This document shows, piece by piece, positions 1-64,000 of a stretch of DNA of 64,000 bases. Position 1 is the stretch's first letter. Each line of letters opens with the position of its first letter. The stretch is taken from the NCBI GenBank assembly GCA_949825065.1, contig OX463855.1, forward strand, positions 41,926,093 to 41,990,092, read 5' to 3'. Both the position numbers and the translations under genes were made by a program. Below the pieces are notes generated by a model, which saw nothing but the letters and a program-made list of their open reading frames with translations, was not told where the DNA came from and ran no database searches. This stretch comes from Odontocerum albicorne (taxonomy: Eukaryota > Arthropoda > Insecta > Trichoptera > Odontoceridae).

Positions 1-10
1 TCATGAATTT

Positions 11-327
11 AGTTAGACTGAATTTAACCAGTGAGTGACGCCAGGCCGTAGATTTCGAAGTAGGGAAACAACAATAAATCATATGACACAATTATGGTTA
101 ATACTGTGCTGTTGTGTAACATAACATAACAAGGCCACTGCAGTTAATGCGGTGCATCGGGGCACGAATAAGATAGGAGTTAGACTGCGATTGAACTGGT
201 GGGTGACGTCAGGTCATAGATTTCTAAGAAGTAGGGAAACAACAATAAATCATATGACAATTAAATCCTGTGGCGTGACAAGGTTACTGCAGTTAATGCG
301 GTGCATCGGGGTACGCATAAGATAGGA
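11..327. repeat. Two diverged direct copies, about 167 bp apart
   Basis: The block starting with gttagactg near 12 recurs at 179. Both copies carry tagggaaacaacaataaatc and then gcagttaatgcggtgcatcg. They differ by scattered substitutions and small indels, so the duplication is old. No coding potential is visible. Confidence 0.8.
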
Positions 328-395
328 ATGCAAAAGATCCATGCCCTATACATTTTAAGTATCGATACTTTTGCGAGTATCGTTACTTTTCCTAG

Positions 396-1262
396 CCCTT
401 GTGTGTACGAGTATATTATAGGAGACCAGATACATTGTATCATATGTACGAGTATAGTATATTATAGGAGACGAGATACATTGTGTGTACGAAGAGTATA
501 TTATAGGAGACCACATACCTTGTGTGTACGAGTATATTATGGGAGACCAGATACATTGTATCATATGTACGAGTATAGTATATTATAGGAGACGAGATAC
601 CTTGTGTGTGCGAGTATAGTATATTATAGGAGACGAGGTACCTTGTGTGTACGAGTATATTATAGGAGACGAGATACCTTGTGTGTACGAGTATATTATA
701 GGAGACCAGATAACTTATGTGTACGAGTATACTATATTATAGGAGACCAGATATTTTGTACCATATGTACGAGTATAGTATATTATAGGAGACGAGATAC
801 CTTGTGTGTACGAGTATATTATAGGAGACTAGGTGGATACCTTGTATGTACGAGTATACTATATTATAGGAGACCAGATATCTTGTATCATATGTACGAG
901 TATAGTATATTATAGGAGACGAGATACCTTGTGTGTACGAGTATATTATAGGAGACCAGATGGATACCTTGTGTGTACGAGTATACTATATTATAGGAGA
1001 CCAGATATCTTGTATCATATGTACGAGTATAGTATATTATAGGAGACGAGATACCTTGTGTGTACGAGTATATTATAGGAGACCACATACCTTGTGTGTA
1101 CGAGTATATTATAGGAGACGAGATACCTTGTGTGTACGGGTATATTATAGGATACCAGATACCTTATGTGTACGAGTATACTATATTATAGGAGACCAGA
1201 TACCTTGTGTGTACTAGTATATTATAGGAGACCAGATACCTTGTGTGTATATACCAGATACC
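396..1262. repeat. Minisatellite, about 36-bp unit with TACGAGTA
   Basis: The unit reads approximately cttgtgtgtacgagtata followed by ttataggagaccagatac. It recurs about 23 times with variants (gagacgag or gagaccag, ttgtatcatatg, an extra agtatagt). Nearly every unit contains TACGAGTA. Short ORFs here are by-products of the repeat. Confidence 0.95.
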
Positions 1263-1439
1263 TAGAGCGAGCGAGAGTGTTAGCAGACCGCAGACAAGCT
1301 GAAGAGGCGAGCTTAAGAGATTAAGGCATTTGGAACAAAATCAGACGCTCTCTGTTATCTAGTTGGTACACAATGTTTTATAAAAAAGGGTTTGCATGTG
1401 GTTTCCACTCCAGATTTATATAATTTCTTTCTGATTGTT

Positions 1440-1556
1440 TGGAAGAGCAATAAACCCGCCAAGTTATACTGTATACTGAATTCAATAAACCCGCCAAGTA
1501 ATACTGTATACTGGATTCAACAAACCCGCCAAGTTATACTGTGTTACTGGATTCAA
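1440..1556. repeat. Three copies of a dispersed-repeat end (about 38 bp)
   Basis: The core aataaacccgccaagttata is repeated three times. Read on the minus strand it resembles the cctggcgg..ttattgcca sequence at 4347 and 54970. This suggests a locally triplicated retroelement 3' end. Bases 1263-1439 show no recognisable feature. Confidence 0.7.
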
Positions 1557-1612
1557 AGTAATTTTAGTACGATTGGAAGAAGAGAAGAACGCTAGACACA
1601 AAACACTTTGAA

Positions 1613-3024
1613 ATATATTGTGATGGAGTCTTGAATCCTACCCACACTGTTATAGTATAAAGATGATAACATCTCCCGATATTGTAATGGAGTCTTGAAT
1701 CATACCCACACTGTTATAGTATAAAGATGATAACATCTCCCGATATTGTGATGGAGTCTTGAATCCTACCCACACTGTTATAGTATAAAGATGATAACAT
1801 CTCCCGATATTGTGATGGAGTCTTGAATCCTACCCACACTGTTATAGTATAAAGATGATAACATCTCCTAATATTGTGATGGAGTCTTGAATCCTACCCA
1901 CACTGTTATAGTATAAAGATGATAACATCTCCCGATATTGTGATGGAGTCTTGAATCATACCCACACTGTTATAGTATAAAGATGATAACATCTCCCGAT
2001 ATTGTGATGGAGTCTTGAATCCTACCCACACTGTTATAGTATAAAGATGATAACATCTCCCGATATTGTGATGGAGTCTTGAATCCTACCCACACTGTTA
2101 TAGTATAAAGATGATAACATCTCCCGATATTGTGATGGAGTCTTGAATCCTACGCACACTGTTATAGTATAAAGATGATATCATCTCCCGATATTGTGAT
2201 GGAGTCTTGAATCCTACCCACACTGTTATAGTATAAAGATGATATCATCTCCCGATATTGTGATGGAGTCTTGAATCCTACCCACACTGTTATAGTATAA
2301 AGATGATATCATCTCCCGATATTGTGATGGAGTCTTGAATCCTACCCACACTGTTATAGTATAAAGATGATATCATCTCCCGATATTGTGATGGAGTCTT
2401 GAATCCTACCCACACTGTTATAGTATAAAGATGATATCATCTCCCGATATTGTGATGGAGTCTTGAATCCTACCCACACTGTTATAGTATAAAGATGATA
2501 TCATCTCCCGATATTGTGATGGAGTCTTGAATCCTACCCACACTGTTATAGTATAAAGATGATATCATCTCCCGATATTGTGATGGAGTCTTGAATCCTA
2601 CCCACACTGTTATAGTATAAAGATGATAACATCTCCCGATATTGTGATGGAGTCTTGAATCCTACGCACACTGTTATAGTATAAAGATGATAACATCTCC
2701 CGATATTGGGATGGAGTCTTGAATCCTACCCACACTGTTATAGTATAAAGATGATAACATCTCCCGATATTGTGATGGAGTCTTGAATCCTACCCACACT
2801 GTTATAGTATAAAGATGATAACATCTCCCGATATTGTGATGGAGTCTTGAATCCTACCCACACTGTTATAGTATAAAGATGATAACATCTCCCGATATTG
2901 TGATGGAGTCTTGAATCCTACCCACACTGTTATAGTATAAAGATGATAACATCTCCCGATATTGTGATGGAGTCTTGAATCCTACCCACACTGTTATAGT
3001 ATAAAAATGATAACATCTCCCGAT
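1613..3024. repeat. 64-bp minisatellite, about 22 copies
   Basis: The unit contains tgatggagtcttgaatccta and ccacactgttatagtata and is extremely uniform. A central block of consecutive units (about 2165-2590) carries gatatcatc where flanking units carry gataacatc. That pattern indicates block homogenisation by unequal exchange or conversion. Confidence 0.97.
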
Positions 3025-3593
3025 TTTCCTGATTTATTTCATTTCCTTTTTTTGTCATTGTTCTAAGAATGTGAATTGTGTCAAATTTGCTATATGAAAA
3101 TGTGAAATATTTATGTGATGAAATAAAATAATGCATTTATAATAACAATTTTCTCAACTTGCCTTTTCAAAGTCAGCATTATAATCCTTGTGTGTGAACT
3201 CGTATTAATTTGATATTGAGTGGCCTGGATAGAAAGTCGTCAAATCAAAATGAAAGCAATAAATATCAGGTTTACAACGCTACAGGAAAATTCTCGCGTT
3301 CTTTGTGAAGTCAACTAGCGATGTGATTTGACATTGAAACCCTACCCACCCCCCACCCCCCGCCACCATGCCGAGCCCCTTTACGGGACACAGCTGAGAA
3401 TGTTTTCAGGCAGTGGATCTCACTCTGCGGGCAGCAAATATTACAAGATTTAAAAAGCAATTAATTAGAGTAGAAATTCTATTAAAAATAACATGAATGC
3501 TAAAAGTACGTTAATGTTGGATGGTTTGATGAAAAACAAAATACATATCCACAAATGCACGACCATGATCAAATTTATAAATAATTTATCGTC
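3025..3593. other. No gene seen
   Basis: AT-rich unique sequence with a C-rich stretch at about 3342-3367. No exon, RNA gene or repeat was recognised. Confidence 0.5.
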
Positions 3594-3933
3594 GAGGAAC
3601 ACTTGTTCACGAAACGGTACGGATTCTTAAACAGTTATCCAATTCATCATAACCATCACTGGAGGAACACTTGTTCACGAAACGGTACGGATTCTTAAAC
3701 AGTTATCCAATTCATCATAACCATCACTGGAGGAACACTTGTTCACGAAACGGTACGGATTCTTAAACAGTTATCCAATTCATCATAACCATCACTGGAG
3801 GAACACTTGTTCACGAAACGGTACGGATTCTTAAACAGTTATCCAATTCATCATAACCATCACTGGAGGAACACTTGTTCACGAAACGGTACGGATTCTT
3901 AAACAGTTATCCAATTCATCATAATCATCACTC
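3594..3933. repeat. 68-bp minisatellite, 5 copies
   Basis: Five nearly identical units carry ggaacacttgttcacgaaac and cggtacggattcttaaacag. Confidence 0.95.
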
Positions 3934-3977
3934 GACAATATTTGTCAAAACAGTTTCATGTCATGGTATTTATTTAC

Positions 3978-4262
3978 TTATTAACAAGACGGTTATAGTA
4001 TTATGTGAGTATTAACAGGACAGTTATAGTATTATGTGAGTATTAACAAGACAGTTATAGTATTATGTGAGTATTAACAAGACAGTTAGAGTATTATGTG
4101 AGTATTAACAAGACAGTTATAGTATTATGTGAGTATTAACAAGACAGTTATAGTATTATGTGAGTATTAACAAGACAGTTATAGTATTATGTGAGTATTA
4201 ACCAGACAGTTAGAGTATTATGTGAGTATTAACAAGACAGTTATAGTATTATGTGTGTATTA
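3978..4262. repeat. 31-bp minisatellite, about 9 copies
   Basis: The unit combines attaacaagacagttatag with tattatgtgag. Variants include cagttaga and caggacag. Confidence 0.95.
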
Positions 4263-4344
4263 TACCTACATAATATTAAAAATAAATGTGATTTCAAGTG
4301 AATACTTAAATTATATCTATTACACATTACGTTGTATTATTTAC

Positions 4345-4392
4345 AGCCTGGTGGGTTTATTGCCATATGCCAGTCTCTTCCAATAAAGCATA
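4345..4392. repeat. Dispersed repeat piece (retroelement 3'-end-like)
   Basis: cctggtgggtttattgccat then atgccagtctcttccaat parallels 54972-55018 and, on the other strand, 1440-1556 and 22049-22183. The flanking sequence to 4614 shows no gene. Confidence 0.5.
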
Positions 4393-4616
4393 AAATACGG
4401 ATCAGGTTTTGTTACCTGTCATTTGTCGTGAGTCCGGTAAACTACGATTCGGCCTGTATCATACTGAGGATATGTTCACATAAAAAATAGGTTGATACTT
4501 TTTACCGATTTTAGATTATAATTTACTTGAAACACTTTTACACTATTGCATATTACGAGTATAACATTTATAAAATTGCAAAGTGACTTTGATATATGTA
4601 TGTGTATGTTTAGTAG

Positions 4617-5656
4617 CAAAACTAGACTGAAAAAAACTGACTGGGAAAATAAAGGGCTGGCGATTGATGGAAAATACCTGAGCCATTTGAGATTTGCAGA
4701 CGATATCGTTATATTCTCACAAAACCCGAATGATCTTCAGCACCAACTGCAAGAATTGGCAGAGGTCAGCAAAGGAGTTGGTTTAAAAATGAATATCTCA
4801 AAAACCAAATATATGATGAACGGCTTTGCTACCCCAAAACCAATAAACGTAGATGGAAAACCGCTAGAACTTGTCCAGGAATATGTATATCTGGGTCAAC
4901 TTATTTCCTTTGTAGGTGGCATATCGGAGGAAATAGCACGAAGGTAAAAACTGGCGTGGAGCTCATTTGGACGTTTGAACAACATCTTCAAAAGTAATCT
5001 CCCAATATCCTTGAAGCGAAGGGTCTACAACCAGTGCATTCTTCCAGTACTTACGTATGGCTGCGAGACATGGACGCTCACAGTAAAGAACACACAAAAG
5101 CTCCAGACCGCACAAAGGGGCATGGAGAGATGCATGTTGGGATATACTAAAAGAGACCGTAAACGAAACACCTGGATTCGCAATATAACAAATGTAGAAG
5201 ACGTTATAAAGGTGTGCAAAAGAATGAAGTGGCAATGGGCCGGACACGTAGCCAGAATGTCAGACTCCCGATAGACATCCGAAATAATCCAATGGTACCC
5301 AAGAGGCATAAAGAGGCCTAGAAGAAGACCGAAGGTACGCTGGATGGACGAAATCAAGAAGCATGGCAGCATCACGTGGCATAGGCGAGCAAAGGACCGA
5401 ACTGTTTGGAGTCAACTTGGGGAGACACGTAGCCAGAATGTCAGACTCCCGATGGACATCCGAAATAATCCAATGGTACCCAAGAGGCATAAAGAGGCCT
5501 AGAAGAAGACCGAAGGTACGCTGGATGGACGAAATCAGGAAGCATGGCAGCATCACGTGGCATAGGCGAGCAAAGGACCGAACTGTTTGGAGTCAACTTG
5601 GGGAGACCTTCATCCAGCAGTGGATCGACTCTGGTTGACAATGATGATGATGTGTA
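4617..5656 (+). pseudogene. RTE-clade LINE relic: reverse transcriptase C-terminal part and 3' end
   Basis: The translation from about 4617 reads as the late RT domain of an RTE-type endonuclease/reverse transcriptase. It includes the catalytic LRFADDIVIF box near 4687-4716, NISKTKYMM, EYVYLGQLIS, the downstream YGCETW motif and WAGHVARMSD. The element is 5'-truncated: endonuclease and early RT are missing. Stop codons interrupt the frame at 4945 (taa) and 5272 (tag for the W kept in the downstream duplicate). The 3' end has been duplicated in tandem. A short TGATGATGATG tail at about 5640-5652 is typical of RTE 3' ends. A longer diverged relative lies at 61690-63130. This is a dead copy, not a host gene. 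Clade is assigned by motif memory, not by alignment. Confidence 0.85.
5243..5604. repeat. 181-bp tandem duplication in the LINE 3' end
   Basis: gacacgtagccagaatgtca starts at 5243 and again at 5424, and the two 181-bp segments are nearly identical. The duplicate retains tgg where the first has the tag stop. Because 181 is not a multiple of three, the duplication shifts frame. Confidence 0.95.
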
Positions 5657-6364
5657 GTAGCACAACTCATCCGTATGCGGGTGGATTGCATTTAAAAAAA
5701 TGACATTACTATAGTATATTCGCGTTGATAGAAAAAACATTTCAAAAAAGTTCGACAATCGAGACGAACTCACACCATTCTACAATTGCTATGTACGAGT
5801 ATTAACATACGAGTATATTTAAACGTATTTACCCGCAGGCTGTATAGGTACGAGTAAATACTCTATTGTCACTAATCTCTGCGGCAGATCGAGGCAGGAG
5901 CGTTCTGTGTTGTGTTTGTCACTATTGAAATGCCAATACTTCAACCATCCGCGTCAGTCGTCAGTCGCCTGTCTGATGGACTGATAAGAACACTTGACCA
6001 TACGTGCCACAGGCGAATGTCGTATTTACGGACCCGTTCGGTTCTAAGTCAGCGACCATTATAATATTATATTATAAAAGTACGAGTATATAGGAAAAGT
6101 CCTAAGAAAAATAACAAACTGCAGAAATGTTTCAAGCCGCTATAGCAAATGTGACTAAACTTGAACGCGATTTGAACAATTTCCACCTGTCACATGGCTC
6201 AACGCTAGGAGATTTTGACGTTATACGAGTATAATATTAAAATTAAAAAAAAGTAATATATTAATTTAAATAATGATGTTTTGCCGTAAAGTCTGGTATA
6301 TGGGAGTGAAACGTGTACGTGGAGAAACACTGGGAAGAGCGAATTAATGCTAGAAATCCGTAGA
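5657..6364. other. No gene seen; several dispersed TACGAGTA octamers
   Basis: Unique AT-rich sequence. TACGAGTA occurs around 5795, 5812, 5850, 6084 and 6224. From about 6296 the sequence begins to resemble the flank of the following array. Confidence 0.4.
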
Positions 6365-8060
6365 TTGAGTAGAAAGTGATTAGGGATGAATGTGATGTAT
6401 TGTATGAGACGAAGAGCATGCTGAGAGATGGCGTGGGCATGTGGAACAAATAGATAAAGAAAGAGTAACAACATAAATAACATATACCCGTATAGCACTA
6501 GCACTAATGTGAGTGGAAGACCAAGGAAAGTGATTAGGGATGAATGTGATGTATTGTATGAGACGAAGAGCATGCTGAGAGATGGCGTGGGCATGTGGAA
6601 CAAATAGACAAAGAAAGAGTAACAACATAAATAACATATACCCGTATAGCACTAGCACTAATGTGAGTGGAAGACCAAGGAAAGTGATTAGGGATGAATG
6701 TGATGTATTGTATGAGACGAAGATCATGCTGAGAGATGGCGTGGGCATGTGGAACAAATAGACAAAGAAAGAGTAACAACAGAAATAACATATACCCGTA
6801 TAGCACTAGCACTAATGTGAGTGGAAGACCAAGGAAAGTGATTAGGGATGAATGTGATGTATTGTATGAGACGAAGAGCATGCTGAGAGATGGCGTGGGC
6901 ATGTGGAACAAATAGATAAAGAAAGAGTAACAACATAAATAACATATACCCGTATAGCACTAGCACTAATGTGAGTGGAAGACCAAGGAAAGTGATTAGG
7001 GATGAATGTGATGTATTGTATGAGGCGAAGAGCATGCTGAGAGATGGCGTGGGCATGTGGAACAAATAGACAAAGAAAGAGTAACAACATAAATAACATA
7101 TACCCGTATAGCACTAGCACTAATGTGAGTGGAAGACCAAGGAAAGTGATTAGGGATGAATGTGATGTATTGTATGAGACGAAGATCATGCTGAGAGATG
7201 GCGTGGGCATGTGGAACAAATAGACAAAGAAAGAGTAACAACATAAATAACATATACCCGTATAGCACTAGCACTAATGTGAGTGGAAGACCAAGGAAAG
7301 GGATTAGGGATGAATGTGATGTATTGTATGAGACGAAGAGCATGCTGAGAGATGGCGTGGGCATGTGGAACAAATAGACAAAGAAAGAGTAACAACAGAA
7401 ATAACATAAACTCGTATAGCACTAGAACTAATGTTAGTGGAAGACCAAGGAAAGTGATTAGGGATGAATGTGATGTATTGTATGAGACGAAGAGCATGCT
7501 GAGAGATGGCGTGGGCATGTGGAACAAATAGACAAAGAAAGAATAACAACAGAAATAACATAAACTCGTATAGCACTAGAACTAATGTGAGTGGAAGACC
7601 AAGGAAAGTGATTAGGGATGAATGTGATGTATTGTATGAGACGAAGAGCATGCTGAGAGATGGCGTGGGCATGTGGAACAAATAGACAAAGAAAGAGTAA
7701 CAACAGAAATAACATTAACTCGTATAGCACTAGAACTAATGTGAGTGGAAGACCAAGGAAAGTGATTAGGGATGAATGTGATGTATTGTATGAGGCGAAG
7801 AGCATGCTGAGAGATGGCGTGGGCATGTGGAACAAATAGACAAAGAAAGAGTAACAACAGAAATAACATAAACTCGTATAGCACTAGAACTAATGTGAGT
7901 GGAAGACCAAGGATAGTGATTAGGGATGAATGTGATGTATTGTATGAGACGAAGAGCATGCTGAGTGATGGCGTGGGCATGTGGAACAAATAGATAAAGA
8001 AAGAGTAACAACAGAAATAACATATACTCGTATAACACTAGCACTTATGTGAGAGTGGAA
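6365..8060. repeat. 154-bp minisatellite, about 11 copies, possibly from retroelement coding sequence
   Basis: Each unit contains gtggaagaccaaggaaagtg and gatggcgtgggcatgtggaa. On the plus strand the unit reads SGRPRKVIRDECDVLYET, which resembles the GRPRK..W...basic tail found at the C-terminus of many insect non-LTR retroelement polyproteins. The downstream flank (8053-8210) continues with SGRPRKAWSDEL. I infer that the array amplified a piece of such an element. The minus-strand 113-132-residue ORFs are by-products of the repeat. Confidence 0.9.
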
Positions 8061-8460
8061 GACCAAGGAAAGCGTGGTCGGATGAATTGAATGGTATTCT
8101 GAAAACTAACGTAAAATAGGTACTAGTGTTCGATGTGAGAAGGAGCTGTTATGGATTCCGAGGAAAAAGAACTTGTGGAGAGCCACGATAATAAGAAGAA
8201 GCGAATGCGCAATATCCCAGTCTTTTGAACCAGATTTTGATATTAACATATAACGATCAAATGACGCAGGATGAAAGTTAAACGGATTTTGTGTTGGAAA
8301 TTCCGAGGCAATTTACTATCCCTACATTCGGTCTATACTATGGGTTTATTTCTATGTGACTACGTCTTCTTGCAATGCAGAAAGTTGTCTTATGTGAAAA
8401 TTAGACTGTAACTTATTTTAAAAGTATTGGGTACTCACGAAAATTGGACCTTTACAAATT

Positions 8461-8501
8461 GTCACCTGTTTGAAAGACAAATGTCTTATCAAATAGGTGA
8501 C
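8461..8501. repeat. Short-loop inverted repeat (about 19-bp stem)
   Basis: gtcacctgtttgaaagaca pairs with tgtcttatcaaataggtgac across a 2-nt spacer, with one mismatch and one bulge. No gene is seen in the surrounding 8061-8604. Confidence 0.75.
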
Positions 8502-8604
8502 AAAAGTTATTTTTAATGTGAAAATATTATTAGAAATAATATTACTTCGCCACTTTTACATTCGTATATCTCTTAAATACGTTTCGTTATTTATCGACCT
8601 TTGG

Positions 8605-11600
8605 CGGATACCTCGCGATGTGTTTATGTTATGTTGGAAAGGATACCTCGATATGTATTTATGTTATGTTGGAAAGGATACCTCGATATGTGTTTATGTT
8701 ACGAGTATGTTGGAAAGGATACCTCGAGATGTGTTTATGTTACGAGTATGTTGAAAAGGATACCTCGAGATGTGTTTATGTTACGAGTATGTTGGAAAGG
8801 ATACCTCGAGATGTGTTTATGTTATGTTGGAAAGGATACCTCGATATGTGTTTATGTTATGTTGGAAAGGATACCTCGATATGTGTTTATGTTACGAGTA
8901 TGTTGGAAAGGATACCTCGAGATGTGTTTATGTTACGAGTATGTTGAAAAGGATACCTCGAGATGTGTTTATGTTACGAGTATGTTGGAAAGGATACCTC
9001 GAGATGTGTTTATGTTATGTTGGAAAGGATACCTCGATATGTGTTTATGTTATGTTGGAAAGGATACCTCGATATGTGTTTATGTTACGAGTATGTTGGA
9101 AAGGATACCTCGAGATGTGTTTATGTTACGAGTATGTTGAAAAGGATACCTCGAGATGTGTTTATGTTACGAGTATGTTGGAAAGGATACCTCGAGATGT
9201 GTTTATGTTATGTTGGAAAGGATACCTCGATATGTGTTTATGTTATGTTGGAAAGGATACCTCGATATGTGTTTATGTTACGAGTATGTTGGAAAGGATA
9301 CCTCGAGATGTGTTTATGTTACGAGTATGTTGAAAAGGATACCTCGAGATGTGTTTATGTTACGAGTATGTTGGAAAGGATACCTCGAGATGTGTTTATG
9401 TTATGTTGGAAAGGATACCTCGATATGTGTTTATGTTATGTTGGAAAGGATACCTCGATATGTGTTTATGTTACGAGTATGTTGGAAAGGATACCTCGAG
9501 ATGTGTTTATGTTATGTTGGAAAGGATACCTCGATATGTGTTTATGTTACGAGTATGTTGGAAAGGATACCTCGAGATGTGTTTATGTTATGTTGGAAAG
9601 GATACCTCGAGATGTGTTTATGTTACGAGTATGTTGGAAAGGATACCTCGAGATGTGTTTATGTTATGTTGGAAAGGATACCTCGCGATGTGTTTATGTT
9701 ATGTTGGAAAGGATACCTCGATATGTGTTTATGTTACGAGTATGTTGGAAAGGATACCTCGCGATGTGTTTATGTTATGTTGGAAAGGATACCTCGAGAT
9801 GTGTTTATGTTACGAGTATGTTGGAAAGGATACCTCGAGATTTGTTTATGTTATGTTGGAAAGGATACCTCGATATGTGTTTATGTTATGTTGGAAAGGA
9901 TACCTCGATATGTGTTTATGTTACGAGTATGTTGGAAAGGATACCTCGAGATGTGTTTATGTTATGTTGGAAAGGATACCTCGATATGTGTTTATGTTAC
10001 GAGTATGTTGGAAAGGATACCTCGAGATGTGTTTATGTTATGTTGGAAAGGATACCTCGAGATGTGTTTATGTTACGAGTATGTTGGAAAGGATACCTCG
10101 AGATGTGTTTATGTTATGTTGGAAAGGATACCTCGCGATGTGTTTATGTTATGTTGGAAAGGATACCTCGAGATGTGTTTATGTTACGAGTATGTTGGAA
10201 AGGATACCTCGCGATGTGTTTATGTTATGTTGGAAAGGATACCTCGAGATGTGTTTATGTTACGAGTATGTTGGAAAGGATACCTCGAGATGTGTTTATG
10301 TTACGAGTATGTTGGAAAGGATACCTCGAGATGTGTTTATGTTACGAGTATGTTGGAAAGGATACCTCGAGATGTGTTTATGTTATGTTGGAAAGGATAC
10401 CTCGAGATGTGTTTATGTTACGAGTATGTTGGAAAGGATACCTCGAGATGTGTTTATGTTACGAGTATGTTGGAAAGGATACCTCGAGATGTGTTTATGT
10501 TACGAGTATGATGGAAAGGATACCTCGAGATGTGTTTATGTTACGAGTATGTTGGAAAGGATACCTCGAGATGTGTTTATGTTACGAGTATGTTGGAAAG
10601 GATACCTCGAGATGTGTTTATGTTACGAGTATGTTGAAAAGGATACCTCGAGATGTGTTTATGTTACGAGTATGTTGGAAAGGATACCTCGAGATGTGTT
10701 TATGTTACGAGTATGATGGAAAGGATACCTCGAGATGTGTTTATGTTACGAGTATGTTGGAAAGGATACCTCGAGATGTGTTTATGTTACGAGTATGTTG
10801 GAAAGGATACCTCGAGATGTGTTTATGTTACGAGTATGTTGAAAAGGATACCTCGAGATGTGTTTATGTTACGAGTATGTTGGAAAGGATACCTCGAGAT
10901 GTGTTTATGTTATGTTGGAAAGGATACCTCGATATGTGTTTATGTTATGTTGGAAAGGATACCTCGATATGTGTTTATGTTACGAGTATGTTGGAAAGGA
11001 TACCTCGAGATGTGTTTATGTTATGTTGGAAAGGATACCTCGATATGTGTTTATGTTACGAGTATGTTGGAAAGGATACCTCGAGATGTGTTTATGTTAT
11101 GTTGGAAAGGATACCTCGAGATGTGTTTATGTTACGAGTATGTTGGAAAGAATACCTCGAGATGTGTTTATGTTATGTTGGAAAGGATACCTCGCGATGT
11201 GTTTATGTTATGTTGGAAAGGATACCTCGATATGTGTTTATGTTACGAGTATGTTGGAAAGGATACCTCGCGATGTGTTTATGTTATGTTGGAAAGGATA
11301 CCTCGAGATGTGTTTATGTTACGAGTATGTTGGAAAGGATACCTCGAGATGTGTTTATGTTATGTTGGAAAGGATACCTCGATATGTGTTTATGTTATGT
11401 TGGAAAGGATACCTCGATATGTGTTTATGTTACGAGTATGTTGGAAAGGATACCTCGAGATGTGTTTATGTTATGTTGGAAAGGATACCTCGATATGTGT
11501 TTATGTTACGAGTATGTTGGAAAGGATACCTCGAGATGTGTTTATGTTATGTTGGAAAGGATACCTCGAGATGTGTTTATGTTACGAGTATGTTGGAAAA

Positions 11601-12850
11601 GATACCTCGAGATGTGTTTATGTTATGTTGGAAAGGATACCTCGCGATGTGTTTATGTTATGTTGGAAAGGATACCTCGAGATGTGTTTATGTTACGAGT
11701 ATGTTGGAAAGGATACCTCGCGATGTGTTTATGTTATGTTGGAAAGGATACCTCGAGATGTGTTTATGTTACGAGTATGTTGGAAAGGATACCTCGAGAT
11801 GTGTTTATGTTACGAGTATGTTGGAAAGGATACCTCGAGATGTGTTTATGTTACGAGTATGTTGGAAAGGATACCTCGAGATGTGTTTATGTTATGTTGG
11901 AAAGGATACCTCGAGATGTGTTTATGTTACGAGTATGTTGGAAAGGATACCTCGAGATGTGTTTATGTTACGAGTATGTTGGAAAGGATACCTCGAGATG
12001 TGTTTATGTTACGAGTATGATGGAAAGGATACCTCGAGATGTGTTTATGTTACGAGTATGTTGGAAAGGATACCTCGAGATGTGTTTATGTTACGAGTAT
12101 GTTGGAAAGGATACCTCGAGATGTGTTTATGTTACGAGTATGTTGAAAAGGATACCTCGAGATGTGTTTATGTTACGAGTATGTTGGAAAGGATACCTCG
12201 AGATGTGTTTATGTTACGAGTATGATGGAAAGGATACCTCGAGATGTGTTTATGTTACGAGTATGTTGGAAAGGATACCTCGAGATGTGTTTATGTTACG
12301 AGTATGTTGGAAAGGATACCTCGAGATGTGTTTATGTTACGAGTATGTTGAAAAGGATACCTCGAGATGTGTTTATGTTACGAGTATGTTGGAAAGGATA
12401 CCTCGAGATGTGTTTATGTTATGTTGGAAAGGATACCTCGATATGTGTTTATGTTACGAGTATGTTGGAAAGGATACCTCGAGATGTGTTTATGTTACGA
12501 GTATGATGGAAAGGATACCTCGAGATGTGTTTATGTTACGAGTATGTTGGAAAGGATACCTCGAGATGTGTTTATGTTACGAGTATGTTGGAAAGGATAC
12601 CTCGAGATGTGTTTATGTTATGTTGGAAAGGATACCTCGATATGTGTTTATGTTACGAGTATGTTGGAAAGGATACCTCGAGATGTGTTTATGTTACGAG
12701 TATGATGGAAAGGATACCTCGAGATGTGTTTATGTTACGAGTATGTTGAAAAGGATACCTCGAGATGTGTTTATGTTACGAGTATGTTGGAAAGGATACC
12801 TCGAGATGTGTTTATGTTACGATTATGTTGGAAAGGATACCTCGAGATGA
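8605..12850. repeat. 4.2 kb complex minisatellite with 35- and 41-bp units and higher-order structure
   Basis: The 35-bp unit is ggaaaggatacctcgagatg plus tgtttatgttatgtt. The 41-bp unit is the same with CGAGTA inserted after gtta. Most units contain CTCGAG; others have CTCGATAT or CTCGCGAT. The first part repeats every 193 bp (three long plus two short units). A segment at about 9349-10716 recurs 1509 bp downstream at 10858-12225 almost unchanged. No forward frame holds a stop over most of the array, giving overlapping ORFs up to 1295 codons. I regard these as fortuitous. Confidence 0.97.
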
Positions 12851-13075
12851 GATGTGTGCACAAGTATGTTGGTAAACACAGCCACGCTGCGGTTGTCTCA
12901 GCGGGATATTCCTGTTTAGAGATAATCTTTTATTTTGTTTGTATGGACCATTCTACCAATTCGAGTCATTACAAACTGGTTTTATTATTTTGGAACCAGT
13001 TTCCGTGAAGGTTTCGCTTTAGTTTGTCTGACGATTTGTGTAAAATACGCAAGTGCAAGATGCAACTGTTACGAT
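12851..13075. other. No gene seen
   Basis: Unique sequence after the array. The only open frame is a run-on from the minisatellite. Confidence 0.5.
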
Positions 13076-13243
13076 ACGTCTGCATACTGATGACATAATC
13101 TTCACGGTCTGCACACTGATGACATAATCTTCACGATCTGCACACTGATGACATAATCTTCACGATCTGCACACTGATGACATAATCTTCACGATCTGCA
13201 CACTGATGACATAATCTTCACGATCTGCACACTGATGACATAA
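13076..13243. repeat. 29-bp minisatellite, 6 copies
   Basis: Unit: ctgcacactgatgacataat plus cttcacgat. Confidence 0.95.
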
Positions 13244-13584
13244 ATCAATCGATGCATATTTTCATTATTCAGGGTTTTTTTCGAGTAAGAACTCAGAAAT
13301 CAGGAGACTATCATTCAAAGGTTGATCTGTTTACAGAAATACTCGTACTTGCTAACATACTCGTACCTGCTAGATGCCAGTAATATGTACTTTTCTGGAA
13401 GAGGTATCGATCCGGTCACTTGGAAATACGGGATCGGGATCGCGATTTAACGCAAAATAAGTTTATCACGTGAATACACGGGATCAATATACGAGTATAT
13501 GGTACAATACAATGTGTTACAAGTGCTCTTCTTAGAAAACCAGCGAGACTTGTTTATTTTAGAGTAACATCGGGAATCGCAACC

Positions 13585-13647
13585 GTACAAGTTATTTTAG
13601 TGTGTTCAGGAAACAACATTTCCTGAACACACTTAAATAACTTGTAC
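13585..13647. repeat. Near-perfect 29-bp hairpin, 5-nt loop
   Basis: The left arm at 13585-13613 pairs with 13619-13647 at 28 of 29 positions around the loop caaca. The right arm ends in a TACGAGTA octamer. It could be a fold-back element, a MITE remnant or a small-RNA precursor. Upstream, 13246-13584 shows no gene but holds four more octamers. Confidence 0.9.
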
Positions 13648-13679
13648 GAGTATACGTGCATTAGCAACAAAATTTCCCA

Positions 13680-15045
13680 TGTATCATGTTCCATTTATAT
13701 TTCACCAAAGTATCCATGTTCCATTTATATTTAACCAGAGTATCCATGTTCCATTTATATTTCACCAAAGTATCCATGTTCCATTTATATTTCACCAAAG
13801 TATCCATGCTCCATTTATATTTCATCAAAGTATCCATGTTCCATTTACATTTCACCAAAGTATCCATGCTCCATTTATATTTCATCAAAGTATCCATGTT
13901 CCATTTATATTTCACCAAAGTATCCATGTTCTATTTATATTTAACCAGAGTATCCATGCTCCATTTATATTTCATCAAAGTATCCATGTTCCATTTATAT
14001 TTCCCCAAAGTATCCATGCTCCATTTATATTTAATCAAAGTATCCATGTTCCATTTACATTTCACCAAAGTATCCATGTTCCATTTATATTTCACCAAAG
14101 TATCCATGTTCCATTTATATTTCACCAAAGTATCCATGTTCCATTTATATTTAACCAGAGTATCCATGCTCCATTTATATTTAACCAAAGTATCCATGTT
14201 CCATTTACATTTCACCAAAGTATCCATGCTCCATTTATATTTCATCAAAGTATCCATGTTCCATTTATATTTAACCAGAGTATCCATGCTCCATTTATAT
14301 TTAACCAAAGTATCCATGTTCCATTTACATTTCACCAAAGTATCCATGCTCCATTTATATTTCATCAAAGTATCCATGTTCCATTTATATTTCACCAAAG
14401 TATCCATGTTCCATTTATATTTAACCAGAGTATCCATGCTCCATTTATATTTAACCAAAGTATCCATGTTCCATTTACATTTCACCAAAGTATCCATGCT
14501 CCATTTATATTTCATCAAAGTATCCATGTTCCATTTACATTTCACCAAAGTATCCATGTTCCATTTATATTTCATCAAAGTATCCATGTTCCATTTATAT
14601 TTCACCAAAGTATCCATGTTCCATTTATATTTAACCAAAGTATCCGTGTTCCATTTATATTTAACCAAAGTATCCATGTTCCATTTACATTTCACCAAAG
14701 TATCCATGCTCCATTTATATTTCATCAAAGTATCCATGTTCCATTTATATTTAACCAGAGTATCCATGTTCCATTTATATTTAACCAGAGTATCCATGTT
14801 CCATTTATATTTAACCAAAGTATCCATGTTCCATTTATATTTCACCAAAGTATCCATGTTCCATTTATATTTAACCAGAGTATCCATGTTCCATTTATAT
14901 TTAACCAAAGTATCCATGTTCCATTTATATTTCACCAAAGTATCCATGTTCCATATATATTTAACCAGAGTATCCATGTTCCATTTATATTTAACCAAAG
15001 TATCCATGTTCCATTTATATTTAACCAAAGTATCCATGTTTCATT
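13680..15045. repeat. 30-bp minisatellite, about 45 copies
   Basis: Unit: tatccatgttccatttatat plus ttcaccaaag, an exact 30-bp period with recurring variants (ttaacc, ttcatc, gctcc, tacat). Since 30 is a multiple of three and the unit lacks stops in several frames, ORFs of 368-463 codons appear on both strands, with a 10-residue period such as HVPFIFHQSI. No promoter or splice context supports expression. Confidence 0.97.
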
Positions 15046-15224
15046 TATAAAAAACACAGCGAATATTTAGAGGTCATCCGTGTCAACTTCCCTGACTGCG
15101 AACTAGGAGTAAGCCGGAACATGGATAAGCCATGAGAGAAGGTGATCATAACCTTTTATTATTTTAATTGGGAAGAAAATAGTAGTGACATTACATCACA
15201 AAAATATGTTATATCCGATGGTGC

Positions 15225-15444
15225 TAATATTATACAATACGAGGTTATGTTAAGAGGTATGGCAGACTAATATTATACAATACGAGTATATGTTAAGAGG
15301 TATGGCAGACTAATATTATACAATACGAGTATATGTTAAGAGGTATGGCAGACTAATATTATACAATACGAGTATATGTTAAGAGGTATGGCAGACTAAT
15401 ATTATACAATACGAGTATATGTTAAGAGGTATGGCAGACTAATA
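15225..15444. repeat. 43-bp minisatellite, left part (about 5 copies)
   Basis: Unit: taatattatacaatacgagt plus atatgttaagaggtatggca plus gac. It continues after the mariner insertion at 16729. Each unit carries an ATACGAGTAT core; one early unit reads acgaggt. Confidence 0.95.
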
Positions 15445-16728
15445 TTAGGTCCTTACATATGAAATTGGCGTTTTGCCGTACTGGCAACTTTGATCTCAAA
15501 TATCTTCTCTTTGGTTAGGAATTTCAAATTCAAATTTATACAGCTATTTACTCAAGTATTTGTGTTTCGAAAATTATAATTCATTTGTTTTTTTCTCAAT
15601 TGTTTTTTTTCTTTGTGTCACTCAGTTTACAAAATGGAAAACTTGAAATATCGCGTTATTTACGAGTACGAGTTCCACCGTGGCACCAGTGCTGCAGAAA
15701 CGGCTCGAAGGATTAATGATGTGTATGGTGACGGTGCCGCAAAAGAAAACACAGTGCGTTTTTGGTTCCAACGTTTTCGTTCTGGAAATTTCGACCTGCA
15801 AAACAAGCCCCGTGGACGGCCGGAGACCAAAGTTGATAATGAAGAATTGAAGGCTATTGTGGAAGCGGATCCATCGCAAACCACGTCCGAGTTAGTAGGC
15901 TGCGGTGTTAGTGATAAAACTGTTTTAATCCACTTGAAGCAAATTGGGAAGGTGAAAAAGCTTGAAAGGTGGGTACCTCACGAATTGAGTGAAGCAAATC
16001 AACAAACGCGCGTTGACTGCTGCGTTGCATTACTCAACCGGCACAATAATGAAGGGATTTTGAATCGAATCATTACCTGTGATGAAAAGTGGATCCTGTA
16101 TGATAATCGGAAGCGCTCATCGCAATGGCTGAACCCTGCCGAACCAGCCAAACCATGCCCCAAGCGAAAATTGACTCCAAAAAAGTTACTTGTGAGCGTT
16201 TGGTGGACTAGTGCTGGTGTCGTTCACTACAGCTTTCTTAAATCTGGCCAGACGATTACGGCAGATGTCTATTGTCAGCAACTGCAAACCATGATGGAAA
16301 AGCTAGCTGCTAAACAACCGAGGCTGGTTAATCGCTCTAGGCCACTGCTGCTTCATGATAACGCTAGACCACACACTGCACAACAGACGGCTACCAAATT
16401 AGAAGAGCTTCAATTGGAATGTCTAAGACATCCACCGTACTCTCCGGACCTTGCCCCAACAGATTACTATTTTTTTCGAAATTTGGATAACTTCTTGCAA
16501 GGGAAAAAATTCAACTCCGATGGGGCAGTCCAAACCGACTTCAAAGATTTTATTGATTCCCGTCCGAATGGTTTTTTTAGTAAAGGGATCGATGAACTAC
16601 CTATGAGATGGCAAAAGTGCATAGATAGCAATGGTACATACTTTGATTAAATAAATATATTACATTAAAAAAAAATCAACTTTATGTTCCTCCCAAACAA
16701 AACGCCAATTTCATATGTAAGGACCTAA
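15445..16728 (+). mobile_element. Complete mariner element, cecropia-like, inserted in the 43-bp array
   Basis: The 1284-bp element has identical 31-bp terminal inverted repeats (15445-15475 and 16698-16728) beginning TTAGGTCCTTACATATG. It is flanked by TA at 15443-15444 and 16729-16730. The target was a TA within the repeat unit ctaatattatac, so both flanks are the same minisatellite. Identical termini and an intact ORF suggest recent insertion. Confidence 0.95.
15634..16650 (+). CDS. Mariner transposase (cecropia-like), apparently intact, 338 aa
   Basis: DNA transposase that cuts and pastes its own element at TA dinucleotides, acting in the nucleus. I chose the ATG at 15634 (MENLKYRV) because it opens the conserved N-terminal helix-turn-helix region; the frame upstream lacks an ATG. 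Visible family features are WFQRFRSG, RWVPHEL, the first catalytic Asp in TCDEKW (about residues 148-153), the second in LLHDNARPHT, and the third in YSPDLAPTD 35 residues later, giving the D,D34D signature of mariners. The ORF ends with YFD just before taaataaatat. Length is normal for the family (about 340-350). No frameshift or internal stop is present, so activity is possible. Subfamily is judged from similarity to the Hsmar1/cecropia type and the TTAGGT terminus. Confidence 0.95.
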   Translation: MENLKYRVIYEYEFHRGTSAAETARRINDVYGDGAAKENTVRFWFQRFRSGNFDLQNKPRGRPETKVDNEELKAIVEADPSQTTSELVGCGVSDKTVLIHLKQIGKVKKLERWVPHELSEANQQTRVDCCVALLNRHNNEGILNRIITCDEKWILYDNRKRSSQWLNPAEPAKPCPKRKLTPKKLLVSVWWTSAGVVHYSFLKSGQTITADVYCQQLQTMMEKLAAKQPRLVNRSRPLLLHDNARPHTAQQTATKLEELQLECLRHPPYSPDLAPTDYYFFRNLDNFLQGKKFNSDGAVQTDFKDFIDSRPNGFFSKGIDELPMRWQKCIDSNGTYFD

Positions 16729-16730
16729 TA

Positions 16731-17972
16731 TTATACAATACGAGTATATGTTAAGAGGTATGGCAGATTAATATTATACAATACGAGTATATGTTAAGAG
16801 GTATGGCAGACTAATATTATACAATACGAGTATATGTTAAGAGGTATGGCAGACTAATATTATACAATACGAGTATATGTTAAGAGGTATGGCAGACTAA
16901 TATTATACAATACGAGTATATGTTAAGAGGTATGGCAGACTAATATTATACAATACGAGTATATGTTAAGAGGTATGGCAGACTAATATTATACAATACG
17001 AGTGTATGTTAAGAGGTATGGCAGACTAATATTATACAATACGAGTGTATGTTAAGAGGTATGGCAGACTAATATTATACAATACGAGTGTATGTTAAGA
17101 GGTATGGCAGACTAATATTATACAATACGAGTGTATGTTAAGAGGTATGGCAGACTAATATTATACAATACGAGTGTATGTTAAGAGGTATGGCAGACTA
17201 ATATTATACAATACGAGTATATGTTAAGAGGTATGGCAGACTAATATTATACAATACGAGTATATGTTAAGAGGTATGGCAGACTAATATTATACAATAC
17301 GAGTATATGTTAAGAGGTATGGCAGACTAATATTATACAATACGAGTATATGTTAAGAGGTATGGCAGACTAATATTATACAATACGAGTGTATGTTAAG
17401 AGGTATGGCAGACTAATATTATACAATACGAGTGTATGTTAAGAGGTATGGCAGACTAATATTATACAATACGAGTGTATGTTAAGAGGTATGGCAGACT
17501 AATATTATACAATACGAGTATATGTTAAGAGGTATGGCAGACTAATATTATACAATACGAGTATATGTTAAGAGGTATGGCAGACTAATATTATACAATA
17601 CGAGTATATGTTAAGAGGTATGGCAGACTAATATTATACAATACGAGTATATGTTAAGAGGTATGGCAGACTAATATTATACAATACGAGTGTATGTTAA
17701 GAGGTATGGCAGACTAATATTATACAATACGAGTGTATGTTAAGAGGTATGGCAGACTAATATTATACAATACGAGTATATGTTAAGAGGTATGGCAGAC
17801 TAATATTATACAATACGAGTATATGTTAAGAGGTATGGCAGACTAATATTATACAATACGAGTATATGTTAAGAGGTATGGCAGACTAATATTATACAAT
17901 ACGAGTATATGTTAAGAGGTATGGCAGACTAATATTATACAATACGAGTGTATGTTAAGAGGTACGGCAGAC
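16731..17972. repeat. 43-bp minisatellite, right part (about 29 copies)
   Basis: Continuation of the 15225 array after the mariner insertion. Units alternate in blocks between cgagtatatg and cgagtgtatg, again indicating block homogenisation. Confidence 0.95.
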
Positions 17973-18195
17973 TTTTTAGGGATCATCAGTCAATTGAACA
18001 GTATTAAAAATAAAAGTAATATAACCTTTGACCTGATATTTGTAAGAGAAACGAATGTTTTAGTAACATAAGATGACCTTTTACCAAAAGATTATCACCA
18101 TCCTATCCACCTTTAAATATACTCGTACTCGTAACTATCACTGATTTTGAAGACTACGCTTCATTTCCAAAATACAACTATAATATTCACCAAGA

Positions 18196-19188
18196 TCTTA
18201 TACCACACTCGTACTGTTAACATTCATTATCTCGACACATGTCACTGAGATGCTCACTCTTATACCACACTCGTCCTGTTAACATTCATTATCTCGACAC
18301 ATGTCACTGAGATGCTCACTCTTATACCACACTCGTACTGTTAACATTCATTATCTCGACACATGTCACTGAGATGCTCACTCTTATACCACACTCGTAC
18401 TGTTAACATTCATTATCTCGACACATGTCACTGAGATGCTCACTCTTATACCACACTCGTACTGTTAACATTCATTATCTCGACACATGTCACTGAGATG
18501 CTCACTCTTATACCACACTCGTACTGTTAACATTCATTATCTCGACACGTGTCACTGAGATGCTCACTCTTATACCACACTCGTACTGTTAACATTCATT
18601 ATCTCGACACATGTCACTGAGATGCTCACTCTTATACCATACTCGTACTGTTAACATTCATTATCTCGACACATGTCACTGAGATGCTCACTCTTATACC
18701 ACACTCGTACTGTTAACATTCATTATCTCGACACATGTCACTGAGATGCTCACTCTTATACCACACTCGTACTGTTAACATTCATTATCTCGACACATGT
18801 CACTGAGATGCTCACTCTTATACCACACTCGTACTGTTAACATTCATTATCTCGACACATGTCACTGAGATGCTCACTCTTATACCACACTCGTACTGTT
18901 AACATTCATTATCTCGACACATGCCACTGAGATGCTCACTCTTATACCACACTCGTACTGTTAACATTCATTATCTCGACACATGCCACTGAGATGCTCA
19001 CTCTTATACCACACTGGTACTGTTAACATTCATTATCTCGACACATGTCACTGAGATGCTCACTCTTATACCACACTCGTACTGTTAACATTCATTATCT
19101 CGACACATGTCACTGAGATGCTTACTCTTATACCACACTCGTACTGTTAACATTCATTATCTCGACACATGTCACTGAGATGCTCACT
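18196..19188. repeat. 62-bp minisatellite, 16 copies
   Basis: Unit: cttataccacactcgtactg plus ttaacattcattatctcgac plus acatgtcactgagatgctca plus ct. It contains the related CTCGTA core. Bases 17973-18195 show no gene. Confidence 0.97.
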
Positions 19189-19710
19189 CTTTTTTTCTGG
19201 ACAACGGACAATTTCATGAAAAATGCAATCAATGTAAAAATAATTATATAAATTTATTAAGAAAAAAAAGACAAGCATTCCATGTCGCATGTTCTACCAT
19301 CAGAAATGGTCAGAAATCGTCTCCTGTTGATGGGATTAGAAATGTATTAAACTCGTATTTGCGGACTCTTTGAAGAACATGTACGAAAATGATTCACTGA
19401 ATGCATCGCATCGCATCACATACGTTCGTATTCGAATACCGGGAATCTCGATGCGTTTTCGTTACTTTCGACGAAGTACTCGTACAATCGTTAAAAAATA
19501 ATAAATTTATTGTAACTTCTGCTGAATCGGCTGATCCTGACAATGTCACTTTTAGCATATTCTCTTCAATAAATCATTGTTGGAAAGTCTATTTCAACAA
19601 ATATGAAAATCTAATTTTCTCTCGTCAACATACCAGAAACATACCATTTTTATTTTGTTTTCTGCCATACGTTTTTGTTGTTTTCTTTTTTTTTTCTATT
19701 TATTATTTAA

Positions 19711-19950
19711 CCCTGAGAGATGGGCGCACTGCTATAGCAGTGGAAGAAATTTGTTCCAGCCTTGTATTCTAAATGAATATCATTCATTTAGAATACAAGG
19801 GTACATATTCTAAATATATTTATGTTGTAAAAATATTTGTTTTTTGTTTTTTTGTTGTTTAAAATAAATATTTATCACGAACGTCCGAATCGTAAATATA
19901 TCTCAGCACTATATAGACAATTATATTTTTTTCTCGTAGCGCTCTCAGGG
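19711..19950. mobile_element. Putative 240-bp piggyBac-like MITE
   Basis: TTAA (19707-19710) followed by CCCTGAGAG, and CTCTCAGGG followed by TTAA (19951-19954): 9-bp inverted termini with a TTAA target duplication, as expected of the piggyBac superfamily. The interior is non-coding and contains a perfect 19-bp hairpin. The short TIR leaves some risk of coincidence. Bases 19189-19706 are AT-rich with no supported gene. Confidence 0.6.
19760..19800. repeat. Perfect 19-bp hairpin, 3-nt loop
   Basis: ccttgtattctaaatgaat and its exact reverse complement are separated by atc, inside the piggyBac-like MITE. Confidence 0.9.
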
Positions 19951-19967
19951 TTAATCTAGATATGCGG

Positions 19968-20300
19968 GGGTGTGGGATGGAAGCCCCCTGATGCCCTTGC
20001 GGTCGGGCTCGCCCTACATTGGTGGGGTGTATCTCGGCCGGGGGAATGTTTGTGGGATGAGCCCGGACCTTTTAGTGTCTTCTCTCTTGAATGTATTGTT
20101 TTTTTTTTTGTCATCTATTTATTTTCTGTGTTTATTTTTTTATATATTCTTGTTCTACGTGTTCAAGGGTGTGGGCTGAAAAACATCTGGTGTCCCCGTG
20201 GCTGGGTTCGCCCTATATTGGTGGGGTGTATCTTGGCAGAGGGGATGCTATTAGATGAGCCCAGACCTTTTGATAGCTTCTGTATTTAATGTATTATCTG
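19968..20300. repeat. Two diverged direct copies of a G-rich segment
   Basis: The first copy (about 19970-20075) and the second (about 20168-20275) share attggtggggtgtatct and gatgagccc.gaccttt. A ttatttatttattta tail near 20370 suggests a retroelement 3' end. No protein match was recognised. Confidence 0.6.
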
Positions 20301-20587
20301 CAATTTATGTGTTTTAGAAGTGTTATTTAAATATAATCTGTACATACTATGTTGCTATCAATAAACCTATTATTTATTTATTTAAATTGGGAAAAATATA
20401 TATTTCAAATTAAAGATCGATTTATACACAATTAACAGTTCCTAAGTTATTTAAGAATCATCTTGGACAATATTGTTTATTCGATTCGCGGTATTATCAC
20501 TCGACAGCGTGGATTAATTATATTTCAGATACTAACAAATCTAATCGAATTTGAAAACGATATTTTAATTCGTCGTCAAATGGAAAA

Positions 20588-20830
20588 CAAGTGGACTCAA
20601 TTTACCTAGATTTCAGTAAAGCATATGACAAAGTATCACATAGCATAAATCCGTAGGAATTGTTAGCCCACTCTTAGACTATATTGAAAGCTATATTAAA
20701 AACCGAACACTAACAGTCAACATCGATGGTTCTCTATGTTATTATTTTACTACTACTAATGGTGTATCCCAAGGATCGCATCTAAGATCTGTTCTGCTGG
20801 TCTGTTCTACTGCACGCTACAATGAGCATA
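20588..20830 (+). pseudogene. Degenerate non-LTR reverse transcriptase fragment (CR1/Jockey-like)
   Basis: The frame from about 20591 reads VDSIYLDFSKAYDKVSH, the conserved RT segment around the first catalytic Asp. It is followed in a shifted frame by GVSQGSHL, matching the next RT block. Multiple frameshifts and a compressed middle show that it is dead. Confidence 0.75.
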
Positions 20831-21024
20831 TTAACCTGTTTAAGAGACGATCATTCCGGATAACATTTTATTTTTGGGAAATTTTGCAGCTCTTTGAGAG
20901 CAGACGGACGGACTTTTTATCCTGCTAAAATGCACTTTAGGGGAAACATCTTATTGTGATTCTGAGGGGATGTCTGGTATTTTTGCTGATTTTTTTAAAA
21001 AGTGATGTTAGTTTAGGAACGGGC

Positions 21025-21399
21025 TGTTCCTTAAAGGAGAGATGATGAGGATGATTGTTGATAAATAAAAACTTGTCGAAATCGGAATATGCAAAGAGGA
21101 ATTTTATTGACAAACGTCGGTATTTATAATATTTTGGACGTGTGCGGGAATGCGCACGAGATATATCGCTGTCTCGTCTTTGCGCTTACAATATGTTTAT
21201 TGTCAATGCGTAGGTATCCTTTGTTTTGAGAGACAGCGCGGAAGATGTGTTGCTCTCTCCTTTCCTCATGGAATGCGGTCTCCGCTAGTAGTGAGTTGAA
21301 TGACCGACCGCGTGGACTTTGTCCATTGTTTGTCTCGCATTGTTAAAGTGGGGCAAAGGTCGTCTCGTGGGTTCAGTGACCGCACGTATAGTCGCTACA
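21025..21399 (-). mobile_element. Solo LTR (family copy 1)
   Basis: On the minus strand the segment starts TGTAGCGACTAT and ends with ACA. It contains a tataaata box and aataaaattcctcttt near its end. It aligns over nearly its whole length with the plus-strand copy at 37201-37572. No coding sequence adjoins it and no clear target duplication was found. Superfamily is unassigned. Confidence 0.65.
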
Positions 21400-22048
21400 A
21401 TGGGATGGACTGCGGTTCAAATCTGACCAAGTCGGTCAAGCTTAAGTGAAGTATGGTTGAAATTGTTGACAAGCTACGTTCTATATACTCGTATGTTATG
21501 TGTATATTCAAAAGGACGTTTTCAATTTATTTTTCAACGATTTGTCTTTTGTGTTTGTATTTTTTGCGTAAAATAAAACATCACATTTTCCACTTTTGTG
21601 TGTATATCAGAATCAGAAACAGAATCACTCCTCAGAAAATGTCCGTAGTCTGGTTCTACAAGTACAAGTACAAGCTCGGAGGTATCAGGATCGATGGATC
21701 GATGACTGATGCTACGAGTATCATCGTTATCCGATCGCTTTGGCTATCCAAAAAGTAATAATATACCGTAGGGTCTCAGTTTGTTTTAAGAGTTCTCGCC
21801 AACGTGAGATTTTTCATTTAAAAAATGTACATAACATAATCATGCTTTTATTTCCAGAAACTTTTCTTTCTCTCCTAAGACGGAGACGGCCTCCGCCTCC
21901 GCCTCCGTGGCTAGATGCCTATCTTATAACCCGGGAGCTACGAGTTCCATTTCCATTCTTGCTGCGAGTTCCATTTCGTTTCAAAAGGTTCCAGTTTTGC
22001 TCTAACCATTTCAACACATTTATAAAGTCGTAAGAGTTTACCAAACGC
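21400..22048. other. No gene seen
   Basis: AT-rich with a CCTCCGCCTCCG run at about 21889-21907 and TACGAGTA octamers near 21488 and 21713. The short open frames have no recognisable domain. Confidence 0.4.
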
Positions 22049-22183
22049 AATAAAGTCCCCAGGTTATACTGTTTACAACAAAAGTGTAATAATATTAATA
22101 ATCTTGACACCGTACAATAAAGTCCCCAGGTTATACTGTTTACAATAAAAGTGTAATAATATCAATAATCTTGACACCGTACA
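22049..22183. repeat. Two-copy 67-bp direct repeat
   Basis: aataaagtccccaggttata occurs at 22049 and again at 22116. It resembles the dispersed-repeat end at 1440-1556 on the same strand. Confidence 0.8.
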
Positions 22184-22426
22184 ATATTTGGTTTCGACAA
22201 AACGTGAATTTTATTTTAATTAATGATTAAGTGAATTGTTATTTTATGAAAACAACTCGATAAAAATGTTTCGAAGTATTTGAATAGTTGTCCCATACAG
22301 GCTCTGCTTTTGTACTATTTTTTACTTTAAATATAAAAAAATATGTCCAGTTAAAATCTGTATAGAACATCATAAATCGAATTCGAGGTAAGATAGCGCT
22401 GGATCCGAACTCGATTCGTTCCTTTT

Positions 22427-22571
22427 GTCAGTGTGGGTGGGGTGGACAGTTTGTCAGAGTGGGTGGGGTGGACAGTTTGTCAGTGTGGGTGGGGTGGACA
22501 GTTTGTCAGAGTGGGTGGGGTGGACAGTTTGTCAGTGTGGGTGGGGTGGACAGTTTGTCAGTGTGGGTGGA
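22427..22571. repeat. 26-bp G-rich minisatellite upstream of the lectin-like gene
   Basis: About 5.5 units of gtcagtgtgggtggggtgga plus cagttt end about 180 bp before the predicted start codon. Its position within the likely promoter makes copy number a possible regulatory variable. Confidence 0.95.
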
Positions 22572-22619
22572 TATTTTTAGACTCAAACATTTTTAAAATG
22601 AGTACAGAATAAAATGATA

Positions 22620-22749
22620 CGTGTGGTCACCGCAGCTGAGGCCCGCTGCGCCGCACCGGGGCACCGCTCCGGAGGATAGCGGGTAGCGGCGCTCGCTCCA
22701 CAGCAACCGGTCCTCAGTCCTCAGTGCTCTGCGCGCATTGCCAGTCAAC
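22620..22749 (+). promoter_or_regulatory. GC-rich proximal promoter / 5' UTR of the lectin-like gene
   Basis: A sharp local rise in GC (gaggcccgctgcgccgcacc) in an otherwise AT-rich window runs up to the ATG. Two TCAGT words, the arthropod initiator core, lie at about 22713-22724. No TATA box is obvious at the right distance. The ATG context is caacATGG. Transcript start is inferred only. Confidence 0.45.
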
Positions 22750-22810
22750 ATGGCCGGGGGACCGCTGTCGTGTTATGTGCTGCTCTGCGCCGTGTTTATC
22801 TCGAACTCAG
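22750..22810 (+). CDS. Lectin-like gene exon 1 (signal peptide)
   Basis: Encodes MAGGPLSCYVLLCAVFISNS plus the first base of Ala21: a short polar start and a hydrophobic core, with a likely signal cleavage after residues 21-23 (ASA). Donor CAG|gtggaa. Joining to exon 2 keeps the frame. Confidence 0.7.
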
Positions 22811-25800
22811 GTGGAATATTGTTATTTTAAAGTGATTAACTTTTTTATTGTGATTCGTGTTCCACCGGAAAACAAACCTTAAAACACGTCTCGAAAAAAA
22901 ATCCTCACTCAAGTTACTTAATAACTTTTTTGATTAAAAAATGATCGAATAATGAAAAGTATAACTTAATGTAGACTTACCAAGTTTTGATAGTAGTCTC
23001 ATGATACGAAAATCAGTCGGGTGCCACCAGTCGGGTGCCACCAGCCACTAGGCGTTTAGAATTAAAAGGCAAACCTGACGGGATTGTCAGTATTCAGTAT
23101 CATTATCCTCCGTACAAGTGTCACGTTACACCGCCTCTCTTCAGTGCGCGCAACACCCGGCCAGACGAGTAGCCTCGACCAAAAACAAAATATTGCCCGT
23201 CACAAATGTATGTTGACTAAATGGAGCCTTGAGAAGGATCTCCGGGAGGAGAGACTTTATTGAACCGCTTTTTAATACATTTTTATTTGTTTCCAATCGT
23301 TGTTTTTTTTTTGCTGGAGGAAATGTTGCGAAGTATTTCTAATATAAATTATTATAAATATAGTATACTGATATAATACCTTGAGGCATCGAGTGTCGTA
23401 GGTTTGACTTTGGTTGGGCTTGAACTGTGCTCGTGCTCGTCTTTATTTTGTTTTGTTTATTTTATTTGTACGCTTCACAATATTCATAGATATTAGATAT
23501 TTTATTTGTACGCTTCACAATATTCATAGATATTAGATATTTTATTTGTACGCTTCACAATATTCATAGATATTAGATATTTTATTTGTACGCTTCACAA
23601 TATTCATACATATTAGATATTTTATTTGTACGCTTCACAATATTCATAGATATTAGATATTTTATTTGTACGCTTCACAATATTCATAGATATTAGATAT
23701 TTTATTTGTACGCTTCACAATATTCATAGATATTAGATATTTTATTTGTACGCTTCACAATATTCATAGATATTAGATATTTTATTTGTACGCTTCACAA
23801 TATTCATAGATATTAGATATTTTATTTGTACGCTTCACAATATTCATAGATATTAGATATTTTATTTGTACGCTTCACAATATTCATAGATATTAGATAT
23901 TTTATTTGTACGCTTCACAATATTCACAGATATTACATATTTTTAATATAAGTATATACTCGTATATAGTATTTGCCAGAATATCACAACAATATTTAGA
24001 AATAGCTACTAACTTTGCGCTCTCCTTTATTAATATAAATAACCTAGTATAAACTAAACATTAAGGACAATACTTTGCCTCTGGAGTTGAGTAACCCTGC
24101 ATCAACATGTGGAAGATTTCGATTATGCAAAGCAACTTGCATCTCGTTCTACAAGTGAACCCGTGTGTTTTCTATATCTCAAGATCTATCCATAAAATTC
24201 TTGAAAAATCCAATTCTTCTCGATTTGTGTGAGCGTTATTCCACTAAAAACAAATCTAAGTTCTTTACCACTGTAAAATAAGTCTTATTTATGTAAGTCT
24301 ATTTGGTAAAATTTGGTAATATTTTGTGATATAACATACATATGTTACATATATTGAATCTAAATTTGGTAATATTTTGTGATATAACATACATATGTTA
24401 CATATATTGAATCTAAATTTGATAATATTTTGTGATATAACATACATACGAGTATGTTACATATATTGAATCTAAATTAGGTAATATTTTGTGATATAAC
24501 ATACATATGTTACATATATTGAATCTAAATTTAATAATATTTTGTGATATAACATATATACGAGTATATTACATATATTGAATCTAAATTAGGTAATATT
24601 TTGTGATATAACATACATATGTTACATATATTGAATCTAAATTTGGTAATATTTTGTGATATAACATACATATGTTACATATATTGAATCTAAATTAACC
24701 TATTAATATTAAATAATTTTAAACAATGACTTTGTAATTTATTATTACTACTGCTTTTTGTATCTTCTGTACATGTTAGTTTAAGATAAAGTGTTGTATT
24801 TTTTGTCAATAATTTTAAGTACTTGTATAATATGTTGGCTTGTATATAAAAGACACTGTTGTGTCGTAAATTAAATTAAAAAAATATATAAATATTCTCC
24901 TAATTAAAATGAACTGTCAACAGCGAGTGCGCAGAATGCAGAATACGTACAAGTTCAGGAGTTCGGCAAGTCCTACAGGGTGCATGGCATGATGAACTGG
25001 GCCGACGCGGCAAGCGCCTGTCAGAAGTTCGGCGGCAGACTGTGGGCACCGCGCTCGCTAGACGAGTTGCGCAGGGTCCCCGCTGCTCTCAACCTGCCCA
25101 ACATCAGCCCCTGGATCGGCTACTCTGACATGGATAAGGACGGGTCCTGGGTCTCCACTACAGGTAATCTTTACGTAACCAACTTGCATCAGAGTTAGAG
25201 CGGGTTCAGACGAGTGCACTCAAAGGGTGTTCTGTCATAGTACGAGGCATATCCAGAAAGTAAGTGTACTAAATTTTTGAAGGATACAATTTTTTTTATT
25301 AAAACAAAAAAAAATACGTGGTTACCGTAGTATATATGTAAGCTATTTTTCGACATAGTCGCTATTCCTCTTAATGCATGTGGTAAAACGGGGTATCAAC
25401 TTTTTGATGCTTTCCTCGCAGTAGTTTCCCGCCAACCCCTCCGTCCACTTCTCTTCCTCCTCCTTTACCTCCTCGTCGGTTGAAAACTTTTTTCCACCCA
25501 TGTGCAGCTTCAGGGAGGTAAAGATATAGTAATCTGAAGGTGCTAGGTCAGGGGAATGCGCGGGATGGTTCAGGACATCCCATTTAAACGAGGCGAGCAG
25601 TTTCTTCGTGGCGTTGGCCGTGTGTGGTCTGGCATTGTCGTGCAGCTGGCAGACTTCCTGTGTCAGCATGCCTCTCCTCTTGTTCTGAATCGCCCTCCGC
25701 AATTTTTTTAGAGTCTCACAGTATCTTGCAGAGTTGATGGTCTCCCCTTGAGGCATATATTCAATTAAAATTATGCCTTGACAGTCCCAAAACACGGATG

Positions 25801-28800
25801 CCATGATTTTCGTGGCTGAAATTGTGGTTTTGAACTTTTTGGCGGAGGGTGAAGAGATGTGACGCCACTGTTGTGACTGCCTTTTGGTTTCAGGCGTGTA
25901 GTGTGCAACCCAAGTTTCATCTCCAGTAACGATGGAGCGGAGAAATTCATCTCCATGGAGTTTGCAGCGCCTCAAAAACTCTTGCCCGGCCTCCACTCGA
26001 TTCAACTTGTGTTGGTCTGTCAGCTGTTTTGGGACCCACCTCGCGGACAGTTTCCGATATCCGAGGGTTTCTGTGATGGTTTCGTGTAGTAGAGATCTGG
26101 AGATTTGCGGAAACATCGCAGAAAGTTCATCCACAGTCAATCTGCGATCGTCACGGAGCGCATTTTCGATTTTTTCCACAATTTCGTCAGTCACAATTGA
26201 AGGTCTTCCGCTCCTCTGATCATCATGCACAGACGTACGACCGTTTTTAAACTCGCGACACCACTTGTACACACTCGTACGATTCATAGCTTTATCACCA
26301 TATGCAGTTTTCACCTCATTATAAACCTCAACCGGAGGTTTTCCCTTCCAAACGAGATAACGGATGACGCCGCGTATTTCGCACTTGGCGGGAGATTGGA
26401 TTGACATTTTTCACGAAACGTGTTGTCGCGTCGACACTTCTCAACTTACTGACCTTGAACCGGTCTCGTTGCGGAGGGGAAGGGTCAGGCTACACGGAAG
26501 TGTAGCCAACATGTCGAAAATAAAATCCATCAGGTCGTGAGAGCCTCAGTACACTTACTTTCTGGACTTCCATAGTATATATCTAAATTGGCTTCTTCGA
26601 CATGAAAAAGACAGCATTTGAATATTCACTGCAGGTAGCCTTCAAGGCTGGACTCTTTCTTCATTGGGATTATATAATATTATGTACCGCTGCCCTTCAC
26701 AGTTATAGTATCTCTATCCTGATCCTGATCCTGTCTCCAATTACCGATCCCTGTGATTCTCGTCTTATAATTGCCATTGACAATTACTCTCCATCCAGCT
26801 CTGCATTACGCACCTTGGAGAGAAGCGAAACTTGTGTTTATTTCTTCATTTGGTTGAATATTCTGCTTTTTGAGCGCTGACTTTTTATTCCTACTAAACA
26901 CGACTATTCCAAATTGTCTTTTTAATCACCCGCAAAGTATCTTAATAAATGAAAGAATCGCTCTAGACTAGACTAATAAAGAAATACAAATTCACTAGAT
27001 AATACTGCATTTAAACTTGACCGCGGTCATTAGCACAACTTCAGTAATTTGAGAGTTTTTGGATGGTTTCAGGTGAAAAGCTGCCCGCAAGTCTACATAT
27101 ATCGAGATCAAACGAGCGGAAGAATTGCGCCGCCGTGGACAAGGTGGGTTTCCTGGGAATCTGGGACTGCTCGGAAGAAGGCACCTTCATCTGCGAGGCG
27201 ACACTTACGGATCCTTTGAGTAAGTTTCTTTCACAAAAAAATATTGAATTCACCGGTTTTACTTCAGAGTTTGTTTAACTCGATCGAAGGAGTTAATTAT
27301 GGTGCGCGGATCAAATACAAATACAAGTACGAGTACTTTCTATTGTATTTTATGAATTCATCCATCTATAAAAATATTCTACACATAATGAGAAGTTCTT
27401 CGAGTACAGCTTGGTAAGCCTTTTCATAACGTTTAATAAATCCTTAATGTGTTTCCCTTCACCTTGATTACCTGCTGACGAGAGATACTATAGATTCTGT
27501 TAAATATTTTATAACGTTTAATAAACCCTTAATGTGTTTCCCTTCATCTTGATTACCTGCTGACGAGAGATACTATAGATTCTGTTAAATATTTTATAAC
27601 GTTTAATAAACCCTTAATGTGTTTCCCTTCACCTTGATTACCTACTGACGAGAGATAGATTCTGTTAAATATTTTATAACGTTTAATAAATCCTTAATGT
27701 GTTTCCCTTCGTCTTGATTACCTGCTGACGAGAGATAGATTCTGTTAAATATTTTATAACGTTTAATAAATCCTTAATGTGTTTCCCTTCATCTTGATTA
27801 CCTGCTGACGAGAGATACTATAGATTCTGTTAAATATTTTATAACGTTTAATAAATCCTTAATGTGTTTCCCTTCATCTTGATTACCTGCTGACGAGAGA
27901 TAGATTCTGTTAAATATTTTATAACGTTTAATAAATCCTTAATGTGTTTCCCTTCATCTTGATTACCTGCTGACGAGAGATACTATAGATTCTGTTAAAT
28001 ATTTTATAACGTTTAATAAATCCTTAATGTGTTTCCCTTCACCTTGATTACCTACTGACGAGAGATAGATTCTGTTAAATATTTTATAACGTTTAATAAA
28101 TCCTTAATGTGTTTCCCTTCATCTTGATTACCTGCTGACGAGAGATAGATTCTGTTAAATATTTTATAACGTTTAATAAATCCTTAATGTGCTTCCCTTC
28201 ATCTTGATTACCTGCTGACGAGAGATACTATAGATTCTGTTAAATATTTTATAACGTTTAATAAATCCTTAATGTGTTTCCCTTCGTCTTGATTACCTGC
28301 TGACGAGAGATAGATTCTGTTAAATATTTTATAACGTTTAATAAATCCTTAATGTGTTTCCCTTCATCTTGATTACCTGCTGACGAGAGATACTATAGAT
28401 TCTGTTAAATATTTTATAACGTTTAATAAATCCTTAATGTGTTTCCCTTCACCTTGATTACCTACTGACGAGAGATAGATTCTGTTAAATATTTTATAAC
28501 GTTTAATAAATCCTTAATGTGTTTCCCTTCATCTTGATTACCTGCTGACGAGAGATAGATTCTGTTAAATATTTTATAACGTTTAATAAATCCTTAATGT
28601 GCTTCCCTTCATCTTGATTACCTGCTGACGAGAGATACTATAGATTCTGTTAAATATTTTATAACGTTTAATAAATCCTTAATGTGTTTCCCTTCGTCTT
28701 GATTACCTGCTGACGAGAGATAGATTCTGTTAAATATTTTATAACGTTTAATAAATCCTTAATGTGTTTCCCTTCATCTTGATTACCTGCTGACGAGAGA

Positions 28801-31800
28801 TACTATAGATTCTGTTAAATATTTTATAACGTTTAATAAATCCTTAATGTGTTTCCCTTCACCTTGATTACCTACTGACGAGGGATAGATTCTGTTAAAT
28901 ATTTTATAACGTTTAATAAATCCTTAATGTGTTTCCCTTCATCTTGATTACCTGCTGACGAGAGATAGATTCTGTTAAATATTTTATAACGTTTAATAAA
29001 TCCTTAATGTGCTTCCCTTCATCTTGATTACCTGCTGACGAGAGATACTATAGATTCTGTTAAATATTTTATAACGTTTAATAAATCCTTAATGTGTTTC
29101 CCTTCGTCTTGATTACCTGCTGACGAGAGATAGATTCTGTTAAATATTTTATAACGTTTAATAAATCCTTAATGTGTTTTCCTTCATCTTGATTACCTGC
29201 TGACGAGAGATACTATAGATTCTGTTAAATATTTTATAACGTTTAATAAATCCTTAATGTGTTTCCCTTCATCTTGATTACCTGCTGACGAGAGATAGAT
29301 TCTGTTAAATATTTTATAACGTTTAATAAATCCTTAATGTGTTTCCCTTCATCTTGATTACCTGCTGACGAGAGATACTATAGATTCTGTTAAATATTTT
29401 ATAACGTTTAATAAATCCTTAATGTGTTTCCCTTCACCTTGATTACCTACTGACGAGAGATAGATTCTGTTAAATATTTTATAACGTTTAATAAATCCTT
29501 AATGTGCTTCCCTTCATCTTGATTACCTGCTGACGAGAGATACTATAGATTCTGTTAAATATTTTATAACGTTTAATAAATCCTTAATGTGTTTCCCTTC
29601 GTCTTGATTACCTGCTGACGAGAGATAGATTCTGTTAAATATTTTATAACGTTTAATAAATCCTTAATGTGCTTCCCTTCATCTTGATTACCTGCTGACG
29701 AGAGATAGATTCTGTTAAATATTTTATAACATTTAATAAATCCTTAATGTGCTTCCCTTCATCTTGATTACCTGCTGACGAGAGATAGATTCTGTTAAAT
29801 ATTTTATAACGTTTAATAAATCCTTAATGTGTTTCCCTTCATCTTGATTACCTGCTGACGAGAGATACTATAGATTCTGTTAAATATTTTATAACGTTTA
29901 ATAAATCCTTAATGTGTTTCCCTTCACCTTGATTACCTACTGACGAGAGATAGATTCTGTTAAATATTTTATAACGTTTAATAAATCCTTAATGTGTTTC
30001 CCTTCATCTTGATTACCTGCTGACGAGAGATACTATAGATTCTGTTAAATATTTTATAACGTTTAATAAATCCTTAATGTGTTTCCCTTCGTCTTGATTA
30101 CCTGCTGACGAGAGATAGATTCTGTTAAATATTTTATAACGTTTAATAAATCCTTAATGTGTTTCCCTTCATCTTGATTACCTGCTGACGAGAGATACTA
30201 TAGATTCTGTTAAATATTTTATAACGTTTAATAAATCCTTAATGTGTTTCCCTTCACCTTGATTACCTACTGACGAGAGATAGATTCTGTTAAATATTTT
30301 ATAACGTTTAATAAATCCTTAATGTGTTTCCCTTCATCTTGATTACCTGCTGACGAGAGATAGATTCTGTTAAATATTTTATAACGTTTAATAAATCCTT
30401 AATGTGCTTCCCTTCATCTTGATTACCTGCTGACGAGAGATACTATAGATTCTGTTAAATATTTTATAACGTTTAATAAATCCTTAATGTGTTTCCCTTC
30501 GTCTTGATTACCTGCTGACGAGAGATAGATTCTGTTAAATATTTTATAACGTTTAATAAATCCTTAATGTGCTTCCCTTCATCTTGATTACCTGCTGACG
30601 AGAGATACTATAGATTCTGTTAAATATTTTATAACATTTAATAAATCCTTAATGTGCTTCCCTTCATCTTGATTACCTGCTGACGAGAGATACTATAGAT
30701 TCTGTTAAATATTTTATAACGTTTAATAAATCCTTAATGTGTTTCCCTTCACCTTGATTACCTGCTGACGAGAGATAGATTCTGTTAAATATTTTATAAC
30801 GTTTAATAAATCCTTAATGTGTTTCCCTTCACCTTGATTACCTGCTGACGAGAGATAGATTCTGTTAAATATTTTATAACGTTTAATAAATCCTTAATGT
30901 GTTTCCCTTCACCTTGATTACCTGCTGACGAGAGATAGATTCTGTTAAATATTTTATAACGTTTAATAAATCCTTAATGTGTTTCCCTTCATCTTGATTA
31001 CCTGCTGACGAGAGATAGATTCTGTTACATTTGTCGCTGCTGTGTGCTGCCTCTGGTCACCTGATCACGTTGTTCCGTGACTCGACTGACAGCACCAGCA
31101 CCTATCACTGTGAAGGCCTCGTACTCCTTGCTGAGAGGGATTTGCCTCTGTATTAGTATCTTTCAATAGCCCTCATGTTCTGTTATAAGTGATAAAATCT
31201 CTTGTCTTCTAAGGATAAGCATTGTGTTGAAATTCTTTTGAATGATTTAATTTGATATATTTTTGCCGCGCCGATATAAGTAACCTTAGAAGACTCGATG
31301 TGGGAGGCTGAAGACACGAGTAGTGCCTACAGTGCGTGATCGGAAAGCATAGCCTAGCGGACATGGCACGGGGGCTCGAGCTCTACAGGAGCTCGTAAGG
31401 TACGAGTGCGGTCCTAGGGAAATAAGTAAGAAACAACCTTATTATTAACTCCATTAGGTGAGTCCAGGGCATTAACCACCATTAGAGTTGAACTGTCCCC
31501 TGCTGAAAGACAATAAATTATTACGCATTGAACCTCATATTTTTCACCTAGATTCGATTCGACTTATGTTTTCTATTTAGGAGTTACGAGATAAACTCTC
31601 GATGACTCTTTCAAAATATTCCCGTCTGCTTTATTATTTTCATTATATCATGTTTTCGGTTGGTTGGTTGATTCATTAGTACCATTTATGGTCAGTATTT
31701 CACCCCAAACGCGCCTTTATTCAGCGAGTTTTAAATGTTATCTAAAGACCTTAAGATGTGTCTCCTCACGTAACTCTAAAGTCAAACCATTCCATTGAAT

Positions 31801-34800
31801 AGGACCAGCAACACAAAAGGCTCGAGAGAATCTTTGACTTATTGTCTATGGCTTGATATAACCCAATACACCACTGAATGATATTGATACATACGAGTAT
31901 ATTATCATTAAGTTCGTCAGTTTGAAATAATAAAAACGTGATACGATACGTTTGAGCATTTGATTTGATTACAGAAATATCAATGTCATCATATGAGGGT
32001 TACAAATACTTGGGCGCGTACCGAGCCCTGTACAAACTGCACATGGAGAACCTTGACTGGCAGGGCGCCAGCCGTACGTGCGCCGAGGAGCGTGGGCGGC
32101 TGTGGGCACCAACACTGGGGGATGAGGCCAAGGCAGTGGTTCGCCTGCTCAATATCACGAATTTCTTCCCCTGGGTGGGGCTCAGGGACGTCGCCAAGGA
32201 AGGGGTCTGGACCACCGAAGGTAAGCTGTCTCAATCTCTAAGGATATTTGTCTTGTTCCTGTATTAGTCTCGCCTTTCACTTGAGCCGTACACAGCCGAG
32301 CTCCTCTCGAGATCGATAATCATCGTATGAATATTTTGATTTCTTTTATTCAGCTCTCAACAACTATATTACCATCACCGTCGTCGCTGGGCCTCAAACT
32401 CCTCGAGGATACCAATAACATAACCCCGTCATTATAACGTCAATTCGTTTGGAAAAGCTTTGCCGTGGAGTTCATTTCTCTAAGTGAGCGAGCCATTGCA
32501 CATCAACAGACAAGACATATCGCTGTACTGGTGATATACTCGTATGGTATGTACGAGTATGTTATATGTGTACACGAACATGTCAATGAATATGTACAAT
32601 ACATGTACATGTACCGCTAGAACAAGTCAAATTGTTAGGGCAAAAAATTTCATTTGATGTACGAGTAGAAGAGGTAAATAGGCTTGGAGTTCATTTGGAC
32701 GAACTATGATACATTGTTAAGAACAATATCCCATTTGGACGAACTATGATACATTGTTAAGAACAATATACCATTTGGACGAACTATGATACATTGTTAA
32801 GAACAATATCCCATTTGGACGAACTATGATACATTGTTAAGAGCAATATCCCATTTGGACGAACTATGATACATTGTTAAGAACAATATCCCATTTGGAC
32901 GAACTATGATACATTGTTAAGAGCAATATCCCATTTGGACGAACTATGATACATTGTTAAGAGCAATATCCCATTTGGACGAACTATGATACATTGTTAA
33001 GAGCAATATCCCATTTGGACGAACTATGATACATTGTTAAGAGCAATATCCCATTTGGACGAACTATGATACATTGTTAAGAACAATATACCATTTGGAC
33101 GAACTATGATACATTGTTAAGAACAATATCCCATTTGGACGAACTATGATACATTGTTAAGAGCAATATCCCATTTGGACGAACTATGATACATTGTTAA
33201 GAGCAATATCCCATTTGGACGAACTATGATACATTGTTAAGAACAATATCCCATTTGGACGAACTATGATACATTGTTAAGAGCAATATCTCATTTGGAC
33301 GAACTATGATACATTGTTAAGAACAATATCCCATTTGGACGAACTATGATACATTGTTAAGAACAATATACCATTTGGACGAACTATGATACATTGTTAA
33401 GAACAATATCCCATTTGGACGAACTATGATACATTGTTAAGAGCAATATCCCATTTGGACGAACTATGATACATTGTTAAGAACAATATACCATTTGGAC
33501 GAACTATGATACATTGTTAAGAGCAATATCCCATTTGGACGAACTATGATACATTGTTAAGAGCAATATCCCATTTGGACGAACTATGATACATTGTTAA
33601 GAACAATATCCCATTTGGACGAACTATGATACATTGTTAAGAGCAATATCCCATTTGGACGAACTATGATACATTGTTAAGAGCAATATCCCATTTGGAC
33701 GAACTATGATACATTGTTAAGAACAATATCCCATTTGGACGAACTATGATACATTGTTAAGAACAATATACCATTTGGACGAACTATGATACATTGTTAA
33801 GAGCAATATCCCATTTGGACGAACTATGATACATTGTTAAGAACAATATCCCATTTGGACGAACTATGATACATTGTTAAGAGCAATATCCCATTTGGAC
33901 GAACTATGATACATTGTTAAGAGCAATATCCCATTTGGACGAACTATGATACATTGTTAAGAACAATATCCCATTTGGACGAACTATGATACATTGTTAA
34001 GAACAATATCCCAATCTGTCTCAAACGAAAGGTAACCGATGCGATGCACCTTACTAGTAGTGGTACTAGCATAGGAATGCGAAACATGTGATATACTATT
34101 TTTGTACGAATGAAACAAAAACTCCAAACAACACAAATCAGCACAGATAGGTGCATCCTAGGTTGTAATAGAAGAAGACCGCAAACGCAATGAGTGGATA
34201 CGCGCCAAAAGTTGACAATGTTAAACCAAAGTTGACGATGTTACAGAGGTCGGAAAAAAAACAATTGGGTGCGAACGTGAATGACACCAGTTAATATACA
34301 ATCTTTATTGAAATTATGGTGTTTGCAGAAGGAAAGCAGACGCTGTACCGCACCTGGCAGGAGGGTAAGCCTAGCAACAACGCGGAAAAGAATTGCGCAG
34401 GCATCGATGCTGGGGCATTGCTGTCTGACTGGGGCTGCCAGGAGAGAGGCTCTTTCATCTGCAAAGTGGGCCCGGGCCTGGCAGGTATGCACAATATTTA
34501 AAAAAAAACCATCGTCATCCTTGTCAACCAGTATCGACCCATTCCTGGATAAGGTGATGTATATATTTTTGAATTCGATATTGTATTGTAGGTCGATTAA
34601 TTCAATTTGTAAAGTTTCTGAAACAGTGGAAACATCAACAGCAAATGGAGAGCTGAACATCTCAAATGCTTTCTTATCATTTACCAGCTCTGAAAAACGA
34701 TACGCAACTCCCAAAAGGACAACAGCTGGTCACCTTACCTCTACAATTTATATTTTGTTCAAAAACTTTTCGCCTGAAGCACATGTATCGATAACTCGAC

Positions 34801-37800
34801 ATTATAATTATTTTTAGCTGTCACAGTGTGTCATTCTCACAGAGCCCACGTTATCATTTCGTTTTTATATTACGAGGCATATCCAGAAAGTAAGTGTACT
34901 GAATTTTTGTAGGTTACATTTTTTTTTATTTAAACAAAAAAATTACGTGGTTACCGTAGTACATATGTAAGCTATTTTTCGACATAGTCGTCATTCCTCT
35001 CGATGCAGGTGGTGAAGCGGGGTATCAACTTTTTGATGCCTTCCTCGAAGTAGTTTCCCGCCAACCCCTCCGTCCACTTCTCCACCTCCCCCTTTACCTC
35101 CTCGTCGGTTGAAAACCTTTTTCCTTTTTCCACCCATGTGCAGCTTCAGGGAGGTAAAGATATAGTAATCTGAAGGTGCTAGGTCAGGGGAATGCGCGGG
35201 ATGGTTCAGGACATCCCATTTAAACGAGGCGAGCAGTTCCTTCGTGGCGTTGGCCGTGTGTGGTCTGGCATTGTCGTGCAGCAGGCAGACTCCCTTTGTC
35301 AGCATGCCTCTCCTCTTGTTCTGAATCGCCCTCCGCATTTTTTTAGGGTCTCACAGTATCTTGCAGAGTTGATGGTCTCCCCTTGAGGCATATATTCAAT
35401 TAAAATTATGCCTTGACAGTCCCAAAACACGGATGCCATGATTTTCTTGGCTGAAATTGTGGTTTGGAATTTTTTGGCGGAGGGTGAAGAGGTGTGACGC
35501 CACTGTTGAGACTGCCTTTTGGTTTCAGGCGTGTAGTGTGCAACCCAAGTTTCATCTCCAGTAACGATGGAGCGGAGAAATTCATCTCCATGGAGTTTGC
35601 AGCGCCTCAAAAACTCTTGCCCGGCCTCCACTCGATTCAAGCTGTTTTGGGACCCACCTCGCGGATAGTTTCCGATATCCGAGAGTTTCTGTGATGGTTT
35701 CGTGTAGTAGAGATCTGGAGATTTGCGGAAACATCGCAGAAAGTTCATCCACAGTCAATCTGCGATCGTCACGGAGCACATTTTCGATTTTTTCCACAAT
35801 TTCGTCAGTCACAATTGAAGGTCTTCCGCTCCTCTGATCATCATGCACAGACGTACGACCGTTTTTAAACTCGCGACACCACTTGTACACACTCGTACGA
35901 TTCATAGCTTTATCACCATATGCAGATTTCACCTCATTATAAACCTCAACCGGAGGTTTTCCCTTCCAAACGAGATAACGGATGACGCCGCGTATTTCGC
36001 ACTTGGCGGGAGATTGGATTGACATTTTTCACGAAACGTGTTGTCGCGTCGACACTTCTCAACATACTGACCTCGAACCGGTCTCATTGCGGGGGGGAAG
36101 GGTCAGGCTACACGGAAGTGTAGTCAACATGTCGAAAATAAAATCCATCCGGTCGTGAGAGCCTCAGTACACTTACTTTCTGGATACGCCTAATATATAC
36201 GTACAAGTATTCCAAAAATCTTGAATGGGCTTTATGATAAATTCACGTGCTCGTACTTTGTGAGAAATCCTCAATCTACTCAATCTACCCGTATCATGCG
36301 TTATTATCAACTGGATAGTTGTATCGACGTACTTTGTGGGAAATCCTCAATCTACTCAATCTACCCGTATCATGCGTTATTATCAACTGGATAGTTGTAT
36401 CGACGTACTTTGTGGGAAATCCTCAATCTACTCAATCTACCCGTATCATGCGTTATTATCAACTGGATAGTTGTATCGACGTACTTTGTGGGAAATCCTC
36501 AATCTACTCAATCTACCCGTATCATGCGTTATTATCAACTGGATAGTTGTATCGACGTACTTTGTGGGAAATCCTCAATCTACTCAATCTACCCGTATCA
36601 TGCGTTATTATCAACTGGATAGTTGTATCGACGGTCAACTTTATTCGCACTCGTGGACTCAACTTACCCATCGTCAGTTTCATGATTTAAAAATAAATTG
36701 AAGCCGAATATCCTGACTTGCCCTGCCCTACCCTGCTCTGCTCCGCCCTGCCCTGCCCTACCCTACCATACATTAGTTCGATGGCTCAGCAATGGTCAAG
36801 TTTTAGTGAACTCAGAGGAGCGATTGAATTTTTTCTCAACGAGAAAACCTACCCTCAACCACTACTCGTATTACGAGTATCCAATATTGAATGGCTTCGG
36901 AAATTACCTTTTGCCGCAGATACTCGCATAGTATAGTATAGTGGCTGGTATTCCTTAATGGATTCAACTTAAACCTACAGGGAAGAACGGGCTCATATGT
37001 GAATTTTTTTTTAAACCTGGCGAGTTTATTTATTAACTGTAGTAAAGTCATTTTGCTGACAATTGGCGTTGGTTGAGTCGCAAATCATGTCAAACTGCTT
37101 TGTGCATTTCCCATGCTGTCAAAAATTTGAAAAATAAATTAAATGTCCATTCCCATAAAAATTTGCGTCGGATATATTTTCTGAGCTCAAGCTACAGTTC
37201 TGTGGCGGTCGCACACGCGGTCAATGACCGATGAAATGACCTTTGCATTCCTTAGCAATGCAAAACAAACAAGTACCAAGTCCACGCGCCGGTCATTCAA
37301 CTCATTGCCGGGAGCGGAGCGCATTCCATGCTAGAGCGAGAACGCACCACATCTGTCTCGCCAGTTCCGTAAATAAATTATCACATACATACGACATTAA
37401 TCGTTTTGCGGATGCAGAAACGAGACGGCGAGATATCTTGCTCGCATTCCCGCACACACGCGGGAATAGTATACATACCTACGTTACCAATAAAATTACT
37501 CTCTTTTCCGCATTGCGATCGAAAACGTGTTTTATTTATTAACAAATCATCATCATCTCTCCCTCTAGGACACATCTCCTAAAGTTCCAACAGCGTTTTT
37601 CGGATCTTGATGCGAGTGCAGAAGATATCTCCATTTTTCAAAATCCATTCGACTGTATAGTTCAATTAGAAGCGATTAATCTGCAAAGTGACGACATGCT
37701 AAAATGCAAATTTCACGAAAATAATCTAACAGAATTCTATAAATGTCTTCGAGGCGGCGAATATGGTCAATTAAAATCATATGGTCAGGGATAAATCCCT

Positions 37801-40800
37801 GTATTTGGCAGTACCTACTCGTAGCTACGTGAAAATATATTAAAAAATGAAGTACGTAAAATCGCAATACAGGTCAGCATTAACAGATGACCATTTGTAA
37901 TCAATTTTGATGATAAGAAGTATGTACTAACTTTGAACCCCAGTTTGACGAAATTTTATTCTGAAAAAGCAATTAATTAACCTCATTAGTAGAGCTTATT
38001 TATTATTGATGCGCCCATAGGCGTCACCCGTTTACCAGTCACCGGTCGTGGTGAGATTTGCCGATTCCAGTCATGACTGTCACGGAAACGGGATGGTATC
38101 AACGAGTTGGGAAAATTATGGACACGATAAGCGGACTACATACGCTGTCCAAAACTACTTCGTGGTTGCTATGAAAAGGTTGGATCCGGATCAGAAAAAA
38201 AATCACTCTTCACCCGGCTGTCGTACCGGGTGGATTCGGCACCTGAGAAATTCACGCGGCTGCCGTGCCGGATGGATTCACTTCGCCCGAGAGCTGTGCC
38301 TGCACCAGCGCGAAGCTGGTATTAAACAACTGCCAGTTCCAGTCGAGTGTCACTCACCAGCCAGTAGCCAACCGATAAAGATGTCTCCATTCCAGCTGTC
38401 CCATTTTCTTCACGGGTTGACTTCCCCGGCTGCCTTCGTCCCACCCGGACCAGCCTTTCGTCTGTTAGAGTCGCCTCATCGTCCTAGCATTGCCGTTGCC
38501 TGGAGCCACCCTTCCGTTCCTCCCGGACCAGCGTTGCTCCATCTGGAGCCACCCTGCCATCCTACATGGACCAGCGTCGCCGTCTGCTGGGGCTGACCTG
38601 CTGTCCTGCTTGGACCAGCATTACCGCCCACCTCAAGCGGTCCTAGCACCATTCTCGGGCCAACGCGGCTAACCTACCTGAACCGCTATCGGACTACTGT
38701 ATCGCTTCTATATTTAATAAAATTGTACATTTATTTTATTTCGTTGAGTTCCTTGAATACGCTCCTCCAGTCGCGGTAGAAATACCGTCGAGACATTTCA
38801 TTTTCCTATTACTGGGAGTAAAAGGTAGTACTCGTATCACTATTATGTTACATTTGTTGTTCAATAATACGAAATGTTTGTCTGTTTCTATTAATACCTT
38901 CATTAATAATAAAAATATATTTCATTCGTTTTTTCATAAACGTGTCAGCAAAATGTGTATAAATATTATCAGCGCCTAATAAAAAAAGGTAAAACCTGTA
39001 TACATACAATATACTCGTATAAGTAACCTAGAGTTTGCTTCTTGGCCCGTCGAGTCAAATTTTTTTACGATCTGGCCCTTAGCGAAAAAAGTTTGCCGAC
39101 CCCTGATCTAGAGAATGAGAATTTGCTAGTTCGAGTCTAGCATGTATTTTATAATTTATTTATTTTCATGTATTTCTTCTTCAGCGTTTTCACTCTGTTT
39201 ATTGTTCTCTCCAGTTCCACATAACAAATAAATGAATTAACCTTGAAGCACGGTTTGGTGATGAAAAAATACAAAAAATATTAATAACAAATATGCGATG
39301 ACCTCATCGGGTAAAAATAAAAAAATAATTGTTTCTGTTAATTATAAATTGTGACCTCTAGCGGACAGATGTTGACGCGAAACGATAATCTGTTCCAAGA
39401 ATAAAGATAAAGTTGCCAGAGAGATGGCCAAAATTAAAGTTTTTGCCTGTTGACAGGTAATCTCGTTTGTTTACAACGGTAGGTAGAGTTCTAGCAAAAT
39501 ATACATTGTTAACCCTTGCCGATCTGTGAACGGACAAGAGTGACCAAGACGTATATTTTATTTTATTTCTCGAAATATACTGCTTGCAGGGTCTTCATAC
39601 TTTATGTATTCCTCATCGAAACCTCTATGATTTGAATGATGTCATTACGAAATAAAATCATTAATAAATATCAACAGAAATGAATGATTTTAAATCGAGA
39701 ATTGACGAAATATCAAAACACTCCGTATGACTCATTCTTATTTGACAGTTAATATTTTACGAGTACATTTGTTCCAGGGATCGGTTACCAGTTTTATCTA
39801 ACACCTGTGCGTTTAGTACATAGAATAGAAACAAAAGTTATTTCGTGCCCCAATTGCGATAGACTTTCTCCACAGGATTAAATTTTGATTTTATGATATG
39901 TTTGTCCTATTTTCAAATTTTGACCTATTTTCAAAGTGTTTATATTTTCCAAATGGCATATTTTATTGATTTGAATTTCGTGTTTGTTTTTATATTATTA
40001 TTTTTGAATTTATATATTCATTTTATATTTTGTTAATATGTTAATTATTGTCTTAATTCGAATTATATTTTTATTGCCAAAAAATACACGCTACATTTTA
40101 TTGTATAATTTTATGATTTTTTTTTTAAAAGTTGGAGACCTCTTTTCAGTCATGCGCATTCTGAACGTTGCGCAGACCGAACGACGCAGTGGAAATATGA
40201 TATTCTTATAGAAATGTCACCTCTCTGTTTGAACTCTTATTTTATCATTTCTTACACTTATTTTATATTATTCGACATTTTATTACATAATAAAATGATG
40301 TTTATAGCTAATTACAAAAAAAAACTAATAGATTTTGTATAATTTTAATTTAAAACATACATGTTTACTGTACCCTCAGTGTCCAACACCGTTACTGGCG
40401 TAATTTTTTAGCACAGTAAGGGAAGTGTTCAAGATGCGAAATAGTTCAGTATTAAGCGTTTTTGTTTCTGGTTAAAATAAAATAAATGTATTACAGCATT
40501 TTGTCTGGACCAGAATATTATTTCATGTTAAGCGCTAAGCTACTCGTACTTCCACTGCATTTATCATTAATAGGCTATTTTACGTTTTCTTTAGCATTTT
40601 CTTTAATTCCGACTGTTTTAGTTATTTCTATCGCTTCTCGGATTTGTTCAGCTATTGTATAATTCGTAGTTGCTGTATATTTTTTATTATAGTCTATAAT
40701 ATTTTCTTCTGAAAGTTTTTGAAGAGCGAATGTTATATTTATATTTTTTAAATTCAACTTCAGTTATTTATCAACAATCGTTATTTTCAGATTCGACCGG

Positions 40801-41194
40801 CAATAACCTTCCAGCCGAAATTTCCGAGCTTCTTCAGTCGTTGCAAAGAACAGTAGATCACATGGAGAGTAAAATTGCCACATTAGAAAAGAATGGAAAG
40901 GATATGGAGATACGAATCAAGGACCTGACCGAGAGAATGCCCAACGGAGGATCGCTGACGGAGCAACTAACTGAAGCGGAGAAAAAGTACGCGGAACAGT
41001 ACAAGATATTGGCGGACCAATTATCGGAAAACGAAATCAAAGATAATCGGGTCGCCATGGAGTTGAGGGTCCTATTAGATCAAACAGTTGAAAACCTAAG
41101 GAAGGAATTCCACCTAACAGTCAAGAGGTTGACCGATATCAACAAGAGGTGCGAAACTAAGCTTGCCGATTTAAACAAGGCCATCAGACAATGA
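22750..41194 (+). CDS. Secreted dual C-type-lectin-domain protein with C-terminal coiled coil (six exons, 417 aa)
   Basis: Joining 22750-22810, 24924-25163, 27073-27219, 31975-32220, 34329-34484 and 40791-41194 gives one open frame of 417 residues. Every intron is GT-AG and phase 1. Residues 1-23 form a signal peptide. CTLD1 spans about 35-143 and CTLD2 about 158-277. Each has four cysteines in CTLD positions (C53, C119, C133, C141; C185, C254, C268, C276), a WIG/WVG core and a FIC ending. Residues 285-417 are charged and heptad-like, suggesting coiled-coil oligomerisation. Neither CTLD keeps EPN/QPD or WND: CTLD2 has KPS in the EPN slot. Ca-dependent sugar binding is therefore doubtful. The likely role is a haemolymph recognition or adhesion protein, and this is inference. 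A phase-1 exon hidden in the 6.3 kb intron 5 cannot be excluded. Confidence 0.85.
23455..23938. repeat. 40-bp minisatellite in lectin intron 1, 12 copies
   Basis: Unit: tttatttgtacgcttcacaa plus tattcatagatattagatat. It is almost invariant. Confidence 0.97.
24303..24706. repeat. 53/59-bp minisatellite in lectin intron 1, about 7 copies
   Basis: Unit: tggtaatattttgtgatata plus acatacatatgttacatata plus ttgaatctaaatt. Two units carry six extra bases, changing acatacatatgtt to acatacatacgagtatgtt or the equivalent ending tatt. This is the same CGAGTA insertion as in the 8605 array. Confidence 0.95.
24924..25163 (+). CDS. Lectin-like gene exon 2 (first half of CTLD1)
   Basis: Residues 21-101. 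Contains YRVHGMMNWADAASACQKFG, then GRLWAP and SPWIGYSDMDKDGSW, the typical alpha/beta first half of a CTLD. Acceptor caacag|cg (a weak pyrimidine tract), donor acag|gtaatc. A GTG-initiated frame inside it is not the true start. Confidence 0.88.
25243..26573 (-). mobile_element. Near-complete mariner element in lectin intron 2
   Basis: The left end reads TA|CGAGGCATATCCAGAAAG. The right end carries the inverted counterpart cttactttctgga and then diverges (cttccatagta), so the outermost right terminus is damaged. It is the best coding copy of a family with relatives at 34873-36190 and 63423-64000. Bases 26574-27072 show no gene. Confidence 0.88.
25343..26407 (-). CDS. Mariner transposase, uninterrupted, 354 aa
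   Basis: Cut-and-paste transposase of a mariner lineage distinct from the other two in this window. ATG at 26407 (MSIQSPAKCEIR). Visible motifs are the helix-turn-helix region ending WCREFKNGR, a second HTH around LTVDELSAMF, RWVPKQL, catalytic TGDETW (about residue 162), QLHDNARPHT and SPDLAPSD, with the third Asp 35 residues after the second (D,D34D). No stop or frameshift. Slightly long for a mariner because of a C-terminal KRNSDYVEK extension. The damaged right terminus may prevent movement of this copy, but the protein could act on others. It lies antisense to the lectin-like gene. Confidence 0.93.
   Translation of the reverse strand: MSIQSPAKCEIRGVIRYLVWKGKPPVEVYNEVKTAYGDKAMNRTSVYKWCREFKNGRTSVHDDQRSGRPSIVTDEIVEKIENALRDDRRLTVDELSAMFPQISRSLLHETITETLGYRKLSARWVPKQLTDQHKLNRVEAGQEFLRRCKLHGDEFLRSIVTGDETWVAHYTPETKRQSQQWRHISSPSAKKFKTTISATKIMASVFWDCQGIILIEYMPQGETINSARYCETLKKLRRAIQNKRRGMLTQEVCQLHDNARPHTANATKKLLASFKWDVLNHPAHSPDLAPSDYYIFTSLKLHMGGKKFSTDEEVKEEEEKWTEGLAGNYCEESIKKLIPRFTTCIKRNSDYVEK
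27073..27219 (+). CDS. Lectin-like gene exon 3 (second half of CTLD1)
   Basis: Residues 101-150. KNCAAV, GIWDC and GTFICE supply three of the four CTLD cysteines. Acceptor ggtttcag|gt, donor tttga|gtaagt. The 147-nt length keeps frame. Confidence 0.88.
   Translation: MKSCPQVYIYRDQTSGRIAPPWTRWVSWESGTARKKAPSSARRHLRIL
27419..31027. repeat. 3.6 kb minisatellite in lectin intron 3 (80/85-bp units, 410-bp higher-order repeat)
   Basis: Unit: ataacgtttaataaatcctt plus aatgtgtttcccttcatctt plus gattacctgctgacgagaga plus tagattctgttaaatatttt, about 44 copies. Long units carry five extra bases (tactatagatt for tagatt). Variants accttg/ctactg, gcttccc and gtcttg recur in fixed order every 410 bp across 28021, 28431 and 28841, showing five-unit higher-order repeats. 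Confidence 0.97.
31028..31689. other. No gene seen within intron 3
   Basis: Mixed-composition unique sequence after the array, with a small palindrome gagctctacaggagctc at about 31379. No domain or RNA gene recognised. Confidence 0.4.
31690..31880 (-). pseudogene. CR1/Jockey-like LINE C-terminal relic
   Basis: The minus strand reads SQRFSRAFCVAGPIQWNGL then TLELREETHLKVF, matching the motif (R.F.VAGP..WN.LP...R....L..FK..LK) at the end of CR1/L2/Jockey-type reverse transcriptase proteins. In-frame stops are present. Confidence 0.7.
31975..32220 (+). CDS. Lectin-like gene exon 4 (first half of CTLD2)
   Basis: Residues 150-232. LYKLHMENLDWQGASRTCAE, GRLWAP and FPWVGLRDVAKEGVW mirror exon 2. 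Acceptor tgattacag|aa, donor gaag|gtaagc. 246 nt. Confidence 0.9.
32668..34255 (+). pseudogene. RTE LINE relic containing an expanded array
   Basis: The flank ggtaaataggcttggagttc and the sequence after the array (tcccaatctgtctcaaacga, then cttactagtag, gcgaaacatg) align with the RTE segment at 4944-5070 (WSSFGR...NLPISLKRRVYNQCILP..YGCETW). Further downstream, gaccgcaaacgcaatgagtgg matches the RDRKRNTW block. The copy is decayed, and an internal stretch has become a 40-bp tandem repeat. Confidence 0.7.
32690..34012. repeat. 40-bp minisatellite in lectin intron 4, about 33 copies
   Basis: Unit: catttggacgaactatgata plus cattgttaagaacaatatcc. Variants are gagcaat and atacc. The monomer derives from the surrounding RTE relic. 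Confidence 0.97.
34329..34484 (+). CDS. Lectin-like gene exon 5 (second half of CTLD2)
   Basis: Residues 232-284. TWQEGKPSNNAEKNCAG, SDWGCQ and GSFICK. KPSNN aligns with the usual EPNN calcium-site loop but lacks its acidic residue. Acceptor gtttgcag|aa, donor ggcag|gtatgc. 156 nt. Confidence 0.9.
34560..34714 (-). pseudogene. hAT transposase fragment (GTF2IRD2/ZBED-like)
   Basis: The minus strand reads RFSELVNDKKAFEMFSSPFA then SETLQIELIDLQ, matching the RF.D......F..PF......P..LQ.ELIDLQ segment of hAT transposases of the type domesticated as GTF2IRD2 and ZBED5. It is only about 50 codons long and lies just downstream of exon 5, antisense. Confidence 0.7.
34873..36190 (-). mobile_element. 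Mariner copy 2 (same family as 25243), inactivated
   Basis: The left end TA|CGAGGCATATCCAGAAAG matches copy 1. The right end is ctggatacgcc|TA. It lies in lectin intron 5, antisense to the gene. Confidence 0.92.
34991..36025 (-). pseudogene. Mariner transposase pseudogene
   Basis: Same protein as at 25343-26407, starting at the ATG at 36025 but broken into three frames. A 17-bp deletion near 35640 (after ctccactcgattcaa) removes the TDQHK region. There is a single-base length change in the T run near 35340. A short duplication (cctttttcctttttccaccc, about 35118-35137) breaks the C-terminal part. The catalytic motifs TGDETW, LHDNARPHT and SPDLAPSD remain readable in their separate frames. Confidence 0.92.
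36243..36632. repeat. 76-bp minisatellite in lectin intron 5, about 5 copies
   Basis: Unit: cgtactttgtgggaaatcct plus caatctactcaatctacccg plus tatcatgcgttattatcaac plus tggatagttgtatcga. It abuts the hAT relic that follows. Confidence 0.95.
36633..37950 (+). pseudogene. hAT transposase relic (GTF2IRD2/SCAND3-type), split by an LTR
   Basis: Pieces in family order across frames: a LNxRQF-like stretch (36650-36680), RWLSNGQVL at about 36783, then in the next frame FSELRGAIEFFLNEK, NIEWLRKLPFAADT and NLQGRTGSYV. After the LTR it resumes with KFQQRFSDLDASAEDISIFQ, NPFDCIVQLEAINLQSDDML, FGSTY and LRENIL. Together these match the C-terminal half of hAT transposases of the type domesticated as GTF2IRD2/SCAND3. 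A C-rich stretch (36718-36770) interrupts it, and CGAGTA-type hexamers add codons at about 36862-36879 and 37818. Confidence 0.8.
37201..37572 (+). mobile_element. Solo LTR (family copy 2) inside the hAT relic
   Basis: Starts TGTGGCGGTCGCAC, ends gagga-ACA-like (ctaggaca). It aligns in inverse orientation with 21025-21399, sharing gaatgcg/cgcattcc, the acgcgcggtcattcaact stretch and a terminal catcatcatctctccctc. The hAT reading resumes within a few bases of its 3' end, which fixes that boundary. Confidence 0.7.
38007..38800 (+). other. GC-rich repeat-like block, possible solo LTR
   Basis: Starts TGATGCGCCCATAGGCGTCA, ends agacatttCA. It has tandem-like internal phrases (cggctgtcgtaccgggtgga / cggctgccgtgccggatgga) and an aataaaattgtac signal near the end. 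GC content stands out sharply from the flanks. The 182-codon Pro/Ser-rich ORF at 38048-38596 has no recognisable domain. LTR identity is a guess from the TG..CA ends and the poly(A) signal; no target duplication was found. Confidence 0.35.
39034..39105 (-). mobile_element. hAT terminal fragment
   Basis: The minus strand starts CAGGGGTCGGCAAACTTTT and continues with GGGCCAGATCG, the signature terminus of Charlie/MER-type hAT elements. The adjacent atctagag (39106-39113) resembles acctagag at 39026-39033, hinting at an 8-bp target duplication. It may be the 3' end of the hAT relic upstream. Confidence 0.6.
39114..40790. other. No gene seen in distal intron 5
   Basis: Very AT-rich unique sequence with octamers near 39758 and 40541. 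No repeat array or exon was recognised before the exon 6 acceptor. Confidence 0.45.
40791..41194 (+). CDS. Lectin-like gene exon 6 (C-terminal coiled coil and stop)
   Basis: Residues 284-417 and tga at 41192-41194. Rich in E, K, L and Q with heptad spacing (ISELLQSLQRTVDHMESKIA, then ATLEKNGKDMEIRIKDLTER), a short PNGGS break, then a second helix set to the end. Acceptor ttattttcag|at completes the phase-1 codon left by exon 5. Its assignment to this gene rests on phase, orientation and lack of any other start. Confidence 0.72.
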
Positions 41195-41224
41195 TAAGGG
41201 TCCGTTGGTATACTCGTATAGTAT

Positions 41225-41986
41225 ATGGTATATTGTAATTTATTTTTTACACTGTTTATTCCACTTTTTTATGACGGTATAACCCTACCGGTTTCAAGGT
41301 GCACACCTCATCTTCAGGGGAGCGCAAACAAGACTAAATGCTGTTCGAAGGAATTAATAACCATAAAAAAAATTGCTACAAATAACGGCTATCCTGGAAG
41401 TCTCATTGATTCACTTTTAAAAAATAAAACAAAAAAGAAACTTATAAAAGATTATATATTTAACGACACCTATAAGCATACCTATAAATGGAGCAAAGTC
41501 CTATTTATAAAAAATATATCAAATGAAATAACCAAAAATATTCCAAGTCACATAAAGCCAGCTTTTTACACTAACTTTAATCTCCGGAAAATCTTATTTA
41601 ATGGGAAAGGTAAAAATGGAATACTTAGCAACAGCGGTGTGTATACACTTTTATGTGCTGACTGTGATCATTTCTATATAGGAAAGTCAGGAAGATCTTT
41701 TGAAAAGAGATTTCGTGAACACCAATCTGCTTTAACAAATCCTCTAATTTATTCTGAAATGGCTAATCATTGTCACCGTGAGAATCATACTTTTTCTATC
41801 GATGATGCCAAATTCTTACATATTAGCGGCAACGGAAATAAATTGGACAGATTAGAGGCCCTAGAAATTTCTAAGTCAGTATACCGATCGGAGCATCTGT
41901 TGAACAGTTATTTCCACAAAATCTCCCCGCTCCTGGCCGAAATTGTACCTAGCCTTCCTCTCACCCCTCTCGCCTCCAACCGTTGA
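41225..41986 (+). pseudogene. Penelope-like C-terminal region with GIY-YIG endonuclease domain
   Basis: An uninterrupted stretch of about 250 codons. The N-terminal part (KATNNGYPGSLIDSLL-like) is the linker seen after the RT of Penelope-like elements. SGVYTLLCADCDHFYIGKSG then RSFEKRFREHQ is a clear GIY-YIG nuclease core (G-V-Y and Y-I-G strands, catalytic Arg in the FEKRFREH helix), with the Cys pair typical of this clade. NHCHRENHTF, LEALEISKS and LLNSYFHKI complete the domain. Known role of the family: target-site nicking during retrotransposition. With no RT present this copy is dead on arrival, although the domain itself has no stop. Confidence 0.85.
41273..41317 (-). ncRNA. Candidate degenerate hammerhead-ribozyme core at the Penelope-like terminus
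   Basis: Reading the minus strand from 41317: CTGAAGA, a short AGGTG/CACCT stem, GAAA, a stem III made from ccggta/taccg with one extra C, then GTC at the expected cleavage position. Penelope-like elements are known to carry hammerhead motifs. Stem I is not evident and stem III is imperfect, so activity is unlikely without correction. Confidence 0.4.
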
Positions 41987-42139
41987 AGTGTCTATATCGG
42001 TACCAATTCGAACAGCATTTAGTCTTGTTTGTCCTCCACAACGTTAATGCCTTAACTATAAACAACATATATGGTATATTTAGGAACACTTAAAAATAAT
42101 CCTTTTTGGAAGGCCTTATCATAATTTATGAGTGAGTAT

Positions 42140-42235
42140 GAATCCTGAGTAGTGAGCGCCCTCGAGGAGAGTTTGCTCTCTAAATGAGGCAATATAAAAG
42201 GTCCTTTTATTATTATTATAATTTGAATTTTCAAC
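42140..42235. repeat. Dispersed repeat with conserved stem-loop
   Basis: gaggagagtttgctctctaa followed by a tccttttattattattataa tail. The same stem-loop and tail recur at 55890-55955, suggesting two 3' ends of one retroelement family. Confidence 0.6.
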
Positions 42236-42382
42236 ATTATCAAATATTATTTAAATATCAAATAATTTTTATTTCATATTATTTAAAAAAAAAACAACGA
42301 CCATAACTGTATGTAACTCTGATAACTACTATATTGTAGATAATGAAGAACTTGATCTTGTGATCCAAAGGACTTAGCGATT

Positions 42383-42697
42383 AAGACTATTGATACATTA
42401 TCATACACTTTAGGATTCAAACTATTGATACATTATCATACACTTTATGATTCAAACTATTGATACATTATCATACACTTTATGATTCAAACTATTGATA
42501 CATTATCATACACTTTATGATTCAAACTATTGATACATTATCATACACTTTATGATTCAAACTATTGATACATTATCATACACTTTATGATTCAAACTAT
42601 TGATACATTATCATACACTTTATGATTCAAACTATTGATACTTTATCATACACTTTATGATTCAAACTATTGATACATTATCATACACTTTATGATT
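42383..42697. repeat. 35-bp minisatellite, left part (9 copies)
   Basis: Unit: actattgatacattatcata plus cactttatgattcaa. It continues at 42951. Confidence 0.97.
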
Positions 42698-42950
42698 CTG
42701 TAGCAGTAGATAGGTTCACCCGCCGGCCTGGCCGGGCGCATTCCATGTTAGAGTCTATGGATTCTAATTTCAAGAAGAGTGACATTTTGTTTTATATACA
42801 TATTACAATTTTGACAGATGTTATATTTTATTTCATTATGTAAAAGATATTTTTAGATAAATGTTGAATAATTGAGATATTTTTTTCATTATGGATAACT
42901 CTCCTAAAGTGGTGACCCCGACGTGATTTGAACACAGATCTCCTAAAATT
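42698..42950 (+). mobile_element. LTR-retroelement-like insertion in the 35-bp array
   Basis: Starts TGTAGCAGTAGATAGG and includes gcgcattccatgttagagt, which matches the solo LTR family at 37315-37338. It ends with gtggtgaccccgacgtgatt, a primer-site/gag-start-like sequence seen in insect LTR elements. Array units resume immediately on both sides, with att at both junctions. Confidence 0.6.
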
Positions 42951-43690
42951 CAAACTTTTGATACATTATCATACACTTTACGATTCAAACTATTGATACA
43001 TTATCATACACTTTACGATTCAAACTATTGATACATTATCATACACTTTATGATTCAAACTATTGATACATTATCATACACTTTATGATTCAAACTATTG
43101 ATACATTATCATACACTTTATGATTTAAACTACTGATACATTATCATACACTTTATGATTCAAACTATTGATACATTATCATACACTGTATGATTCAAAC
43201 TATTGATACATTATCATACACTTTATGATTCAAACTATTGATACATTATCATACACTTTATGATTCAAACTATTGATACATTATCATACACTTTATGATT
43301 CAAACTACTGATACATTATCATACACTTTATGATTCAAACTATTGATACATTATCATACACTTTATGATTCAAACTACTGATACATTATCATACACTTTA
43401 TGATTCAAACTATTGATACATTATCATACACTTTATGATTCAAACTATTGATACATTATCATACACTTTATGATTCAAACTATTGATACATTATCATACA
43501 CTTTATGATTCAAACTATTGATACATTATCATACACTTTATGATTCAAACTATTGATACATTATCATACACTTTATGATTCAAACTATTGATACATTATC
43601 ATACACTTTATGATTCAAACTATTGATACATTATCATACACTTTATGATTCAAACTATTGATACATTATCATACACTTTATGATTCAAAC
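42951..43690. repeat. 35-bp minisatellite, right part (21 copies)
   Basis: Same unit as 42383-42697. The first two units after the insertion carry cgattcaa, others tgattcaa. Confidence 0.97.
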
Positions 43691-43836
43691 TTTATACATA
43701 AAAAGTTCATCGCTCACGGTCTGTCGACGTCGTTATGTTTTATGTATATTTTTTACAAAATTAAATTATTTTTTATTTTCACGAAATAAAATTGGGTAAA
43801 CTAAAAATATCATTTTAGTGAGTATTTAGCCAAGAT

Positions 43837-43908
43837 GGAGATGGAGATGTAGATGGAGATGTAGATGGAGATGTAGATGGAGATGTAGATGGAGATGTAG
43901 ATGGAGAT
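43837..43908. repeat. 12-bp repeat, about 6 copies
   Basis: Unit gatggagatgta. Confidence 0.9.
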
Positions 43909-45106
43909 CCCTTCTTGATCGGACCCTGCAAACTTTTGGACAGAAGTAAAAGTAGCTCTTCCTATCTATGAAAGCAAAATAGCGTGATAAAATTAAGGAT
44001 CCCCTCCCCGGTTGATTGCAGAAAATGATTACTACATATTTTCTATCAGTTTATGGAAACGCAACGGCTAATTTTAATACAAATAATATAAAAGTAGAAC
44101 ATCTAATGGCAGAACTATATCACTTCATTGCATTTCCAAAGGCGACATCATGAAGATCTTCAATTGTTTGCAAGAGCCATCGGACTCCGACCAGATGAAT
44201 ACTCGTAGTCAGCCTTGAGTGATGTCTCGAGGCTTGCGCTGATTCGTTATATACGAGACTGAACTTGAACCTTAAGACCCAAGACTCAAGTTGGAAAGTA
44301 ACTAGAGTCTGCTCAATACGCAAATCAGGATATACATTCCACGTTCGCAACTAAAGACCTGTCGCTGTCGCTGTTCTTCCAGTGCTACCGACAATATTTT
44401 AAACAATTTAGCACACTCGATCGAGTCATCAAGTTTCATCAAAACTGATTCGAAATCAGCATAGTCTATTGCTCGAGAGGTCGACAGTTACCAGCCCTCC
44501 TTCTGTTTCGTGGTATAGGGCCACCGAGAAAAGTATGGTCGGAGCGAGTGAACGAAACAAATAAAAGGGGTATGAGAAATACAAGGAGCTTTAAGAGATG
44601 TACGGATGTGGAGAAGGCTAATTAAGTATTCTTTGTCCTCTCTAACAGGGAAATGGCGTGATAGTTTTTAAATAAAAAAGTGGGTATAATATACAATAGA
44701 AATAAATCACAACAAAAATAAAGCACATTATTTTATTATATTTTAGTGTAAAATTAGGTTTTGTCATCGTAAATATATAAAGTAATTCAAGAACCACTTT
44801 TAATTTAAACATAATTAATCTGTTTCAAGTTTGCAAACACAACACAACACAACATAACATAACGATTTCATTTCTTGTCGACCCACTGTGAGGGACACCG
44901 ACAGTACAACATATAGTATAGGGAGGGGGTCGCAACAACAATAAAAACAAGTTTACTAAGTTTTACTCGTATTTTAGATTGAGAATACATTACAATACAT
45001 CTTATAGTATGTACGTGTAGGTATGTTATACCCCTTATATACATTATATTATATACAGGCCCCTTGTATACATTATATTATATTATATAAGCAATTGTGT
45101 ACAGTA
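43909..45106. other. No gene seen; weak retroelement trace near 44510-44640
   Basis: A plus-strand reading RGIGPPRKVWSERVNETNK near 44512 resembles the GRPRK.W tail of insect retroelements, but too little remains for assignment. The rest is AT-rich and featureless. Confidence 0.3.
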
Positions 45107-45690
45107 GTTTATAGCGGTGTTTCTCAACCCCTCGGGGCTACAGAACATTTGAAGGGGACCACAGGACAAAAATCTACTTTTGGGAACCCGGAGCAAACTC
45201 TAAATATTATCATAAAATTATATGAAAATGGTTAAAATTCAATAAGTGTACACTGTGTGCATATATACACTCATTCAAATATTATATTAGATTTGAATAT
45301 TAAGTAGATTTTGAAACTAAAATATAATTCAAAGTTAATGGAAAAATTTTCGATTTAATTACGCATTATTATGGCAAAAATTTATTTATTTTTTATATCG
45401 AGGATTTATCGCTTATATCACTAAAAATATACTCGTACTAGCTTGTGCAACCGATAGCGCTACTTCAATGGCCGGCAGATATCGAGGATTTATCGCTTAT
45501 CTAAAAATTTTGAGAAGAGATAGTCGGTGTAAAGTGTGATATTTTACCTATCAGATATATTAAAAAAAAAAATATTTATTAAACAAACAGTTACAAGGGA
45601 GAAATTGTAATCTCATGAAGTGTAAAAAAGTCATAATCACTCTTCTCAAAAATAATATTGTACGAGTAATATTGTGCAGTCGATACTGTA

Positions 45691-45950
45691 ATGGAATCAC
45701 ACGAAAATCTCACAAAGCTACAAAATGATACGAGAGTTCAAGTTAAAAATGAAGATAATTTCTGGATAAATAGTGAAACAGCAAGGAAACTTCCACAGCT
45801 CTGGAAGAGGGCAAATTTATATTTTATTCCATTTCCCACATCTTATCTCCTCGAATCTGGATTGAGTCGGGTTATTAATCTATTAATTGTCTTGACGTCG
45901 TGAATAGAGGTGATCTTCGTTGGCCACTGACCTGGCCACATTGCGACCGG
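45691..45950 (+). pseudogene. hAT transposase C-terminal fragment (ZBED5-like)
   Basis: NDTRVQVKNEDNFW leads into LPFPTSYL-type sequence (IPFPTSYLLESGLSRVINLL), the hAT dimerisation motif. After a frameshift it continues with NRGDLRWPLTDLATLRPDIK. Most of the RNase-H-like catalytic core is absent. Confidence 0.8.
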
Positions 45951-45954
45951 ACAT

Positions 45955-46312
45955 TAAAACACTTTCTAGTTGTTTGCATCAGTCCCAAAGATAACATCAC
46001 ACTAAATAAAACTTTCTAGTTGTTTGCATCAGTCCCGAAGATAACATCACACTAAATAAAACTTTCTAGTTGTTTGCATCAGTTCCAAAGATAACATCAC
46101 ACTAAATAAAACTTTCTAGTTGTTTGCATCAGTCCCAAAGATAACATCACACTAAATAAAACTTTCTAGTTGTTTGCATCAGTCCCAAAGATAACATCAC
46201 ACTAAATAAAACTTTCTAGTTGTTTGCATCAGTTCCAAAGATAACATCACACTAAATAAAACTTTCTAGTTGTTTGCATCAGTCCCAAAGATAACATCAC
46301 ACTAAATAAAAT
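45955..46312. repeat. 50-bp minisatellite within the hAT element, 7 copies
   Basis: Unit: aaaactttctagttgtttgc plus atcagtcccaaagataacat plus cacactaaat. It begins directly after the hAT codons for RPDIK, so the monomer is transposon-derived. Confidence 0.97.
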
Positions 46313-46671
46313 TAAATATCAATTTATGAAATGTTTTGTTTTTAAAAATGAATATGTAGTTCATAAGGAATATGTTATGATTATTTTTATTAAGAATCCA
46401 TTTTGTAATATTTAAACAAACTGTGGAATCATTCATGTTTATTTTTTTATTCTTCCCCCGAGCTACCATAATGGGCGGAGCCACAGAAAGATATTAAACT
46501 CAAAAGGGAGTCACATATCAAAAAAGGTTGAGAAACACTGGTATATAGTATTATATTAAAAGCTTATATTTCCATATATATTTTTTAAAGGTCCAAAGCG
46601 TATTTCTATCGGCGCGAATTTTCTATACAAAAAGTAATTATTTATCGTAACTGTCATTAAACAATCAGATA

Positions 46672-47393
46672 AACACACCCTTTGCCCAGTTAGCAAACAA
46701 AGTAAAAACAGATAAACAAACCCTTTGTCCAGCTGGCAAACAAAGTAAAAACAGATAAACAACCCCTTTGTCCAGCTGGTAAACAAAGCAAAAACAGATA
46801 AACAAACCCTTTGTCCAGCTGGTAAACAAAGTAAAAACATATAAACAACCCCTTTGTCCAGCTGGTAAACAAAGCAAAAACAGATAAACAAACCCTTTTG
46901 TCCAGCTGGTAAACAAAGTAAAAACAGATAAACAAACCCTTTTGTCCAGCTGGTAAACAAAGTAAAAACAGATAAACAAACCCATTGTCCAGCTGGTAAA
47001 CAAAGCAAAAACAGATAAACAAACCCATTGTCCAGCTGGTAAACAAAGCAAAAACAGATAAACAAACCCTTTATCCAGCTGGTAAACAAAGCAAAAACAG
47101 ATAAACAACCCCTTTGTCCAGCTGGTAAACAAAGCAAAAACAGATAAACAAACCCTTTGTCCAGCTGGTAAACAAAGCAAAAACAGATAAACAAACCCAT
47201 TGTCCAGCTGGTAAATAAAGCAAAAACAGATAAACAAACCCTTTGTCCAGCTGGTAAACAAAGCAAAAACAGATAAACAAACCCATTGTCCAGCTGGTAA
47301 ATAAAGCAAAAACAGATAAACAAACCCTTTGTCCAGCTGGTAAACAAAGCAAAAACAGATAAACAAACCCATTGTCCAGCTGGTAAATAAAGT
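46672..47393. repeat. 42-bp minisatellite, about 17 copies
   Basis: Unit: cagataaacaaaccctttgt plus ccagctggtaaacaaagcaa plus aa, with 41-43-bp length variants. Minus-strand ORFs up to 263 codons are by-products of the repeat. Confidence 0.97.
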
Positions 47394-48232
47394 ATTATTT
47401 TTTCAATTCTAGTTCAAATTTATTTTTTAGTATGTAGCTTCTTATTTTAAATTTTTTTGGGTTGAGGTCTTTTTAATTATCATTGTAACATTTATTATCG
47501 CTTTATTCAAACCATTCTTGAGTGTGTAAAGTGTAAAGTTTGACATATTGTTGAGCAAAGTGCCAACTACTCGTATATTTATTTATTCATTAATTTTAAA
47601 TGACCACAGCTTTAAAAAAAAAAAATTACTATCAATTATCTAAAAACTATCAAAGTAACAGAGCAATGAAACAAACTTTCAAATATATCACATAATATAA
47701 TTAAAAATCAATAATAAAACATGAACACATAATAAAATGGAAAAGTTTATGTATAAAATATATGGCACAAGTATATCGAAAATAAAAATTACAATTACAT
47801 ATTTAACTAAAAACTGATTTAAATTCATCATGGTTTATTAAAAAGTAATGCGAAAATCAATATTGAGAAATCTAAAACACTTTTGATTTCAGTTTCCTCC
47901 CGGAACAACTGGAATTGCCCACCTCCATCGTGTTCCCCAATCTGTGCAATATGTCATCTTAGGTTTGAGCGAATATGACTTATTTTCTAAATCTCCCAGT
48001 AGCCGTTAAGTCGAAAATGAAACAAAACATACTGTGACCGTGAAACACAAAATGTGTATGCAGTAGCTTTGTTCAAATTTTCAACACAATTATGAGACAA
48101 ATGAAAATTGATTCGCTGGTATTGTTGAAATTAGCATACGCAATTTTACAAATAACATTTTGGATAAAGTGGTGGGGCGGGTTGACATTTTTATCGGAGA
48201 TTTGAAGATCTTTCTTCGTTCAGTTTTATTTT
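47394..48232. other. No gene seen
   Basis: AT-rich unique sequence; one octamer near 47568. Confidence 0.45.
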
Positions 48233-48520
48233 TAAAGAGGCACTGTCTGTGCCGTGCCTCCTGACTGCCTGACTGGGTGGCGGTGGTGTTATTGTTAAAG
48301 AGGCACTGTCTGTGCCGTGCCTCCTGACTGGGTGGCGGTGGTGTTATTGTTAAAGAGGCACTGTCTGTGCCGTGCCTCCTGACTGGGTGGCGGTGGTGTT
48401 ATTGTTAAAGAGGCACTGTCTGTGCCGTGCCTCCTGAATGGGTGGCGGTGGTGTTATTGTTAAAGAGGCACTGTCTGTGCCGTGCCTCCTGACTGGGTGG
48501 CGGTGGTGTTATTGTTAAAG
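48233..48520. repeat. 55-bp minisatellite, 5 copies
   Basis: Unit: ttaaagaggcactgtctgtg plus ccgtgcctcctgactgggtg plus gcggtggtgttattg. It is GC-rich compared with its surroundings. The first unit has an extra tgactgcc. Confidence 0.95.
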
Positions 48521-49361
48521 TAGGAAGAAGTTATTTGGTGCGGTGGGAAAGGATTTTTGACATTGTCTCATCATAATGGGAGAAAAAGAGGAACCATAAA
48601 TTGTTATTCATAAACTAATTTCATATTATACTTCCAATGAATACATTTCAAGTAAGTAACAGACTATGAATAAAGTTGATGTATAGCTATAGCTACATCT
48701 ACAGATAAATAGACCAGCATTTATCTATCGCGTGTAATTATTGCAATGTTAAATATTTGTTTGTTTAGTTTAATAACAATTTATGGCGTGGAAATATAAT
48801 CCTTATAACCAGATTTGTACTTTTCTCCCGATACGGAGAGAGTTGACTCCTTTCTGTAGAATGGCGGTGATTTTTCTCGGCAGAAAAAAACCTAGAGATA
48901 ACAACTTAAAAAAATCCTACCCATCCCACCAGATCACTTATTCTTGCTTTAACAATAACACCATCTAGTGAGGAGATACAGATGGTACCTCTGTAAAAAC
49001 AAAAAGCCAACCAACCCAACCACCCGATATGGAAAAGTTTTCCAAGTTTCAATGAAAAAGTTATCCTTTCCCATCGATAGGCATTCCACAACTCGGGTTT
49101 AATATTAGACATACTATAGGTGGATCGCCTATTAAAAATAACCATACGCTACTTTCTCAAGAGTTGACATAAAAATAAAAATTGATCACGGGTCCCACCA
49201 AACAAAATAACTGGAAGAATCGAGAAATGTAGAACATAAAGATACAAGTATATGCAACAATAAAATATTTTGATTCCAGATTGTTACCTTGTATGGTATG
49301 TAATATAACAATTAACAAGTATGAAGCAACGACTTTCCAGCTAGTTTATTACATTTTAATA
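48521..49361. other. No gene seen; short inverted echo of the 55-bp array
   Basis: ctttaacaataacaccatc at 48948-48966 is the reverse complement of the array-unit junction gatggtgttattgttaaag with one change. No exon recognised. Confidence 0.4.
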
Positions 49362-50650
49362 TTAGGTGTACAAATAAGTTTCCGCCGTTTTTTTATCAAA
49401 AATTGGGCATTTATTGTGAAAGAACGGAACCTCATGTTTTATTCGAAGTATTGCCCATCGCTTGCCACTACCTTTTCACATCTTTCTGGCAGCATACGGA
49501 TACAGCGTCGGAAGAATGCTTCATCTTTTGAGGCTATCCACGAATCGACCCAATTTTTGGTATCTTCATATGATGTGAAGTGCTGCTCAGACAGGTCATG
49601 CGTCATCGATCGAAACAAGTGAAAATCAGAAGGAGCAATGTCTGGTGAATACAGCGGGTGGGGTAAAACTTCCCAATTGATTGTTTCCAAAAAGGTTTTG
49701 ACCGGCGCCGCAACATGTGGACGAGCATTATCATGCAGGAGAAGAATTTTGTCGTGTCTGGAGTAGCAGTGGGCGCGCTTTTCCTCGAGTGCTCGACTCA
49801 ATCTCATCAATTGTGCTCGGTAGACAGCCCCAGCAATGGTTTCGTTCGGTTTGAGCAACTCATAATACACGACACCAAGCTGATCCCACCAAATACACAA
49901 CAAGAGTTTTTTTCCATGAATATTTGGCTTAGCTGTAGATGTTGAAGCATGGCCAGGGGTTCCCCATGATTTCTTCCTTTTTGGATTATCATAGTGGATC
50001 CATTTTTCATCACCAGTGACTATACGGTGCAGAAAACCCTTTCGTTTATGCCTGGCAAGCAGCATTTCACATGTGGAAAATCGGCGTTCAACGTTTCTCG
50101 GTGTCAGTTCATATGGAACCCAATTTCCTTGTTTTTGAATCATTCCCAATGATTTCAACCTATGTGAAATTGCTTGTTGAGTCACTCCTAATGTAAGTGC
50201 AAGTTCTTCTTGCGTTTGGCACGAATCTTGATCCAATAATACTTCCAATTCCGCGTCTTCGTACACTTTCGGCCTTCCGCTACGTTCTTTGTCTTCGATG
50301 TCAAATTCACCGTTCTTAAACTTTTGAAACCACTCACGACAACTTCTCTCACTTAAGGCAGCCTCACCATATGCTTCTACAAGCAATCGATGCGCCTCAG
50401 CTGCAGATTTCTTCAAATTGAAGAAGTAAATCAAAAGTTCCCGCAAATGACGCTTATTCGGCTCAAAACTTGACATTTTCGAACACAAAAAAATATGTTA
50501 TACTGATAAAAATTCACTAATATTTCAAGGTCATGTTGTTGACAGATGTCCAACCTTACGATAATGACATTTTACATCTGACAATTTTAACCATAACTTA
50601 CTGGTGGCGCCAACTTTTGTCAAACGGCGGTGACTTATTTGTACACCCAA
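49362..50650 (-). mobile_element. Complete mariner element, mauritiana-like (Mos1-type)
   Basis: 1289 bp, flanked by TA at 49360-49361 and 50651-50652. Termini TTAGGTGTACAAATAAGT and TTGGGTGTACAAATAAGT pair across about 28 bp with a few mismatches. The GGTGTACAA core is that of the mauritiana subfamily. Confidence 0.93.
49439..50476 (-). CDS. Mariner transposase (Mos1-like), apparently intact, 345 aa
   Basis: Cut-and-paste DNA transposase. The ATG at 50476 gives MSSFEPNK, the start expected for this subfamily, and total length equals the 345 residues typical of Mos1-type proteins; the frame upstream has no ATG. Visible features: N-terminal HTH ending CREWFQKFKNGEFD, second HTH around TLGVTQQAISHRL, the linker motif NWVPYEL, catalytic TGDEKW (about residue 156), LLLHDNARPH and YSPDIAPSD with D,D34D spacing, and the C-terminal LPERCEKVVASDGQYFE. 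No stop or frameshift. Potentially active, subject to whether the slightly unequal termini still function. Confidence 0.95.
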   Translation of the reverse strand: MSSFEPNKRHLRELLIYFFNLKKSAAEAHRLLVEAYGEAALSERSCREWFQKFKNGEFDIEDKERSGRPKVYEDAELEVLLDQDSCQTQEELALTLGVTQQAISHRLKSLGMIQKQGNWVPYELTPRNVERRFSTCEMLLARHKRKGFLHRIVTGDEKWIHYDNPKRKKSWGTPGHASTSTAKPNIHGKKLLLCIWWDQLGVVYYELLKPNETIAGAVYRAQLMRLSRALEEKRAHCYSRHDKILLLHDNARPHVAAPVKTFLETINWEVLPHPLYSPDIAPSDFHLFRSMTHDLSEQHFTSYEDTKNWVDSWIASKDEAFFRRCIRMLPERCEKVVASDGQYFE

Positions 50651-50652
50651 TA

Positions 50653-51150
50653 ACATTCAAAACAAGCAATACACGTATGCTTTATTCAATATAGTAGACT
50701 ACCATACTTGCATATGTTCAATTTAAAACTACAGTGAAACCCCTAAATTGAAGAGATAACTAAAGAGAGTGTTAATGAAGAGAAAATATAAATGTGTTAT
50801 ACGAGTATATTACTGACATTCTGATACTAAATATAAGGATTATTATATTTAAGGTCGATTAGAGGTTAGCACAAACTTTGCTAAAGCGAAGCGCATGTTA
50901 AAAAGCATGGAACGAAAGAGACACGCAGAGAAAGTAAACTTGGATTCATCCACGGGTGTAACTGGAAAGCGCCCAAAAGCTGAGGTCTTCCGGTGTACAA
51001 TGCAATGATTATAATCAGATGAAATCTAATTTTCATCCGCTTTTTATGATTTTGCAGATTTTTTAACGTTACAGCTTTTTGACAATGAAGGACGAAAGGT
51101 ATCGTAGATCCTACATACCATGTTCGGTAGTGGACGGTCAAGAAGTCAAA
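50653..51150. other. No gene seen
   Basis: A short plus-strand basic stretch (about 50885-50995) has no recognisable family. One octamer near 50802. Confidence 0.35.
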
Positions 51151-53692
51151 ATATCCCCTGGCTAGTCACTGTTTCTGACAACAAGGCCTTTTGAGGGCTT
51201 TAGTTTAACGAACCCCCACGCTCCTCTCTACAATCCTCTAACATCCCAACATCCCATTAATCTGTTGGAAATTTACAATACTAAATATCCCCTGGCTAGT
51301 CACTGTTTCTGGCAACAAGGCCTTTTGAGGGCTTTAGTTTAACGAACCCCCACGCTCCTCTCTACAATCCTCTAACATCCCAACATCCCATTAATCTGTT
51401 GGAAATTTACAATACTAAATATCCCCTGGCTAGTCACTGTTTCTGGCAACAAGGCCTTTTGAGGGCTTTAGTTTGACGAACCCCCACGCTCCTCTCTACA
51501 ATCCTCTAACATCCCAACATCCCATTAATCTGTTGGAAATTTACAATATTAAATATCCCCTGGCTAGTCACTGTTTCTGGCAACAAGGCCTTTTGAGGGC
51601 TTTAGTTTAACGAATCCCCACGCTCCTCTCTACAATCCTCTAACATCCCAACATCCCATTAATCTGTTGGAAATTTACAATACTAAATATCCCCTGGCTA
51701 GTCACTGTTTCTGGCAACAAGGCCTTTAGTTTGACGAACCCCCACGCTCCTCTCTACAATCCTCTAGCACCCCAACATCCCATTAATCTGTTGGAAATTT
51801 ACAATCCTAAATATCCCCTGGCTAGTCACTGTTTCTGGCAACAAGGCCTTTTGAGGGCTTTAGTTTAACGAACCCCCACGCTCCTCTCTACAATCCTCTA
51901 ACATCCCAAATCCCATTAATCTGTTGGAAATTTACAATACTACATATCCCCTGGCTAGTCACTGTTTCTGGCAACAAGGCCTTTTAAGGGCTTTAGTTTG
52001 ACGAACCCCCACGCTCCTCTCTACAATCCTCTAACATCCCAACATCCCATTAATCTGTTGGAAATTTACAATACTAAATATCCCCTGGCTAGTCACTGTT
52101 TCTGGCAACAAGGCCTTTAGTTTAACGAACCCCCACGCTCCTCTCTACAATCCTCTAACACCCCAACATCCCATTAATCTGTTGGAAATTTACAATACTA
52201 AATATCCCCTGGCTAGTCACTGTTTCTGGCAACAAGGCCTTTAGTTTGACGAACCCCCACGCTCCTCTCTACAATCCTCTAACACCCCAACATCCCATTA
52301 ATCTGTTGGAAATTTACAATACTAAATATCCCCTGGCTAGTCACTGTTTCTGGCAACAAGGCCTTTAGTTTGACGAACCCCCACGCTCCTCTCTACAATC
52401 CTCTAACACCCCAACATCCCATTAATCTGTTGGAAATTTACAATACTAAATATCCCCTGGCTAGTCACTGTTTCTGGCAACAAGGCCTTTAGTTTAACGA
52501 ACCCCCACGCTCCTCTCTACAATCCTCTAACACCCCAACATCCCATTAATCTGTTGGAAATTTACAATACTAAATATCCCCTGGCTAGTCACTGTTTCTG
52601 GCAACAAGGCCTTTAGTTTGACGAACCCCCACGCTCCTCTCTACAATCCTCTTACACCCCAACATCCCATTAATCTGTCGGAAATTTACAATACTAAATA
52701 TCCCCTGGCTAGTCACTGTTTCTGGCAACAAGGCCTTTAGTTTGACGAACCCCCACGCTCCTCTCTACAATCCTCTAACACCCCAACATCCCATTAATCT
52801 GTTGGAAATTTACAATACTAAATATCCCCTGGCTAGTCACTGTTTCTGGAAACAAGGCCTTTAGTTTGACGAACCCCCACGCTCCTCTCTACAATCCTCT
52901 AACACCCCAACATCCCATTAATCTGTTGGAAATTTACAATACTAAATATCCCCTGGCTAGTCACTGTTTCTGGCAACAAGGCCTTTAGTTTAACGAACCC
53001 CCACGCTCCTCTCTACAATCCTCTAACACCCCAACATCCCATTAATCTGTTGGAAATTTACAATACTAAATATCCCCTGGCTAGTCACTGTTTCTGGCAA
53101 CAAGGCCTTTAGTTTGACGAACCCCCACGCTCCTCTCTACAATCCTCTAACACCCCAACATCCCATTAATCTGTTGGAAATTTACAATACTAAATATCCC
53201 CTGGCTAGTCACTGTTTCTGGCAACAAGGCCTTTAGTTTGACGAACCCCCACGCTCCTCTCTACAATCCTCTAACATCCCAACATCCCATTAATCTGTTG
53301 GAAATTTACAATACTAAATATCCCCTGGCTAGTCACTGTTTCTGGCAACAAGGCCTTTAGTTTGACGAACCCCCACGCTCCTCTCTACAATCCTCTAACA
53401 CCCCAACATCCCATTAATCTGTTGGAAATTTACAATACTAAATATCCCCTGGCTAGTCACTGTTTCTGGCAACAAGGCCTTTAGTTTAACGAACCCCCAC
53501 GCTCCTCTCTACAATCCTCTAACACCCCAACATCCCATTAATCTGTTGGAAATTTACAATACTAAATATCCCCTGGCTAGTCACTGTTTCTGGCAACAAG
53601 GCCTTTAGTTTGACGAACCCCCACGCTCCTCTCTACAATCCTCTTACACCCCAACATCCCATTAATCTGTCGGAAATTTACAATACTAAATG
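51151..53692. repeat. 2.5 kb minisatellite with 134/124-bp units, about 20 copies
   Basis: Unit: atatcccctggctagtcact plus gtttctggcaacaaggcctt plus ttgagggctttagtttaacg and more. Most early units are 134 bp; later ones lack ten bases around ttgagggctt and are 124 bp. One early unit (51715-51735) already has the short form. Confidence 0.97.
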
Positions 53693-53733
53693 TACACTTT
53701 GTTTTCTTTCAAACATTCTGGACGAAACTTCAT

Positions 53734-53866
53734 TTTTATTTAACACAGATAGACGTCTTCCAACTATTGTATCACTTTTATTTAACACAGACAGACGTCT
53801 TCCAACTATTGTATCACTTTTATTTATAATAACACAGACAGACGTCTTCCAACTATTGTATCACTT
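53734..53866. repeat. 45/48-bp repeat, 3 copies
   Basis: tttatttaacacagatagac plus gtcttccaactattgtatca, three times. Confidence 0.9.
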
Positions 53867-54067
53867 TTTTTCTCTTTATTTATTATTAAACTCTGCGAAA
53901 AATAACCTAGGAAAAAAAACAACTGATTCAAACTGACCTACGGAGGGATATGATCAATGGAAGGTCCAATGGATGTGTTGCATGCGAGGGGGGTGGGGTG
54001 GCACAGTTGTGGCGAGAGAAAGCGGAGTAAAATAATATAGTTTGAACTACAATATAAGATGAAATGA

Positions 54068-54122
54068 TAGCGTACCATAGTGTAGCGTGCCATAGTGTAG
54101 CGTGCCATAGTGTAGCGCGCCA
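54068..54122. repeat. 14-bp repeat, 4 copies
   Basis: Unit tagcgtgccatagtg, slightly varied, immediately before a hairpin. Bases 53867-54067 show no gene. Confidence 0.85.
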
Positions 54123-54131
54123 CTGAGGATA

Positions 54132-54182
54132 GTTTGACTGCCTGACTGGGCATGGGCGACGTGCCCAGCCAGGCAGTCAAAC
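54132..54182. repeat. 21-bp hairpin, 9-nt loop
   Basis: gtttgactgcctgactgggca pairs with 54162-54182 at 20 of 21 positions. It is GC-rich for the region. Confidence 0.9.
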
Positions 54183-55489
54183 ATCACAAAATGCAATGCA
54201 ATGGATTTATTGTATTGTTTATCATATTGTAGCACCGATGTATTGTATTATTAAAACATATAAAAGGAGGTTCAAAAATAAATGTCGAGGAGGGCTCAGT
54301 CAGTTAACTGTATTTATTCTCGTTTAAAACTATGTTTTTACTATACACATATAACATAGTTCTACATATTTTTAATATTTCAAGAATATATATTATATTT
54401 TAACATTGATATAAATTTAATATAAAAATAAAACGTCAAAAGCATTTTATGCGTAAAGCTTTTCAATAAAATTCTTAATAAGATTCAATATTCAATAAAC
54501 GCATTTATAAATAAAAACTGTCCCCTTTTAAAAAAATTAAAGATGCACCCTTTAATGGACTGTGGATGGGCCTCATATTGCCTATTGCCTATTGCGGAGA
54601 AGGTGCACATTGGGTGAAATCTCTCAAATTACATTAACATACCGATCCATTTATTCATTTCGAAAAAGGTATTCAAGATTTGTACCTCATTAAAATATAT
54701 TACAGATATCTCGACATACTTTAGAAAAAGGAAATAATTTGAAATTGAAAATAACACAAGCACAATGTACATATATTGCCGACCTTTGACCTTCTCCTTT
54801 TCAACCTTCCTATCACTTTCTGTTAGTGTTAACAAGTTATGTTATTTTTGATAAATGTCCAATTTAAAGGGCATTATCTTCAAATTGACAATTTTAGGGA
54901 CAAAAAGTTTGAAGTACTAAAATTTATAGCAGGTACAACATATTACTGTATCGTACTAAACTTTACTTGTATACAATACAACCTGGCGGACTTATTGCCA
55001 TGTGGCAATCTCTTCTAACAAACCAGAAAGGAATATCTGGAATATCTGGGTTCCACTGAGAATTGAAATGGCAACCTCGAGTAGGAAGACAGGTGTCGCG
55101 TCTCACCAGCTAGACTATTGAGGTCCTCTATTCAATTACTAATTATTGTTCCAATAAATAGTCGGCTAATTGGATAATTTACAATATTTTTGTTAACAAA
55201 GATTTGGCGGAATTCCATAATGTTACTGCTTATTTTTGCATTTGTTGGATAAACTTTCTAAGAATATGTTATAAACCTTCCATCTAATCCCACTAAAGAC
55301 ATCGAGAGCAAATGTCACCGATATATTCTAGCTAGGCGGCTATATTCCGCTGTGCAGCTGCTAGGCTGCCAGGCTGCCAGGCTGTCAGGTTGCCAGACAG
55401 CCAGACTGTCAGGCTGCCAGGCTGATATATGGTAGTCATAAATATTTTCATATTATTCCATTTCTAAAAAGTCTACATTGGCTCGATAT
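54183..55489. other. No gene seen; dispersed-repeat end at 54970-55020
   Basis: cctggcggacttattgccat then gtggcaatctcttctaac at about 54980 matches the retroelement-end family at 4345. A degenerate gccaggct repeat lies at 55355-55430. Confidence 0.45.
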
Positions 55490-55640
55490 CATGATAGGGC
55501 TTTTGCCGTTGCTGGTCTTGTGATGTGGAATGGTCTGCTCCTAAGTTTTAGAGATATGGGTGGCGTGTGCAGCTTTAGGAAGCACATAAAGACAACTTAT
55601 GACCATATGAACACCACACACTAGACTATAGCTAAAGCCG
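55490..55640 (+). pseudogene. CR1/Jockey-like LINE C-terminal relic
   Basis: HDRAFAVAGLVMWNGLLLSF then RDMGGVCSFRKHIKTTY matches the R.F.VAGP..WN.LP...R....SFK..LKT motif ending CR1/L2-type proteins. The upstream domains are absent. Confidence 0.75.
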
Positions 55641-55695
55641 AATGTGTTACTATCACACATCTAGAAGGAAGATCTATAAATATAAAGGTTTAGTT

Positions 55696-55762
55696 GTTGT
55701 AGTTCATCTTCGGTTGGTAGTGGAAGTTTTCTTACCACTACCAACCGAAGATGAACTACAAC
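55696..55762. repeat. Perfect 28-bp hairpin, 11-nt loop
   Basis: The arm at 55696-55723 (gttgtagttcatcttcggtt...) is exactly complementary to 55735-55762. A run of G follows at 55766. Confidence 0.93.
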
Positions 55763-55884
55763 TGCGGGGGGGGGGGAGTACCTAAGCTAATAGCCACAGC
55801 CAGTACTTTCTTATCTTTACGCTCAACTTATTATATATTTATTTTGTAATATTCATTTGTCAATAAAAATGGATTCGAGTTCTG

Positions 55885-55962
55885 AATTGTAGCACCCTTG
55901 AGGAGAGTTTGCTCTCTAACAGCACTATACAAATTGTCCTTTTGTTATTATAAATGTTAGTA
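55885..55962. repeat. Dispersed repeat with conserved stem-loop (second copy)
   Basis: cttgaggagagtttgctctc followed by tccttttgttattataa, matching 42170-42230. Bases 55963-56306 show no gene. Confidence 0.6.
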
Positions 55963-56306
55963 TCATATCGACAGAGATGAGACGGTTCATCCTCGGATGC
56001 CCACAATACTGGTGAGGAGTTGGTGATGGTCGGATCGAGTTTACGCTGTCCAAGAGTTGCAGCGTTATCGGGCGGCCATCTTATACCATACACCGGTGTT
56101 ACGGTAAGGGGACTAGCAGTGCCGGGCTGTACCAGATAGGTTATAAGATGAATCATTCCATTCCATTCCATTCAGTCGGTGGTCTAATGAAACTAGTGGA
56201 AATACAACTGAGTATTGTATTTCCAACAGCAAAGTGAATTGCCTAAACCCAAAAAATGGTATTGTATTCATATCGGACAAAGAAAAAATATTCAGTATCA
56301 CAATTT

Positions 56307-56905
56307 GACGAGTACACCCTTTGTCTTGGCATGCCTTGATATAATCAAGTTTGACGAGTACACCCTTTGTCGAGAGCATGCCTTGATATAATCAAGTTTG
56401 ACGAGTACACCCTTTGTCTCGGCATGCCTTGATATAATCAAGTTTGACGAGTACACCCTTTGTCTCGGCATGCCTTGATATAATCAAGTTTGACGAGTAC
56501 ACCCTTTGTCTTGGCATGCCTTGATATAATCAAGTTTGACGAGTACACCCTTTGTCTCGGCATGCCTTGATATAATCAAGTTTGACGAGTACACCTTTGT
56601 CTTGGCATGCCTTGATATAATCAAGTTTGACGAGTACACCCTTTGTCTCGGCATGTCTTGATATAATCAAGTTTGACGAGTACACCCTTTGTCTTGGCAT
56701 GCCTTGATATAATCAAGTTTGACGAGTACACCCTTTGTCTCGGCATGCCTTGATATAATCAAGTTTGACGAGTACACCCTTTGTCTTGGCATGCCTTGAT
56801 ATAATCAAGTTTGACGAGTACACCCTTTGTCTTGGCATGCCTAGATATAATCAAGTTTGACGAGTACACCCTTTGTCTTGGCATGCCTTGATATAATTAA
56901 GTTTG
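56307..56905. repeat. 46-bp minisatellite, 13 copies
   Basis: Unit: tttgacgagtacaccctttg plus tcttggcatgccttgatata plus atcaag. Alternates tctcgg/tcttgg. Confidence 0.97.
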
Positions 56906-57303
56906 TCACTGCACTAAAGTTCGGACCAATGTTGGAGAGTTCCCAAATGTAAAGCGCGCAAGCGAGAGTTTTGTGCGAGGCACTCCCGCAGGCTACGCTA
57001 CTGTACCGTACCGTGCGAGGGATGAATATTTTAATATTGAAAAGCTTTGAACTGCGGTGAAACTTGGATTCCTCAATATATAATAAATAAAATACATCTT
57101 GCGATCAAACAACAGCCAATTGAGGAATCAAGTGTAGGGACCGAATCTGGAAAGAGAGAGAGAGACATGCGTTATATAATATAATATGGTTATATGTTGA
57201 TTAAACAATATCTTAGAATAAGGACATAGATAAATAGAACATTGGCTATTCATATCACATGAAAATATGCATCTTTCCTATTCATTGTGTCGTGCAAACG
57301 TTA

Positions 57304-57727
57304 GTTTCCATTATTATGCCCCTCGTGCTGTTTCCATTATTATGCCCCTCATGCTGTTTCCATTATTATGCCCCTCATGCTGTTTCCATTATTATGCCCC
57401 TCGTGCTGTTTCCATTATTATGCCCCTCGTGCTGTTTCCATTATTATTCCCCTCATGCTGTTTCCATTATTATGCCCCTCATGCTGTTTCTATTATTATG
57501 CCCCTCATGCTGTTTCCATTATTATGCCCCTCATGCTGTTTCCATTATTATGCCCCTCATGCTGTTTCCATTATTATGCCCCTCATGCTGTTTCCATTAT
57601 TATGCCCCTCATGCTGTTTCCATTATTATGCCCCTCATGCTGTTTCCATTATTATGCCCCTCATGCTGTTTCCATTATTATGCCCCTCATGCTGTTTCCA
57701 TTATTATGCCCCTCATGCTGTTTCTGA
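57304..57727. repeat. 26-bp minisatellite, 16 copies
   Basis: Unit: tttccattattatgcccctc plus atgctg. ORFs up to 202 codons across it are by-products of the repeat. Flanks 56906-57303 and 57728-58205 show no gene. Confidence 0.97.
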
Positions 57728-58205
57728 GAAAATTTGGCTTTTTCAAACGTTGGCAAAGGGTAACAAACTTTCTTCCTTTTGCACGGTACCCATCAGAGTA
57801 TCCGAATTGGCGATTCAGACATGATGAAGAGTGTGGCCGGGAGCCAGTAATTGAACCTCGGGCTTAGAAGCAATGAGTATATACAGAACTTGCAGAGTTT
57901 ATCCTGATAAAGCGTAACAGATGTACACTCTAAGTGAATCTGGTAGATAATAGATCCATCCGATACAATAGCCCATTGGTTACAGCTACTTCTGATGTTT
58001 GGACATGACATGCACCTATATGACCAAATAATGACACGGGACGATCGACCGATAATTATGCAAAACCACATTAGATTGTTGCCATTGCCGAGATATTTTA
58101 TTTTATGCTAAAAAATAAAATATTTTATAAATTAAATTAAAAAGCCCACCAGAGCGGTAAATGTACACCGAATGCAGTTCAAGTCAATATTATTCAATAT
58201 CTTAT

Positions 58206-58575
58206 GTAAAAGCATTCCCTCGTAAATAGTAAATAGCATTTAGTAACAAGCGACGAGTCAGACGGTTGCGAGGAGAACTGTTTCCTGAGTTCACTCAACA
58301 ATACCATACATGTACGAGTAGTTCCATGGCATCAATCTAAAAGCATTCCCTCGTAAATAGTAAATAGCATTTAGTAACAAGCGACGAGTCAGACGGTTGC
58401 GAGGAGAACTGTTTCCTGATTTCAATCAACAATACCAACTCAACAATACCATACATGTACGAGTAGTTCCATGGCATCAATCTAAAAGCATTCCCTCGTA
58501 AATAGCATTTAGTAACAAGCGACGAGTCAGACAGTTGCGAGGAGAACTGTTTCCTGAGTTCACTCAACAATACCA
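58206..58575. repeat. About 130-145-bp direct repeat, 3 copies
   Basis: taaaagcattccctcgtaaa begins each copy at about 58206, 58338 and 58483. Small internal deletions separate the copies. Includes tgtacgagtagttcc. Confidence 0.9.
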
Positions 58576-58583
58576 ACAATACC

Positions 58584-59157
58584 ACAATAGTTTGATTCAT
58601 GATTGACTGAGAGCTAATATCAGTGGCAACTTGCTCCGCAACCATTTGCCATGTACTCGTACAATAGTTTGATTCATGATTGACTGAGAGCTAATATCAG
58701 TGGCAACTTGCTCCGCAACCATTTGCCATGTACTCGTACAATAGTTTGATTCATGATTGACTGACAGCTAATATCAGTGGCAACTTGCTCCGCAACCATT
58801 TGCCATGTACTCGTACAATAGTTTGATTCATGATTGACTGACAGCTAATACCAGTGGCAACTTGCTCCGCAACCATTTGCCATGTACTCGTACAATAGTT
58901 TGATTCATGATTGACTGACAGCTAATATCAGTGGCAACTTGCTCCGCAACCATTTGCCATGTACTCGTACAATAGTTTGATTCATGATTGACTGACAGCT
59001 AATATCAGTGGCAACTTGCTCCGCAACCATTTGCCATGTACTCGTACAATAGTTTGATTCATGATTGACTGACAGCTAATACCAGTGGCAACTTGCTCCG
59101 CAACCATTTGCCATGTACTCGTACAATAGTTTGATTCATGATTGACTGACAGCTAAT
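58584..59157. repeat. 77-bp minisatellite, about 7.5 copies
   Basis: Unit: caatagtttgattcatgatt plus gactgacagctaatatcagt plus ggcaacttgctccgcaacca plus tttgccatgtactcgta. Carries TACTCGTA in each unit. Confidence 0.96.
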
Positions 59158-59580
59158 AAGAAAACATTGGGAAGTGTTAGCCGGTTAATACTCGTAATAA
59201 TTCATGTAAGACTATAGACGTATGAACATGCCAATACTCACAGTTAAAATTGTTTAAAATTTGAAATTAATAAAAAAAACATGCGTTTAGTAAACATCGT
59301 TAATTTCAGCAGTTATTTCTCTAAAGCTTTCTCTTTAAATACTAGTATTGCACTAATCCAATCCTCTTTACTTGAAGTAATAAAGCCATTATATATTGTA
59401 TCTGTTGTCTTGAAGAAAATTACGATAACTGCATAATTGCTTTCATTTGAGGATAGCTTCTCAATCTGTACTATTTTTCATCTTGAAATTATCAGAAATT
59501 GATCAAAATTCGCAAATGTCCGCTACTGTGCTAGGAATGAGTTTATAAATCCGGAATTTTCCATAAACGTTTTGTTGTTT

Positions 59581-59662
59581 CAAATCCGGCAGGTCACCAC
59601 CAAATCCGGCAGGTCACCACCAAATCCGGCAGGTCACCACCAAATCCGGCAGGTCACCACCA
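59581..59662. repeat. 20-bp repeat, 4 copies
   Basis: Unit caaatccggcaggtcaccac. The rest of 59158-60144 holds no gene apart from the probable 3' UTR of the minus-strand gene. Confidence 0.95.
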
Positions 59663-59765
59663 ATTATGGCGAGAAGTTGAATGTGTTGCCAAGTTTTGAA
59701 ACAAAAAAATTTACGAAAATTCAAATTCAAACATCAAAATGAAGTAATTATCAAAAATATTATAC

Positions 59766-59772
59766 TTTTATT
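59766..59772 (-). terminator. Candidate poly(A) signal for the TMEM245-like gene
   Basis: The minus strand has aataaa within acttttattta, about 375 nt beyond the stop codon. Other AT-rich signals could serve instead. Confidence 0.35.
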
Positions 59773-60144
59773 TAAAATTGTTTCTACATCACAAAACGAA
59801 TGAAGAATTTTATGTGTTTTGTAAATTGTGAGTGGCAGAAAGTGTGTTCTGTCAAAAAAATCTTTTTTAAGGCTCGATTCCCACTTGAGCACTTAAGCAC
59901 GAGCTGTTAAAGAACTGCCTTTGGGTCTACTGTGAGCGGACCGTAGAATATCCGCAGTGTGACAGAACTCGCATACTAAATGTTTAAATGGTGTGTTACG
60001 TCAAATTATAAAGTTGGCTGTCTGCAGACGATAGTTATAAAGTAAGTTCGCAGTATGACCGCCGTCAAGTGGGATTCTGCTCCCAAGAGTTGTTGTGAGC
60101 TCTGTGAGCGGCGACTGCGGAGATTAGGTGATGAACATCGCACG

Positions 60145-60337
60145 TTACCCCAGCCTGACTTGCATCGCAGAGGTGGGGGTGCGTTCCTCGAGCGGAGTCT
60201 CCTTGAAGAGGCTGGAGGAGAGGGTGAGCGCCACCAGTAGGCAACACAGCAGCAGCGGCCCTAAAATGGCGCCTTCCACCCCGAGGCAGAACAGTCCACC
60301 CGCTATGGCTAGCCCAGTCAGGTACGGGTGCCCTCCA
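60145..60337 (-). CDS. TMEM245: 3'-terminal coding exon of a TMEM245-like membrane protein
   Basis: On the minus strand a good acceptor (tatgttgtttcag|T at 60338) opens 63 codons ending in taa at 60145-60147. They read GGHPYLTGLAIAGGLFCLG then VEGAILGPLLCCLLVALTL, followed by a short hydrophilic tail ending MQVRLG. This matches the last two membrane segments of TMEM245, a eukaryotic multipass protein related to the AI-2E transporter superfamily, where GGHPYLTGLA.AGG and GLEGAI.GP are conserved. The first base completes a codon from the previous exon. No upstream exon is recognised between here and 64000, so the gene must continue beyond the window. Its exact function is not established; the family is thought to be transporter-like. 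Confidence 0.75.
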
Positions 60338-60521
60338 CTGAAACAACATAGCCAAATTATTTATAGAAACATATATTTTCAGTTCGCTCATCGTGTACAA
60401 TGTTTTTTTTTTAATTTCTGCAACTGCAAATATTTACAAATTTGCTAAGCTCTGAAATCACTGAAAAATTTCTCTTTGAAAATGAGTTAACTGGGTTTGA
60501 CAGACTAGCTTTTTAAAATCT

Positions 60522-61612
60522 TAACCTGTTCCCTGACCAGAGAGACTTCAAGTCATTTACTTAATCTTGTCTCGAGCATGTTACCAATATGACAATGATA
60601 TATCTTGCCTGGCAGTTTAGCAGTTTAATCACTAGTGGCGAGTATCAGGAAGACAGAGTATATCAAATACAATCTTAAGCTGGTCCATGACTAGAGAGAC
60701 TTACGTGTAAACCCATTGATCTTGTCTTGTACTCCCACTGCCCTGAACGTGTTACCAATATCCCAATGGCGGGCATCGGGAAGACAGAGTATATCAAATA
60801 GAATCTTAAGCTGGTCCATGACTAGAGAGACTTACGTGTAAGCTTATTGATCTTGTCTTGTACTCCCACTGCCCTGAACGTGTTACCAATATCCCAATGG
60901 CGGGCATCGGGAAGACAGAGTATATCAAATAGAATCTTAAGCTGGTCCATGACTAGAGAGACTTACGTGTAAGCTTATTGATCTTGTCTTGTACTCCCAC
61001 TGCCCTGAACGTGTTACCAATATCCCAATGGCGGGCATCGGGAAGACAGAGTATATCAAATAGAATCTTAAGCTGGTCCATGACTAGAGAGACTTACGTG
61101 TAAGCTTATTGATCTTGTCTTGTACTCCCACTGCCCTGAACGTGTTACCAATATCCCAATGGCGGGCATCGGGAAGACAGAGTATATCAAATAGAATCTT
61201 AAGCTGGTCCATGACTAGAGAGACTTACGTGTAAGCTTATTGATCTTGTCTTGTACTCCCACTGCCCTGAACGTGTTACCAATATCCCAATGGCGGGCAT
61301 CGGGAAGACAGAGTATATCAAATAGAATCTTAAGCTGGTCCATGACTAGAGAGACTTACGTGTAAGCTTATTGATCTTGTCTTGTACTCCCACTGCCCTG
61401 AACGTGTTACCAATATCCCAATGGCGGGCATCGGGAAGACAGAGTATATCAAATAGAATCTTAAGCTGGTCCATGACTAGAGAGACTTACGTGTAAGCTT
61501 ATTGATCTTGTCTTGTACTCCCACTGCCCTGAACGTGTTACCAATATCCCAATGGCGGGCATCGGGAAGACAGAGTATATCAAATAGAATCTTAAGCTGG
61601 TCCATGACTAGA
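60522..61612. repeat. 131-bp minisatellite, about 8 copies, in the TMEM245-like gene's intron
   Basis: Unit includes cttaagctggtccatgacta and gagagacttacgtgtaagct and ccaatggcgggcatcgggaa. The first copy is diverged; the later ones are almost identical. Confidence 0.96.
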
Positions 61613-61689
61613 ACTATATGCCGATACAGATACGGTAACTGTATCTAATACAAATTCAAATCTAGAAACAACTGAGGATGAAAATATCC

Positions 61690-63130
61690 CGATGATCTTA
61701 CCAGGACAAATCAGATACTCAATTTAACGGAATGAAATCCGGTAAGGCCACTGGTACCGACGGTTTTTCCATTGATGTCTTTGAACAAACAGGTCGAGAA
61801 GTGGATACCATCTTATCAACACTTTTCAACAAGTGCCTTCTAAAAAAGACATTCCAGAAGATTGGAAATCTACAACCGTAATACTTCTCCATAAGAAAGG
61901 CGATCAAGAGGATTTTAAGAACTACCATCCAATCGGCATGTCACGAGTACCTATTCTATACAATTTTTTAATCAAGATCTTAACTAACCGACTCGAGAAC
62001 TTTTTGACACAAACCAACTACGAGAACCAGCTGGATTCAGGAAGGGTTTCAGTACCATGGATCATATGCTGCGGGAAATAATAGAATGATGTGAGGAATA
62101 CGAAATTCCTCTATACCTGGCCTTTGTCGACTACGAAAAGGCCATTGACTCAGTCAAGAAAATTGCCATACTACTATAGAAGCTCTAAAGACACAAGGCT
62201 TTGGTATTGATAAGGCATATGTTACAATCAGTTGTTCAATAACATCCATAAGGATGCAACAGCAAAAATACATCTCCACAAATCCTCAAGATAAGGGAGT
62301 TCGTCAAAGGGATATTATTTCCCCAAAATTATTCAGAGCTACACTTGAATATGCCTTTAGTAAAGTGGAATGGAATAATACAGCCTGACGATTGATGGAT
62401 TTGCAGATATCGTTATATTTTTACAAAACCCGAATGATCTTCAGCACACACTGCAGGAATTGGCAGAGGTCAGTAAAGAAGTTGGTTTAAAAATGAATAT
62501 ATCAAAAACCAAATATATGATGAACAGCATTGCTACCTCAAAACCAATAATCGTAGATGGAAAGTTGCCCGAAATCATCCAGAAACATGTGTATTTGAGC
62601 CAGATTAATTCCTTTGTAGGTGGCATATCGGAAGAGATAGCACGAAGGATAAAGCTAGCATGGAGCTCATTTGGACAACATCTTCAAAAGTAATCTCCCA
62701 ATATTTTTTAAACAAAGGGTCTACAACCAGTGTATTCTCCCACTACTTACGTATGGCTGCGAGACATGGACGCTCACAGTAAAGAACACACAAAAGTTCC
62801 AGACCGCACAAAGGGGCATGGAGAGATGCATGTTGGGATATATTAAAAGAGACCGTAAACTAAACACCTGGATTCGCAACAAAACAAAGGTGTGCAAGAA
62901 AATGAAGTGGCAATGGGCAGGACACGTAGCCAGAATGTCAGATTGCCGATGGACATCCGAAATAATCTAATGGTACCTAAGAGGCATGAAGAGGCCCAGA
63001 AGAAGATCGAAGGTACGCTGGATAAATTAAATCAGGAAGCATGGCAGCATCACATGGCATCAACGAGCAAAAAACCTAACTATTTGGAGTCAACTTGGGC
63101 AGACCTTCATCCAGCAGTGGATGGTTCCTG
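61690..63130 (+). pseudogene. RTE LINE relic (reverse transcriptase), heavily decayed
   Basis: Reads through the RT domain in several frames: SGKATGTDGFSIDVF near 61740, DIPEDWKSTTVILLHKKGDQ, FKNYHPIGM, a LAFVDYEKAIDSV block (first catalytic Asp), GVRQRDIISPKLF, a shortened ADIVIF catalytic box near 62402, NISKTKYMM, YGCETW and WAGHVARMSD. Stops and frameshifts break every block. It is a longer relative of 4617-5656. It sits antisense within the putative intron of the TMEM245-like gene. Confidence 0.88.
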
Positions 63131-63422
63131 GTTGATATTTATTTTAGATAGTTACTCGTACAGCTGTTGAGCATACAATTAATGATTACATGGACATAGC
63201 TAAGAAAAATAATGAATTTTTGGTTACCTATTGAAATAATGAATATTAGAGCCTATCATGTAAAATAGAATTCAAACAACGAATAATTGTAAAATGAGGT
63301 GTAATGTGTGTTGATATGCAAAGAAGTCAGAAGAAAATGTCAGTGCTTCGAAAGAAAAAAAACGGATTGGAATTTTGAAGCATGGAAAATGATATAAGAC
63401 AGAGAAATGTATGGTAGAAGTC

Positions 63423-64000
63423 TACGAGGCGTATCCAGAAATTAAGTGTACTGAGGCTCTCACGACCAGATGGATTTCATTTTCGACATGTTGGCTACAC
63501 TTCCGTGTAGCCTGACCCTTCCCCTCCGCAACGAGACCGGTTCGAGGTCAAAACGTTGAGAAGTGTCAACGCGACAACACGTTTAGTGAAAAATATCAAC
63601 CCAATCTCCCGCCAAATGCGAAATTTTGTAAAAAGGCAAGAGTTTTTGAGGCACTGCAAACTCCATGGAGATGAATTTCTCCGCTCCATCGTTACTGGAG
63701 ATGAAACTTGGGTTGCACACTACACGCCTGAAACCAAAAGGCAGTCTCAACAGTGGTGTCACACCTCTTCAGATTACTATCTCTTTACCTCCCTGAAGCT
63801 GCACATGGGTGGAAAAAGGTTTTCAACCGACGAGGAGGTAAAGGAGGAGGTGGAGAAGTGGACGGAGGGGTTGGCGGGAAACTACTTCGAGGAAGGCATC
63901 AAAAAGTTGATACCCCGCTTCACCACCTGCATTGAGAGGAATGGCGACTATGTCGAAAAATAGCTTACATATGTACTACGGTAACCACGTAATTTTTTTG
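63423..64000 (+). mobile_element. Internally deleted mariner (same family as 25243), cut by window end
   Basis: Left terminus TA|CGAGGCGTATCCAGAAAT. The copy keeps the 5' UTR, a piece around EFLRHCKLHGDEFLRSIVTG with DETW, and the C-terminal LKLHMGGKRFSTDEEVKEEV part. It lacks most of the DNA-binding domain and the segment holding the second and third catalytic residues. The right terminus lies beyond 64000. Confidence 0.9.
63556..63963 (+). pseudogene. Deleted mariner transposase remnant
   Basis: An open frame of 135 codons fusing the first catalytic region (VTGDETWVAHYTPETKRQSQ) directly to DYYLFTSLKLHMGG after an internal deletion. Not functional as a transposase. Confidence 0.9.

Follow-up and report, generated by a model that had tools for sequence, protein, structure and literature searches.

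Probable excision footprints of CGAG-ended DNA transposons in the genome of the trichopteran Odontocerum albicorne

Footprints of known Tc1/mariner elements

Minos is a Tc1-like element of Drosophila hydei, not a mariner, and a heteroduplex repair model is said to have been proposed for it by Arca and co-workers in 1997. A primer in PMC3680223 gives the Minos tip as CGAG adjoining TA, and a 6-bp Minos footprint is reported in PMC10992017; together, this tip and this footprint predict TACGAGTA/TACTCGTA. For mariners and SB, the nick is reported to lie 3 nt into the transposon (PMC7827188). Hsmar2, a human mariner, is described as having ends that hold CGAGGG, and its rebuilt transposase as cutting at irregular positions (PMC3770610), which neither support nor exclude a 4-nt stagger. 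Natural excisions of DNA transposons have been surveyed genome-wide, by comparison, in Asian and African rice, with 94 putative excisions reported, of which 8 were perfect and the rest carried deletions or filler (PMC4423477).

The marks in Odontocerum albicorne share with Mos1, Hsmar1 and Sleeping Beauty the TA target, the TA duplication, the retention of tip nucleotides after end joining and an AT-rich palindromic target preference, as these are described in PMC7827188 and PMC7913693. The 3-nt inserts found at a particular TA in an interspersed repeat fit the footprint class of these three elements, whose footprints are described as leaving 3 nt, whereas the CGAG marks keep 4. The 6-bp footprint reported for Minos, as TA plus CGAG or CTCG, is seen at the same TA. 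The footprint kind is thus already known through Minos, and what is new is its scale and its likely source, DD34D mariners apparently cutting at 4. In contrast to Minos, the marks here are natural and number several hundred thousand, and the identifiable CGAG-tipped residents are DD34D-type mariners; their tip letters are those given for Hsmar2 (PMC3770610). The rice survey likewise concerned natural excisions, but here one clean word, in hundreds of thousands of copies, is read in a single genome.

Abundance of the octamer in the window and the genome

The window is a 64-kb stretch of contig OX463855.1. It contained 158 TACGAGTA/TACTCGTA octamers (129 TACGAGTA and 29 TACTCGTA) against 1.85 expected from the dinucleotide background, which ranked first among window 8-mers for over-representation, and the massive enrichment of the original prediction was therefore upheld. 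The majority (121/158) sit in tandem arrays and therefore stand for few events: 68 at 8606-12849, 18 at 16725-17973, 17 at 410-1249 and 18 in six other arrays. The remaining 37 lie in 35,451 nt of non-array sequence, where 0.78 (order 1) or 1.1 (order 2) were expected, which agrees with the claim of dozens of sites outside arrays where chance would give a few. The octamer was still the top 8-mer there, with z of ~35 against ~7 for the next TA-N4-TA word. All 12 quoted coordinates lay no more than 4 bases away from an actual octamer.

The sites outside arrays are putative scars. On the plus strand, TACGAGTA was found at 4554..4561, 5849..5856, 6081..6088, 6224..6231, 13490..13497, 13645..13652, 21713..21720, 27328..27335, 31892..31899, 32552..32559, 32660..32667, 39758..39765, 45661..45668 and 50800..50807, and two further putative scars, at 5794 and 5808, lie in 5794..5815. 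On the minus strand, TACGAGTA was found at 13340..13347 (reading TACTCGTA on the plus strand), 13358..13365, 19477..19484, 21486..21493, 23957..23964, 32537..32544, 37816..37823, 38829..38836, 39012..39019, 40541..40548, 41211..41218, 44200..44207, 44964..44971, 45430..45437, 47568..47575 and 63153..63160. A tandem double event reported at 18121-18133 is real: TACTCGTACTCGTA occupies 18120..18133 on the minus strand, with sites at 18120 and 18126. Two putative scars of opposite senses, 36863 (minus) and 36872 (plus), share 36863..36879. The plus-strand TACGAGTA at 15661..15668 lies in frame within an open mariner transposase frame and may be chance.

In a wider sample of 15 10-kb stretches taken elsewhere in this genome, 137 kb outside arrays held 40 octamers against 2.75 expected, and the octamer was again the top 8-mer, although the number per stretch was uneven (0 to 14). 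The frequency was again high in the whole genome (1.287 Gb), where the count that had been proposed as a check gave 381,502 octamers (190,753 + 190,749), versus 30,151 (15,081 + 15,070) for the reversed word, an excess of >12 times over this control. Most genomic octamers are likely scars of departed mariners and, as such, would be a countable record of past jumps.

Presence and absence of the insert at matched TA sites

We examined the net change at matched sites in tandem arrays and in the interspersed repeat. In the plus-strand array at 8606..12849, units with and without a 6-bp insert numbered 68 and 40 (TTATGTTACGAGTATG, n=68, and TTATGTTATG, n=40, counted over 8600-12860), a 6-bp presence/absence within the window. 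In the array at 24309..24697 (plus strand, 53-bp unit), the 6-bp insert was present in 2 copies and absent from 5. Other plus-strand arrays with octamers included 410..1249 (17 octamers), 58293..59200 (10 octamers) and 15224..17973 (43-bp unit, 22 octamers over two parts), the last interrupted by a TTAGG mariner (15443-16730). Among 31 aligned 43-bp units, about 11 had the reading TACGAGTG, so that array copies bear the octamer alongside inherited point changes. Two apparent 6-bp differences, at L014:4454 and L023:6471, did not persist when the alignments were lengthened.

One TA of the interspersed repeat was found in three states. The empty state comprised 11,084 exact copies genome-wide, of which the T form made up 51 of 100 among those listed (counted by eye), and T-form empty copies number about 5,650 in the genome. 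In the scarred state, 154 T-form copies genome-wide carried 1-14 bp inserted at the same TA (154/~5,800, about 2.7%). Most of the 100 listed were of footprint form: 95 inserts ended in TA, and the commonest were CGAGTA (14) and CTCGTA (13). The inserted letters are those of a CGAG transposon tip in either sense, and resident mariners share this tip. The third state emerged among 57 places matching flank plus CGAG with at most 1 mismatch, which comprised 37 scars, 9 CGAGG-tipped elements and 11 others. The mariner end signature TCCARAAA was present in 7/9 CGAGG-tipped occupants; the remaining two read CGAGGGTGG... and CGAGGGTCA..., with no family assigned. In 4/5 fetched occupants both flanks were read across, showing a 935-956-bp mariner with the duplicated TA and then repeat sequence after it; at the other, L116, the right side was not closed.

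On a tree of 40 repeat copies built without the insert, the 10 CGAG rows required 10 changes and the 8 CTCG rows 8 changes, and neither label was clustered. The scars at this TA thus appear, from the tree, to have arisen as separate events. The scarred copies and the unscarred T copies were similarly diverged (0.197 and 0.248). Double scars occurred at 1,944 places genome-wide, versus 162 for the control; among 50 listed, 24 were of the same sense, 11 + 6 of opposite senses, and 9 included CTAG. The change from TA to TA-CGAG-TA or TA-CTCG-TA is therefore observed at matched sites, and the predicted net insertion of CGAG at TA with TA duplication was borne out by copies of the repeat, by two tandem arrays and by doubles in both relative senses.

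Inserts of other lengths were also found. Footprint-form inserts of 2 nt and 3 nt (TA-N2-TA and TA-N3-TA) were present at the repeat TA and at a second trap, a TA inside mariner copies, and other Tc1/mariner elements leave footprints of these lengths. Among the 100 inserts listed for the mariner-copy trap, CTA/TAG inserts numbered 59 versus 8 for CGAG/CTCG, indicating that recent activity there was mainly that of elements other than CGAG ones. CTAG inserts were rare, with CTAGTA seen in 1/100 listed per trap and CTAGTG once more in the mariner-copy trap. A 3-nt cut on a CGAG tip predicts TACGATA/TATCGTA (CGA/TCG residue), which was found in 0/100 listed in each of the two traps, and therefore the CGAGG family, as the maker, must depart from the usual stagger.

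Probable source of the octamers

The window holds three resident CGAGG-tipped mariners. One, at 25241..26577 on the minus strand, lies between TA dinucleotides, has tips CGAGG and CTATGG, and carries an open 355-codon DD34D transposase (25346-26410, minus strand). Another, at 34871..36195 on the minus strand, has tips CGAGG and TTAGG and an open transposase piece of only 151 codons, and the third (63423..64000, plus strand) is cut by the window end. The resident mariners have TA-flanked inverted ends. Their transposase, which matches Pfam Transposase_1 and HTH_48, has D-34-D spacing, and its best solved match is Mos1 (E 2.2e-44); by its sequence it is a Mos1-like DD34D transposase. Exact TA-CGAGGCRTATCCAGAAAGTAAGTG ends numbered 4,933 + 4,937 genome-wide, versus 0 for the reversed control. 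Flank log-odds correlated at r = 0.795 between resident mariners (n=40) and scars (n=154), against 0.496 for the best of 2,000 random TA sets; scar flanks follow the target preference of resident mariners.

We consider it likely that the octamers are excision footprints of CGAG-ended DNA transposons, probably the resident CGAGG-tipped DD34D mariners. A CGAG-tipped Tc1/mariner element would insert at TA and duplicate it, then excise by cutting with a 4-nt stagger; the gap would be closed, presumably by end joining, so that 4 nt from one tip and the second TA remain. The stagger would be a 4-nt 3' overhang; where two CGAG overhangs face each other, their terminal C and G could base-pair, and the resulting heteroduplex would be resolved to CGAG or CTCG. 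Seen in the data are a 6-bp insert that is present or absent to the base, its independent arrival at a single site and in either polarity, CGAGG mariners at the TA that is empty or scarred in other copies, and a shared target preference. The original prediction did not name an agent; the evidence favors a two-step process, insertion and then excision.

The octamer could have multiplied along with host sequence, as array units or repeat subfamilies, so that few events explain the count. This holds inside the arrays, which contain 121/158 window octamers, and the listed CGAG and CTCG repeat copies are all of the T form. For sites outside arrays it is largely refuted by the unrelated flanks of the 37 window sites, by the 40 more in 137 kb elsewhere, and by scarred repeat copies that are separate on the tree and about as diverged as unscarred ones, and as a general account we regard it as very improbable. 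If the octamer were a functional word under selection, such as a binding site, its sharpness and its occurrence on both strands would be accounted for. A binding site would not, however, be expected to be present or absent at TA as a precise 6-bp unit in repeats and minisatellites, to share that TA with 2-3-nt inserts or to have a mariner-like flank preference, which makes this reading still harder to credit. For an assembly or polishing artefact nothing was found in favor; array octamers travel with inherited point changes, events are separate on the tree and flanks match a transposase target preference, so its chance is negligible.

The main rival concerns the maker. The scars may be footprints of a Minos-like (Tc1-like, DD34E) CGAG-tipped element, since lost or decayed past recognition, rather than of the CGAGG mariners. 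Its appeal lies in the Minos end TACGAG (PMC3680223) with its reported footprint (PMC10992017), and in the frequency of Tc1-like transposases in this genome, where 150/150 scored candidates (of 1,568) were over the family cut-off. However, a search for the 25-base Minos end with at most 3 mismatches, which would pass over distant relatives, gave 0 matches in the genome. Among 8 Tc1-like loci fetched, 6 had recognizable ends, and their 12 tips read CACT (5), CAGT (3), TAGT (2), CAGC (1) and CGAG (1), the partner end of the sole CGAG tip reading CAGT. Occupants of the repeat TA carried the mariner signature in the majority of cases, leaving the two others and one exact flank match, CGAGAATG..., an occupant or variant with no family assigned. 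CGAG scars are also found inside mariner copies, of a family 3-8% different from the window's copies, and a maker that recent would be expected to leave relics. Counting against a mariner source are the reported 3-nt cut of mariners, whose predicted CGA/TCG residue was seen in 0/100 listed per trap, the excess of CTA/TAG inserts in the mariner-copy trap, resident mariner ends that read CTAG, CTAT or TTAG instead of CGAG, the rare CTAG inserts, the CGAGAATG... match and the unclosed L116. Weighing these points, we regard a lost Minos-like element as unlikely, and the CGAGG mariners as the probable scar makers.

With some caution, we favor the broader proposal that a CGAGG-tipped DD34D branch differs from Mos1 in having a 4-nt stagger and is the source of ~350,000 clean scars. 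Alongside the scars of 2 nt and 3 nt that other tips left at the same TAs, these would make up an archive in which the tip identifies the lineage behind each past jump, and any high-copy repeat could be read for it one copy at a time. This raises a question for mariner biochemistry, namely why the residue of a CGAGG-tipped DD34D element would be 4 nt long when that of Mos1 is 3. Cut-and-paste transposons are as a rule tallied from the copies still in place; in this genome the departed copies can be counted, and tip letters sort their likely source. If true, insertions of 4, 5 and 6 bp at TA would be a large natural indel class in such genomes, and a single assembly would suffice to measure past germ-line excision and end joining for transposon families both extinct and living.

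Excess of the octamer and its presence or absence at TA

The window (G000:C23:41926093-41990092, in the single 1.287-Gb assembly analysed) contained 158 copies of TACGAGTA/TACTCGTA versus 1.85 expected, 121 of them inside tandem arrays and 37 outside. The original prediction had claimed a massive enrichment with dozens of copies outside arrays, and both claims held: the 37 copies, against 0.78 expected, gave the top excess among all 8-mers outside the arrays, with a z score of 35 compared with ~7 for the runner-up TA-N4-TA word. The octamer again ranked first among 8-mers in 15 other 10-kb stretches of the same genome (40 versus 2.75 expected in 137 kb outside arrays), its number per stretch varying from 0 to 14. 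Across the whole genome it occurred 381,502 times, versus 30,151 for the reversed word used as control, by which ~30,000 of the copies are attributable to chance, and some others are array copies. Single-base variants numbered 118 (96-102 expected, orders 1-3) and intact octamers 78 (3.3-3.8 expected), and by our own arithmetic the mean divergence of the octamer was roughly 3%, with a wide error. Tandem arrays, mostly of long units, made up ~45% of the window and 8% of the 15 other stretches. An Rfam search returned no match.

The octamer is an insertion, as judged from two arrays and from an interspersed repeat at locus L011. The array at 8600-12860 carried TTATGTTACGAGTATG in 68 units and TTATGTTATG in 40, and in the array at 24309-24697 the 6 bp were present in two copies and absent from five. 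The L011 repeat contained ATACTCGTA, and three other copies aligned there with a 6-bp gap. These presence/absence differences bear out the proposed insertion of CGAG at TA with duplication of the TA. A second copy for comparison was at hand for a minority of the non-array sites; two candidate 6-bp differences, at L014:4454 and L023:6471, were dropped when they failed in longer alignments.

Empty, scarred and occupied copies of one TA

The L011 repeat, with copies in the thousands, supplied a reference TA that served as a trap, at which empty copies, octamer scars and inserted elements could be counted. Exact empty copies, ACATGACAAGAAATATACAYAATTTG, numbered 11,084 genome-wide, and since the T form made up 51 of the 100 matches listed, T-form empty copies were estimated at ~5,650. 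A genome-wide search for the T form with any 1-14 bp after the reference TA recovered 154 copies; shares of insert classes were taken from the 100 matches listed for each trap. Among the 100 listed here, 95 inserts ended in TA, and the lengths were 5 bp (55), 6 bp (31), 4 bp (7) and other (7, four of which were plain TA repeats). The 6-bp inserts listed were CGAGTA (14), CTCGTA (13), CTCTTA (3) and CTAGTA (1), and 53 of the 55 5-bp inserts listed were TA-N3-TA, mainly TAA/TTA (13), CAA/TTG (11), TAG/CTA (11) and TCA/TGA (5). Footprints of Tc1/mariner elements are given as 2-4 bp in one account (PMC7913693), and the trap inserts are the forms expected of such footprints. The TA-N3-TA and TA-N2-TA inserts resemble footprints of other Tc1/mariner tips, namely TTA, TTG, CTA, TCA, ACA and CA. 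TACAATA/TATTGTA was mildly enriched (119 versus 74 expected, order 3), which would be in keeping with TTG-tipped mariners leaving 3-nt scars, although the word is too AT-rich for proof by counting.

Searching the trap flank followed by CGAG gave 57 places within one mismatch, comprising 37 scars, nine CGAGG-tipped elements and 11 others, among the last one CGAGAATG end without an assigned family and one CTAGG-tipped end. The nine CGAGG-tipped occupants had at least four end types; seven bore the mariner signature TCCARAAA, and the other two had CGAGGG ends. Of five occupants fetched, four were 935-956 bp long and closed with a right end that matched, CGAG-tipped in two and CTAG-tipped in two, followed by TA and the continuing repeat, and the right side of the fifth was not closed within 1.5 kb. 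Empty copies, CGAGG mariner occupants and CGAG/CTCG scars therefore represent three states at one TA.

Independence of the insertions

A tree was built from 40 repeat copies with the insert removed (10 of 15 CGAG, 8 of 13 CTCG, 2 of 3 CTCT, 12 T-form empty and 8 C-form empty). On this weakly supported tree (3 of 37 inner branches starred; row L089 very long), the 10 CGAG rows required 10 changes and the eight CTCG rows eight, counts matched by shuffled labels in 500 of 500 trials. The five labels taken jointly were somewhat clustered, with 19 changes versus a shuffled mean of 23.1 and a value as low in 4 of 200. Mean distances agreed with the tree, at 0.197 between CGAG copies, 0.196 between CGAG and CTCG copies and 0.248 between T-form empty copies. 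The C form was a single clade with a mean distance of 0.040, indicating that it is young. No CGAG scar was found among zero-mismatch matches to the CACA form of the repeat. This absence was considered as proof of target preference and dropped, because the form is one young clade (sample of 8) and age may explain the absence equally.

Tandem doubles, TACKMGTACKMGTA, had also been claimed, and they occurred at 1,944 places genome-wide versus 162 for the control. Slippage predicts a single sense, and separate repeated events predict ~2:1:1. Among 50 doubles listed, 24 were of the same sense, five of these rows coming from a run of four and a run of three; the two opposite arrangements accounted for 11 and 6. 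The remaining nine contained CTAG, a number close to what chance would give on a rough hand calculation using base composition.

Resident mariners, target preference and the probable source of the scars

The three CGAGG-tipped mariners of the window (25241-26577, 34871-36195 and 63423-64000) had the ends TA-CGAGGC(A/G)TATCCAGAAA(G/T)TAAGTG, of which the exact G form occurred at 9,870 places genome-wide and its control at none. The transposase frame at 25346-26410 was open, with 355 codons and a DD34D signature, and its closest solved relative was Mos1. Organisms noted among 120 listed of 4,689 protein-search matches were arthropods, a weak clue to the host because mariners pass between hosts. 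Resident CGAGGC mariners may start one end with CTAG, CTAT or TTAG rather than CGAG (loci L006, L113 and L115; window 26577 and 36195). Two other mariners were found in the window. One, at 15443-16730, was 1,284 bp long with TTAGG tips, end repeats matching exactly across 24 bases and an open transposase frame (15580-16650); it splits a 43-bp minisatellite and looks recent. Within this frame, TACGAGTACGAG at 15661-15674 lies in frame (codons YEYE) and may be either a 6-bp scar, which would keep the reading frame, or native sequence. The other, at 49360-50652, was tipped TTAGG/TTGGG, and its DD34D frame of 352 codons was open on the minus strand.

In the resident target profile (the first 40 flanks among 100 listed places, representing ~36 elements), TA was preceded by A, G or C (T in 1 of 40), the second base was never G, and the third was A or T only. 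The profile of 154 scar flanks resembled it, with a log-odds correlation of 0.795 versus a maximum of 0.496 in 2,000 random TA sets, and control TA-N4-TA words with three G/C scored below the scars (p = 5e-11). Scar flanks were looser than resident flanks, with T before TA in 11% versus 2%. Two further traps failed: the mariner end CGAGGCRTA followed by TCCAG gave one match, a nested end, and CTTCCGTGTA followed by GCCTG gave four, none with CGAG. We initially read both as meaning that the scars are older than the CGAGG mariner family, and dropped this reading on the target profile: zero counts are expected at both traps because the third position either side of their TA is G/C, a pattern that none of the 40 resident flanks shows. 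In that same mariner, a TA in a favourable context had 164 inserts; among 100 listed in mariner copies, 59 were CTA/TAG and eight CGAG/CTCG, and the CTA/TAG count may be partly inherited rather than separate events, since mariners multiply.

Mos1-type mariners and Sleeping Beauty are described as nicking 3 nt inside the element (PMC7827188), which with a CGAG tip predicts TACGATA/TATCGTA, found in 0 of 100 matches listed in each of two traps. A 4-nt stagger would leave a CGAG overhang facing a CGAG overhang, the outer C and G of which could pair, and resolution of the two inner mismatches would yield CGAG or CTCG. Mixed mismatch repair, to CGCG or CTAG, was rejected for want of a clear excess (TACGCGTA, 2 versus 1.3 expected; TACTAGTA, 3 versus 1.7). 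A heteroduplex model has reportedly been proposed for the Minos footprint.

The scars could alternatively derive from a lost Minos-like element, as the Minos tip is given as CGAG (PMC3680223) and its footprint is reported as 6 bp (PMC10992017), both in common with the scars here; however, no Minos end was found in this genome with up to 3 mismatches allowed. The genome held 1,568 PF01498 candidates, and among eight Tc1-like loci fetched, six had recognisable ends, of which 11 of 12 tips were other than CGAG. These belonged to two families (L106 and L108; L104, L107, L109 and L110) with ends TACACTGGCGGTCATTGAAATG and TACAGTCTGTTTGACAAG. The Tc1-like locus L107, with one TACGAGC end, was dropped as a source; its other end was CAGT, and its relatives had CAGT, TAGT, CACT or CAGC. 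Because no Minos end was found and the tips of the fetched Tc1-like loci were mostly not CGAG, a lost Minos-like element appears the less likely source, and the CGAGG mariners are favoured. Among the literature matches listed, none described scars like these in comparable numbers, and papers containing the word TACGAGTA were, by title, not on transposons. Taken from sequence comparison, these results argue strongly that the octamers are footprints left by the excision of a CGAG-tipped Tc1/mariner element of some kind, probably the CGAGG mariners themselves.
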